DNA of 64,000 nt from Branchiostoma floridae (taxonomy: Eukaryota; Chordata; Leptocardii; Amphioxiformes; Branchiostomatidae): contig NC_049995.1 in the NCBI RefSeq assembly GCF_000003815.2, positions 18,553,319 to 18,617,318 of the forward strand, in the 5' to 3' direction. Each line of letters starts with the position of its first letter. Position 1 is the stretch's first letter. Both the position numbers and the translations under genes were made by a program. This document shows, piece by piece, positions 1-64,000 of this stretch. The notes beneath the pieces were generated by a model that made no database searches, was not told the origin of the DNA, and saw only the letters and a list, made by a program, of their open reading frames with translations.

Positions 1-456
1 CAGGCATTAGTGTGCACTGAATGGTGCTCAGTCCCCAGATGTTATAAAAATTAACGGTGGTAGTTTAATATGATTACAGTGAAATTTTTTCTTGTCAGAT
101 TATCAGAAAGAACACAGTATCAACTCAGTAAGCTGTAACAAGGTTTGAACTGCTCATGCGCACGGCCAAGGGAGAAGGCCCCTGATTTGTAGTTCTTGTT
201 TCTTCAGACACATGTCAAGACGTGTTTTCGTCATGTCTCCGGGCCTTCAACTTAGAGGGATTGTCCACAATGCATCGACCAAATGCATCACATTTCAAAA
301 TGCAGAAATTAATTTATTCTTTAACCTTGTACCCTGCATAAATTGCTATATGTATGTGGCTACCATCTTGTAGCTATATGTACGTCGTACCCTTTTAGAC
401 GTACAACGTGTGCAGAGTAAGATCGGCCCAGTGACGTTTTATCGTCTGTTTTCAGG
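1..456 (+). other. 3' part of gene 1 leader intron
   Basis: This stretch resembles the ends of the leader introns of genes 2, 6 and 7. It runs into the acceptor TTTTCAG at 449-455, one base before the gene 1 ATG. The leader exon and promoter of gene 1 lie left of the window. I see no coding sequence here; the antisense ORF at 360-662 is a shadow of the DED exon. Confidence 0.7.
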
Positions 457-3400
457 ATGGCAGGTCCGGTCCGAGAACGAGTCACTGCTGCCGACAGGCG
501 CCATTTTGATTTTATGGAAACTTTGCTCCGTATTTCCGATGAACTCACAGAAGAGGAAACACAAAACGTGAAGCTGTTCTGCCGACACCTGATCCCCAGA
601 GGCCATGCGGAACAACTCAGACGGGCGGTGGACGTTTTCAACAAACTGATAGACCTGGACAAGATCGACCAGGAGAATCTCGACTTTATTGAAGAGATCT
701 TAGAAAGAATCGGACGACAGGACCTGATTCGGGACGTTCTGCGGCGGTTCCAGCCGCCTGACCGAGAGATTCCAGAGAATCCCGAACTGCAGCCGGGGAC
801 AAGTCAGCATGGCCAGGGAGCAAATGCAGAAGGTAAGTATCAACTAACATGCAAGAAAATTGTGGATAAGCCTCAAACAAACAAAAATTCAATATTTGTA
901 CAACTTGCTCAGCACCTTGTCTAGAAAGACATTTTAAGGAATTTGCTTAAATCCAACTAGTAATAAAAATCGACAGAGACAATTTTGCGGACTTATGTTA
1001 AATTGACATAAGCATATGTATACTTGATGATTGCAGGAAATGCGACCTCCAACGCCTATGTTGTCGTTCACGGCCAAGTGCGCATGATCCAGGAAACTCT
1101 AGATCGTCTTAGAAACAACATAGCAAGGTTATCTGGCACTAGAAGGTCACAGGTCAAGTACAGAGGTCACAAGAAGCACAAGAGCATCCTGGTGCACTTC
1201 TCCATACCGCGGGAGAACACGGCGGTGCTAAGGCACATGGCGGATCACTCCGACCCGAGACTTGTCTACATGGGCGTCAAGTCACTGCAGATCGATGCTG
1301 AGGTACCCATCCAAATCACACAGGGGGCGCCTGTGTTTGGTGAGTTGACCTTTTTTTCTCTTCATATGCACTCATTTGTCATTTCAGGGCTAAGGTCTGT
1401 GAACTATATGGCTACTGAATCAGATATAACAGCGTTGAATTGGTATCCATCTTCATATGCACCAAATGTTTGAATTGCAGACTATCGAAGCAACTATAGA
1501 TGTCAAAGAAAACAAAATGCCTTAATGTGTCAAATCAGCCAATTCGTAACAGTGCTTTCGGAAAATCTACCATGGCCACATGACTGAAATTGCTAACACG
1601 TCTACGAGACAAATAGACAGAGATGTGGACCTCATCTACACTTTGATAATAAGGACATGATGATGTACGAGATGTCATACTAGTCCATATGTTTCATGGT
1701 GTCATATATCTTTCACTAATGTGTTCCAGATGTCAAGAGGCAACTGCCTGTTGATGACATCGAGGTGGGATGCAGTACCCAGAACAAACACCAGAGGGCG
1801 GCCCAGATCTGGACCCGCCTGTCTGCCCTGAACCTGTTCTCGGACGCCCTGCCGCTCCATCTGCAGGCAGCCGCGAGTCTGGAGTACCAGGGCTTCTCCT
1901 ACAGCCTGGTCCGGGCTCTGGTGCAGAAGGACCGGCTCAGAGAACACCAGATGAGGCAGGCCATCCAGAACCTCAGGAACGCAGAGGTGGATTCCAACAC
2001 GCTCCGTCAGAAGGCAGAGGTGGATTCCAACACGCTCCGTCAGAAGGCAGAGGTGGATTCCAACACGCTCCGTCAGAAGGCAGAGGTGGATTCCAACACG
2101 CTCCGTCAGAAGGCAGAGGTGGATTCCAACACGCTCCGTCAGAAGGCAGAGGTGGATTCCAAAACGCTCCGTCAGAAGGCAGAAATGGATTCCACCACGA
2201 TCATGACTTTGCGCTCCAAGCTCAACATCACAGAGGACTTTGCGCTCCAAGCTCAACATCACAGAGAACAGGCTGAAGGAGGCTCTTGAGACGATCTCAG
2301 TTCTTGAAGAAAAGCTGCAGCAGGCTCAAGAATACGCAGAGAAAGCCGCCAAGCAGGTAACATCGCACAGGACAGAGTACAGGGGAGAGAAGCCGCCTGG
2401 AGGTTGGCCACAGGGGTACAGGGGAGAGAAGCCGCCTGGAGGCTGGCCACAGGAGTACAGGGGAGAGAAGCCGCCTGGAGGCTGGCCGGCACAGGTGGAG
2501 AATGCAGATGCAGCTACACAGACACACCTAACGGACCCTGTTGGTACTACAGGAATACCTGGAGGTGTGGGTGACAAGCTTGGAGCAGACCCGACTGTAA
2601 AGGAAGAAGACGGGAAAACTCCAAGACAAGACTCTGGCAGTGGGAGCAATGAAAAAGAGGATGTTCTCGGTACAGAAGCACCCGAGCAAGAGCGCCACAC
2701 AGCGGGGACAGAAGGAGCGGCACCTGGCTCTACTGGGGACAAGAAACAGGGTGAGATCACTTTTGGTGGGGAAGGATCAGAACCTGGAAAGTTTCGGCTC
2801 CCACGTGGTGTTGTCGTGTCGCCTAGCAACGAGATATTTGTGACTGATATGGGCAACAGGCGAGTCCAAGTCCACAGCACAGAGGGGGTTTACCTGCGCC
2901 ACTTCCCAGCAGTTGTACCGGGTATAGGGGATAATACGATACAGCCACGTGATGTTTGTATGGACGGTAACGGCACGCTGTGGGTAGTGGGGCATGAAGT
3001 GATAGCTGATCATGTTGTACAGTACAGCACGGACGGGACCGCCATGGCGGGGTTTGACTTGAAGAAGATCGATTATGACCGCGGCATTGCAGTAGACATG
3101 CGCACTAACCACATCCTGGTGACTGATCCAGACCAAGGTGAAGTTCAGGTGTTCCGTCCGGACGGCTCCCTGGTGCGGACAGTCCGGCATCCACGGGGTG
3201 AGATGAGACACCCACGGTACGTCACTGTAGACGGGGAAGGGAACATTCTTGTGTCGGACTGGGGCACTCACTGTGTCTACGTGTATGACGAGTCCGGGAA
3301 GTTCCTGTTCCAGTTCGGAGGTCGGGGAAGTAGTGAAGGTCAGCTGACGTATCCCGGCGGCATCTGTACAGACAGCTCGGGGCACATCCTCGTGGCGGAC

Positions 3401-3559
3401 TCTGGGAACGAGAGGGTTCAGATCTTCACACGTCACGGCGAGTTTGTCCGGACCGTCCGTACTGGGTCTGATCCGGAAAGCCTGGCTGTGGGACCGGAAG
3501 GGCAGCTGGTTGTCATCAATTCTTTTAACTGTACTGTGACTGTATATCCCAACTATTAG
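457..3559 (+). CDS. Gene 1: DED / conserved alpha-beta domain / coiled coil / NHL protein, frameshifted
   Basis: Exons are 457-832, 1037-1339 and 1730-3559; all introns are GT-AG and phase 1. The DED is residues about 16-98, with the RxDL motif (RQDL, 87-90) typical of the fold. The second exon encodes the 101-aa conserved domain (about 126-227). The last exon carries seven 11-residue coiled-coil repeats (AEVDSNTLRQK type), three 13-residue EYRGEKPPGGWPQ repeats and an NHL propeller (2751-3556). A 31-bp tandem duplication (2205-2235 and 2236-2266) shifts the frame, so the conceptual product stops at 2287-2289 after 412 aa and lacks the propeller. The downstream frame is open for 439 codons, so the lesion is recent, polymorphic or an assembly error. 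There is no DD exon in the 204-bp first intron. The start is chosen because a splice acceptor abuts this ATG in every paralogue. By family this would be a cytosolic death-fold signalling protein; the role is inferred. Confidence 0.8.
1981..2204 (+). repeat. 33-bp coding minisatellite in gene 1
   Basis: Six full 33-bp copies (1981-2178) plus a diverged seventh encode AEVDSNTLRQK-type hendecads. Five copies are identical at the protein level, the sixth has Lys for Asn, and the last runs into the invariant IMTLRSK segment. An 11-residue period suits an extended alpha-helical coiled coil. This is the longest run in the array; paralogues have two to four copies. Confidence 0.95.
2375..2491 (+). 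repeat. 39-bp coding minisatellite in gene 1
   Basis: Three 39-bp copies encode the 13-residue unit EYRGEKPPGGWPQ, rich in Gly and Pro and so probably an extended flexible linker between coiled coil and propeller. Confidence 0.93.
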
Positions 3560-4513
3560 TCATACTGCACTTTGGAGAAGGCTTTTATTTTGTTTCTTGG
3601 TCTCTACTGCACACGCTCTGTACAGCCCCTGGACGAAGAGTGCCTTTTTTCCATTCCACCCAAATTAGATTTTTGATCAACGTCACTTGATCATGGATTG
3701 TTCACAATCTGACGATAAACGCTCAAAGCCGTTCGGCTTTCTTTCCGCTTGTTGAAAGGAATTTTATATATTCCATTCTTTATCTAATTTAAATACATTC
3801 TAGGAGAAGATAACCCTTACATTGCACAAATATAGGTAAATACATTTTAAAAATGTTAAGGACTTTTAACTAATAGTAGGAAATAGGAATCATACTTAAA
3901 AATCTAAATGTTGATTCATCGTTATGTGTGTACCTTGATTTATGCATTTGAAGCCATTGTTTTATGTCCTTCAATGCTCATAATACCTTTTAATGTAATT
4001 GCTCATGCAACATCCATGCAACAGTCGGTTAATCTTTAAATGATGATTGTCTTGAACCCATCTTGACGTGTCGAGTTGGTTACAGATTTAGCAGCAGCAG
4101 ACGAATACACTAACAGAAAAAGGATTGATTAATGGATGATTTGTAAATAGCTTTTCATACTCAAGCCTTCAAGGGTCTTCCATCGCCATGGATTCCTTAA
4201 ACGTTTAAAAGACGGATTGAAGATAAGGAAGGTGGCAGCTTCGTCGCTGAGACTGTGGTGACGTCATGACTTAGCCGATGATAACGAGTATCTAAACAGC
4301 AGTTTGTCATTGATGGCGGTACAGGATACGTGATATGTTTCACCTGTAACATCATCATGTATTATCAGCTGAACAATTACATACAACATATAAGTCTCGG
4401 CACCATCTCTAAAGATCACACATTAACGCGTCTTTGCTATCAGCGGTTGAATTTTTCGGAATTGAATTGAAATGGATACTTTACGATGCCGTATTCAGTT
4501 TTACACCAATAAA
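3560..4513 (+). terminator. Gene 1 3' UTR and poly(A) signal
   Basis: No ORF of interest. The sequence aligns by eye with the 3' flanks of the other genes, most closely with gene 7 (46259-47184). It ends in AATAAA at 4508-4513, followed by a T/G-rich stretch. A full CRE (TGACGTCA) lies near 4260 within the conserved block. Confidence 0.65.
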
Positions 4514-5232
4514 AGCTCTGCTTTCTTTGCATAAATGATCATAGTCCTTTGTGGTGGACTACGGACATGCATCAGGACACCTCAGCACAGCAGTTGTGTT
4601 GGATCTTTCATACCCTAGTGTGCCTCATGCCTCAAGGTAACATATACAGACATCGATGCCTGTCCGCCATGACAGTCAGACCAAAACAGAACACACCTTC
4701 TTTGTCTTCTTTACCTTCTTTCCACTAAGACAATTTTACCCACGTCTCTCTGAGGTCGTTACATTCCTTACCATAACCGTAGCCACTCAGTACAGCATGA
4801 TACCTAACGTCCTAAAGCTCACAAGGCCTATCCAACGATACATGGCTGATATGCGGGAGCTAACAACAGTTTCAATAGAAAGGAATGTGCTTTTTTTGAG
4901 CGTTGCAGGGATGGCTACTGACTCCTCTGTGTGTTTCCAGCACGGCCATAGCGTACAGAGGCCAAGTTTATTTTACTCCCGTCGGCCTTTGCGCCAGTAA
5001 TCTACCTGACAGGAACACGGAAGTACTGCAGCAACTGAAGCGCGTCGCGCGGACTATAGTTAGCCGTACTACGAGTCTTTTCAAATAGATCAACGCGCTT
5101 AGAGTACGGTTATGGGGAGTCCTCTGTCAATGGACCGAGAACACAGTTAAGCGTACAAACAGATTTATGCTAAAAAAACTTGCGGCTTGCACGTTGCACC
5201 TTAAGGCGTCCTTCGTACTATTCTTCACACAG
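4514..5232 (+). promoter_or_regulatory. Promoter region and leader exon of gene 2 (class B)
   Basis: The block ends in the donor CACACAG/GTGAGA (exon end 5232), matching the donor of every other leader exon. Upstream it is nearly identical to 47231-47897 of gene 8 but unlike the TATA-containing leaders of genes 3-6, so I call it class B. I see no convincing TATA box. The small ORFs here (4656-5000, 4903-5088) have no recognisable domain and are probably chance. Confidence 0.55.
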
Positions 5233-6645
5233 GTGAGATCTCACACCTGCTTTACTTTACGGTAACTTGGCATGTCAGCAAGGAGGTCGTTTTAGGTCAA
5301 AGTCTCAAAAGCCTGTATGTTATCTTTAGACCTTAATCCTTATGTGTATAAGAACAATTGATATCTTGTATCAAAAGAAAACATAGGAAAATTCAAGAAG
5401 TTCTCATTATATTGGAAGGTGAACAGGTATCTGATATTCTTAAACATGGATATATTCTTAGCCAAACTCTCCGTTAAGGGATAGACCGGTCGGTAGGTAT
5501 GCACAGTTACCTTTTTAATATTCTTCTTAATGTGAACAAGAAGTTAAACATGTAAATATGTTCTTGGTGGCACTGAGGGCCTCTGGGCGCCATAAACAAT
5601 GACTCCACCCCTCGCCAGGCCTTTGTGACTTGTCACCGGTGCTGAACAGAGCAAACATCACGAAGCCTGTGAGCTAATAATGGCGACATATTTGTCTTTG
5701 GTGCTACACTTGGCATGTTAAACTGCAGTTTTACGCCTGCAATTTGAATAGTATAATTCATAATAAAAATTAAGATGATATCGATGAACCTGTTAGTATT
5801 ATGTTATTTGTGACAAGGACATCAGTGTCCTGATCTCTGCCCCACCCCTCGGCACGTCCGCGTGACGTGTTAATGATTGTTGGGCAAAACAAACTCTCCG
5901 GAGTCGGTGTGTTGACGTCATGGGGAGGGCCAATCAATGGAAAAATAAACAATTACACCACGGGTACAAATTAGCCTTAGTGATGAATAAACGGTGCTTA
6001 CTCCACAGATGCTTACGTTGGTACTAAAATGAATTCTTATAATTAATAATTTATAACAATCTTAAACTTAAACCCAGCGTTGGCGAGATGCTTTATATGT
6101 TTGAAGACATAGATGGGTTCGCATGTCAAACATTTTACAGCTGCAGTTAAATAGTCTATGTTCTATGAGTAAAAATGTTATTTGTGGTGAGGGATTGCCA
6201 TGATCTCTGTCCGCGTGACGTGTTAATGATTGATGGACAAAACAAACTCTCCGGAGTGGTCTGAGCTGACGTCACGAGAGGTCAAGGTACTCGGGAGATT
6301 TACAAACAAAAGCTCAGAAAATTCCCCTAGACTAGACCGTCAGACGATGACCTCTGACCTGCTTCACCTTGCTCCAGAATAATAATAGTCAGCGTGCTCC
6401 TACTATACTACTCATATTGCCCACAATGCATCTCACTGTGAATACATATTTGGAAATTAACTGAAATGCAGAAAAAGTTCTTAGTCTTTGACCTATTGCT
6501 CTGCATAAGTCAGAAAAAAATCAGTGTGTCTACAAGACGCACAATGTGTGCAGAATACTCTCAGTCCAGTGACATTTTATCGTCTTTTTACAGGTGTCTG
6601 GAATAGGATATGTTCAGTGACAGTGACGTTTCGTCTGTATTCAGG
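5233..6645 (+). other. Gene 2 leader intron with two GC-box/CRE repeats
   Basis: The intron runs from the donor at 5233 to the acceptor one base before the ATG (6644/6645). It contains the TTTTAGGTCAA block near 5290 shared by all leader introns. Two copies of the about 100-bp regulatory-looking repeat (about 5814-5930 and 6196-6285) carry TGACGTCA at 5913-5920 and 6267-6274. Confidence 0.6.
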
Positions 6646-9600
6646 ATGGCAGGTCCGGTCCGAGTAAGTAGAGTCACAGCTGCCGACAGGCGCCATTTTG
6701 ATTTTGTCCAAACTTTGCTCCGTATTTCCAAAGAGCTCACAGAAGAGGAAACGGCAACCATGAAGTTGTTCTGCCTGCATCTGATCCCTAAAGGTCAGAG
6801 GGCACAACTCAAGCGGATAGTGGATGTATTTCACAAGCTGATGGAACTGGACAAAATTGACCAGGAAAACTTGGAATTCATAGAAGAGATCTTGGAAAGA
6901 ATCGGACGACAGGACCTGATTCGGGACGTTCTGCGGCGGTTCCAGCCTCCTGACCGAGAGATTCCGGAAAATCCAGAACTCCAGCCTGAAAACCCCGAGT
7001 TTCAGCCGGAAAACCCCGAACTGCAGCCGGAAAATCCCGAGTTTCAGCCGGAAAACCCCGAACTGCAGCCGGAAAATCCCGAGTTTCAGCCGGAAAACCC
7101 CGAACTGCAGCCGGAAAACCCCGAAAACCAGCCGGAAACCCCCGAACTCCAGCCGGGAGCAAGTCTGTTAGGGACGACAGCAGAAGGTGAGTCACATGTG
7201 GTGGATTTTAAGCCCCACACAACACTGTCTGTACAACTGGCCATACATCTCGTCCTGAAGTACTTTTTCAACACTATTTACGCTTGGGGAGGGCTTAAAC
7301 TCCCCGCGTCAACTTTGAGGCTAGAAAACTTTTCTTAAACTTTTATTGTGAACAATTTTAGGATAATAGATAGTATTTTTTTCCATTTTTCGTGTTGCCA
7401 TGGCAACGGGTTTCTGACAATCATATTATACAAGAATCACAAATTCTGGTTAAAGCCACGAGGTTTCTAAGTTTTCTTGCTAATATAATCTAATATAACA
7501 TTCATAATTGAATATTCGTAATTCATACTAGTGTGATAACGTAATCTGTCACAATCCCAAACGGTGAAAAATGACACAAGGTTTTAATCAAGTCGTTGTC
7601 ACTCGACTATCATTATTAATTTGTACAAAAGCTTCAAAGGAACGTTTTCAGTCTTCTTTATGGTATTTGCTTGATATATGTGGAATAGAATGTATTTACA
7701 GAATCTAAGGTTGCAGATCTAAGATTCAGGATTTCAAAGGAGACCAAAAATACCTATGACTTATGATTTATTTTTACACCATTGCGGTTGCATTTGACAA
7801 CACAAGTCTATAATAAGTCTATTGGACAACATTTCTCTCGTTACATTTTTGTTTAATACAGTACTAAGTCTAAGAGAAATCAATCCTTATTTACACAGTT
7901 TTAGTTAATGAAAACACATATATGACGTCATGTAGTGCAACAATACATGGTTTACATATCCGGGCGATTTTATATTGTGTTGTACAATAAGCTGCACTTT
8001 AGCCCTTGTCTAAAATTTTGCAGCTTTTAGTGCGTCGTGTGATAAACCGAATCATCTCATCTCCTTACGAATGACTTTGGCCCTTTTGTATTCGTGTTTG
8101 TTTCAGGTGACGTGCAGGGATATTTTGACGATGTCATCGAAGAAGTCAGCTACAAGTGGGACGACCTGGCCTGGAAGCTGGGATTTCATGATAACGAAAT
8201 CAAAGTAATCCGAGACTTGGAGCGTGACCATGACCACAGGTGCAGGGAAATGCTGACCAGGTGGGGAAACAGGGAGGGAAGGGGAGCAACTCTACAGGTG
8301 CTGATCCAAGCCCTAAAGAACATTGGTGAAACTCGGACAGCAGAGAGCCTAGAAGGTTTGTATTATCGTCGCTTTGTAAGAAATATCACCATCACGATCT
8401 AGCAGTTCTATAGCAAATTAAAAGGATTAGGCTATTAATATATTACTCTCAACCCAGTTAGAAACGCTTAGAAACCTTTTGATTTTTTTTTAAACAACAC
8501 AAACTTATTATTGATTATTGTTTGCAGGACCTACAACCTCCAACACCTACGTGGTTGTGCACGGCACAGTGCGCATGATCCAGGAAACTCTAGATCACCT
8601 TAAAAACTGCCTGGCAGCGTTAATTGGCACGAGAAGGTCACAGGTCAAGTTCAGAGGTTACAAGAAGCACAAGAGCATCCTGGTGCACTTCTCCATACCG
8701 CGGGAGATCACGGCGGTGCTGAGGCACATGGCGGATCACTCCGACCCGAGACTTGTCTACATGGGCGTCAAGTCACTGCAGATCGACGCTGAAGTTCCCA
8801 TCAAAGTCCAACAGGGGGCGCCGCTGTATGGTGAGCTGACTTCTTTTAGTCTTCATTTGTTCTCTGTCAATTTTAGACTTTTGCAGGTCCATCATCAAAG
8901 AATATGGATTTCATATCCAGTTGCATGAGTAACTAATGGTGTATCAAATTACCTGGATGTCTAATCCTTATCGACGTTCAATGTGGGTTTAAATTTTCTC
9001 TTGCAGAAGAACCATCAAAGACACTATAGATCTTGAAGAGAAACAGAATGTTTCCTTTTAAAAAATCTGCAGTCCATATTATTCCAGTACTTGCCGACCA
9101 TTTCCCATATGCCTGAAACTGCTAGTACCTACAAGTTAGACATGTAAATAGCGATATTTACTTCAACTGTACATGTACTTGGACAAGCAGTCGTTGTACG
9201 TGATGCCATTTCAAACCCTATGTTTTATGATGTCATATCTCTTTCACTGGTGCGTTCCAGTTATCAAGAGACGACTGCCCGTTGATGACATCGAGGTGGG
9301 CTGCAGTACACGCACCAAACACCAGAGGGTGCCCCACAACTGGACCCGTCTGTCTGCCCTGAACCTGTTCTCGGACGCCCTGCCGCTCCATCTGCAGGCA
9401 GCCGCGAGTCTGGAGTACCAGGGCTTCTCCTACAGCCTGGTCCGGGCTCTGGTGCAGAAGGACCGGCTCAGAGAACACCAGATGAGGCAGGCCATCCAGA
9501 ACCTCAGGAACGCAGAGGTGGATTCCAACATGCTCCGTCAGAAGGCAGAGGTGGATTCCAACACGATCATGACTTTGCGCTCCAAGCTTAACATCACAGA

Positions 9601-11008
9601 GAACAGGCTGAAGGAGGCTCTTGAGACGATCGCAGTTCTTGAAGAAAAGCTGCAGCAGGCTCAAGAAAACTCAGAGAAAGCCGCCAAGCAGCTGGCATCC
9701 CACGTGACGGAGTACAGGGGAGAGAAGCCGCCTGGAGGCTGGCCACAGGAGTACAGGGGAGAGAAGCCGCCTGGAGGCTGGCCACAGGAGTACAGGGGAG
9801 AGAAGCCGCCTGGAGGCTTGCCGCAGGAGTACAGGGGAGAGAAGCCGCCTGGAGGCTGGCCACAGGAGTACAGGGGAGAGAAGCCATATGGAGACTGGCC
9901 ACAGGAGTACAGGGGAGAGACAGCGCCAAGTAGTGGTTCGGCAGAGGTCAAGAAGGCAGACGCAGCTACACATACATACCTAGCGGGTCCTGTTGGTACT
10001 GCATGGGGACCTGGCGATGTGGGTGACAAGCTTGGAGAAGACCCGCCTGTAAAGAAAGAAGACAGAAAAACTCAAATACAAGACTCTGCAAGTGTGGGCG
10101 ATGGAAAAGAGGCTGTTCTCTGTACAGAATCACCCGAGCAAGAGCGCCACACAGCGGGGACAGAAGGAGTGGCACCCTGCTCTATTGGGGACATGAAACA
10201 GGGTGTGATCACTTTTGGTGGGGAAGGATCAGAACCGGGAAAGTTTGTGAACCCGCGCGGCGTTGTCGTGTCGCCTAGCAACGAGATATTTGTGGCTGAT
10301 CACAACAACAGGCGAGTCCAAGTCCACAGCACAGAGGGGGTTTACCTGCGCCACTTCCCAGGAGTTGTACCGGGTACAGGGGATAAGGTCATGAAGCCAC
10401 ATGATGTCTGTATGGACGGTAACGGCACGCTGTGGGTAGTGGGGTGGGGAGAGACAGCCGACCATGTTTTACAGTACAGCACGGACGGGACCGCCATGGC
10501 GGGGTTTGACCTGAAGAAGATCGGTTATTCCCGCGGTATTGCAGTGAACATGCGCACTAACTACATCCTGGAGACTGGGGGCAATAATGAAGTTCATGTG
10601 TTCCGTCCGGACGGCTCCCTGGTGCGGACAGTCCGGCATGCCGAGGGTGGGATGACATGCCCACGGTACATCACTGTGGACGGGGAGGGGAACATTCTTG
10701 TGTCGTACTGGTTCAATCACTGTGTCTACGTGTATGACGAGTCCGGGAAGTTCCTGTTCCAGTTTGGAGGTGAGGGAAGTGGTGAAGGTCAGCTGGATAG
10801 TCCCCTCGGCATCTGCACAGACAGCTCTGGGCACATCCTCGTGGCGGACTATGGGAACGAGAGGATTCAGATCTTCACACGTCACGGCGAGTTTGTCCGA
10901 ACCTTCCGTACTGGATTCAGACCGACAGGCCTGGCTGTGGGACCGGAAGGGCAGCTGGTTGTTACCAGTTATTTGAACGACATTGTGACTGTTTATCCCA
11001 GCTATTAG
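6646..11008 (+). CDS. Gene 2: DED-DD / conserved alpha-beta domain / coiled coil / NHL protein (946 aa, intact)
   Basis: Exons are 6646-7186, 8107-8355, 8528-8830 and 9261-11008; junctions are all phase 1, giving 946 codons plus stop. The DED is residues 17-99 with RQDL. Nine PENPELQ-type heptapeptides occupy about 107-169. The DD exon (181-263) has the WDDLAWKLG core, an acidic/basic second half and a leucine-rich last helix. The conserved 101-aa domain follows (264-364). The last exon gives a helical segment and coiled coil (about 429-510), six EYRGEKPPGGWPQ-type repeats (515-592), an acidic variable linker, and a six-bladed NHL propeller (680-946) whose first strand (VITFGG) and last strand (VTVYPSY) can close the ring. 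DED followed by DD is the order found in FADD. There is no signal peptide or membrane segment, so a cytosolic protein is expected. The in-frame ORF extends upstream to 6610, but that start lies across the splice acceptor and is rejected. Confidence 0.9.
6964..7152 (+). repeat. 21-bp coding minisatellite in gene 2
   Basis: Nine tandem 21-bp copies encode PENPELQ/PENPEFQ heptapeptides, often alternating L and F, with PENPENQ and PETPELQ at the end. They form a Pro/Glu/Asn-rich, probably disordered tether between DED and DD. Gene 8 has ten copies, gene 4 three, and genes 3 and 6 one. Confidence 0.95.
7187..8106 (+). other. Gene 2 intron between DED and DD exons, with RFX-type palindrome
   Basis: This 920-bp intron is nearly identical to that of gene 8 (51118-52040) and similar to gene 4 (23660-24525). 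At 7394-7407 it holds the perfect palindrome GTTGCCATGGCAAC, the textbook X-box bound by RFX factors. Otherwise it is AT-rich and non-coding. Confidence 0.7.
8107..8355 (+). other. Death-domain exon cassette of gene 2
   Basis: This 249-nt exon is phase 1 at both ends and encodes one whole death domain. Key residues are W-D-D-L-A and K-L-G-F near the start, C-R-E-M-L-x-x-W in the middle, and an L-x-x-A-L-x-x-I helix at the end. Because it is symmetric, it can be gained, lost or skipped without a frameshift. The acceptor is TTTCAG and the donor AAG/GTTTGT. Confidence 0.85.
9710..9943 (+). repeat. 39-bp coding minisatellite in gene 2
   Basis: Six 39-bp copies encode EYRGEKPPGGWPQ and variants. 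The last two are degenerate (KPYGDWPQ, then TAPSS), suggesting growth from the 5' side. Confidence 0.93.
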
Positions 11009-12203
11009 TCAAGCAGCACTTTGGAGAAGGCTTTTATTTTGTTTCAACACAAATGAATGAACTTTCCATATTCTCAAACCAGTCCTTTTGCCTACTTTGT
11101 GAACGGGTGGATGGGGAGGGGAACGCTACAGGCTTCCAATGGCCTTTGACCCTGTGTTCATATCAGACAGACAGAAGGTCACGTGTTCTGAACATTTAAG
11201 CCCTCAGTTGTCCTGAACAGATCAGAGAACATGTCGAAAAATTCAAATCCATCTTCATAACGTTTAGAACGAATTATAACATTCCCTGGACGAGAGTTGT
11301 TTTTTTTCCATTCCGCCCAAATTAGATTTTTGATCAACGTCACTTGATCATGGATTGTTCACAATCTGACGATAAACGCTCAAAGCCGCTCAAACCACTC
11401 AAAGCTTTCTTTCCGCTTGTTCAAAAGAATTTGATATATTCCATCCTTTTAGGTAAATTCAATTTAAATACATTCTAGGAGAAGATAACCATTACATTGT
11501 ACAAATATAATTACACAAAATATGTTAAGGACTTCTAACTAATAGCATGAGTCATACGTTAAACTCTAAATGTTGATTTATATTCATGTTTGTACCTTGG
11601 TTTATGCATGTGTACTTAATTTTTCAATGTACTTCCATGCTCATGATACATTTTTATATAATTTAATGTTTTTAATGCATTTTAATGTTTGTTTAACATC
11701 CACGCAAAAGTTGGTGAATCTTTAAAATCTTTAAGTGTCTGGAACCCATCTTGACATGTCGGGTTGGTTACAGATTCAGCAGCAGCAGACGAAGATACTA
11801 ACAGAAAAAGGATTGATTAATTCATGATTTGTAAATAGCCTTTCATACCCAAGCCTCAAAGGGTCTTCCATCGCCATGGATTCCTTAAACGTTGAAAAGA
11901 CGGATTGAAGATAAGGAAGATGGCGGCTTTCTCACTGACTGTGGTGACGTCATGACGTAGCCGATGATAACGAGTATCCAAACAGCAGTTTGCCGATGGC
12001 GGTACAGGATACGTGACATGTTTCACCGGTAACACCACCATGTATTATCAGCTGAACGATTAGATACAACATATAAGTCTCTGCACCATCTCTAAAGATC
12101 ACACATTATAATATATACGTCTTTGGTATCAGCGGTTGAATTTCGGGGGAATTGAATTGAAATGGATACTTTACGATGCTGTATTCAGTTTTACACGAAT
12201 GAA
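11009..12203 (+). terminator. Gene 2 3' UTR and variant poly(A) signal
   Basis: The conserved 3' block ends in AATGAA (12198-12203) where most paralogues have AATAAA. It includes an AAGATGGCGGC stretch near 11928 resembling a YY1 site and a TGACGTCA near 11947. I see no coding sequence. Confidence 0.6.
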
Positions 12204-13144
12204 AGCTATGCTTTCTTTGCATGAAATGATCAAAGTTCTTTGTGGTCTTACTTATGATACTGAGTACCAACCATGATTTCGGTCCCTGTGTAACACCCGA
12301 CAAAAAGAAGTGGCCCAATGAAAAGCATTGATAGACATAAAATATCTCACAAGGACTTCTAGTGGTAAATGATGAAACTGAATGCTATTAAACTGAATGA
12401 ACTGAATTTTCTATAGAAATAAACAACGAGATTCTGGAATACCATCGCGGACTGGGCTTCAACTAAGGACCAACGACGTTCTTAAAAGAGGATATATATC
12501 AACTGCCTTATTTAATTCGTATGGGACCAAAGCTGCCTTGTCGTAACATTGTAGAACATCCTTGTGACGACAAATGTAACGAACAAATTGTCTGAATGTT
12601 GGTTCTGTTATAAACATAGTGCCGCCATTTAATCTCGAAGCAGATGTTGGAAAGAAATATTGGGGCCGCTAGTTTATGTCGAGATGCAACTTCACACCAG
12701 CGGATACTGCTAATACTACAGGGATTTTACAAATCACATATGTACGGCGACGCCCATTCAGTATTAATGGAAACGCTAGCTTATTGTATCCCGAACTGTT
12801 TTGGGTCAAACCTCGCTATGCAATCAGATACCAGCGGTCGGGACCAAAGTCCAACGGATACAGAGTTCGCTACAAACCTGCCACGTTCCCTCGTATTTCA
12901 GTCAACAGACTGGAGACGTTTATTCCTGTAGTACCAGCAGTATCCGCTAGGTGCGCAGCTGCACCTGCCATCCCGACATAACCCAGCGGCCGTGATCAAT
13001 TTCTAACGGGTAACGAGTTGGTTGCCACCTGCCACGTTTACTGGTATATCAGTCACCAGACCTGAGACAGCTGAGTTTGTCTTGAAGAACCATACTGACA
13101 CTGGTTACGTCTTAAGGAGTTTGTCTTACCGTCACGTCACACAG
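12204..13144 (+). promoter_or_regulatory. Gene 3 promoter and leader exon (class A)
   Basis: The spacer after gene 2 leads into a promoter block shared with genes 4-7. A TATA-like CTGGTATATC lies at 13041-13050 and the leader exon ends in CACACAG/GTAAGT (last base 13144). The sequence between, about 95 bp, is the probable leader exon. ORFs at 12644-12931 and 12676-12981 have no recognisable domain and are not conserved as frames in the paralogous promoters. Confidence 0.6.
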
Positions 13145-14441
13145 GTAAGTTTTTGAAGCTGCTTCACTACAGGTGAGAAACGTTTGACGTGGCACCTCAT
13201 CCAGGCGACCATTTTAGGTCAACGACCTGAGGCTACTTTTTTTAACCTAGAGACTTTCATAGCTCTTTATGTGGTGAAACGTTATCCTTAGGTAAAAGGA
13301 AGTCAGAAAAAGTTTAAGGAAGTTGTTCATGTATAATAGCCTGATGCTGAACCTGACAGAAAGTGACCACATAAATGTCCTCTAAGTTACTTTGAACGGT
13401 AAGGCGGGTAGGATAGGTTTAGATTAAATTTTATGATATTCACAGTCGCACTTCAGATATTTTTTTGTTGCTGTGAATAGGATAATGACCATGTAAGGGT
13501 CTCATGTTGGCAGGGTTTTATCCGTGTCCTGATCTCCGCCCCGCCCCTCGGCCCGTACTCGTGACGTGTTAATGATTGATGGACAGAACAAACTTTCAGG
13601 AGGGGTCTGAGTTGACGTCACGGGGTAGGCCAAGCAGAGATGTAAACAATTATAGCACGAGTACAAATTAGGCTTAGCGTGGATTCAATGGTGCTTACTC
13701 CAAATATGTTAATGCTGATACTTGAAAATGACTTGTTACTGGCTATAAGAATCTTATACCCCAACGTAGGTGAGATTAAAATGATCATATATTTGCAGAC
13801 ATAGATGGGTGGGCGTGTCAAACAGTTACATCACGGGTACAAATTAGGCTTAGCGAAGATTCAACGGTGCTTACTCCACAGATGTTGATTTTGGTACTCA
13901 AAGATGACTTGTTAACGATTAATTATTTTTAAATGAAGTTAAACTGAAACGTCGGTGAGATTATAAAAACGCCATATATGCCTTATATGTTTGCAGAAAT
14001 AGTTTGGTGGGCGTGTAAGACCGTAGTTTTGCTAATATGCTATTTGTGGCGACGGCTTATCAGTGTCCTAATCTATATCCCCTCCCCTCGGCACGTCCGC
14101 GTGACGCGTTAATGATTGTTGGACAGAACAAACTCCGCCATAAGCTGAGGTCAGGGTGTGGGCAAGGTACTCAGAGATTCACAAATAACTACAGTACAAG
14201 TTCCAACTGGCTGGGCTGGGTGTGGGCTGAATGTTGCTTAGTCAACATTGCTTTAACAGTAAGTTGCAGTAGGAAACTTATGAGTTTGCTCACGATGTGA
14301 ACTGACCGCGCGTGCGCTAAGGTCAAAGGTCAAAGCTAATGAAAATATGAACTTTTATGCGTAGCTTACAATGCATCCCTCGGTTATGACGGTAAATGGA
14401 GGTCCCGTGTCTGCGGAGATCTACACACAACGCATGCTTAA

Positions 14442-15227
14442 CCCTATTCAGACCGGGTTTTTTTGGTCATCCCTGGACGGGGGGGTGGGGGGTGGGGGGG
14501 GTGAGACCTCCTGAGACATGATATCGACATAATATCTGACGAGTGTTTGACGATTGACGTTACGTTGACGTAAGATTACGTAATTATGACGTCATGAATT
14601 TATTATATTGGCCGGACACATGAAAAAAGGGTATTCTCAGAAAACTTCAAGTTATACTACAAAAATTGTAACAATAAATGCAGATAACAGAATAATAATG
14701 TTTATTACGACTTGTATTGCCAATAGCAACATCGATGACGTCATAATGACGTCATAAAATGACGTCATGCACATCTAAGATACGAGTTAGGCTCCGCCAT
14801 ATTATATCCACCACCTTGAATTTTGAAAAGTACTTTTTTGCAACAAATAATCACAAAGGGCAATGGAAATAGACTAAATTCATTCATTTAGATGGTTTTT
14901 GATGAAAAAATACCAGGTAGTTACAAATTTTAAGGGATAATCAGCTTGTTATTCTTGATCTGGCCATACGGTCCGCCATCTTGGATTTTGGGCTGATGAC
15001 GTCATCAAATTAGCATAATTTATGCATATATAATTATGAAAGATGTGCTAAATAATATAAGATTTTATTTATGTAACAAGATAGCAGTAATATAGCAAAT
15101 AAATGTGAAAAATATATTGTTAGAACCAAAAATAGTGATTTTTGGTAAAACTGCCTGTCAGCAAACGGTTGCCATGGCAACACGAAAAATGCAAAAGCCC
15201 CCCCCCCCCCCCCCCGTCTGAATAGGG
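14442..15227. mobile_element. Non-autonomous piggyBac-type DNA transposon (MITE), 786 bp
   Basis: The element is bounded by TTAA target duplications (14438-14441 and 15228-15231). Terminal inverted repeats begin CCCTATTCAGAC on the left and end GTCTGAATAGGG on the right. TTAA duplication with CCC...GGG termini is diagnostic of piggyBac-type transposition. The inner ends are homopolymeric: a G-rich run near 14478-14503 and a C run at 15198-15215. There is no transposase ORF. It carries five TGACGTCA palindromes (14587, 14736, 14747, 14760, 14997) and one GTTGCCATGGCAAC (15168-15181). Confidence 0.88.
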
Positions 15228-15624
15228 TTAAGAACCCACCGTACCTTTCGTACAAGAGTAGGGGTATGCCCCGGTGTGCTATGGTGCAAATTCTTCTGTC
15301 TCGGGTTGGTGATTCACTTCAAATCATCCGGATGGAGTCCTGGCGAACCTCCGTCTCCAATTAGGAATACGGTGAATTACACCATTCATCGGGACGGGAG
15401 ACCTGGCGCATCCCTGTCTCATAATTAGTTAGCGAAAGGGTGTGTCACCCAGTAGGGGCGATATAACCACTATTTAAGTAGGCACGTCGACCGATAATGG
15501 TGATGGCAATGCATCACACAGCGAATGCGCATCCTGGCATGTGAACTACCTTATTCTTAGCCCTGACGCCTTGCGTGAGCCGTTCTAAAGTTCATCAGTA
15601 TCACACAGTATTACCTTACTTACT

Positions 15625-15859
15625 AAATAAATAAATAAATAAAATAGATAAATACACAGGTCTTACTGGCAAGCGTGCAGATGTTGACACACTGGCAGCA
15701 CCGAATCCGTAGGTGTTTTTGGCACACTTTTTGACAGATTAGCCGTGAGGCTCGGTGGGCGTCACTCCACCGTCATGGGGGCAGGGGCATGGCGAGTATC
15801 GAACTCAGGACCTACTGATTCTGATTCCAACGCTCTAGCCGTTGCGCCACACAGACACC
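15625..15859 (-). mobile_element. tRNA-derived SINE, minus strand, 235 bp
   Basis: Perfect 11-bp target-site duplications CCTTACTTACT flank it (15614-15624 and 15860-15870). Read on the minus strand, it starts with a tRNA-like head with an A box (TGGCGCAACGG) and a B box (GAGTTCGATAC), the two RNA polymerase III promoter elements. It ends in a (TTTA)n-type tail at 15625-15655 on the plus strand. Such elements are mobilised by LINE machinery. I cannot name the family. Confidence 0.88.
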
Positions 15860-15934
15860 CCTTACTTACTTAGACGTACGATATATATGTGCAGAATTGG
15901 TTCAGTTCAGTGACGTTTCATCGTCTGTTTCAGG

Positions 15935-18739
15935 ATGGCAGGTCCGGTACGAGAAAGAGTCACAGATGCCGACAGGCGCCATTTTGATTTTGTGCAAACC
16001 TTGCTCCGTATTTCCGATGAGCTGACAGAAGAGGAAACAGCAAACGTGAAGTTGTTTTGTCTGCATCTGATTCCTGAAGGCCAGTCGGAACAACTGAAGC
16101 GGGCAGTGGACGTTTTCCAAAAGCTGATTAAACTGGACAAAATCGACCAAGAGAATCTTGACTTTCTCAAAGAGCTGTTGGAAAGAATCGGCCGACAGGA
16201 CCTAATTCGGGACGTTCTGCAGCAGTTCCAGCCGCCTGACCGAGAGATTCCGGAGAATCCCGAACTGCAGCCGGGATCGAGTCAGCAGGGCCAGGGAGCA
16301 ATTGCAGAAGGTAAGTAACAACTAACATGCAAGAAAAGTTTGTATAAGCCTCAAATAAAAAATCCATTATCTGGCCGGCAGCCTTACCTCGTTATTTCTA
16401 TGGCATTTGCTCTCAATCCAACTAGTAAAAGAACTCATAAGAAACAATATTTCGGACATGTTTTCAATTAACATAAACACTTGATATTCCAGGACATGCA
16501 ACCTCTAACACCTACGTTGTCGTGAACGGCCAAGTGCGCATGATCCAGGAAACTCTAGATCGCCTTAGAAACCACATAGCAACGTTATCTGGCAGCAGAA
16601 GGTCACAGGTCAAGTTCAGAGGTTACAAGAAGCACAAGAGCATCCTGGTGCACTTCTCCATACCGCAGGAGAACACGGCGGTGCTGAGGCACATGGCGGA
16701 TCACTCCGACCCGAGACTTGTCTACATGGGCGTCAAGTCACTGCAGATCGATGCTGAAGTTCCCATCAAAGTCAAGCAGGGGGCGCCTGTGTACGGTGAG
16801 TTGACTTTGTATTTGTCTTCAATTGTATTTAACATAGACTTAGTCGGTACTTCTCCACTGGTCTGAATTCAGGCACATTCCGTTGGTATTCCAGTTTAGA
16901 CATTGAGTGGTTTTATTTTGGCAATATTTGCGTTTTTCTTCCAAGTTACAAAAATATTTTTGGAAAAAGAAAATGGTTGTCGACGCTTTTACAACATGTC
17001 TAATAGATGTCTAATAGATTGTCCCTAGCTGTCATTTTTTATACAGATAATGCTTTATGTACATGAAATGCAATTTCCATACATCAGAACCATCTAGACC
17101 ATTTACCTGTTGATTTGTGAAGTTAGTTTCACTAAATTTCAGATGTCAAGAGACAACATCCTGTTGATGACATCGAGGTGGGATGCAGTACCCGGACCAG
17201 ACACCAGAGGGCGCCCCAGGGCTGGACCCGTCTGTCTGCCCTGAACCTGTTCTCGGACGCCCTGCCGCTCCATCTGCAGGCAGCCGCGAGTCTGGAGTAC
17301 CAGGGCTTCTCCTACAGCCTGGTCCGGGCTCTGGTGCAGAAGGACCGGCTCAGAGAACACCAGATGAGGCAGGCCATCCAGAACCTCAGGAACGCAGAGG
17401 TGGATTCCAACAAGCTCCTTCAGAAGGCAGAGATGGATTCCAACACGATCATGACTTTGAGTTCCAAGCTCAACATCACAGAGAACAGGCTGAAGGAGGC
17501 TCTTGAGACGATCGCAGTTCTTGAAGAAAAGCTGCAGCAGGCTCAAGAATACGCAGAGAAAGCGGCTAAGCAGGTGGCTTCCCAATTGACGGAGTACAGG
17601 GGAGAGAAGCCACCTGGAGGCTGGCCACAGGAGTACATGGGAGAGAAGCCGCCTGGAGGCTGGTCAGCACTGGTCGAGAAGGCTGATGCAGTTACACAAA
17701 CACACATAGCCGATACTGTTGGTACTACAGGGAGACCTGAGGATCTGGGTGACAAGCTTGGAGAAGATCCGACTGTAAAGCAAGAAGAAAAGAGAACTGC
17801 AAGGCAAGACTCTGACACTGACAATGGGGTCGATGAAAGAGATGATATTTTTAGCACAAAACCAATTGAGGAAGAACAACACATAGCGGTAATAGAAGGA
17901 GCGCCAATTGGCTCTACTGGGGACATAAAACAGGGTGTGGTCTCTTTTGGTGGGGAAGGATCAGTACCTGGAAAGTTTTCTTACCCACGTGGCGTTGTGG
18001 TGTCGCCTAGCAACGAGATATTTGTGGCAGAAAAAGACAACAAGCGAGTCCAAGCCAACAGCACAGAGGGAGTTTACCTGCGCCACTTTCCAACAGTTGT
18101 ACCGGGTACAGGGGATAAGGTCATGGAGCCGCATGATGTCTGTATGGACGGTAACGGCACGCTGTGGGTAGTGGGGGGAGGAAAGATAGCTGACCATGTT
18201 GTACAGTACAGCACGGGCGGGACCGCCATGGCGGGGATTGAACTTAAGAAGGGCTCTTATGACCGGGGTATTGCGGTGAACATGCGCACTAACCACATCC
18301 TGGTAACTGATTGTGACCAAGGTGAATTTCATGTGTTCCGTCCGGACGGCTCCCTGGTGCGGACAGTCCGGCATCCACAGGCTGGTCTGAAACGCCCGGG
18401 GTATGTCACTGTGGACGGGGAAGGGAACATTCTTGTGTCGGACTGGGGCAGGAAATCTGTGAGCCTGTATGACGAGTCCGGAAAGTTCCTGTTCTGGTTT
18501 GGAGGTGAGGGAGGTGGTGAAGGTCAGTTTATCCCTGTGGCATCTGTACAGACAGGGCAGGTAACGTCCTCGTGGCGAACCCTGGGAACAGGAGGGTTCA
18601 TATTTTCACACGTCACGGCGAGTTTGTCCGGACCGTCCATACTAGGTCTAAACCGGAAGGCCTGGCTGTGGGACCGGAAGGGCAGCTGGTTGTCACCGAT
18701 CGGTGGAACGACACTGTGATTATATTTCCTAACTACTGA
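15935..18739 (+). CDS. Gene 3: DED / conserved alpha-beta domain / coiled coil / NHL protein, frameshift in last blades
   Basis: Exons are 15935-16310, 16493-16795 and 17143-18739. The DED (about 16-98, RQDL) has a single PENPELQ after it; there is no DD exon. The last exon has two 11-residue coiled-coil repeats, two 13-residue Gly/Pro repeats and an NHL propeller from about 17937. Relative to the paralogues, 4 nt are missing just after the GEGQ codons near 18524-18530. The open frame then continues in a different reading frame to a stop at 18717-18719 (751 aa), replacing the last one to two blades with unrelated residues. The ancestral stop would be 18737-18739. The shifted tail lacks NHL features, so an intact six-bladed ring is not expected unless the deletion is an assembly error. 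Confidence 0.82.
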
Positions 18740-19607
18740 ACGGAAAACATCTTCGATAAGTATCTAATTTTGTTCCATCACAAACAGATTGGACGTACCA
18801 AATAGCCACCAGTTCTCCGGTGTACCACATGATGACGGAGGGCGGTACCGACTTTCAACGACCTTTGACCCATCGCTCAGGCAATATACTTTTGGAAAAT
18901 CACGTGTTCTCAGAAATTAAGTCCTACTTCTATCTGTTCCCATCTGTTTCGTCAGTCATCCTGAAGAAGACTTGAGGATTCGGTGATTCCCGAAAGCTCA
19001 CTTTGTTATCCATCTTCATATTGCTTCATTCAAGTACATAGATCTATGCTTAAAGTACACTTTATGTGAAAGTCGAATCTTTTTAATAGCAAACGTGTCT
19101 AAAAACCATGGTAACTTTTGGGGTATGTCTGATTTGACAGATCAAAGCTTTATTAATTAATTGATTATTGCTTCGTAAATAGCTTTGCAGACTCAAATGT
19201 CTTGCACGGCCATGGATTCCCTTTTAAACATGGTACATTGGTATGAACCAAGCGGCAACACTGTGATATAAAAAAAGTCATCTTGTATATATTCTAATTT
19301 TGCGAAGACGGAATGAAGTTGAGAAGAATGACAGACTCGTCACAAACTCGAGGGTACCCTTCAGTTTGACCGATGATAACGACTCTCCAACCAGCAGTGT
19401 ACCGATGATGGTTTAACGATGTGTGATTTTTTTTACCTGTAACATCACAATTTATCATCGGGTAAACAATTAGATACAATATAAAGGTGTCTGCACAATG
19501 TCTAAAGGTCACACATTAACACGTCTTTGGTATCAGCGGTTGAATTTCTTGGGATTTGAATTGAATTGGATACTTTACGATGCTGTATTCAGTTTTGCAC
19601 CAATAAA
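18740..19607 (+). terminator. Gene 3 3' UTR and poly(A) signal
   Basis: The conserved 3' flank ends in AATAAA (19602-19607). It is shorter than in gene 5 or 8 and lacks the TGACGTCA seen in genes 1, 2, 5 and 7 (the site reads differently near 19360). Confidence 0.62.
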
Positions 19608-20579
19608 AGCTATACTTTTGTTTGCATAAAATGATTATAGTCCTTTGTAGTCTTACTTATGATACTGAGTACCAACCATAATTTCAGTCCCTGTGTAACA
19701 CCCGGCAAAAAGACGCGACCAAATGTAAAGCATTGATAGACATAGAATATCTCACAAGGACGTCTAGCGGTACATGATGAAACTGAATGCTATTAAACTG
19801 AATGAACTGAATGTTCTATAGAAATAAACAACGAGATTCTGCAATACCATCGCGGACTGGGCATCAAATAAGGACCAAAGAGGTTCTTCAAAGAAGGTAT
19901 ATATCAACTGTCTTATCTAATTCGTGTGGGAACAAATCGGCCTTGTCGTAACATTGTAGAACATCCTTGTGACGACAAAGTTTAAAGAACAAGTTGTCTG
20001 AATGTTGGTTCTTGTTATAAATATAGTGCCGCCATTTAATCTCCAAGCAGATGTTGGAAAGAAGCATTTGGGCCCCTAGTATATGTCGAGATGCAACTGA
20101 GTTGTACTACAGGGATTAGCTTTTCAATAGAATATAATTCACCTGTTTTACAAACCACATAAGTACGGCGACGCCCATTCAGTATGGAAACGCTAGCTTA
20201 CTGTATCCCGAACTGTTTTCGTCACGAGCGGGTCAAACCTCCCTTTATAATCAGACTCCAGCGGTCGGGACCAAAGTCCAACGGATACAGAGTTCGCTAC
20301 AAACCTGCCGCGTTCTCTCGTATTTCAGTCAGCAGGCCGGAGACGCTTATTCTTGTAGTACCGGCAGTATCCGCTAGGTGCGTATCTGCAGCTGCCATCA
20401 CGACATTACCCCGTGACCGATCAAAGTCTAACGGGTACCGAGTGTGTTATTCAACTGCCACATTTACTGGTATATTAGTCCCCAGACAGGAGACATCTGA
20501 GGGCCGGGAGTTTGTCTTGAAGACTCAGACTGACACTGGTTACGCCTTATGGAGTTTGTCTTACCGTCACGTCACACAG
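19608..20579 (+). promoter_or_regulatory. Gene 4 promoter and leader exon (class A)
   Basis: A TATA-like CTGGTATATTAG lies near 20467-20478 and the leader exon donor is CACACAG/GTGAGT (last exon base 20579). The upstream 300 bp are shared with genes 3 and 6. The ORF at 20184-20591 runs through the promoter and leader and has no domain support. Confidence 0.6.
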
Positions 20580-20754
20580 GTGAGTTTTTGAACCTGCTTC
20601 ACTACAGGTGAGAAACGTTCGACGTGGCGATTCAGCCAGGCGGCCATTTTAGGTCAACGACCTGAGAATACTTTTCTTTCACCTTGAGACCTCCATTGCT
20701 CTTTGTGTGGCGAAACCTTGGATAAAAGGAGAGCAGAGAAACTTTCATGAATTA

Positions 20755-22477
20755 TTCAAATACAATTCAATCTCTACAACTGGATAAAAACGGATATTTA
20801 CTTCCGGACGTTTCGAGTGACATCCATCACTCTTCTTCAGCAAAAGCAGAATGAACTAGTCAGAACAATTCAATACCAGTACAGCTAACTAGAAAAACTG
20901 GTTTAACCACTAAATCGTTAGGATCATATGCAAAAGGTTACACAAATGCAAATCATGTTAGCATAGTTCCTATGGTCAGACAATACCATAGGAAAAAACT
21001 ATTGTCCTTTGTTGTGCAAGGCGGGGTCCCATGTACTGGAAAGTTCTACGCGCAGTCCTCCCTTCCGGTTCAAGGTGGGGTTGTAGATCCGCTCGTAGAT
21101 GGCCTCCTTGACACCCCGTTCATACCACCGTGGTTCGCGGTCAAGAATGTCTGTAGTATCCAGTCTGAAGGAATGTCCTTGGTGTAGCTGAGTGTGGTGG
21201 TAGATGGCAGAAGAGTATCCACTTGCTGTAGCCCTGCAGTGTTGTTTGTACCTAGCCTTCAGTGGTTGACTGGTTTCTCCAATGTAGGTGTCGTTGCACT
21301 GTGGACCTTCACGCTTAAGTCTGTAGATGACGTCAGATTTGGTGCCTTTCTGTACACGGTCCTTTGGATGGACCAACTTCTGTCTGAGGGTGGAGTGGGG
21401 TTTGAAGTTGGTAGCAATGTTGAAGTTCTGTAGGATTCGCCGGAGTTTCTCTGATACTCCATGGATGTACGGTATTGTGGCATTCACTGTCTTCTTCTTC
21501 TTGTCCAGTGGCTTACTGTTGGAAGGTTTCTTTGACTCATGAGATGGTTTCAGGGCTTTGTTGAAAGACCATTGTCTGTAGCCACACTTGTTCAGGGCAT
21601 CCTTAAGGTGTCGGTGCTCGTTGGATTTGGCTTCCTCTGAAGTGATGATGGTGTCCGCTCTGTGAAACAGGGTTTTTATCACACCCAGTTTCTGCTCTAA
21701 GGGATGATGGGATTGGAAGGCCAGGTATTGGTCGGTGTGGGTTGGTTTCCTGTACACATCTACATTGATAAGTCCGTCTTCCTCTACAATGACTTTGGAG
21801 TCCAGGAATGGTAGTGTGTTGTTCTGGCTCATCTCCTGTGTGAACTTGATGTTGTCGTCTATTTGGTTGATATGTTGGAAGAACTTGTCTGCATTCGTCT
21901 TCTTCAATCTAGAAAAAGTGTCGTCCACATACCGGAACCAGTTGGCAGGCGGAGTGTCAGGGAACGTGCTCAGGGCTTCTGTCTCAAATCTCTCCATGTA
22001 CAAGTTGACAACTATAGGGGACACTGGAGAACCCATAGCGCATCCATGTAACTGTTGGTAGTACTGTCCGTTGTAGACGAAGTATGTGCATCCCAGGCAG
22101 AGCTCTAAGAGATCACAGATTTGTTTGGAGGATAAGCTGGTTCTCTCTCCCAGGGTTGTGTCGGGTTCGAGGAAATCCCTTACAACCGCAACTGCTCTCT
22201 TTGGTGGTATGGAGGTGAAGAGGGAACACACGTCGTAGGAGGTGATTATCTCGTCTTCCTCAACCCGGATGTCCTTTATCTTGTTAACAAAGTCTGCACT
22301 GTTCTTGATGTGATGTTCAGATTTGCCCACTAACGGTCCTATGATATCAGCGAGAAATCTGGACAGTTCATACGTCACGGACCCTACGCTAGATACAATT
22401 GGACGCAGTGGTACCTCCTTCTTGTGGATCTTGGGAAGTCCATAGAAGGCTGGCGACTGTTCTCCGGTTGGATAGAT
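20755..22477 (-). mobile_element. 5'-truncated Penelope-like retroelement (PLE)
   Basis: The insertion is flanked by the 13-bp direct repeat CTTTCATGAATTA (20742-20754 and 22478-22490), a target-site duplication. The minus strand encodes reverse transcriptase followed by a GIY-YIG endonuclease, the combination that defines Penelope-like elements. It lacks the N-terminal part of the ORF, as expected for 5' truncation. The 3' terminal region (20755-20860) holds a hammerhead-like motif. It sits in antisense orientation inside the gene 4 leader intron. Confidence 0.92.
20999..22477 (-). CDS. Penelope-like reverse transcriptase / GIY-YIG endonuclease (N-terminally truncated)
   Basis: About 492 codons are open, with no native start. 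At the truncated end is the GLPKIHK...PLRPIVS segment typical of PLE reverse transcriptases. Then come the first catalytic aspartate region (SYDVCSLFTSIPP), the GCAMGSPVSP motif and the YVDD catalytic box (about 21922-21933). The C-terminal part has CNDTYIGETSQPL followed by R and H residues, the GIY-YIG nuclease core (about 21000-21320). RT copies the element RNA primed at a nick made by the nuclease. The frame is intact, so this copy is fairly young, but it cannot be autonomous because the 5' part is missing. Confidence 0.92.
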   Translation of the reverse strand: MYPTGEQSPAFYGLPKIHKKEVPLRPIVSSVGSVTYELSRFLADIIGPLVGKSEHHIKNSADFVNKIKDIRVEEDEIITSYDVCSLFTSIPPKRAVAVVRDFLEPDTTLGERTSLSSKQICDLLELCLGCTYFVYNGQYYQQLHGCAMGSPVSPIVVNLYMERFETEALSTFPDTPPANWFRYVDDTFSRLKKTNADKFFQHINQIDDNIKFTQEMSQNNTLPFLDSKVIVEEDGLINVDVYRKPTHTDQYLAFQSHHPLEQKLGVIKTLFHRADTIITSEEAKSNEHRHLKDALNKCGYRQWSFNKALKPSHESKKPSNSKPLDKKKKTVNATIPYIHGVSEKLRRILQNFNIATNFKPHSTLRQKLVHPKDRVQKGTKSDVIYRLKREGPQCNDTYIGETSQPLKARYKQHCRATASGYSSAIYHHTQLHQGHSFRLDTTDILDREPRWYERGVKEAIYERIYNPTLNRKGGLRVELSSTWDPALHNKGQ

Positions 22478-23244
22478 CTTTCATGAATTAGTTTATTTAT
22501 ATAGCCTGGTGGTGAAACTGACAGAAAGTTACCATATAAATGTCTTCTAAGTTACTTTGAATGCGTATGTGGGACTATGGTTTATGGTATTAACAGTTGC
22601 ACTTTAGATGTCTTATATTACTGTGAATAGAATAATGATCATGTAACTATCTTTATGTCGCAAGGACCTATCATTGTCCTGATCTCCACCCCGCTCCTCG
22701 GCACGTCCGCGTGACGTGTTAATGATTGATGGACAGAACAAACTCTCCGGAGTGGTCTGAGCTGACGTCACGGGGAGGTCAAAGTACTCGGAGATTCACA
22801 AACAACTACTGTACAAGTTCCAACTGGGCTCAGTGTGGATTGAATGCTGCTCAGTCCCCAAATATTAATGTTGTTACATTTATTTAATACGACTAAAGTG
22901 AAAATTCCCTTGTTCATATATCCAGAAGGAACACAATAAGCTGGTAACAGGTTTGAACTGCGCATGCGCATGCCATGTGTCCATGGCGATGGCCTCTGAC
23001 TTGTAGTAAGGATTTCTTGTGTAGACACATGCCGAGGCGTATTTTCTTGATACATGGAAAAATGTTTAGGGGCCATTCAACTTTGATTATTGCTCACAAT
23101 ACATCTCACTGTGAATACACATTTTGAAATGCAGACAATTCTAGGTATTTAACCTACCGCGTAGAACGGTATAAAGCTTAGGTGCTAATAGGCGCACAAT
23201 GTGTGCAGAATAGGTTCAGTGGCATTTTATCGTCTGTTTTCAGG

Positions 23245-26200
23245 ATGGCAGGTCCGTTCCGAGAAAGCAGAGTCACAGATGCTGACAGGCGCCATTTTGA
23301 TTTTGTCCAAAGTTTGCTCCGTATTTCTAAAGAACTCACAGAAGAGGAAACTGCAGTCATGAAGTTGTCCTGCATGCACCTGATCCCTAAAGGCAGGGCG
23401 GAACAACTCAAGCGGACAGTGGATGTTTTCCACAAGCTGATGGAACTGGACAAAATTGACCAGGAGAACCTGGAGTTTATAGAAGAGATCTTGGAAAGAA
23501 TCGGACGACAGGACCTGATTCGGGACGTTCTGCGGTCGTTCCAGCCGCCTGACCGAGAGATTCCGGAAAATCCCGAGCTGCAGCCGGAAAACCCCGAGCT
23601 GCAGCCGGAAAACCCCGAGCACCAACCGGGAGCAAGTCTGTTAAGGACGACAGCAGAAGGTGAGTCACACATAAAGCCTCACATAACACTGTCTGTACAA
23701 CCTGCCATACATCTCGTCCTGAAGTACTTTTTCAACACTATTTACGCTTGGGGAGGGATTAAACTCCCGACGTCAACTTTGAGACTAGGAAACTTTTCTT
23801 AAACTTTTGTTGGCAACAATTTTAGGATAATAGACTTTTTTTAATTTTCGTGTTGCCGTGGCAACGGGATTCTAACAACCATATGTTAGAAGAATCACTA
23901 ATTCTGGTTAAAGCCACGAGGTTTCTAAGTTTTCTTGCGTATATAGTTTAATATAACATTCATAAAATCAAGTATTCGTAATTTATACTAATGTGATAAC
24001 GTAATCTGTTTCAATCCCAAACAGTGAAAAATAACACAAGGTTTTAGTCAAGTTGTCACTCGACTGTCATTACTACTTTGTACAAAAAGCGTTTTTAGTC
24101 TTCTTTATGGTATTTGGTATATGTGGAATAAATGTATTTACAGAATCTAAGGTTGCAGATCTAAGATTCAGGATTTCAAAGGAGAGCCAAAATACCTATG
24201 ACTTATTTCTACACCATTGCGGTTGCATTTGACAACCCAGGTCTATAATAAGGCTATTAGACACCATTTCTTTTGTTACAGTTTTGTTTAATACAGTACT
24301 AAGAGAAATCCTTATTTACACAGTTTTAGGTAATGAATTAACATACATGACGTCATGTAGTGCAACAATACATGGATTACATAACCGGGCGATTTTATAT
24401 TGTGTTGTACAATAAGCTGCACTTTAGCCCTTGTCTAAATTTTTTTTAGTGCGTCGTGAGATAAACCGAATCATCTCACCTCCTTACGGAGGACTTCGGT
24501 CCTTTTGTATTCGTGTTTGTTTCAGGTGACGTGCAGGGATATTTTGACGATGTCATCGAAGAAGTCAGCTACAAGTGGGACGACCTGGCCTGGAAGCTGG
24601 GATTTCAGGATAACGAAATCAAAGTAATCCGAGACTTGGAGCGAGACCATGACCACAGGTGCAGGGAAATGCTGACCAGGTGGAGAAACAGGGAGGGAAA
24701 GGGAGCTACTCCACAGGTGCTGAAACAAGCCCTAAAGAACATTGGTGAAACTCGGACAGCAGAGAGCCTGGAAGGTTTGTATCATCGTTTTGGAAGATAT
24801 GTTAAAATTTACCATCACGATCTACCCTTTATATAACAGTTCTGTAGAAAATTATAAGGGTCACGAGTTTTCTTCTCCATCCAACTAGAAACTATTAGAA
24901 ATATTATTGAATAGTTTGTAAAATAGCACAAACATCTTAATAATTATATTGAATTTGCAGGAACTACAACCTCCAACACCTACGTGGTCGTGCACGGCAC
25001 AGTGCGCATGATCCAGGAAACTCTAGATCATCTTAAAAACTGCCTGGCAACCTTAATTGGCACGAGAAGGTCACAGGTCAAGTTCAGAGGTTACAAGAAG
25101 CACAAGAGCATCCTGGTGCTCTTCTCCATACCGCGGGAGAACACGGCGGTGCTGAGGCACATGGCGGATCACTCCGACCCGAGACTTGTCTACATGGGCG
25201 TCAAGTCACTGCAGATCGACGCTGAAGTTCCCATCAAAGTCCAACAGGGGGCGCCATTGTACGGTGAGCTCAATTAGTGTTTCACTTCACATAATTGTCA
25301 AATTTAGATCGCTACAAGAATAAGGACATTACTAACTTTATGAAAGTTATTATCTACTATTATTTTCTTTCGACGCTTTACCAAACCTCTGGCTATTGAA
25401 TTCAGGGAAACAGAATGTTCCATTCCAGCACTTTCGGCCCAAAACCACATGACTAAAAGAAGCACGTTTCTGGAGGAACTTAAACTGTATTTGGACAAGA
25501 ATGTCTTGTGGGTGATGTCATATCAAATACAATCTGTAAATTTCATGATGTCATTTTTCTTTCACAAATGTGTTCCAGATTTCAAGAGACAACTGCCTGT
25601 TGATGACATTGAGGTGGGATGCAGTACCCGGACCAAACACCAGAGGGCGCCCCAGGGCTGGACCCGCCTGTCTGCCCTGAACCTGTTCTCGGACGCCCTG
25701 CCGCTCCATCTGCAGGCAGCGGCGAGTCTGGAGTACCAGGGCTTCTCCTACAGCCTGGTCCGGGCTCTGGTGCAGAAGGACCGGCTCAGAGAACACCAGA
25801 TGAGACAGGCCATCCAGAACCTCAGGAACGCCGAGGTGGATTCCAACACGCTCCGTCAGAAGGCAGAGGTGGATTCCAACACGATCATGACTTTGCGCTC
25901 CAAGCTCAACATCACAGAGAACAGGCTGAAAGAGGCTCTTGAGACGATCGCAGTTCTTGAAGAAAAGCTGAAGCAGGCCCAAGAATACGCAGAGAAAGCC
26001 GCTAAGCAGGTTGCATCCCACGTGACGGAATACAGGGGAGAGAAGCCGCCTGGAGGCTGGTTTGCTCATCAGGCGGAGAAGGCAGATGTAGCTACACAGA
26101 CACACATAGAGGGTTCTGTTGATATCACAAGGAGACCTGGAGAAAGGGTTGAAAAGCATAGAGAAGACCCAACTGCAAAGGAAGAAGGCAGGAAAACTCC

Positions 26201-27125
26201 AAGGAAAGACTCTGGCAGTGGGAGGCATGGAAAAGATGCTGTTTTCGGTTCAGAAGCATTCAAATCAGAGCGACACACAGAGTTGATAGAAGGAGCGGCA
26301 CCTGGCCCTACTGGTGTGGTCACTTTTGGCGGGAAAGGATCAGAACCTGGAAAGTTTAATTACCCACGTGGCGTTGTGGTGTCGCCTAGCAACGAGATAT
26401 TCGTAGCTGATACAGACAACAGGCGAGTCCAAGTCCACAGCACGGAAGGGGTTTACCTGCGCCACTTCCCAACAGTTGTACCGAGTAAAGGGGGTTATTA
26501 CATGGGGCCACATGATGTTTGCATGGACGGCAGCGGCACGCTTTGGGTAGTGGGGCAGGGTGAGACAGCTCATTATGTTGTACAGTACAGCACGGACGGG
26601 ACCGCCATGGCGGGGTTTGACCTGGAGAAGATCGGTTATTCCCGCCGTATTGCAGTGGGCATGCGCACTAACCACATCCTGGTTACTGATCCAGACAATG
26701 CTGCAGTTCATGTTTTCCGTCCGGACGGCTCCCTGGTGCGGACAGTCCGGCATCCACGGGGTGGGGAGATGACTCGCCCAACGTACGCTACAGTTGACGG
26801 GGAGGGGAACATTCTTGTGTCGGACTGGGACACTCACTGTGTCTACGTGTATGACGAGTTCGGGAAGTTCCTGTTCCAGTTTGGAGTCGAGGGAAGTGGT
26901 GAAGGTCAGCTGAGTGCTCCCTGTGGCATCTGTACAGACAGCTCGGGGCACATCCTCGTGGCGGACTATGGGAACAAGAGTGTTCAGATCTTCACACGTC
27001 ACGGCGAGTTTGTCCGTACCGTCCGTACTGGGTTTCGGCCGGAAGGCCTGGCTGTGGGGCCGGAAGGGCAGCTGGTTGTAAACAGTTATTTGAACGACAT
27101 TGTGACTGTTTATCCCAGCTATTAG
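23245..27125 (+). CDS. Gene 4: DED-DD / conserved alpha-beta domain / coiled coil / NHL protein (837 aa, intact)
   Basis: Exons are 23245-23659, 24526-24774, 24961-25263 and 25579-27125, phase 1 throughout, giving 837 aa. The DED is about residues 17-99 (RQDL), with C at positions around helix 3 (KLSCMHL) that differ from the other copies. Three PENPE heptapeptides precede the DD (139-221). The conserved domain is 222-322. The coiled coil has two 11-residue repeats. Only one EYRGEKPPGGW unit is present, the shortest linker in the array. NHL propeller 569-837. The leader is class A although the gene shares the DD exon with class B genes 2 and 8. Cytosolic; no targeting signal seen. Its upstream intron carries the Penelope insertion, which does not touch the coding exons. 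Confidence 0.9.
23660..24525 (+). other. Gene 4 intron between DED and DD exons
   Basis: Non-coding, homologous to the same intron in genes 2 and 8. The RFX-type palindrome is present with one changed base (GTTGCCGTGGCAAC, 23852-23865). A CRE-like TGACGTCA lies near 24347. Confidence 0.65.
24526..24774 (+). other. Death-domain exon cassette of gene 4
   Basis: A 249-nt phase 1-1 exon. It differs from the gene 2 cassette at a few residues (LTRWRNREGKGATPQVL against LTRWGNREGRGATLQVL) and keeps the W-D-D-L-A core. Confidence 0.85.
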
Positions 27126-27765
27126 TCAAGCAGCACTTTGGAGAAGGCTTTTATTTTGTTTCAACACAAATGAATGAACTTACCATTTTCTCAAACAAGT
27201 CGTTTTGCCCACTTTATGAACGGCAGCAGACGAAGATACTGACGAAACGATTATTAATTGATTAAGGCTTTGTAAATAGCTTGAAAAACTAAAACTCGAG
27301 CTGTCAAGGGTCTTACATGGCCATGGATTCCTGTAACTTTAAGAAAAAGGATTGAGGAAAATGGCGGCTTTCTCACAGACTGTGATGACTTCACGACTTG
27401 TAACTGATAACGAGTATCCAAACAGCAGTTTACCGATGATGGGACATGATAAATGATATATTTTACCTGTTATATATCAACCATGTATTATCAGTTAAAC
27501 ATATATACACTGGAGTTTATTTGCAAGTTAATGCCTAAGGGCTAATTGCAAGTACATTGTTAACATTGGAGATATACAAGTAATAATGAATAGCTATAAA
27601 CAATATTCTACTCTAATACTAGCTATAGTGTTGGCTAAATGTACTAAATGCAGACCATGTCTACGGATTGCACATTAACAAGTCTGTGGTATTAGACGTT
27701 GAGTCTTTATGAGTTGAATTGAATTGGATTATGTGAGATGCCATAATCAGTTTAGCACCAATAAA
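27126..27765 (+). terminator. Gene 4 3' UTR, internally deleted, and poly(A) signal
   Basis: After about 90 bp matching the other 3' flanks, the sequence jumps near 27222 to the block found about 700 bp further on in paralogues, so roughly 0.5 kb is missing. AATAAA lies at 27760-27765. Confidence 0.6.
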
Positions 27766-28528
27766 GGTTATTCTTTCTTTGCATATAATGATTATGGCTC
27801 TTTGTGGCGTGACGCCCTGCAAAATAACCAGACCCGAAGAATAACATTCTATAGACGTAAAATGTCCCACAAGGGCGTCCAGTGGTAGATGATGCATCAT
27901 ACATTCTGCACAATACACAATGTTATTCTGAAGTATGCCAACAGCGACTGGGTTTGCAATGACGACCAATCAGGTTCTAAAACGAATTAACTATCCTGTC
28001 TGTATAGGAATATAGCGGCATTATTGTAACATTGCAGAACATCCTTAGAACGATATAGCAAAATTTAACTAACAAATTGTCTGAAGTTTGGCCCTATTAT
28101 GATAATAGTACCACCATTTCATCAACAAGTAGATAGTGGAAGGAAAGGTGTCAGCACTATGTCACCGTCCAGTATATTTTGTCCGAAAACATGGATAAAA
28201 TTGAGAAAATCATGATCATTCCCGACCCACTGATCTATGTCAATATGGCAGATGTAGTCACGCACCTAGCGGAAAATACCGGTAATACAAGGATAAGCTG
28301 CTCAGTACAACCCAACTTACCGGTTTTACTAGTCACATGTGTACGGCATCGCCCATTCAGCATTTAAGGTCAATCTTTACCCTTACCAAACCCGACTTTG
28401 CCGCCCACCTGCCATGTTTACTGGTATATAAGTCCCCAGACAGGAGACATCTGAGGAAGTCTGTCTTGTAGAGTCAGACTGACACCGGTTACGTCTCAAG
28501 GAGCCCGTCTCACCGTCACTTCACACAG
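27766..28528 (+). promoter_or_regulatory. Gene 5 promoter and leader exon (class A, best TATA box)
   Basis: TATATAA at 28425-28431, then about 97 bp to the donor CACACAG/GTGAGT (last exon base 28528). Initiation about 30 bp downstream of the TATA would give a leader exon of about 70 nt. The preceding spacer is diverged from the other class A promoters but keeps the TTACTGGTATAT core. Confidence 0.65.
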
Positions 28529-29498
28529 GTGAGTTTTGCACCTGAGAGGTGTTCTAGTCTGAATGGCGGCCATTTTAGGTCAACGACATGAAACGGTTTT
28601 TGGTATCATGAGATTTCGATTGTTCTTGTCGTGATCTGGAAGGAGTAACACTTTATGATTAAGAAAATAAGACAATCAATAGTTTCAAAAAGTTCGCGTC
28701 ACCTTATTTGGAGGTTATATCAGCATGCTTTGCTGGTACATGGTAAACGTGACGAAATGGATTAGTGACGTCAGCGTAACATAGGGACCTGCATGTAAAC
28801 ATGGTGGTTCCAAGGTACATGGGTGGAGCGTTTCTAAACTGCAATTTTCACCAACACGTTTATTACCTTTGCCAAGAAGGTTATATTTTGGGCAGCGTTT
28901 GTGTGTGTGTTTACTTATTTGTGTGTAAAAGGCCAGCATAAACAGAGAACGCGCGAATGACTTGCCTTGATATATGGTATGTGAGTAGGTCTTAATGAGA
29001 CCTGGAAACGATTAGATTTTGGGGCTCCCTAGCGACATGTTAAGGTACTGCAGCGGAACGTCTTGGTTTGATATCTCGAGTTATGGACATGCTGGTGTCA
29101 TAACTTTTCAGTGGTAGATAGCTATTGGAACGGAGAGTAAGTGGTGTATGTTTGAGGCTCCTAGCGTCTTGTTTTAGAACTGCAGGGGTCGACGTAAGTT
29201 TAGCGTCAGACTATGAAAGAGAAAGTGTACGCGCCCGACTGTGATCCTGAGTTTTTGTGTAGACAATGGCTGACAACTTTCCAGACGTATTTTTACGGCC
29301 CGTCACTTTTAATACCCACAGTACATCACACTGGGAATGCTCCTTCCAAAAGCAAAGTACATTATTTCCTTACATTTTGCCTTGCGTAAATCGTTATCAA
29401 GTCACACAGGTAGCATCATCTAGCAATCTTACGTACTTAAACGTAAAATGTGTGCAAAATTGGATGAATTCAGTGAATTTTTGCTATCTGTTTTCAGG
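28529..29498 (+). other. Gene 5 leader intron, shortest of the array
   Basis: This 970-bp intron has the GCGGCCATTTTAGGTCAACGAC block near 28565 but no GC-box/CRE repeat. Its middle part matches the leader introns of genes 7 and 9. The acceptor TTTTCAG precedes the ATG by one base. The ORF at 29266-29613 crosses the splice site in the wrong frame and is rejected. Confidence 0.6.
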
Positions 29499-32415
29499 AT
29501 GGCAGGCCCGGTCAGAGAAAGAGTCACAGCTGCCGACAGGCGCCATTTTGATTTTGTGCAAACCTTGCTTCGTATTTCCGATGAACTTACAGAAGAGGAA
29601 ACAAAAAACGTGAAGTTGTTCTGCCGACACCTGATCCCCAGAGGCCATGCGGAACAACTCGATCGAGCGGTGGACGTTTTCAACAAGCTAATAGACCTGG
29701 ACAAAATCGACCAAGAAAATCTCGATTTTGTCAAAGAGATCTTGGAAAGAATCGGGCGGCGGGACCTGATTCAAAATGTTCTGCGGCGGTTCCAGCCGCC
29801 TGACCGAGAGATTCCGGAGAATCCCGAACTCCAGCCGCCTGACCGAGAGATTCCGGAGAATGTCGAACTGCAGCCGGAAAACCACGAACTGCAACCGGGA
29901 ACAAGTCAACAGGGAGCAGATGTAGAAGGTGAGTAACATCTAACATACAAGAAAATTATGGATGAACCTCAAACAAAAATCCATTATCTGCCCGGCAATC
30001 TTGTCTCGTCATAGAAAGACATTTCTATGAAATTTGCTCTCAATCCAACTACTGATAGAAATTATAAATAGCAATACTGCGGACTTGTTGTCAATTAACA
30101 TTAACACTTTCACTGATACTTAACATTCCAGGAAATGCAACCTCTAACACCTACGTAGTCGTGAACGGCCAGGTGCGCATGATCCAGGAAACTCTAGATC
30201 GCCTTAGAAACCACATAGCAACGTTATCTGGCACCAGAAGGTCACAGGTCAAGTTCAGAGGTTACAAGAAGCACAAGAGCATCCTGGTGCACTTCTCCAT
30301 ACCGCGGGAGAACACGGCGGTGCTGAGGCACATGGCGGATCACTCCGACCCGAGACTTGTCTACATGGGCGTCAAGTCACTGCAGATTGACGCTGAAGTT
30401 CCCATCAAAGTTCAACAGGGGGCGCCGTTGTACAGTAAGTTGACTTCTTTTTCTCTTCATATGCACTCAGTTGTGAATTTCAGAGTCAATTTCATATTAA
30501 TGTCTCTTTTATTGATATATGTCTTCATATGTACTTTCCTGTTGCAGAAAAGCTTTATCAAAGACTATAGATATTGAAGAATATAAAATGTCTCCCTGTG
30601 AAAAAGCATCAGTCGACTCCGTTCCAGCACTTTCGGGCAGTCTACCACGTGACTCTAATTGCTAGATGACGACCTCAACTACACTTTAATAAGCAAGTCT
30701 TGTTCGGGATCTCATATTATTCCATACGTTTCATGATGTAATGTATATTTTATTCATGTGTTCCAGATGTCAAGAGGCAACTGGCTGTCGATGACATCGA
30801 GGTGGGATGCAGTACCCGGACCAAACACCAGAGGGCGCCCCAGAGCTGGACCCGCCTGTCTGCCCTGAACCTGTTTTCGGACGCCCTGCCGCTCCATCTG
30901 CAGGCAGCCGCGAGTCTGGAGTACCAGGGCTTCTCCTACAGCCTGGTCCGGGCTCTGGTGCAGAAGGACCGGCTCAGAGAACACCAGATGAGGCAGGCCA
31001 TCCAGAACCTCAGGAACGCAGAGGTGGATTCCAACACCCTCCGTCAGAACGCAGAGGTGGATTCCAACACGCTCCGTCAGAAGGCAGAGGTGGATTCCAA
31101 CACGCTCCGTCAGAAGGCAGAGGCGGATTCCAACACGATCATGACTTTGCGCTCCAAGCTTAACATCGCAGAAAACAGGCTGAGGGAGGCTCTTGAGACG
31201 ATCACAGTTCTTGAAGAAAAGCTGCAGCAGGCTCAAGAATTCGCAGAGAAAGCCGCCAAGCAGGTGACATCCCACGTGACGGAGTACAGGGGAGAGAAGC
31301 CGCCTGGAGGCTGGCCACAGGAGTACAGGGGAGAGAAGCCGCCTGGTGGCTGGTCGGCACAAGTCGAGAAGGCAGATGCAGCTACACAGAAACACCTAGC
31401 GGGTGCTGCTGGTACTACACGGGGACGTGGAGATGTTGGTGACAAGCTTGGAGAAGATCCAACTGTAAAGGAAGAAGACAAGAAATCTGCAGGGCAAGAC
31501 TCTGGCAGTGGGTGGCATGAGAAAGAGGCTGGAGCAGCCGAGCAAGAGCGACACCTTGCGGGGACAGAAGGGGCGACATCTGGCTCTACTGGGGACAGGA
31601 AGCAGCGTGTGATTACTTTTGGCGGGAAAGGATCAAAACGGGGAAAGTTTTATTACCCGCGAGGGGTTGTGGTGTCGCCTGGCAACGTGATATTTGTGAC
31701 TGATCGTTATAACAGGCGAGTCCAAGTCCACAGCACGGATGGGGTTTACCTGCGCCACTTCTCAACAGTTGTACCGGGTACAGGGGATAAGGACATGTCG
31801 CCGCATGATGTCTGTATGGACGGTAACGGCACGCTGTGGGTAGTGGGGCGAGGATGGTCAGCCGATCATGTTGTACAGTACAGCACGGACGGGACCGTCA
31901 TGGCGCGGTTTGACCAGAAGAAGATCAGTTATTTCCGCGGCATTGCAGTGAACATGCGCACTAACCACATCCTGGTGACTGATGCAGACCAAGGTGCAGT
32001 TCATGTGTTCCGTCCGGACGGCTCCCTGGTGCGGACAGTCCAGCATCCTGAGGGTAAGATGATACACCAACGGTACGTCACTGTGAACGGGGAAGGGAAC
32101 ATTCTTGTGACGGATTGGGGCACTCACTGTGCCTACGTCTATGACGAGTCCGGGAAGTTCCTGTTCCAGTTCGGAGGTTTGGGAAGTGGTGAAGGCCAGC
32201 TGAGTGGTCCCTACGGCATCTGTACAGACAGCTCGGGTCACATCCTCGTGGCGGACTCCGGGAACGGGAGGATTCAGATCTTCACACGTCACGGCGAGTT
32301 TGTCCGGACCGTCCGTACTGGGTTTCAGCCGGAATGCCTGGCTGTGGGACCGGAAGCGCAGCTGGTTGTGACCTATAATTGGAACCATACTGTGACTGTA
32401 TATCCCAACTATTAG
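29499..32415 (+). CDS. Gene 5: DED / conserved alpha-beta domain / coiled coil / NHL protein (793 aa, intact)
   Basis: Exons are 29499-29928, 30132-30434 and 30767-32415, phase 1. The DED is about 16-98 with RRDL instead of RQDL. The tail after it duplicates PPDREIPEN rather than expanding PENPELQ. The exon 2 donor is TACA/GTAAGT where the other copies have TACG/GTGAG, so the split codon reads Asn instead of Asp. The coiled coil has four 11-residue repeats; there are two Gly/Pro repeats; the NHL propeller is 526-793. No DD exon. The propeller has distinctive loops (DRYNRR in blade 1, GRGWS in blade 2, YNWNHT in blade 6). Reads intact; by architecture a cytosolic adaptor or sensor. Confidence 0.9.
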
Positions 32416-33980
32416 TCATGCTGCACTTTGGAGAAGGCTTTTATATTGTTTCAACACAAATGAATGAACTTTCCATTTTCTCAAACCAGTCCTTTTGCCC
32501 ACTTTGTGAACGGCTGGATGGGGAGGGGGACGCTACAGGCTTCCAACAGCCTTTGACCTTTTGTTCATATCAGACAGACGGAAGGTCACGTGTTTTGAAC
32601 ATTTAAGCCCTCAGTTATCCTGAAGCAGATCAGAGAACATGTCGAAAATTCAAATACATCTTCATAACGTTTAGAACGAATTATAACATTCCCTGGACGA
32701 GAGTTGTTTTTTCCATTCCGCCCAAATTAGATTTTTGATCAACGTCACTTGCTCATGGCTTGTCCACAATCTGACGATAAACGCTCAAAGCCGCTCAAAC
32801 CACTCACAGCTTTCTTTCCGCTTGTTCAAAAGAATTGATATATTCCATCCTTTAGGTAAATTCAATTTAAATACATTCTAGGAGAAGATAACCTTTACAT
32901 TGTACAAATATAGGTAAATACACAAAGAAATGTTAAGGACGTCTAACTAATAGTAGGAGCCATACGTTAAACTCTAAATGTTAATTTATATTCATAAGTG
33001 TACCTTGGTTTATGCATTTGTACTTAATTTTTAATGTACTTCCATGCTCATAATACATTTTGATATAATTTAATATTTTAATGCATTTTAATGTTTATTT
33101 AAGGTCCATGCAACAGTTGGTTAATCTTTAAATGATAATTGTCTGGAATCCATCTTGACATGTCGGGTTGGTTACAGATTTAGCAGGAGCAGACGAATAC
33201 ACTAACAGAAAAAGGATTGATTAACAAATGTAGCTAAATACATACGAAAATGTTAAGGACGTAGAAACAATGGTATGAGTCATACGTTAAACTCTATGTG
33301 CTGATTTACCTGTATATTTGTATCTTCAAGTTGGTTATTCACTTGCACCCTATTTTTGTATGTATGCATGCAGTAGATTTTATGGATGTCGCTGTCATTC
33401 CGATGTGTTTATGATATTGTATGATATGTACTCCGATGGGTATAATACCTAATAATGCCTTTAATGTAATTGCTCATTTAACATCCATGCAACAGTTGGT
33501 GAATCTTTAAATGATAATTGTCTGGAACCCATTTAGAGATGTCGGGTTGGTTACATATTTAGCAGGAGCGGACGAATACACTAACAGAAAAAGGATTGAT
33601 TAATGAATGCTTTGTAAATAGCTTTTCATAACCAAACCTTCAAGGGTCTTCCATGGCCATGGATTCCTTCAACGTTGAAAAGACGGACTGAAGATTAGGA
33701 AGATGGCCGCTTGGTCACAGACTGTGGTGACGTCATGACCTAGCCTATGATAACGAGTCTCCAAACAGCAGTTTACCGATGGTGGTACAGGACACGTGAC
33801 ATGTTTTACCGGTAACACCACCATGTATTATCAGCTGAACAATTAGATAAAACATATAAGTCTCTGCACAATCTCTAAAGATCACACATTAACACGTCTT
33901 CGGTACCAGCGGTTAAATTTCGAGGGATTTGAATTGAAATGGATACTTTACGATGCTGTATTCAGTTTTACACCAATAAA
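32416..33980 (+). terminator. Gene 5 3' UTR with internal tandem duplication, and poly(A) signal
   Basis: A block of about 360-380 bp, roughly 32880-33230, recurs at about 33230-33600 with the same ending (AGACGAATACACTAACAGAA type). AATAAA lies at 33975-33980. No coding sequence seen; the short ORF at 32379-32606 overlaps the stop and is rejected. Confidence 0.62.
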
Positions 33981-34930
33981 AGCTCTGCTTTCTTTGCATG
34001 AAATGATCATAGTTCTTTGTGGCCTTAATTATGAAACTTAGTATCAAACATGATAACCCGACAAAAAGACGCGGCCAAATGAAAAGCATTGAAAGACATA
34101 GAATATCTCACAAGGACCCCTAGCGGTACATGATGAAACTGAATGCTATTAAACTGAATGAACTGAATGTTCTATAGAAAGAAAATAACGAGATTCTGCA
34201 ATACCATCGCGGACTGGGCTTCAAATAAGGACCAAAGAGGTTCTTAAAAGAATTTATATATCAACTGACTTATCTAATTCGTGTGGGAACAAAGCGGCCT
34301 TGTCGTAACATTGTAGAACATCTTTGTGACGACAAAGTTTAAAGAACAAATTGTCTGAATGTTGGATCTTGTTATAAATATAGTGCCGCCATTTAATCTC
34401 CAAGCAGATGTTGGAAAGAAATATTTGGGCCCCTATTATATGTCGAGATGCAACTTGTACTACAGGGATTAGCTTTTCAATAGAACATAATTCACCTGTT
34501 TTACAAATCACATATATACGGTGACGCCCATTCAGTATTAATGGAAACGCTAGCTTATTGTATCCCGAACTGTTTTCGTCACTAGCGGGTCAAACCTCGC
34601 TATGCAATCGGACTCCAGCGGTCGGGACCAAAGTCCAGCGGATACAGAGTTCGCTACAAACCTGCCACGTTCACTCGTATTTCAGTCAACAGACCGGCGA
34701 CGATGGTTCCTGTAGTACCAGCAGTATCCGCTAGGTGCGGAGCTGCACCAGTCATCCCGACATTACCCAGCGGCCATGATCAAAGTCTAACAGGTACAGA
34801 GTTGGTTTCCCACCTGCAACGTTTACTGGTATATACACTAGACAGGAGACATCTGAGGACGTTTGTCTTGTAGAATTATACTGACACTGGTTACGTCTTA
34901 AGGAGACCTTCTTACCGTCACGTCACACAG
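33981..34930 (+). promoter_or_regulatory. Gene 6 promoter and leader exon (class A)
   Basis: TTTACTGGTATATAC with TATATA at 34830-34835; leader exon ends at 34930 in CACACAG/GTGAGT. The 400 bp upstream match the gene 3 and gene 4 promoters. Confidence 0.62.
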
Positions 34931-36315
34931 GTGAGTTTGTAAACCTATTTTACTACAGGTGAGAAACGTTTGACGTGGCAAATCAGCCTGGCGGCCATTT
35001 TAGGTCAACTACTTCAGACTACTTTTTTCCACCTTGAGACTTTCATTGCTCTTTTTGTAGTGAATCCTGTATAAATGGAAATACGAAAAAGTTTAAGGAA
35101 TTCGTTCATGTATATAACATGACAGAAAGTGACCAAATAAATGCCTTCTAAGTTACTTTGAATGTGTAGGCGGGTAGGATATTTTGAATTACAATTTTAT
35201 GGTATTCACAGTTGCACTTTAGATATCTTAATCATGATAATGTTAATAGGATAATGATCATGTGAGTATCTCATTGTGGCAAGGACCTATCAGTCCTATC
35301 AGTGTCCTGATCTCTGCCCCGCCCCTCGGCACGTCCGCGTGACGTGTTAATGATTGATGGACAGAACAAACTCTCAGGAGTGGTCTGAGCTGACGTCACG
35401 GTGGGAGCCAAGCACTGGGAGATGTAAACAATTACATCACGAGTACAAATTAGGCTTAGCGGGGATTCAACGGTGCTTACTCCACAGATGTTAACGTTGG
35501 TACTTAAAAAGGAGTCTTGTTAAAGGTTAATGTTTAAAGAAACTTAACCCCAGCGTCGGTGATAGTATAATAGCCACATAGATTGGTTTACTGGTTTACC
35601 GAGATACCCTTAGCTCATATATATGCCTTCTATGTTTGCAGAATTAGATGACTGGGCGAGTCAAACAGTAGTTTTACACCTGCAGTTTCAATAATCTATG
35701 TTCTATTAACATGTAAGTATGTTATTTGTGGCGAGCACCTATCAGTGTCCTGATCTCTGCCCCACCCATCGGCACGTCCGCGTGACGTGTTAATGATTGT
35801 TGGACAGAACAAACTCTCAGGGGTGGTCTGAGATGACGTCACTGGGAGGGCAAGGTACTCGGAAATTTGCAAACAACTACGGTACAAGTTCCAACTGGGC
35901 TAAGTGTGGGCTGAATGTTGCTCAGTCTCCAGAGGTTAAGGGTGGTACTTTAATGTGATTACAGTGAACAGTCCCCTTATCAGATGTCCCCAGATCAGTT
36001 GGTACAAGGTCTGAACTCCGCGTGCGCGGGGTCAAAGGTGAAGACCCCTGAGTCCCTGACTTGTCCTCAGGATTTCTTACGTAGACACATGTCTAGAGAT
36101 GTTTCCTTTAATATTGTTCGGGGTTCTTTAACTTTGAGACATTGACCACAATACATCTCACTGTGAATACACATTTTAAGATAAAGGAATTTCGAATTCT
36201 TTAACCTGCTGCCCTGCGTAAATCGTCACAAAAGTACAAGGCTTTCATCCTGTAGCATACATGGTGTCTGGAATAGGATGGGTTCAGTGACAGTGACGTT
36301 TCGTCTGTTTTCAGG
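34931..36315 (+). other. Gene 6 leader intron with two GC-box/CRE repeats
   Basis: Copies at about 35303-35405 (TGACGTCA 35391-35398) and 35750-35850 (TGACGTCA 35834-35841), spaced about 447 bp. The sequence between preserves the transposon-free site (around 35605-35612) of the MITE found in gene 7. Confidence 0.62.
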
Positions 36316-39301
36316 ATGGCAGGACCGGTCCGAGAAAGAGTCACAGATGCCGACAGGCGCCATTTTGATTTTGTCCAAACCTTGCTCCGTATTTCCGATG
36401 AACTGACAGAAGAGGAGACAGCAAACGTGAAGGTCTTCTGTCTGCATCTAATCCCTAAGGGCCACCTGGAACAGCTCAGGCGGGCTATGGACGTTTTCGT
36501 CAAACTGATGGAACTGGACAAAATCGACCAGGAGAATCTCGACTTTCTCAAAGAGATCTTGGAAAGAATCGGACGACAGGACCTGATTCAAAATGTTCTG
36601 CGGCGGTTCCAGCCGCCTGACCGAGAGATTCCGGAAAATCCCGAACTGCAGCCGGGAACAATTCAACAGGGAGCGGATGCAGAAGGTAAGTTACAACTAA
36701 CATGCACGAAAATTATGGATAAACCTCAAACAACAACTCAATATCAATACAATTTGCTCTGCAACTTGTCTCGTCATAGGAAAAAAAATTCAATAAATTT
36801 GCTCTCAATCTAACTACTGATAGTCATCATAGGAAACAATACTGCGGACTGGTTTTCAATTGACATAAACAATTTGATACTTTATATTCCAGGAAATGCA
36901 ACGTCTAACACCTATGTGGTCGTGAACGGCCAAGTGCGCATGATCCAGGAAACTCTAGATCGTCTTAGAAACCACATAGCAACGTTATCTGGCACCAGAA
37001 GGTCACAGGTCAAGTTCAGAGGTTACAAGAAGCACAAGAGCATCCTGGTGCACTTCTCCATACCGCGGGAGAACACGGCGGTGCTGAGGCACATGGCGGA
37101 TCACTCCGACCCGAGACTTGTCTACATGGGCGTCAAGTCACTGCAGATCGACTCTGAAGTTCCCATCAAGGTTCAACCGGGAGTGCCGCTGTACGGTGAG
37201 CTGACTTTGTGTTTGTCTTCATATGCTTGCAGTTGTATTTATCATAGACTTAGTTGGTATTTTTCTACAGGTTTGAATTCATGATCAGGTGCATTCAGTT
37301 GGTATTCCAGTTTATATATTGAGTTGTTTTATTTTGGCAATGTTTACATTTTTCTTCCAAGTTAGAATAGAATTTTACAGAAAAGGAAAAAAAAATTCTC
37401 GACGCTGTCAACGTCACCTTTCGTACTAGGTACTTTACAACATGTCTAAAACATGTCTAATAGATGTCTAATAGATTGTCCCTAGCTGTCATTTTTTTAT
37501 ACAGATAAAGCTCTATGTACTAGAAATGCACTTTCCATACATCAGAACCATCTAGACTGCTTATCTTTTAAATTGTAAAGTTCCTTTCACTAAATGTTTT
37601 TCAGATGTCAAGAGACAACTGCCTGTTGATGACATCGAGGTGGGATGCAGTACCCGGACCAAACACCAGAGGGCGCCCCAGAGCTGGACCCGCCTGTCTG
37701 CACTGAACCTATTCTCGGACGCCCTGCCGCTCCATCTGCAGGCTGCCGCGAGTCTGGAGTACCAGGGCTTCTCCTACAGCCTAGTTCGGGCCCTGGTGCA
37801 GAAGGACCGGCTCAGAGAACACCAGATGAGGCAGGCCATCCAGAACCTCAGGAACGCAGAGGTGGATTCCAACACGCTCCGTCAGAAGGCAGAGGTGGAC
37901 TCCAACACGCTCCGTCAGAAGGCAGAGGTGGATTCCAACACAATCATGACTTTTCGCTCCAAGCTCGATATCACAGAGAACAGACTGAAGGAGGCTCTTG
38001 AGACGATCGCAGTTCTTGAAGAAAAGCTGCAGCAGGCTCAAGAATACGCAGAGAAAGCCGCCAAGCAGGTGACATCCCACGTGACGGAGTACAAGGGAGA
38101 GAAGCCACCTGGAGGCTGGCCACAGGAGTACAGGGGAGAGAAGCCGCCTGGAGGCTGGCCACAGCAGTACATGGGAGAGAAGCCGCCTGGAGGCTGGCCA
38201 CAGGAGTACAGGGGAGAGAAGCCGCCTGGAGACTTGTCTGCACAGGTCGAGAAGGCAGATGCTGCTACACAGACACACCTAGCGGGTCCTGTTGGTACTG
38301 CAGTGAGACCTGGAGATGTGGGTGACAAGCTTGGAGAAGATCCGACTGTACAGGAAGAAGAAAAGAGATCTTCAAGACAAGACTCTGGCATTGGAAGAGA
38401 GGATGCTCTGGGTTCAGAAGCACCCGAGCAAGAGCGAGACACATCGGGGACAGAAGGGGCGGCATCCCGCTCAACTGGGGATAGCAAACAGGATGTGGTC
38501 ACTTTTGGCGGGAAAGGATCAGAACCGGGAAAGTTTAAGTTCCTGCGCGGGGTTGTGGTGTCGCCTAGCAACGAGATATGTGTGGCTGATATGGGTAACA
38601 GGCGAGTCCAAGTCCACAGCATGGAGGGGGTTTACCTGCGCAACTTCCCAACAGTTGTACCGGGTACAGGAGAAAGTACGATGCTGCCACGTGATGTTTG
38701 TATGGACAGTAACGGCACGCTGTGGGTGGTGGGGGAAGGAGAGACAGCCGAACATGTTGTACAGTACAGCACGGACGGGGCCGCCATGGCGCGGTTTGAC
38801 CTGAAGAAGAGCCATAATTTCCGCGGCATCGCAGTAGACACGCGCACTAACCACATCCTGGTGACTGATGCAGCCAACACTGAAGTACAGGTGTTCCGTC
38901 CGGACGGCTCCCTGGTGCGGACAGTCCGGCATCCCGAGGGTGAGATGAAATACCCACATTACGTCACTGTGGACGGGGAAGGGAACATTCTTGTGTCGGA
39001 CTGGAGAAGTGACTCTGTGTACGTGTATGATGAGTCCGGGAAGTTCCTATTCCAGTTTGGAGGGAAGGGAAGTGGTGAAGGTCAGCTGATGTATCCCCGC
39101 GGCATCTGTACAGGCAGCTCTGGGCACATCCTCGTGGCGGACAATGAGAACAGGAGAGTTCAGATCTTCACACGTCACGGCGAGTTTGTCCGAACCTTTC
39201 GTACTGGATTTAAGCCGACAGGCCTGGCTGTGGGACCGGAAGGTCAGCTGGTTGTGACCGATCAACCTAACCACACTTTGGCCGTATTTTCTAATTACTG
39301 A
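36316..39301 (+). CDS. Gene 6: DED / conserved alpha-beta domain / coiled coil / NHL protein (789 aa, intact)
   Basis: Exons are 36316-36685, 36893-37195 and 37605-39301, phase 1. DED about 16-98 (RQDL followed by IQNVL), one PENPELQ, no DD. Three 11-residue coiled-coil repeats, four 13-residue Gly/Pro repeats, and an NHL propeller at 522-789 ending AVFSNY rather than TVYPNY. The propeller has the most changed loops of the array (LRG for PRG in blade 1, DAANTEV in blade 3, DWRSDS in blade 4, DQPNHT in blade 6). Its second intron is nearly identical to the third intron of gene 8, indicating recent exchange. Confidence 0.9.
38087..38242 (+). repeat. 39-bp coding minisatellite in gene 6
   Basis: Four copies encode EYKGEKPPGGWPQ, EYRGEKPPGGWPQ, QYMGEKPPGGWPQ and a diverged EYRGEKPPGDLSA. 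Confidence 0.92.
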
Positions 39302-39901
39302 TTGTAGAACAATTTAATCTTCGAAATTGATTGACTTTTGTCCTAACACAGACCGGACAAATTCATTTTTTTTTACATTTTATTCAGCCCATTAGCTACC
39401 ATACGGATGGACGGATGGACGGGTGGGGCGGTGCCTACTTCCAACGCCCTTGGACCCGTCGATCAGACCAGACTTTTGGAAGGTCACGTGTTCTCAGAAA
39501 TTGAGTCCTTTTTATAACTGTTCCCATCTGCATCGTCAGTCATATTCAAGAAGATTCCCAGAAGCTCACTTTGTGTTCACTCACAATCCTAATGCTTTAT
39601 TCAATACGTACTGTCATGTTCATGTTGGTTAGGGGTAGCTTACTAACAGATTGTGATTTCCCTTCATGACTTAGCCGATGATAACGAGTATCCAAACAGC
39701 AATTTACTGGTGAAGGTTCAGGATGCACGACATTTTTCACCTGTAACATAAAGTATTATCAGCTGAACGACTCAATACTACATACAGGTCTCTACACCAT
39801 GTCTAACGATTGCACAATAACAATTCTTTTGTATCAGCGGTTGAATCCCTTGTGGCTGAATTGGGTCCTGTGAGAACATAATCAGTATTTCACCAATTAA
39901 A
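39302..39901 (+). terminator. Gene 6 3' UTR with weak poly(A) signal
   Basis: Diverged and shortened compared with the other copies. The position of the poly(A) signal reads AATTAAA (39895-39901). No coding sequence seen. Confidence 0.5.
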
Positions 39902-40641
39902 GTTATAACTGCTTTGGATGAAATCATTATGGTGGTCTAACGTATGATAAGTACAGACCATAGTTTCGATCCCTATTCACCATATAATAATAGTGATAGT
40001 GATAGTCCAGTGCCAACATTTTATCTCCAAGCAGATGTTGGGAGGAAAATTGTCTGCCACTGGTGTCTATCGTGGTGGTAGATGTATATTCACACCTAGC
40101 GGATACTGCAGGTAATACAGGATGCCCCTGAAGGAAATTTTGCCCAGTAACGCATAGAAACAGAAATGCAGGGATGAACTGCCCAGTAGAACCAAATGTA
40201 CCTGTATTACAAGTCATATATGTGCGGCGGCGCTCATTACGCGTACGCATTAGTGACAATTATTACCCTTATCCGAACTAATTTCGTCACTAGCGGGTAA
40301 TTATAAAAAAAACTTCGCTATGATATCAGAAACCTGCAGAATCGTAATCAAAGTCCAAAGAAATGCTTCAAATCAGCCGCGTTTACTGGTACATCAATCA
40401 CATGACCGCAGACGCCAACTCATGTAGTACCGGCAGTATCCGCTAGGTGCGAAGCTGCACCTGCCACTACTACATTACCCAGCGGCCATGATCAAAGTCT
40501 GACGGGTACCGAGTTGAAAGAACTGCCAAGTTTTTACTGCTATTTATTTCAGTCACCATACAGGAGACATCTGAGGACGTTTGTCTTAAAGAACCAGTCT
40601 AACATTGGTTACGTCTTACGTCTTACTGTTACGTCACACAG
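39902..40641 (+). promoter_or_regulatory. Gene 7 promoter and leader exon (class A, degenerate TATA)
   Basis: The class A block is recognisable but the TATA position reads TTACTGCTATTTATTTC (about 40535-40550). The donor CACACAG/GTGAGT puts the leader exon end at 40641. Confidence 0.58.
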
Positions 40642-41075
40642 GTGAGTTTTTACAGTGCAGGTGAGAAATGTTCACTTTAGACAAGCTATTTTAGGTCAAT
40701 GACAGGAAAAGGATTTTAGTACCATTTGTGACTTTCATTGTTCTTAAAGTGGTTGGGGAGGAGTAACACATTTTAATTCGGGAAATAAGATGATAACAAA
40801 TTCTAGAAAGATTGCGTTTCCTTATTTGGAGGATATATGGACATTTGTTACTAGTAAACGTGACACGACATGACTGGAATAGGGACGTCAGCGTAAGATT
40901 TGGACCTGTGTATAAACACGGCGGTGTCAAGTTACATGGGTTGACAGATTCATTCATTAATTGGTTTGGGTGTTCAGCACGTAGTTTGGGTTTCCCAACT
41001 CGCATGTGGCTACTACAAAGGTCTAGCCCTGCTGACCGACACAAACATATTCATCGCTTGCTCTTTTAACGCTCA

Positions 41076-41229
41076 AGTCTTTACTAGACTCCATAGGTCG
41101 CTGGACAAGACGTAAAAATGGAAAAAATAGAGTTGTAAGCCGGCCGGAGAAGTATAGCCAACTAGGGAACAGCGCGCGACCCACAACCTACGTTTTTTTT
41201 CCAGCGACCTATGGAGTCTGGTAGAGACT
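41076..41229. mobile_element. Short inverted-repeat element (MITE-like), 154 bp
   Basis: The ends are about 30-bp inverted repeats differing at two positions, with the shared core ACTCCATAGGTCGCTGGA. No ORF. I cannot identify a clear target-site duplication, so the superfamily is unassigned. Confidence 0.7.
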
Positions 41230-41857
41230 ATAACACTCTATGTTTATTAGAAATAAGTTCATCGACGACCATCTTCTCTTCCTTGCCATTTTTTGTTGCA
41301 TTTTCAAGTATCAACATCGCTGTCTCCGCCCCTTCCGAAGGACAAGTTAATCATTGTTGAACAAACATTCCAACGCGAATGAGCCGATAATAATCTCATA
41401 AATCTCTTCTGTGTTACACTATGTTTCAATTGCTAGCTGAGTGGGTGTGGCAAAATATAGTTTTGCACCTGCAATTTGAATAATCTAATGTGTTTTGAAG
41501 ACTTAGGATGATGAACGTGTTTACGTTACTAGTATTTGTGGCAAGGACCTATCAGTGTCCTGATCTCTACCCCGCCCCTCGGCACGTCCGCGTGACGTGT
41601 TAATGATTGACGGACAGAACAAACTCTCCGAGTGGTCTGAGCTGACGTCACGGGGAGGGCCAAGCACTGGAAGATGTAAACAATTACACCACGAGTACAA
41701 ATAAAGCTTAGCGAAGATTCAACGGTGCTTACTCCACGGATGTTAACGTTGGTACTTAAAAGGAGTCTTGTTAAAGGTTAATGTTTAAAGAAACTTAACC
41801 CCAGCGTCGGTGATAGTATAATAGTCACATATATTGGTTTACCAGTTTACCGAGATA

Positions 41858-42064
41858 CTGTAAATGCAGATATGTTCGCGGTGGATTTATGTTCGCGTTT
41901 TTCGCGGCGGCCGCTTCACCGCGAATTTAAAACCACCGCGAACATTTTTCCATAATAGTAAGAGACTACAGTGCATGTTGCTACCGCGAAATTAAACCAC
42001 CGCGAAAAGTCCATTTTCCCGCTACCGCGAAATTAAATCCCCGCGAACTTAAATGCATTTACAG
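41858..42064. mobile_element. TA-duplicating MITE (Tc1/mariner type), 207 bp
   Basis: Termini CTGTAAATGC...GCATTTACAG form inverted repeats extending with mismatches to about 26 bp. A TA dinucleotide flanks both sides (41856-41857, 42065-42066). The gene 6 leader intron shows the empty site with a single TA near 35608, direct evidence of insertion. The interior is rich in CCGCGAA/TTCGCGG motifs and has no ORF. Confidence 0.88.
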
Positions 42065-43193
42065 TACCTTTAGCTCATATATATGCCTTCTATGTTTGCA
42101 GAATTAGATGACTTGGCGTGTCAAACAGTAGTTTTACACCTACAGTTTCAATAATCTATGTTCTATGAGCATATTACTAATAGTATGTTATTTGCACAAA
42201 GACCTATCAGTGTTGTGATCTCTACCCCGCCCCTCGGCACGACCGCGTGACGTATTAATGATTGTTGGACAGGACAAACTCTCAGTGTGGTCTGAGCTGA
42301 CGTCACGGGGAGGACCAAGCACAGGGATATGTACAAAAATTAAATCACGAGTCTAAATTTGGCTTTTAGTAAATTCAATGGTGTTAATGTTTGTACTTGA
42401 AAATTACTTTTTAATGATCAATTATTTTTAAACAATTTACACAGGCGTCGGTGAGATTATCATAACCACATATATGTCTTATAATGTTTTAAGAGATAGA
42501 TTAGTAGGCGTGTAAACTTGTTTGACCAGTAGTTTTACACCTGAAGTTTAGATAATCTTTGTGCGATGAACATTATAAGTATGTTATTTGTGACGAGCAC
42601 TTATCAGTGTCCTGATCTCTGCCCCGCCCCTCGGCACGTCTGCGTGACGTGTTAATGATTGTTGGACAGAACAAATCTAAACTCCCCCAAGAGTGGTTGA
42701 GCTGAGGTCACGATATGGGCAAGGTGCAAAGATTCACAAATAACTACAGTACAAGTTCCAACTAGGCTTAGTGTGTGCTGAATGTTGCCCAGTCTCCAGA
42801 AGTTAACGCTGTTATTTTGATATGATTACAGTAGAATGTACCTTTGTCAGATATCCAGAAAAGACAGTAAGCTGGTAAAGGGTTTGAACTGCGAACGCGC
42901 AGGGTCAAAGGTGAAGGCCCCTAAAAGCCCATGAGTTTTTGTGTTGTTGAGACACATGTCGAGACGTTTTTTTTTTTTTTCATGTCTCGGGGACTTCAAC
43001 TTAGAGGGATTATCCAAATGCATCACATTTCAAAGTGCAGAAATTACTTTGTTATTTAACCTTCTATCCTGACAAATCGCCATAGCTATGCGGCTACCAT
43101 CCTGTAGCTATATGTACGTCTTTTTATCCTTTTAGACGTACAACGTGTGCAGAGTAAGATCAGTTCAGTGACGTTCCATCGTCTGTTTTCAGG

Positions 43194-46100
43194 ATGGCAG
43201 GTCCGGTCAGAGAAAGAGTCACAGATGCCGACAGGCGCCATTTTGATTTTATGCAAACCTTGCTCCGTATTTCCGATGAACTGACAGAAGAGGAAACGGC
43301 AAACGTGAAGATCTTCTGCCTACATCTGATTCCTAAGGGCCAACTGGCACAGCTCAGGCGGGCAATGGACGTTTTCGTCAAGCTCATGGAACTGGACAAA
43401 ATTGACCAGGAGAATCTAGATTTTATTAAAGAGATCTTGGAAAGAATCGGCAGACAGGACCTGATTCGGGACGTTCTGCGGCGGTTCCAGCCACCTGACC
43501 GAGAGATTCCGGAAAATCCCGAACTCCAGCCGCCTGGCCGAGAGATTCCGGAAGATTCCGAACTCCAGCCGGAAACCCCCCAACTGCAGCCGGAAACCTC
43601 CGAACTGCAGCCGGAAACCTCCGAACTGCTCCCCGAAACCCCCGTACTGCCGCCAGAAAACCCTGAACCCCAACCAGAAAACCCAGAACTCCAACCAGGT
43701 GAAAGCAATTCATATGAAGCCAATGAAGGTGACTTTTAATGTATTTACATACAATTATTTCTAACGCCTTACTATTTTATACGCTTTTATATTTCTACAA
43801 CGTCAAGTACAGCTTTCCTAGTCCAAAACTCTCATTTCTACGTGGAAAAGAATGTAGAAATATTTGAGATGTTTTTGAGATATTTCTGTAAATTCCTGTT
43901 TTAATTGGCATGAACGTGTCAATGTGTCTGCAAATTCATTTTTGATTAACTTTAACATATCAATAATTATTCATTGAAGGAACAACAACGTCCAACATCT
44001 ACGTGGTCGTACATGGCACAATGCGCATGATCCAGGAAACTCTAGATCATCTTAGAAACCGCCTGGCAACGTTATGTGGCACCAGAAGGTCACAGGTCAA
44101 GTTCAGAGGTTACAAGAAGCACAAGAGCATCCTGGTGCTCTTCTCCATACCGCGGGAGAACACGGCGGTGCTGAGGCACATGGCGGATCACTCCGATCCG
44201 AGACTTGTCTACATGGGCGTCATATCACTGCAGATCGACGCTGAAGTTCCCATCAAAGTCCAACAGGAGGCGCCGTTGTACGGTGAGTTGACTTCTTTTG
44301 CTCTTAATATATTCACAGTTGTCAGTTTCAGAGTCAGGTTCATTAAGACATCGTTACTAAATGTAACAGTGTTGAATTGGCTTTCATGTTCATATGTACT
44401 AACCTTTCTATTGCAGACCATCGAAGCTTATCAGAGATTAAACATATGAAAGAAAATTGAATGTCTCATTTTGACAAAACAGTACTTTTGATCTACCACA
44501 TGACTTAAATCGCCAGCAGGTCTGCTAGACAAAGTTTGCTATACAAATTGATACAGATGTTGTCGGAAAATCTACCATGGCCACATGACTGAAATTGCTA
44601 ACCTCATCTACACTTTGATGATAAGGACATGTACGAGATGTCATACTAATCCATGTGTTCCAGATGTCAAGAGACAACTGCCTGTCGATGATATCCGGAT
44701 GGGATGCAGTACCCGAAGCAAATACCAGAGGGCGCCCCAGAGCTGGACCCGCCTGTCTGCCTTGAACCTGTTCTCGGACGCCCTGCCGCTCCATCTGCAG
44801 GCAGCCGCGAGTCTGGAGTACCAGGGCTTCTCCTACAGCCTGGTCCGGGCTCTGGTGCAGAAGGACCGGCTCAGAGAACACCAGATGAGGCAGGCCATCC
44901 AGAACCTCAGGAACGCAGAGGTGGATTCCAACACGCTCCGTCAAAAGGCAGAGGTGGATTCCAACACGATCATGACTTTGCGTTCAAAGCTCAACATCAC
45001 AGAGAACAGGCTGAAGGAGGCTCTTGAGACGATCCCGGTTCTTGAAGAAAAGCTGCAGCAGGCTCAAGAATACGCAGAAAAAGCCACCAAGCAGGTGACA
45101 GCCCACGTGACGGAGTACAAGGGAGAGAAGCCACCTGGGGACTGGCCACAGGAGTACAGGGGAGAGAAGCCGCCTGGAGGCTGGTCGACACAAGTTGAAA
45201 AGTCAGATGCAGCTACACAGACACACCTAGCGGATGATTTTGGTACTACAGGGGGATCTGGAGATGTGGGCGACAAGCTTGGAGAAGACCCGACTGCAAA
45301 GAAAGAAGACAAAACAGCTGCAAGGCAAGACTCTGGCAGTGGGGGCGATGGAAGAGAGGAATTTCTCGGTACAGAGGCACCCGAGCAAGAGCGACACACA
45401 GCGAGGATAGCAGGAGCGGCAGCTGGCTCTACTGGGGACTTGAAACCGAGTGTGGTCACTTTTGGTGGGGAAGGATCAAAACCTGGAAAGTTTCAGTACC
45501 CATGTGGCGTTGTGGTGTTGCCTAGCGACGAGATATTCGTGGCTGACTACTGCAACAAGCGAGTCCAAGTCCACAGCACGGAGGGGGTTTACCTGCGCCA
45601 CTTCCCAACAGTTGTACCGGGTACAGGGGATAAGGACATGGAGCCACTTGATGTTTGTATGGACGGTAACGGCACGCTGTGGGTAGTGGGGCGGGGAGAG
45701 ACAGCTGAGCATGTTGTACAGTACAGCACGGACGGGACCGCCATGGCGGGGTTTGATCTGAAGAATAGCTCTTATTACCGTGGTATTGCAGTGGACATGC
45801 GCACTAACCAAATCCTGGTGACTGATCGAGACAAAGGTGCAGTTCAGGTGTTCCGTCCGGACGGCTCCCTGGTGCGGACAGTCCGGCACCCACGGGGTGA
45901 GATGACACGCCCACATTACGTCACTGTGGACCGGGAAGGGAACATTCTTGTGTCGGACTGGGACACTCACTTTGTCTACGTGTATGATGAGTCCGGGAAG
46001 TTCCTGTTTCAGTTTGGAGGTGAGGGAAGTGGTGAAGGTCAGCTGAGTGATCCCCTCGGCATCTGTACAGACAGCTCGGGGTACATCCTCGTGGCGGACT

Positions 46101-46258
46101 ATGGGAACGAGAGGGTACAGATCTTCACACGTCACGGCGAGTTTGTCCGGACCGTCCGTACTGGGTCTAACCCGGAAGGTCTGGCTGTGGGACCGGAAGG
46201 GCAGCTGGTTGTCATCAATTCTTTGAACAATACTGTGACTGTCTATCCCAACTATTAG
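43194..46258 (+). CDS. Gene 7: DED / conserved alpha-beta domain / coiled coil / NHL protein (810 aa, intact)
   Basis: Exons are 43194-43728, 43980-44282 and 44664-46258, phase 1. DED about 16-98 (RQDL). The tail is the most diverged Pro/Glu-rich one (PETSELQ, PETPVLP and similar heptads). An alternative donor at 43698 would drop 30 nt in frame. The acceptor of the second exon is TTGAAG rather than CAG. Two 11-residue coiled-coil repeats, two 13-residue repeats, NHL propeller 543-810. Exon and intron sequence is closest to gene 1, so this probably shows what gene 1 encoded before its frameshift. No DD exon. By architecture a cytosolic death-fold protein. Confidence 0.9.
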
Positions 46259-47184
46259 TCATACTGCACTTTGGAGAAGGCTTTTATTTTGTTTCTTGGC
46301 CTCTACTGCACACGCTCTGTACAGCCCCTGGACGAGAGTGTCTTTTTTCCATTCCACCCAAATTAGATTGAAGATCAACGTTACTTGATCATGGATTGTT
46401 CACAATCTGACGATAAACGCTCAAAGCCGTTCGGCTTTCTTTCCGCTTGTTCAAAGGAATTTTATATATTCCATTCTTTATTTAATTTAAATACATTCTA
46501 GGAGAAGATGACCCTTACATTGCACAAATATAGGTAAATACATTTAAAAATGTTAAGGACTTTTAACTAATAGTAGGAAATAGGAATCATACGTTAAAAT
46601 CTGAATGTTGATTCATCTTTATGTGTGTCCCTTGATTTATGCATTTTTTAAGCCTTTTTTTATGTCCTTCAATGCTCATAATACATTTTAATGTAATTGC
46701 TCATGTAACATCCATGCAACAGTTGGTTAATCTTTAGATGATAAGTGTCTGGAACCCATCTTGACATGTCGGGATGGTTACAGATTTAGCAGCAGCAGAC
46801 GAAGATACTAACAAAAAAGGAATTGATTAATGAATGCTTTGTAAATAGCTTTTCATACCCAAGCCTTCAAGGGTCTTCCATCGCCATGGATTCCTTAAAC
46901 GTCGAAAAGACGGATTGAAGATTAGGAAGATGGCAGCTTCGTCACAGACTGTGGTGACGTCATGACTTAGCCGATGATAACGAGTATCCAAATAGCAGTT
47001 TGCCGATGATGGTACAGGACACGTTTACGCATACTGGTATAATGTACCGGTAACACCACCATATATTATCAGCTGAACAATTAGATACAGCATAAAGGTC
47101 TCTGCACATTGGTATCAGAGGTTGAATTTCTTGGGAATTGAATTGGATACTTTACGATGCTGTATTCAGTTTTACACGAATAAA
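46259..47184 (+). terminator. Gene 7 3' UTR and poly(A) signal
   Basis: Near-identical to the gene 1 3' flank over most of its length. AATAAA at 47179-47184; TGACGTCA near 46957 in the conserved block. Confidence 0.65.
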
Positions 47185-47897
47185 AGCTATGCTTTGTTTG
47201 CATAAATGATCATAGTCCTTTGTGGTGGACTACGGACATGCATCAGGACACCTCAGCACAGCAGTTGTGTTGGATCCTTCATACCCTAGTGTGCCTCATG
47301 CCTCAAGGTAACATGAACAGTGACAATGATGCCTTGACAGTCAGACCAAAACAGAACACGCCGTCTTTGTCTTCTTTACCTTCTTTCCACTAAGACAATT
47401 TTACCCACGTCTCTCTGAGGTCGTTACATTCCTTACCATAACCGTAGCTACTCAGTACAGCATGATACCTAACGTCCTAAAGCTCACAAGGCCTATCCAA
47501 CGATACATGGCTGATATGCGGGAGCTAACAACAGTTTCAATAGAAAGGAATGTGCTTTTTTTGAGCGTTGCAGGGATGGCTACTGACTCCTCTGTGTGTT
47601 TCCAGCACGGCCATAGCGTACAGAGGCCAAGTTGGTTTTACTCCCGTCGGCCTTTGCGCCAGTAATCTACCTGACAGGAACACGGAAGTACTGCAGCAAC
47701 TGAAGCGCGTTGCGCGGACTATAGTTGTACTACGAGTCTTTTCAAATAGATCAACGCGCTTAGAGTACGGTTATGGGGAGTCCTCTGTCAATGGACCGAG
47801 AACACAGTTAAGCGTACGTACAAACAGATTTATGCTAAAAAAACTTGCGGCTTGCACGTTGCACCTTAAGGCGTTCTTCGTACCATTCTTCACACAG
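47185..47897 (+). promoter_or_regulatory. Gene 8 promoter and leader exon (class B)
   Basis: Nearly identical to the gene 2 block at about 4540-5232. The leader exon ends in CACACAG/GTGAGA (last base 47897). The ORFs at 47462-47665 and 47568-47930 are copies of those in gene 2, but the latter differ in length because of indels, which argues against coding. Confidence 0.58.
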
Positions 47898-48760
47898 GTG
47901 AGATTTCACACCTGCTTTACTTTACGGTAACTTGGCATGTCAGCAAGGAGGTCGTTTTAGGTCAAAGTCTCAAAAGCCTGTATGTTATCTTGAGACCTTA
48001 ATCCTTATGTGTATAAGAACAATTGATATCTTGTATCAAAAGAAAACATAGGAAAATTCAAGAAGTTCTCATTTTATTGGAAGGTGAGCAGGTATCTGCT
48101 ATTCTTCACTTACTTACTTAAACATTCTTAAACATGGATATATTCTTAGCCACACTCCCCGTACCGGTCGGTAGGTATGTACAGTTACCTTTTTAATATT
48201 CTTCTTAATATGAACAAGAAGTTAAACATGTAAATATGTTATTGGTGGCACTGAGGGCCTACTATACTGGTGTCATAAACAATGACTCCACCCCTCGCCA
48301 CGTCTGTGTGACTTGTCACCGGTGCTGAACAGAGCAAACATCACGAAGCCTGTGAGCTAATAATGGCGACATATTTGTCTTTGGTGCTACACTTGGCATG
48401 TTAAACTGCAGTTTTACGCCTGCAATTTGAATAGTATAATTCATAATAAAAATTAAGATGATATCGATGAACCTGTTAGTATTATGTTATTTGTGACAAG
48501 GACATCAGTGTCATGATCCCCACCCCTCGGCACGTCCGCGTGACGTGTTAATGATTGTTGGGCAAAACAAAACTCTTCCGGAGTCGGTGTGTTGACGTCA
48601 TGGGGAGGGCCAATCAATGGAAAAATAAACAATCACACCACGGGTACAAATTAGCCTTAGTGATGAATAAACGGTGCTTACTCCACAGATGCTTACGTTG
48701 GTACTAAAATGAATTCTTATAATTAATAATCTATAACAATCTTAAACTTAAACCCAGCGT

Positions 48761-48860
48761 NNNNNNNNNNNNNNNNNNNNNNNNNNNNNNNNNNNNNNNN
48801 NNNNNNNNNNNNNNNNNNNNNNNNNNNNNNNNNNNNNNNNNNNNNNNNNNNNNNNNNNNN
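48761..48860. other. Assembly gap (100 N)
   Basis: Exactly 100 Ns, a usual placeholder. Alignment with gene 2 (ACCCAGCGT...CTTTATATG near 6075-6100) suggests only about 10 bp are really missing. Confidence 0.95.
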
Positions 48861-49201
48861 CTTTATATGGTTGAAGACATAGATGGGTTCGCATGTCAAA
48901 CATTTTACAGCTGCAGTTAAATAGTCTATGTTCTATGAGTAAAAATGTTATTTGTGGTGAGGGATTGCCATGATCTCTGTCCGCCTGACGTGTTAATGAT
49001 TGATGGACAAAACAAACTCTCCGGAGTGGTCTGAGCTGACGTCACGAGAGGTCAAGTTGCTCAGTCTCCGATGTTGACGTTGTAACTTCAATATGATTAC
49101 AGTGACAGATATTCCAGATATCCAGAAGATTAAAAGAAGACAGTAAGCTGGTACAAGGTTTGAACTGCGCAAGCGCAGGGTCGAAGGTGAATGTCAGTGA
49201 T

Positions 49202-50383
49202 ATATTAGTAGTATAGAAGGAGCACGCTGACTATTATTATTCTGGACTCTGGAGCAAGGTGGAGCAGGTCATAGGTCATCGTCTGACGGTCTAGTCTAGG
49301 GGAATTTTCTGAGCTCTGGGTAGGGGTAAAACAGGGGTCAAGTCGACCTTTTGAGCCACTCCAAAGCAATGATTCACTGCATGTACATATAGATGGCACA
49401 TGTTTATACGCACATGACAAATATACTTACTTACAACAAATATACTTACTCACTTACTCCGGAGCATACTCCGGAGCAGTATTTTTACTCCGGAGCAGTG
49501 TTTTTACTCCGGAGCAACACGTATAGTTACTCCAAAGCAATGATTCACTGCATGTACATATAGATGGTATATGTTCGTACGTACATGCCAAATATACTTA
49601 CTTACAACAAATATACTTACTCATTTACTTCGGAGCATACTCCGGAGCAGTATTATTTACTCCGGAGCAGTGTTTTTACTCCGGAGCAACACGTATAGAC
49701 GCTCCAAAGCAATGATTCCCTACATGTACATATAGATGGTATATGTTCGTACGTACATGACAAATATACTTACAACAAATATACGTACTCATTTACTCCG
49801 GAGCATGCTCCGGAGCAGTATTTTTTTACTCCGGAGCAGTGTTTTTACTCCGGAGCAACACGTATAGTTACTCCAAAGTAATGTTTCACTGCATGTACAT
49901 ATAGATGGTATATGTTCGTACGTAAAACTAACCTTAACGATCATAATAGATAAAATTAAAGAAAAAGTAAGGTAAACCTTACGACCAGGGCAAATAAGGG
50001 CATGTCTCACACGAGGGGGTGGGGGCGGTGTTGGGGGGTGGGGTGTAAGAATTACCTTGGTGGGTAAGAAGGTCAGCCTGAACCTTAGTTGAACAAGAAA
50101 AATAGATAAAGAAAAATGTAAGGTATACCGGCGTAGAGGCTTACAACCAGGCCAAATAAGGGCATTTCCCTCATGATTGGAGGGGGGGTGTCTTGGGGGG
50201 GGGTCTTAGGGGTGTCTTGTCTTGTTCCCTTGGTGGGTCAAAAGGTCGACTTGAGCCCTGTTTCACCCCTACCCAGAGCTCAGAAAATTCCCCTAGACTA
50301 GACCGTCAGACGATGACCTCTGACCTGCTCCACCTTGCTCCAGAATAATAATAGTCAGCGTGCTCCTACTATACTACTCATAT
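49202..50383. repeat. Foldback structure: about 150-bp inverted arms around satellite and G-rich DNA
   Basis: The arm at 49202-49356 is the reverse complement, with few differences, of 50235-50383. Gene 2 has only the right-arm sequence (about 6302-6410), so the left arm and interior were added in gene 8. Interior: satellite (49357-49930), then G-rich stretches (50018-50045, 50180-50212). Confidence 0.85.
49357..49930. repeat. About 170-bp tandem satellite with CTCCGGAG palindromes
   Basis: Three full copies and a partial fourth, starting near 49357, 49528, 49702 and 49871. Each full copy has four CTCCGGAGCA-type sites spaced 15-20 bp, plus a block starting CTCCAAAGCAATGATTCAC. No ORF. Confidence 0.9.
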
Positions 50384-50558
50384 TGCCTACAATGCATCCG
50401 ACTGTGAATACATATTTGGAAATGAACTGAAATGCAGAAAGTTCTTAGTCTTTGACCTATTGCTCTGCATAAGTCAGAAAAAAATCAGTGTGTCTACAAG
50501 ACGCGCAATGTGTGCAGAATACTCTCAGTCCAGTGACATTTTATCGTCTTTTTACAGG

Positions 50559-53500
50559 ATGGCAGGTTCGGTCCAAAAAAGAGTCACAGCTGCCGACAGG
50601 CGCCATTTTGATTTTGTCCAAACTTTGCTCCGTATTTCCAAAGAGCTCACAGAAGAGGAAACGGCAACCATGAAGTTGTTCTGCCTGCATCTGATCCCTA
50701 AAGAACAGAGGGCACAACTCAAGCGGATAGTGGATGTTTTCCACAAGCTGATGGAACTGGACAAAATTGACCAGGAAAACTTGGAATTCATAGAAGAGAT
50801 CTTGGAAAGAATCGGACGGCAGGACCTGATTCGGGACGTTCTGCGGCGGTTCCAGCCTCCTGACCGAGAGATTCCGGAAAATCCAGAACTCCAGCCTGAA
50901 AACCCCGAGTTTCAGCCGGAAAACCCCGAACTGCAGGCGGAAAACCCCGAGTTTCAGCCGGAAAACCCCGAACTGCAGCCGGAAAACCCCGAGTTTCAGC
51001 CGGAAAACCCCGAACTGCAGCCGGAAAACCCCGAACTGCAGCCGGAAAACCCCGAAAACCAGCCGGAAACCCCAGAACTCCAGCCGGGAGCAAGTCTGTT
51101 AGGGACGACAGCAGAAGGTGAGTCACATGTGGTGGATTTTAAGCCCCAAACAACACTGTCCGTACAACTGTCCATACATCTCGTCCTGAAGTACTTTTTC
51201 AACACTATTTACGCGTGGGGAGGGATTAAACTCCCCGCGTCAACTTTGAGGCTAGAAAACTTTTCTTAAACTTTTATTGTGAACAATTTTAGGATAATAG
51301 ATAGTATTTGTTTTTCCATTTTTCGTGTTGCCATGGCAACGGGTTTCTGACAACCATATTATACAAGAATCACAAATTCTGGTTAAAGCCACGAGGTTTC
51401 TAAGTTTTCTTGCTAATATAATCTAATATAACATTCATAATTGAATATTCGTAATTCATACTAGTGTGATAACGTAATCTGTCACAATCCCAAACGGTGA
51501 AAAATGACACAAGGTTTTAATCAAGTCGTTGTCACTCGACTATCATTATTAATTTGTACAAAAAACTTCAAAGGAACGTTTTCAGTCTTCTTTATGGTAT
51601 TTGCTTGATATATGTGGAATAGAATGTATTTACAGAATCTAAGGTTGCAGATCTAAGATTCAGGATTTCAAAGGAGACCAAAAATACCTATGACTTATGA
51701 TTTATTTTTACACCATTGCGGTTGCATTTGACAACACAAGTCTATAATAAGTCTATTGGACAACATTTCTCTCGTTACATTTTTGTTTAATACAGTACTA
51801 AGTCTAAGAGAAATCAATCCTTATTTACACAGTTTTAGTTAATGAAAACACATATATGACGTCATGTAGTGCAACAATACATGGTTTACATATCCGGGCG
51901 ATTTTATATTGTGTTGTACAATAAGCTGCACTTTAGCCCTTGTCTAAAATTTTGCAGCTTTTAGTGCGTCGTGCGATAAACCGAATCATCTCATCTCCTT
52001 ACGAATGACTTTGGCCATTTTGTATTCGTGTTTGTTTCAGGTGACGTGCAGGGATATTTTGACGATGTCATCGAAGAAGTCAGCTACAAGTGGGACGACC
52101 TGGCCTGGAAGCTGGGATTTCAGGATAACGAAATCAAAGTAATCCGAGACTTGGAGCGAGACCATGACCGCAGGTGCAGGGAAATGCTGAACCGGTGGAG
52201 AAACAGGGAGGGAAGGGGAGCTACTCTACAGGTGCTGATCCAAGCCCTAAAGAACATTGGTGAAACTCGGACAGCAGAGAGCCTGGAAGGTTTGTATCAT
52301 CGTTTTGGAAGATATGTTAAAATTTGCCATCACGATCTACCCTTTATATAACAGTTCTGTAGAAAATTATAAGGGTCAAGAGTTTTCTTCTCCATCCAAC
52401 TAGAAACTATTAGAAATATTTCTGAATAGTTTGTAAAATAGCACAAACATCTTAATAATTATATTGAATTTGCAGGAACTACAACCTCCAACACCTACGT
52501 GGTCGTGCACGGCACAGTGCGCCTGATCCAGGAAACTCTAGATCATCTTAAAAACTGCCTGGCAACCTTAATTGGCACGAGAAGGTCACAGGTCAAGTTC
52601 AGAGGTTACAAGAAGCACAAGAGCATCCTGGTGCACTTCTCCATACCGCGGGAGAACACGGCGGTGCTGAGGCACATGGCGGATCACTCCGACCCGAGAC
52701 TTGTCTACATGGGCGTCAAGTCACTGCAGATCGACGCTGAAGTTCCTATCAAGGTTCAACAGGGGGCGCCTGTGTACGGTGAGCTGACTTTGTGTTTGTC
52801 TTCGTATGCTTGCAGTTGTATTTATCATAGACTTAGTTGGTATTTCTCTACAGGTTTGAATTCAGGTGCATTCAGTTGGTATTCCAGTTTATGCATTGAG
52901 TTGTTTTATTTTGGCAATGTTTTCAATTTTCTTTCAAGTTACAAGAAAATTTTATTGAAAAGGAAAAAGGTTGTTGACGCTGTCATCGTCACCTTTCGTA
53001 GGTACTTTACAACATGTCTAAGACATGTCTAATAGATGTCAAATAGATTGTCCCTAGCTGTCATTTTTATACAGATAATGCTGTATGTACTAGAAATACA
53101 CTTTCCATAAATCAGAACCATCCAGACTGCTTATCTGTTGATTTGTGAAGTTTCTTTCACTAAATGCCTTTCAGATGTCAAGAGGCAACTGCCTGTTGAT
53201 GACATCCAGGTGGGATGCAGTACCCGAACCAAACACCAGAGGGCGCCCCAGAGCTGGACCCGCCTGTCTGCCCTGAACCTGTTCTCGGACGCCCTGCCGC
53301 TCCATCTGCAGGCAGCCGCGAGTCTGGAGTACCAGGGCTTCTCCTACAGCCTGGTCCGGGCTCTGGTGCAGAAGGACCGGCTCAGAGAACACCAGATGAG
53401 GCAGGCCATCCAGAACCTCAGGAACGCAGAGGTGGATTCCAACACGCTCCGTCAGAAGGCAGAGGTGGATTCCAACACGCCCCGTCAAACGGCAGAGGTG

Positions 53501-55028
53501 GATTCCAACACGCTCCGTCAGAAGGCAGAGGTGGATTCCAACACGATCATGACTTTGCGCTCCAAGCTCAACATCACAGAGAACAGGCTGAAAGAGGCTC
53601 TTGAGACGATCGCATTTCTTGAAGAAAATCTGCAGCAGGCTCAAGAATACGTAGAGAAAGTCGCCAAGCAGGTGACATCCCACGTGACGGAGTACAGGGG
53701 AGAGAAGCCGCCTGGAGGCTGGCCACAGGAATACAGGGGAGAGAAGCCGCCTGGTGGCTGGCCACAGGTGTACAGGGGAGAGAAGCCGCCTGGAGGCTGG
53801 CCACAGGAGTACAGGGGAGAGAAGCAGCCTGGAGGCTGGCCGCAGGAGTACATGGGAGAGAAGCCGCCTGGAGAAACGCTACAGGAGTACAGGGGAGAGA
53901 AGCCGCCTGGAGAAACGCTACAGGAGTACAGGGGAGAGAAGCCGCCTGGTGGCTGGTCGGCACAGGTCGAGAAGGCAGATTCAGCTACACAGACACACCT
54001 AACGGATCCTGTTGGTACTACAGGGATACCTGGAGGTGTGGGTGACAAGGTTGAAGCAGACCCGACTGTAAAGGAAGAAGACGGAAAAACTCCAAGGCAA
54101 GACTCTGGCAGTGGGAGCGATGGAAAAGAGGTTGTTTTCGCTACAGAAGCCCCCGAGCAAGAGCGACACACAGCGGGGACAAAGGTAGCGGCATCTGGCC
54201 GTACTGGGGACATGGAACAGCGTGTCATCGCTTTTGGTGGGAGGGGATCAGAACCTGGAAAATTTTCACACCCATATGGCGTTTTGGTGTCTCCTAGCAA
54301 CGAGATATTCGTGACCGATCACGGCAACAGGCGAGTCCAAGTCCACAGCACAGGGGGGGTTTACCTGCGCCATTTCCCCAACAGTTGTACCGGGTAGAGG
54401 GGATAAGGACATGCGGCCACATGATGTTTGTATGGACGGTAACGGCACACTGTGGGTACTGGGGCGGGGAAAGAAAGCTGACCATGTTGTACAGTACAGC
54501 ACGGACGGGACCGCCATGACGCGGTTTGACATTAAGAATAGCTCTTATTACCGCGGCATTGCAGTAGACATACGCACTAACCACATCCTGGTGACTGATC
54601 CAGACCGCGGTGCAGTTCAGGTGTTCCGTCCGGACGGCTCCCTGGTGCGGACAGTCCGGCATTCACGGGTTGGGATGACACGCCCACGGTTCATTACTGT
54701 GGACGGGGAAGGAAACTTTCTTGTGTCGGACTGGGGCAATCACTTTGTCTACGTGTATGACGAGTCCGGGGAGTTCCTGTTCCAGTTTGGAAGTCATGGA
54801 AGTGGTGAAGGTCAGCTGAAGTTTCCCCGCGGTATCTGTACAGACAGGGCAGGTAACATCATCGTGGCAGACCATGGTAACGAGAGGGTTCAGATCTTCA
54901 CACGTCCCCGCGAGTTTGTCCGGACTGTCCGTACTGGGTTTTGGCCGGAAGGCCTGGCTGTGGGACCGGAAGGACAGCTGGTTGTGACCAATGTGACCGG
55001 CACTGTTACTGTATATCCCAACTATTAG
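50559..55028 (+). CDS. Gene 8: DED-DD / conserved alpha-beta domain / coiled coil / NHL protein, 1-nt frameshift
   Basis: Exons are 50559-51117, 52041-52289, 52476-52778 and 53175-55028. DED (RQDL) with ten PENPE heptapeptides, DD exon, conserved domain, four 11-residue coiled-coil repeats, seven 13-residue Gly/Pro repeats (two with GETLQ in place of GGWPQ), then an NHL propeller from about 54230. A run of four Cs at 54376-54379, where paralogues have three, shifts the frame to a TAG at 54395-54397; the product would stop at 777 aa after the first blade. Without the extra C the frame continues to the normal stop at 55026-55028 (987 aa). The rest of the propeller is free of stops, so this is a recent lesion or a sequencing error in a homopolymer. 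The gene is a mosaic of gene 2-, gene 4- and gene 6-like segments. Confidence 0.82.
50874..51083 (+). repeat. 21-bp coding minisatellite in gene 8
   Basis: Ten heptapeptide copies (PENPELQ/PENPEFQ, one AENPEFQ), the longest run in the array, between DED and DD. Confidence 0.94.
51118..52040 (+). other. Gene 8 intron between DED and DD exons
   Basis: Nearly identical to the gene 2 intron over its full length, including the RFX-type palindrome GTTGCCATGGCAAC (51327-51340). Confidence 0.7.
52041..52289 (+). other. Death-domain exon cassette of gene 8
   Basis: A 249-nt phase 1-1 exon. Its second half and the following intron match gene 4, while LIQALKN matches gene 2, so a recombination junction lies within or just after it. 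Confidence 0.85.
53690..53962 (+). repeat. 39-bp coding minisatellite in gene 8
   Basis: Seven 39-bp copies; units 5 and 6 share GETLQ, showing duplication of a variant unit. Confidence 0.93.
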
Positions 55029-55755
55029 TCAAGCAGCACTTTGGAAAAGGATTTGCGTTAAAACAGAGTTTACAAAATTCTTATATATACTTTTGCGCCC
55101 TTTGTGATATAAGGAATGGCTGGATCGCTACAGACTTCCAACGACCTTTGACCTTTAGCTCATGTCAATTGTCCAGAAGGTCACGTGTTCTGAACAATCG
55201 GGGTCTCAGTTGTCCTGAAGTAGATCAGGAGACATGTCGAAAAATCGTTGATAAATCTCTCGGTGATCTATCTTCATATAACGATTAGAACGTATTATAA
55301 CATTCCCCGTGACCAGAAGTTTTTTTTTTCCATTCCACCCAAACTAGATTGAACATCAACGTCATTTTATCATGGATTTTTCACGATCTGGCGATAAACG
55401 CTCAAAGCCGTTCGCTTTTCTTTCCGCTTGTTCAAAAGAACTCAATACATTCCATCATAAAGAATGCAATTGCATTCTAGGAGAAGATAACCCTTACTGT
55501 GGAAAATATAGATACATACATTTTACAAAATTTAAGGACTTATAGTATGAATCATACGTTAAACCCTAAATGTTGATTGTATAGATATATTTGTACGTGG
55601 ATTAATTCATTTGTACCCAATTTTGTATGTTTGTACGCCTATAGTTGCAGGCAGTAGATTCTTTGGATGCCGCTGTCATTCTGTTGTGTTAATGAAGATT
55701 GTATGATATGTACCTCCATGCTCATAATATATTTTAATGTAATTGCTCATGTAAC

Positions 55756-56506
55756 ACTGCACGAAAAGGCAGATTTCCGCTGTGCAAACCCGTGTACACA
55801 TGCAAGTAAATTCAGAGTTTCCATGAGTTTCAACGGGTGCCCACTGTGCGAACGTGACGTGCCCCTATATGGGGCACCTGTGCAAATCTGAGTAAACGGA
55901 CCACTTGCGTGTGCATTACGTGCCCTTCCTGTGGAAACCCGTGTGCACTAGCTGTGCCACCTTAGTACACTTGTGCGTACGCGTGGAAACTAATGACGTA
56001 GGCTTTTGTTCGCAAATGACTGGTGCATAATTTGGCGGCTAATTCTCACCTAATTATCTCCCCGGGCCTCGACTGCGCCGTAATTACACCCTTTGTCATT
56101 AAAAAAGGCGTCATTTTCACTGCCACGGGCTTTCCCAGCCCAAAATTTACCCTCCCAGCTTTTCCCTTCCCCTGTATATAGTGTGTTTGCTTTTATTCGT
56201 TCTGAATGGTGAAATATCTTTCGTTATTTTTCGTTTTATTTTTTTAGATTCGACCGCTCCTGACGCGTTCCTTCATATGTACTTAGTGTCGTCGCTCCTT
56301 TGGCTTCCAAAGATTCCTCGGTCCACTGTCATTTATTTATTTATTGGTTTGGCTGTTCAGAACACACAGCCAGGGCTGCCCAACTAGCCACCGTCTTGTT
56401 GTTTTGGGGTTGTTATCCGTAGTCGCTCCACTCAAGGACGTTGTAAACGTTGTCCTTGCTCCACTGTGCAGTCGCTCCAAGTTTGATGACAGTAAATTCC
56501 TGCAGT
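55756..56506. mobile_element. Unclassified 751-bp insertion with short terminal inverted repeats
   Basis: Direct repeats GTAAC (55751-55755, 56507-56511) flank termini ACTGCACGAA...TTCCTGCAGT. Genes 1 and 7 show the uninterrupted site (CATGTAACATCC near 46705). No recognisable transposase; it may be composite, since part near 56345-56395 resembles a repeat at 59448-59500. Confidence 0.72.
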
Positions 56507-56715
56507 GTAACATCCATGCAACAGTTGGTTAATCTTTTAATGATAATTGTCTGGAACCCATCTTGACATGTCGGGATGGTAACAGATTCAGCAGCAGCAG
56601 ACGAAGATACTAACAGATTTAGGATTGATTAATTAATGATTTGTAAATAGCTGTTCATACTCAAGCCTTCAAGGGTCTTCCATCGCCATGGATTCCTTAA
56701 ACGTTAAAAAGACGG

Positions 56716-57789
56716 TGTAAGCGCAGCAACATTCTTCTGCTGTTGCCACCAGAATAGTTGCCGCTCCAGATTACGAAGTTAAGAAGAGTAATCAACTGGC
56801 CTACATGGAGTCTTGTACGGAGGAGATGAAGACAGATGGGTGTTGATTTGAGGGTTTAATCTAGAAAAGTTAGTGATACATAAACCGCCTGTTGTTTGAT
56901 AAGTGCAAGTCCCGGAATGATGATAGCCCGCAGAATAAAGCTTGTAGAAGTTCGATAAGTCCGATAACAAGTAATGTTCGATTCCAAGTAGTGTCCGTTT
57001 CCAAGTAAAGTCCAACTCCAGGTAAAGTCGTAAAAAACTGGTCAGACTTCCCAACTTCCTCTGGTCCGATCTTCTCCTGCAGTGGAGTCTGATTTCCTTC
57101 CTTTAGCAAGAAAGTCCTGCTCCTTCCCTCTTTGGGAAGCCTAATCTTTCTTGCTCTTCGGCAAGAAGGTCCTGATTCTTCCCTTCTTTGGGAAGCCTAA
57201 TTTCTTCCTGCTAGTCCAGCACGAAGCCTGTTTCTCTATGAGTCCTGGGTGAGTAGGGTCCCTTGAGTTTTGATAGTCACGTGGCCCAGTTTTGGAACTT
57301 GCACATCTTATTTTACTAGGTGACTAATGGCGGCAGATTTGAACATGGGCAATAGGCCTCGGAATTGTTGTTGTTGTTGTCTTGCAACAAAGAGGAAATA
57401 GTTTTTGTTGAGTAACAGGAACCCTACCGCGCGCGCTGTCTGCCGCGGTAACATTTGTGGCATTTGTGAGTGCGCCGTTTACCGCCTATCCGGAAGTACC
57501 TCGTCAGATGCTCCCGTCATCCTTTGCGCCGCCTTCCCCCTAAGTTTAAATATTCGCTCGCTTCGCTCGCTGCTCGGCTTCGCCGAGCACACAATCGGCT
57601 ACGCCGATTGGTCGGCTTCGCCGACCTTCGGGTGCAGAAACTCCAACGCTGATTGGTCGGCTTCGCCGACTTCCCCGACCTTCGGGTAATTCCCAGTACT
57701 TTCCAACCCGGCAACTCGGCACAGAATGATAGTGTACGGGCGAATCAACAAGAATTCATTGGCCTAGCGCCTATGATTTGGCGCTTACA
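56716..57789. mobile_element. Probable solo LTR, 1074 bp
   Basis: Starts TGTAAGCGC and ends GCGCTTACA, flanked by 5-bp direct repeats GACGG (56711-56715, 57790-57794). Genes 1 and 2 show the empty site. TG...CA ends plus a 5-bp duplication fit an LTR retrotransposon; no internal gene is present. It contains a cluster of short GC-rich palindromes at 57551-57690. A non-autonomous DNA transposon is the alternative. Confidence 0.68.
57551..57690. repeat. Cluster of short GC-rich palindromes
   Basis: At least five hairpins in about 140 bp, for example GCTCGGCTTCGCCGAGC, AATCGGCTACGCCGATT and GGTCGGCTTCGCCGACC. Most have a 7-8 bp stem with a TTC or TAC spacer, and related stems recur. Confidence 0.85.
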
Positions 57790-58088
57790 GACGGATTGAA
57801 GATTAGGAAGATGGCAGCTTCGTCGCAGACTGTGGTGACGTCATGAGTTAACCGATGATAACTAGTATACAAACAACAGTTTACCGATGATGGTTCAGGA
57901 TACGTGACGTGTTTTACCGGTAACATCACCATGTATTATCAGCTGAACAATTAGATACAACATATAAGTCTCTGCACCATCTCTAAAGATCGCACATTAA
58001 CACGTATTTGGTATCAGCGGTTGAATTTCCTGGGAATTGAATTATGATGGATACTTTACGATGCTGTATTCAGTTTTACACCAATAAA

Positions 58089-59094
58089 AGCTTTGATTTC
58101 TTAGCATGAAATGATCATAGTTCTTCGAAGTCTTACTTATGATAAGTACCAACCATGATTTCGGGCCCTGTGTAACATCCGGCAAAAAGGCGTTGCCAAA
58201 GAAAAGCATTGATAGACATAGAATATCTCACAAGGACTTCTTAAGCGGTTAATGATGAAACTGAACGCTATCAAACTGAATGAACTGAATGTTCTATAGA
58301 AATAAACAACGAGATTCTGCAATACCATCGCGGACTGGGCTTCAAATAAAGACCAAAGAGTTTCTTAAAGAAGGTATATATTAACTGTCTTATCTAATTC
58401 GTGTGGGAACAAATCGGCCTTGTCGTAACATTGTAGAACATCCTTGTGACGACAAAGTTTAACGAAGAAATTGTCTGAATGTTGGATCTTGTTATAAATA
58501 TAGTGCCGCGATTTAATCTAAAAGCAGATGTTGGAAAGAAATATTTGGGCCGCTAGTATATGTCGAGATGCAACTTCACACAAGCGGATACTGCTGATAC
58601 CTACAGGAACTTTACAAATCACATATGTAAGGCGACGCCCATTCAGTATTAATGGAAACGCGCTAGCTTATTGTATCCCGAACTGCTTTCGTCACTAGCA
58701 GGTCAAACCTCGCTATGCAATCAGCTACCAGCGGTCGGGACCAAAGTCCAACGGATACAGAGTTCGCTACAAACCTGCCACGTTCACTCGTATTTCAGTC
58801 AACAGTCCGGAGACGCTTATACCTGTAGTACCGGCTGTATCCGCTAGGTACGTAGCTGCACCTTCTATCCTGACATTACCCAGTGACCATGATCAAAGTC
58901 CAACGGGTACCGAGTTTGCTTTCCAACTGCCACGTTTACTGCAATCTAATTCAGTGCCCGGACAGGATACATGAGGGCCGGGAGTTTCATTTCAGTCCCC
59001 AGACAGGAGACAGCTGTGGAAGTCTGTCTTGAAAAAGCAGGCTGACAGCGTTTTAAGGAGCCCGTCTTACCTTACTTTACATAGTTGAGTTTTC
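58089..59094 (+). promoter_or_regulatory. Gene 9 promoter block with decayed leader exon
   Basis: Class A homology is clear, but the TATA position reads GCAATCTAATTC and the donor is ATAG/TTGAGT (59091-59100), having lost GT. Either gene 9 uses another leader or this block is dead. Confidence 0.5.
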
Positions 59095-60477
59095 ACACCT
59101 GCTTCACTAAAGGTGAGAAATGTTCACTTCAGCCTGGCGGCCATTTTAGGTCAACGACATATGAAGAAGATTTTACTACCATCATAGTACCATGAAAGTT
59201 AAATTGTTCTTTACGGGGTCGGGCGGGAAGGAGCAGTACACAGTAATTTCGGAATATAAGACGACAAGAGATTTTGGAAAGGTTATACAGGCATTTGTTG
59301 CTTGGAAACGTGATACGAAATGACTGAATTAGTGACGTCAGCGTAACAGATTACTGTATGTAAACAAAAAAAAGTGGTATCAAGTTACGTGGCTGGGGTG
59401 TTTTAACTATAATTTTCACAAACACATGTACAATTTATCTTTTCATGGTTTGGCTGTTCATGACGCACAGCCAAGGCTGCCCAACTAGCCTGTGGCTGCT
59501 ATTAAGGCCTAGCCCTGTTGACAGAGACATGATATTTTATCACTTGTAATACTCTCTTGTAATACTGCTCTTGTACATGTGTTATGTGTGGGATTGTCAT
59601 CGATCATCTTCTCTTCCTTTTGATCATAGATCTATAGAGTTTTAGCATATATCAGTATCATGATCTCTAACTCCGCCCCTTCGGCAGGTCCGCGTGACAT
59701 GTTCATGATTGTTGGACAAACATTCAATGCTGGGTGAGCTGATAATGGCGACTTGTTTGTTTTCGGAGCAACAATATGTTTGAAGGGATAACTGTGTGGG
59801 CGTATCGAACTGTCTTTTAACACCTGAAATGTACATAAGCTATAATAACAAAAAATTATGAAGATGCATATGAGCATGTAAGTATGTTATTTTGGGCAAG
59901 GACGTATCAATGTCCTGATCTCTGTCCCCGCCCCGTGTGACGTAATTGTTGGGAAAAACAAACTCTCTGAAGTCGGTGAACTGACCTTTGGCCGAACTTA
60001 ATCGATTTTCGAGTAGTGGCCATGGGGACAAAGTCTGATTCAAACATATCAGCCAGTACACGACTTGGGCTGCTCTGTGTTCTTTATGATCCGGTCGCAA
60101 GAAGGCGACATGATTTGTACATAAAAACATGTTCTTACGTAGAAGGATTTGTGGTACTAGTCATAGAAATATATTTCTAAAATCATCTTCAATAAAGTTT
60201 TACAGTGACCTTTTGGCACTATCTGGCAGAAATCTAAGTCTATGAGCCTGCAGATTATGAGAGGCAGCACTGAAGCGCCGACTAGTGATTCATGATGGCA
60301 GTACAACCTTGGAATTATCAATTTACCGGAAACAAGATGGTGAACGGGTGGGGGGTGGTGTGTTTGGAAGCCTTTGATGCCGACGGATGTGAAATCATTT
60401 CTCTATTGCAAACCTGTAATAAGTATATCCAATCACCCTTTGGATATTTATATTTTGATGTCGTGTCATTTTTCAGG
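59095..60477 (+). other. Gene 9 upstream region (leader-intron homologue)
   Basis: Contains GGCGGCCATTTTAGGTCAACGAC near 59137 and only fragments of the GC-box/CRE repeat (about 59660-59720, 59920-59950), with no full TGACGTCA. The acceptor TTTTTCAG lies one base before the gene 9 ATG. Confidence 0.55.
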
Positions 60478-60895
60478 ATGGCAGGCCCGGCGAGGGAAAT
60501 TGAAGGGTTCACAGATGAAGACCGACGACATTTTGAGTTCGTGCGGCCTCTCATTCTCATATCTGATTCCCTCACCAAAAAGGAAACGGATGATGTGAAA
60601 ATATACTGTGCGCACGTGATTCCGAAAGGCATGATAAAAGGTTTAAAACGAGCAGTTGACATTTTTCTAAAGCTAAAAGAAATAGGCAAGATCAACCAGG
60701 AGAACTTGGACTTTGTTGAGGAGGTTTTGGAAATGATCGGACGACGTGATTTGGCTCGGGACGTTCTGCGGCCAGCCCAACAACCTGACCGAGCGGTTCC
60801 GGAAAATCCCGAACTCCAGCCGGAAATCCCCGAGCTCCAGCCGGATAATCCTGAGCCCCAACCGGGACCAAGTCAAGAAGAAGCAAGGGCAGAAG
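60478..60895 (+). CDS. Gene 9, first coding exon: divergent DED (partial gene)
   Basis: A 418-nt exon ending phase 1 at GAAG/GTAAGC, as in the other copies. The DED (about residues 18-100) keeps the layout, including RRDL, but many residues differ (KETDDVKIYCAHVIPKG against EETANVKLFCLHLIPKG). It is followed by three PENPELQ-like heptads. No second exon is found in the remaining 3.1 kb, so the rest lies right of the window or is lost. The ORF opens at 60292 but that start lies upstream of the acceptor. It is the outlier of the array. Confidence 0.78.
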
Positions 60896-61636
60896 GTAAG
60901 CAAAAATTAAGTATCATTGTTTACGCAAACTTAGTATAACGTATCTCACGTAACTGCTTGGCACAAAATTCTTTAAATCGGGCTGTATAGAGTTGCCGGT
61001 TGTATGTATTTTTCTGTTTTATTCAAATTGGTATTTAAGAGGCTCTGTCTGTAAAAACCAAGCATAGGGTGGCCAAACTCAAAAAATCGATTTTCCTTAA
61101 ATTTTGTGTGGTGGTAGGGCCTTGGTCCAAACCTACAAAAATCGCAAAGTTTTAGATCTGCGGTCACCGGTTGCCATGGCAACGGCCATTTTTCAAAATG
61201 GCGGATTTTCACCAAGGGAAGGCCTTGGTCGCGTCCAAAATAGGCCTCCTTTGGACTCCTGTAGCCCCCACAAATTAACAGATATTTTATTGATTCTCAA
61301 ATATGTTATTACCCATATTCTAATATAAAAGATGATATATAGTGATAATCAAAATGTTTTTGTAGTGAGGTGCAGCAGATGTTTGAAAATTATGTGTTTT
61401 CGTGAATTTCCAAAATTGACAAAAATCAGTTTTTTGACCATTTTTATTGACCATTAGCTCATTTACAGGCAAATCAATTAGATTGATTGTTGGCACAGTT
61501 ATAGTTTGAATCTTTGTATACATCATATGTAAAAAAAAGTTTGGCACTCTCACGTATCGGACCGTGGTGGCCCCGAGAGTAAACCAATATGTCCATTTCA
61601 AGAAAATCGTAACCATAGAATTATTCCTGGAAAAAC
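60896..61636 (+). other. Gene 9 intron, AT-rich, with RFX-type palindrome
   Basis: Non-coding. GTTGCCATGGCAAC at 61170-61183, next to GCCATTTTTCAAAATGGC, another inverted repeat. No DD exon is detectable. Confidence 0.55.
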
Positions 61637-64000
61637 AGTTATAGCTTACCAAAAATGAATCTCAGTTTCATTTTATGTAGCAGAGGAACTTACCTATCAC
61701 TTATAAAAGCAGGGTTGTTCTAGATTTTTTTATAATTGCCTTTAAAATGATTTTATTGAGTTTTTTTGGTCATTTTTAGGCCAAAAAATGTATATTTTGG
61801 CCCCAGCACCCTGGTATTGCAACCAAATGACCTGAAATTTGGTATAGGAATGTCCTGGACATGTACACACATGGGTTGATAACTGGTTTGCCATATAATA
61901 GAACAAAATGCTGAATTTTGTGACTTTTTTTGCATTTTTGGTCCAAAAAGTACATTTTTGGCCCCTGTAGTACCCTGGTTTTATAACCAAATGACCTGAA
62001 ATGCGCACATGGATTCAATAACACTTTTGGCATACTGTTCAACAAAATGCTAAATTTTGTCATTTTAGGTTTATTTTTTTCCCCAAAAAGTACATTTTGG
62101 CTCCCCTACCTTAGTTTTGAATGACCTGGAATTCGGTATCGCAATGCCCTGAACGTACATGCATGTGCACATGGATTCAATAACATGTTTTGCATACAGT
62201 ACAACAAAATTCTTAATTTTGAAATTTTTGCCATTCTTTTTTCCCAAAATCATTTTTTTTGCTCCTGTTCCCTGGTTTTCCAAGTAAATAACCGGTAAAA
62301 AATTTGGTATAGGAGCGCCTTGGAAATGGCTTTTATAACCCGTTTTTGCATACAGTGCAACAAAACGCTTAATGTTGTAATTTTTGGTCATTGTTTTACC
62401 CAAAGTACATTTCTGGCTCCTTTTTGTAATTTTTGGCGCCAAAAGTACATTTTTGCCCCATTAAACCCTGGTTTTACAACTAAATGACCTGAAATTTGGT
62501 ATAAAAATGCCCAGGACACATGCGCACATAGATTCAATAATAATTTTGGCGTACTGTGCAACAAAATGCTAAATTTTGGTCATTTTTTTTTTTACAAAAA
62601 AAAAGGATATTTTTGGCTCCTCTACCCTGGCTTTACAACTGAATGACCTGTATTCGGTATGGGAATGCCCTGGACATATGCGCTGATGGATCCAATAACA
62701 CGTTTGGCATACAATACAACAAAATGCTTAATTTGTTATTTTGGGCCATTTTTTTAAAACAAAAAAGTGCATTTTTGGCTCTTGTAGCCTAAAAAAATTT
62801 AGACGACCTGAACTTTGGTATAGGAATGCCCTGGACATATGCGCACATGGATTCAATAATATGCTTGTCATACAGTACAGCGAAATGCTGAATTTTGTAA
62901 TTTTTTGCCATTTTTACCCCCCCCCCCCAAAAAAAATATTATTGGCTCNNNNNNNNNNNNNNNNNNNNNNNNNNNNNNNNNNNNNNNNNNNNNNNNNNNN
63001 NNNNNNNNNNNNNNNNNNNNNNNNNNNNNNNNNNNNNNNNNNNNNNNNNNNNNNNNNNNNNNNNNNNNNNNNNNNNNNNNNNNNNNNNNNNNNNNNNNNN
63101 NNNNNNNNNNNNNNNNNNNNNNNNNNNNNNNNNNNNNNNNNNNNNNNNNNNNNNNNNNNNNNNNNNNNNNNNNNNNNNNNNNNNNNNNNNNNNNNNNNNN
63201 NNNNNNNNNCTTTGGGTAAAACAATGCCCAAAAATTTACAACATTAGAGCCTTTTTGTTGCACTTGTATGAAAAAACGGGTTAATAAAAGCCATTTCCAA
63301 GGGGCTCCTATACCAAATTTTTACCGGTTATTTACTGAAAAAAACAGGGAACAGGAGCAAAAAAAATGACTTTTTTGGTTTAAAAAATGGCAAAAATCTC
63401 AAAATTAAGCATTTTGTTGTACTGTATGCAAAACATGTTATTGAATTGCGCATATGTTCAGGACATTGCTATACCGAATTCCAGGTCATTCAGTTGTAAA
63501 ACCAGGGTAGGGGAGCCAAAAATGTACTTTTTGGGGAAAAAAAATAAACCTTAAATCACAAAATTTAGCATTTTGTTCAATAGTAAGGCAAAAGTGTTAT
63601 TGAATCCATGTGTCCTGGGTATTCCTATACCAAATTTCATGTCATTTGGTTGTAAAACCAGGGTACAGGGGCCAAAATATTCATTTTTTGGTCTAAAAAT
63701 GACCAAAAAAAGTCACAAAATGCCAAAAAAAGTCACAAAATTCAGCATTTTGTTCTATTATATGGCAAACCAGTTATCAACCCATGTGTGTACATGTCCA
63801 GGACATTCCTATACCAAATTTCAGGTCATTTGGTTGCAATACCAGGGTGCTGGGGCCAAAATATACATTTTTTAGCCTAAAAATGACCAAAAAAAAATCA
63901 ATAAAATCATTTTAAAGAACAACCCTGCTTTTATAAGTGATAGGTAAGTTCCTCTGCTACATAAAATGAAACTGAGATTCATTTTTGGTAAGCTATGACT
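61637..64000. repeat. AT-rich tandem repeat arranged as a large palindrome, with gap
   Basis: A degenerate unit of about 155 bp (motifs CCCTGGTTTTACAACC, AATGACCTGAAATTTGGTAT, ACAAAATGCTAAATTTTG) recurs about seven times from 61790 to 62948. Sequence from 63210 to the window end is the reverse complement of about 61637-62405 with few differences, so the whole is an inverted repeat around 62406-63209. All ORFs here are chance. Confidence 0.88.
62949..63209. other. Assembly gap (261 N)
   Basis: Lies in the loop of the inverted repeat, where assembly is hardest. True length unknown. Confidence 0.95.

What the first reader, a model, noticed from the sequence alone, without database searches (positions are those of the whole stretch)
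457..60895. Tandem array of a DED / (DD) / conserved domain / coiled coil / NHL gene family
Nine copies with the same exon plan lie head to tail. The C-terminal half looks like a TRIM-NHL protein (coiled coil plus NHL propeller), but the RING and B-box are absent and a death-effector domain stands in their place. DEDs normally recruit initiator caspases or kinases and NHL propellers bind RNA or protein. A single chain joining them would be a sensor-oligomeriser-effector recruiter. I know of no named vertebrate protein with this layout.
Basis: partly seen in the sequence, partly recalled or inferred. Interest (0 to 1): 0.88.

Follow-up and report, generated by a model that had tools for sequence, protein, structure and literature searches.

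The report
Lancelet death-signalling receptors with hypervariable propellers
A lancelet chromosome carries a tandem family of more than sixty genes that join a conserved cell-death signalling module to a propeller domain, and one face of that propeller varies like an antigen-binding surface, which suggests a large inherited repertoire of recognition receptors.

Summary
The unnamed conserved domain is TRADD-N. The window is a slice of a 0.6-Mb array with at least 62 copies. The architecture is in print: Kaur 2021 describes lancelet DED + TRADD-N + "WD40" propellers. Here the propeller is NHL, and part of the "low-complexity linker" is a nearly invariant segment without significant Pfam or PDB match.

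Not found in my literature searches: hypervariability confined to one propeller face. In 38 propellers, 20 of 21 hypervariable columns lie in BC/DA loops (one face). dN/dS there is 1.07, against 0.28 in the opposite loops; columns picked on 17 copies give 2.26 on 21 others. The same loop positions are 24/24 identical between lancelet TRIM71 and solved TRIM71. RING/B-box TRIM-NHL genes, including flanking ones, show the same pattern (3–4 sequences). Exons 1–2 and exon 3 have different histories.

Best reading: germline-diversified receptors. The propeller face binds a ligand, coiled coil and TRADD-N cluster or switch the chain, and the caspase-8-like DED recruits death machinery. Closest analogue: fungal HET-D/HET-E. 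Expression, ligand and effector are untested.

The parts
457..3559 (+). Gene 1: DED 475-795, TRADD-N 1045-1344, central segment 1729-1998, NHL 2750-3556. Frame of exon 3 broken in the coiled-coil repeats at an exact 31-bp tandem duplication (2205-2266).
6646..11008 (+). Gene 2: DED 6670-6987, DD 8106-8357, TRADD-N 8533-8835, central segment 9260-9529, NHL 10202-11005. Exon 3 open.
15953..18736 (+). Gene 3: DED 15953-16273, TRADD-N 16501-16800, central segment 17142-17411, NHL 17934-18527 and, in another frame, 18530-18736 (frameshift in the propeller).
23269..27125 (+). Gene 4: DED 23269-23586, DD 24525-24776, TRADD-N 24966-25268, central segment 25578-25847, NHL 26313-27122. Exon 3 open.
29517..32415 (+). 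Gene 5: DED 29517-29837, TRADD-N 30140-30439, central segment 30766-31035, NHL 31609-32412. No DD match. Exon 3 open.
36334..39301 (+). Gene 6: DED 36334-36654, TRADD-N 36901-37200, central segment 37604-37873, NHL 38495-39298. No DD match. Exon 3 open.
43212..46258 (+). Gene 7: DED 43212-43532, TRADD-N 43985-44287, central segment 44663-44932, NHL 45452-46255. No DD match. Exon 3 open.
50577..55028 (+). Gene 8: DED 50577-50897, DD 52040-52291, TRADD-N 52481-52783, central segment 53174-53443, NHL 54378-55025 (residues 53-269 of the query); the first blade is in another frame (53111-54394), so the propeller frame is broken.
60502..60822 (+). Lone DED exon (divergent DED type) without TRADD-N, central segment or NHL in the window.
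   Evidence: PF01335 E 1.6e-13
37685..37858 (+). Central segment core (58 residues, shown in gene 6): 32 of 58 columns invariant over 10 sequences that include four loci on other chromosomes; no significant Pfam or PDB match.
38495..39298 (+). NHL propeller (shown in gene 6), assigned as six blades from the repeat register. Hypervariable columns of the 269-residue reference: 8, 16, 17, 34, 35, 65, 82, 108, 110, 128, 130, 153, 172, 192, 200, 201, 203, 241, 258, 259, 261; 20 of 21 in BC/DA loops.
31014..31137 (+). 33-bp tandem repeat in the coiled coil (AEVDSNTLRQK, 11 residues per unit), shown in gene 5; copy number differs between genes.
53689..53956 (+). 39-bp tandem repeat of the linker (EYRGEKPPGGWPQ, 13 residues per unit), shown in gene 8; copy number differs between genes.

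Best explanation
The array encodes a germline-diversified family of recognition receptors. Shown from sequence: each gene joins an exon for a caspase-8-like DED (sometimes plus a DD exon) to a TRADD-N exon, and then to a large exon with a near-invariant central segment, an 11-residue-repeat coiled coil, a repetitive linker and a six-bladed NHL propeller. The loops on one propeller face vary under diversifying selection while the rest of the propeller is held constant. Exon 3 has a history separate from exons 1-2, so heads and signalling modules have been recombined. Inferred: the variable face binds non-self or altered-self ligands, each paralogue a different one; the coiled coil brings chains together; ligand binding reconfigures TRADD-N (the switch proposed by Kaur et al. 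2021) and frees the DED; clustered DEDs nucleate caspase-8/FADD-like assemblies and trigger cell death or NF-kB-type signalling. RING/B-box TRIM-NHL genes, two of them beside the array, carry the same kind of variable propeller, so one sensor head appears on two chassis: a death adaptor and an E3 ligase.
For: Domains. Array: 62 copies on C17; 65 propellers at 72-91% identity in C17:18.297-18.906 Mb (capped list: 143 of 783 candidates scored). Exon 3 frame of at least 500 aa around the central segment in 50 of 62 (an upper bound, since gene 3 is among them but frameshifted later). Face-restricted variability, 38 propellers: DA+BC loops dN 0.299, dS 0.278, ratio 1.07; AB+CD loops ratio 0.28; strands 0.43. 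20 of 21 columns with at least 8 residue types are in DA/BC loops, the other being the first residue after a DA loop (hypergeometric 3e-11). A rule taken from blade 1 and applied to blades 2-6 gives ratio 1.66 at 20 positions (bootstrap pN/pS 1.25-1.72, 0 of 300 at or below 1), against 0.51 at the 245 columns outside the rule. Columns chosen on 17 propellers give 2.26 on 21 others. All 38 variable-position sets differ, by 16.5 of 21 on average. Codon positions 1, 2, 3 have diversity 0.556/0.551/0.375 at these codons and 0.074/0.055/0.107 far from them. Control: 24 of 24 corresponding positions identical between lancelet TRIM71 and solved TRIM71 at 81% overall identity. TRIM-NHL genes: top face 1.5-1.8, bottom 0.20-0.27. 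Recombination: DED dS between the two DED types 1.459, propeller dS between the same groups 0.185 against 0.200 within type I. RxDL present in 20 of 20 DEDs. Splice sites fit phase 1 throughout: 21/21 exon 3 acceptors, 21/21 TRADD-N donors, 20/21 TRADD-N acceptors, 6/6 and 6/6 for DD, 18/21 DED donors. Death and death effector domains are the most enriched domains among dispensable B. floridae genes (PMC12373286 section 9).
Against: No transcript, protein, ligand or effector was tested. dS is also raised on the variable face (0.278 against 0.138-0.176; 3 of 5000 column shuffles reach it), and fourfold sites within 3 codons of variable codons are more diverse (0.261, 10 sites) than others (0.061, 26 sites), so selection may not be the only cause. 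At the rule positions of blade 2 the ratio is 0.80, and only 1.06 and 1.18 in blades 1 and 6. The loop assignment was made after I had seen variability for 17 of the 38 propellers. No structure model could be made. Pairwise counting between recombining paralogues is not a site-likelihood test. The TRIM-NHL comparison rests on 3-4 sequences. Three of eight window genes are broken.
Confidence: 0.68

Rival explanations
1. Self/non-self recognition between individuals, gametes or symbionts rather than pathogen defence: the same variable face and death output used as an allorecognition system, as in the fungal HET-D/HET-E genes.
For: The positively selected codon pairs of the fungal WD40 propellers sit in the same two loop types, d-a and b-c (PMC1805685 passages). 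Diversity and recombination fit this as well.
Against: DED and TRADD-N are published in many immune-type lancelet and invertebrate combinations, and death/DED genes are enriched among dispensable lancelet genes together with microbe-recognition domains. Nothing here tests ligand origin.
Confidence: 0.15
2. Nucleic-acid sensors: NHL propellers of Brat and LIN-41 bind RNA on this face, so the array would read viral or self RNA motifs.
For: RNA binding by NHL domains of homologues (PMC9634614 passages); nearest solved propeller is TRIM71.
Against: The 21 variable positions carry no consistent positive charge: -5 to +6, mean -0.55 over 38 propellers.
Confidence: 0.1
3. A neutrally drifting tandem family: loops vary because they are unconstrained, and the array is decaying adaptors with no recognition role.
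For: 3 of 8 window genes are broken; 12 of 62 array copies have exon 3 frames under 500 aa; loops generally tolerate change.
Against: dN/dS is above 1 at rule-defined positions and 2.26 in the replicate set, while AB/CD loops of the same proteins are at 0.28 and the same positions are frozen in TRIM71.
Confidence: 0.05
4. Variation is made by targeted mutation (AID-like or retroelement-templated) at these codons rather than by selection alone.
For: Raised silent diversity at and near variable codons; a reverse-transcriptase ORF lies between genes 3 and 4.
Against: At several variable codons the third base is fixed while the first two vary (column 108: T in 38 of 38; column 110: C in 37 of 38), which fits selection on the residue. 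Old lineages kept by selection beside the variable codons would also raise nearby silent diversity. No template repeat was looked for.
Confidence: 0.05
5. Separate genes: the DED and TRADD-N exons are not spliced to the NHL exon.
For: No transcripts were available.
Against: Phase-1 splice signals in nearly all of 21 copies; order DED, TRADD-N, central, NHL kept in 5 of 6 loci on other chromosomes, the sixth (C7) running into a run of N; predicted lancelet proteins with this layout in print.
Confidence: 0.04

Closest known systems
Branchiostoma NCOA6-clade TRADD-N expansion (Kaur, Iyer, Burroughs, Aravind 2021, eLife, PMC8195603; sections 10 and 12 read, passages elsewhere)
   Same: DED, TRADD-N, linker and C-terminal beta-propeller; 13-129 proteins per species; propellers noted as highly variable and diversified by recombination. 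Very probably the same family, though no accession was matched.
   Different: Their text calls the propeller WD40; here Pfam gives NHL and no WD40 family at E <= 1 for the four exon 3 proteins scanned. The linker contains a near-invariant segment. The parts I read do not give the single array, the DD exon, the one-face pattern or the TRIM-NHL relation.
Podospora anserina HET-D/HET-E (NWD) allorecognition NLRs (PMC1805685, passages)
   Same: Beta-propeller with diversifying selection in the d-a and b-c loops of one face, homogenisation of the rest, exchange between family members, and a cell-death output.
   Different: WD40 instead of NHL, fungal, NACHT NTPase core and HET effector; no DED or TRADD-N. 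Convergent in design, not related as a family.
TRIM-NHL (RING, B-box, coiled coil, NHL), including lancelet genes at C17:18.957 and 18.963 Mb (L055), C17:17.306 Mb (L056) and C15 (L007)
   Same: Homologous propeller (52-57% identity in this chromosome's hits) after a coiled coil, with the same face-restricted variability.
   Different: RING and B-box instead of DED and TRADD-N; the RING/B-box/NHL part lies in one open frame.
Vertebrate TRADD and FADD/caspase-8
   Same: TRADD-N and death-fold domains in one pathway; the DED is nearest caspase-8 DED1.
   Different: TRADD has a C-terminal DD and no DED or propeller (recalled); neither has a variable sensor.

Membership tests
DED proteins | Pfam DED above cut-off | tested here: met
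   (up to 71.3 bits, cut-off 35.9)
DED proteins | RxDL motif (named in PMC4558505, passages) | tested here: met
   20 of 20 DEDs examined
DED proteins | Recruits caspase-8, FADD or FLIP | not testable with these tools
   only sequence similarity to caspase-8 DED1
NCOA6-clade TRADD-N | PF13820 / PF20694 above cut-off | tested here: met
NCOA6-clade TRADD-N | Tiny residue + Ser (uS) motif in the beta2-beta3 turn | tested here: inconclusive
   KHKSILV with invariant Ser in 21 copies, but Lys, not a tiny residue, before it; turn position judged by eye (motif)
Lancelet DED-TRADD-N-propeller expansion (Kaur 2021) | DED, TRADD-N, linker, propeller in order, in many copies | tested here: met
Lancelet DED-TRADD-N-propeller expansion (Kaur 2021) | Propeller is WD40 | tested here: not met
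   NHL PF01436; no WD40 family at E <= 1; best PDB matches are TRIM-NHL
TRIM-NHL | RING and B-box | tested here: not met
   no RING or B-box family in the exons of array genes scanned at E <= 1; both found in L055 genes
TRIM-NHL | Coiled coil followed by NHL propeller | tested here: inconclusive
   NHL met; coiled coil inferred from the 11-residue repeat, no predictor run
NLR / STAND (as HET-E) | NACHT or NB-ARC NTPase | tested here: not met
   none among Pfam matches of the exons scanned; introns not scanned
Diversity-generating retroelement target | Template repeat and dedicated reverse transcriptase | not tested
   only a generic RVT_1 ORF was seen in the window
Variable immune receptor family | Diversifying selection on one exposed face | tested here: met
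   with the limits given; face inferred from antiparallel loop topology, not from a model
Variable immune receptor family | Induced by or binding non-self | not testable with these tools
   none

The most novel reading that the evidence does not exclude
A chordate carries an anticipatory repertoire in which one kind of recognition head, an NHL propeller with about twenty hypervariable residues on a single face, is mounted on two signalling chassis: a DED-TRADD-N death adaptor (over 60 copies in one array) and a RING/B-box ubiquitin ligase. Recombination shuffles heads against signalling modules and a symmetric phase-1 DD exon is optional. Animals would thus have converged on the fungal HET-D/HET-E design, without an NTPase.
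Probability: 0.45. Interest if true: 0.86.

Novelty: new variant of a known kind. Interest (0 to 1): 0.72.

Why it matters
If right, an invertebrate chordate has a repertoire of receptors diversified in the germline, wired straight to death-domain signalling, with the contact residues already mapped. That makes three things directly testable: what the variable face binds, whether clustering through TRADD-N and DED activates caspase-8, and whether the same head on a TRIM chassis sends the same ligand to ubiquitination. It also gives an animal counterpart to fungal propeller-based allorecognition with selection in the same two loops.

Tried and rejected
RNA sensing as the main idea: no consistent charge at variable positions. 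WD40 label: rejected by Pfam and PDB. UBA-like reading of the central segment (it resembles IAP UBA domains by eye, from memory): not supported; no Pfam match better than E 0.17 for four sequences and the best PDB profile match E 1.1 is an unrelated enzyme. NCBIfam and PADLOC gave nothing of use (best E 0.066 and 0.0029, judged chance). TRADD-N by single-sequence search of the PDB gave no match at E <= 1, so its fold rests on Pfam. Hypermutation: considered, not favoured. Blade-by-blade distance correlations are low, but the propeller tree is nearly star-like, so I do not count them as proof; exon-level dS and the site-compatibility test (0 of 1000 permutations) carry the recombination claim. 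Central segment and NHL, in the same exon, also show no distance correlation (r 0.13, 563 of 2000).

Rows dropped before counts. DED 20 of 21 copies (one with a stop after ungapped extension); NHL 17 of 21 (two partial, one without a match, one with a stop after extension). One search adds L006 and L035-L054; none of those 21 was dropped. The fetched copies are a part of the array: 21 central segments of 62, and 38 propellers of 65.

Absence in print rests in open-licence PMC only; subscription papers and supplements were not searched. Papers: PMC8195603 sections 10 and 12 plus passages; PMC12373286 section 9 plus passages; PMC2575513, PMC10907252, PMC4558505, PMC1805685 and PMC9634614 passages only.

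Full report
What is there. The window (C17:18553319-18617318 of a 513-Mb genome in 431 contigs) contains eight genes head to tail on the + strand, each with a DED exon, a TRADD-N exon and one long exon with a central segment, coiled-coil repeats, a repetitive linker and an NHL propeller. Genes 2, 4 and 8 have an extra Death-domain exon between DED and TRADD-N. A ninth DED exon at 60502-60822 has no partner exons in the window. Exon 3 is open in genes 2, 4, 5, 6 and 7, and broken in 1, 3 and 8.

How big it is. A 90-aa central query finds 68 matches in the genome, 62 of them in C17:18.299-18.905 Mb, 59 on the + strand, with 50 of 62 in open frames of 500 aa or more. A TRADD-N query finds 70 matches including three fragments. 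A propeller query finds 65 places in C17:18.297-18.906 Mb at 72-91% identity; outside, apart from a partial 80% match at C17:11.23 Mb, matches are at 60% or less (only 143 of 783 candidates were scored, so these are lower bounds). Thirteen DD exons at 80% identity or more lie in the array. Six copies lie on other chromosomes; five of the six loci fetched keep the order DED, TRADD-N, central, NHL (two of them with a frame change or stop in exon 3), and the sixth (C7) runs into a run of N after the central segment.

Gene structure. In 21 copies examined, splice signals fit phase 1 at every junction: exon 3 acceptor 21/21, TRADD-N donor 21/21, TRADD-N acceptor 20/21, DD acceptor and donor 6/6 each, DED donor 18/21. 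DD and TRADD-N exons are therefore symmetric 1-1 exons that can be gained or lost without a frame change, which fits the optional DD.

What the domains resemble. The DED is nearest caspase-8 DED1 among solved structures (E 1.6e-11; FADD 1.4e-6) and keeps RxDL in 20 of 20. The DD is nearest THOC1 (E 1.3e-6) and RIPK1 (E 4.9e-6), with FADD further off. The propeller is nearest TRIM71 NHL (E 1.4e-67). The central segment has 32 of 58 columns invariant over ten sequences, including four loci on other chromosomes, and no significant Pfam or PDB match.

Constraint by domain. Mean pairwise dN/dS among array copies: DED 0.146/0.728 (20 copies), DD 0.073/0.233 (6), TRADD-N 0.090/0.221 (21), central 0.032/0.109 (21), NHL 0.136/0.198 (17). 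The propeller as a whole is the least constrained.

One variable face. I assigned six blades from the NHL register. In a four-stranded antiparallel blade, BC and DA loops lie on one face and AB and CD loops on the other. Over 38 propellers: BC+DA (77 columns) dN 0.299, dS 0.278, ratio 1.07; AB+CD (34 columns) 0.28; strands (158 columns) 0.43. No column shuffle of 5000 reached the observed dN or entropy. Of 21 columns with eight or more residue types, 20 are in BC or DA loops and one is the residue just after a DA loop; all six blades contribute (hypergeometric 3e-11). Every one of the 38 propellers has its own combination, and pairs differ at 8 to 21 of the 21 positions, mean 16.5, while other columns differ at 16% on average. 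The common residues there are D, R, G, Y, E, S, K and H.

Guarding against circularity. The segmentation was written after I had seen column entropies of 17 propellers. I therefore tested a rule from blade 1 on blades 2-6: ratio 1.66, bootstrap pN/pS 1.25-1.72, 0 of 300 at or below 1; by blade 0.80, 1.92, 2.67, 3.55, 1.18, so blade 2 does not exceed 1. Columns chosen on the 17 and measured on 21 others gave 2.26; the face as a whole gave 1.11 against 0.23 for the opposite loops. The thirty closest pairs gave 1.30 against 0.23. In TRIM71, the same 24 positions are all identical between the lancelet gene (L003) and the solved protein 6fpt (zebrafish by recall), at 81% overall identity. So these loops are not fast in every NHL protein.

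Selection or mutation. At the variable codons, positions 1 and 2 are more diverse than position 3 (0.556, 0.551, 0.375), the reverse of the rest (0.074, 0.055, 0.107 far away). At column 108 all 38 codons end in T, and at column 110 37 of 38 end in C. This points to selection on the residue. Against a pure selection reading, dS is raised on the face (3 of 5000 shuffles) and fourfold sites near variable codons are more diverse (0.261 over 10 sites, against 0.061 over 26). Old lineages held by selection beside these codons while conversion homogenises the rest would do this; local mutation bias is not excluded.

Recombination. Two DED types differ by dS 1.459, and their TRADD-N by 0.263. Yet propeller dS between the same groups is 0.185 (two type II copies only), no more than within type I (0.200), and the central segment shows 0.097 against 0.112. 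DED and TRADD-N distances agree (r 0.76, 1 of 2000 permutations), while DED and NHL do not (r -0.16) (16 copies). Within the propeller, nearby sites are more compatible than shuffled ones (0 of 1000), and r-squared falls to background beyond about 30 bp. Heads and signalling modules have been exchanged.

Origin of the head. RING/B-box/NHL genes lie 43-60 kb beyond the last array copy (L055) and at C17:17.3 Mb (L056), with propellers about 55-57% identical in the hit list. With three sequences their top face gives 1.78 and bottom 0.27; with four, 1.48 and 0.20. This suggests the same kind of variable head on two chassis; the sample is small.

Literature. Kaur et al. 2021 describe lancelet DED, TRADD-N, low-complexity linker and WD40 propellers in 13-129 proteins per species, with propellers diversified by recombination, and propose TRADD-N as a switch (PMC8195603 sections 10 and 12). 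The layout is therefore known. The NHL identity, single array, DD exon, one-face selection and TRIM link are not in the parts I read, and my searches found no paper on them (open-licence PMC only). Podospora HET-D/HET-E propellers have selected codon pairs in the d-a and b-c loops and concerted evolution elsewhere (PMC1805685 passages), the closest working analogue. Death and death effector domains lead the enriched domains of dispensable B. floridae genes (PMC12373286 section 9).

Mechanism. Shown from sequence: constant DED/TRADD-N/central module, variable one-face propeller, exchange between copies. Inferred from families: ligand binding by the face, clustering by the coiled coil, TRADD-N switching, and DED recruitment of caspase-8-like effectors. 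Untested: expression, location in the cell, ligand, output. No signal peptide or membrane-segment predictor was run, so the intracellular site is assumed from the DED.

Verdict. A real, large and coherent family; architecture known; evolutionary behaviour striking and apparently unreported. New variant of a known kind, interest 0.72.

Noticed in passing
G000 C15:19.589-19.636 Mb and C15:21.231-21.244 Mb (outside the window): DED and NHL matches alternate about 4 kb apart on the same strand (for example DED 19593295 and NHL 19589499), with no PF20694 TRADD-N match listed on C15: perhaps a second, separately built DED-NHL family.
   Followed up: partly
window 20999-22480, - strand: 493-aa ORF with a reverse transcriptase match (RVT_1, E 3.7e-7) between genes 3 and 4.
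   Followed up: no
G000 C17:18788596-18791358, - strand: Two propellers and a central segment in one 929-aa open frame: a double-headed copy.
   Followed up: no
window 1977-2199, 2375-2487, 6964-7156, 9709-9920, 31014-31137, 37852-37941, 50874-51087, 53422-53545, 53689-53956: In-frame minisatellites of 33, 39 and 21 bp in coiled coil, linker and post-DED region, with copy numbers that differ between genes; the 33-bp unit adds 11 residues, which would keep a hendecad coiled-coil register (inference).
   Followed up: partly
L033 (C11:13558501-13565500), 2123-2752: This paralogue has two DEDs in tandem, like caspase-8 and FLIP.
   Followed up: no
G000 C6 and C215: Death domains 64-73% identical to the array's DD occur in clusters on C6 and C215, so the optional DD exon may come from, or pair with, another expanded family.
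   Followed up: no
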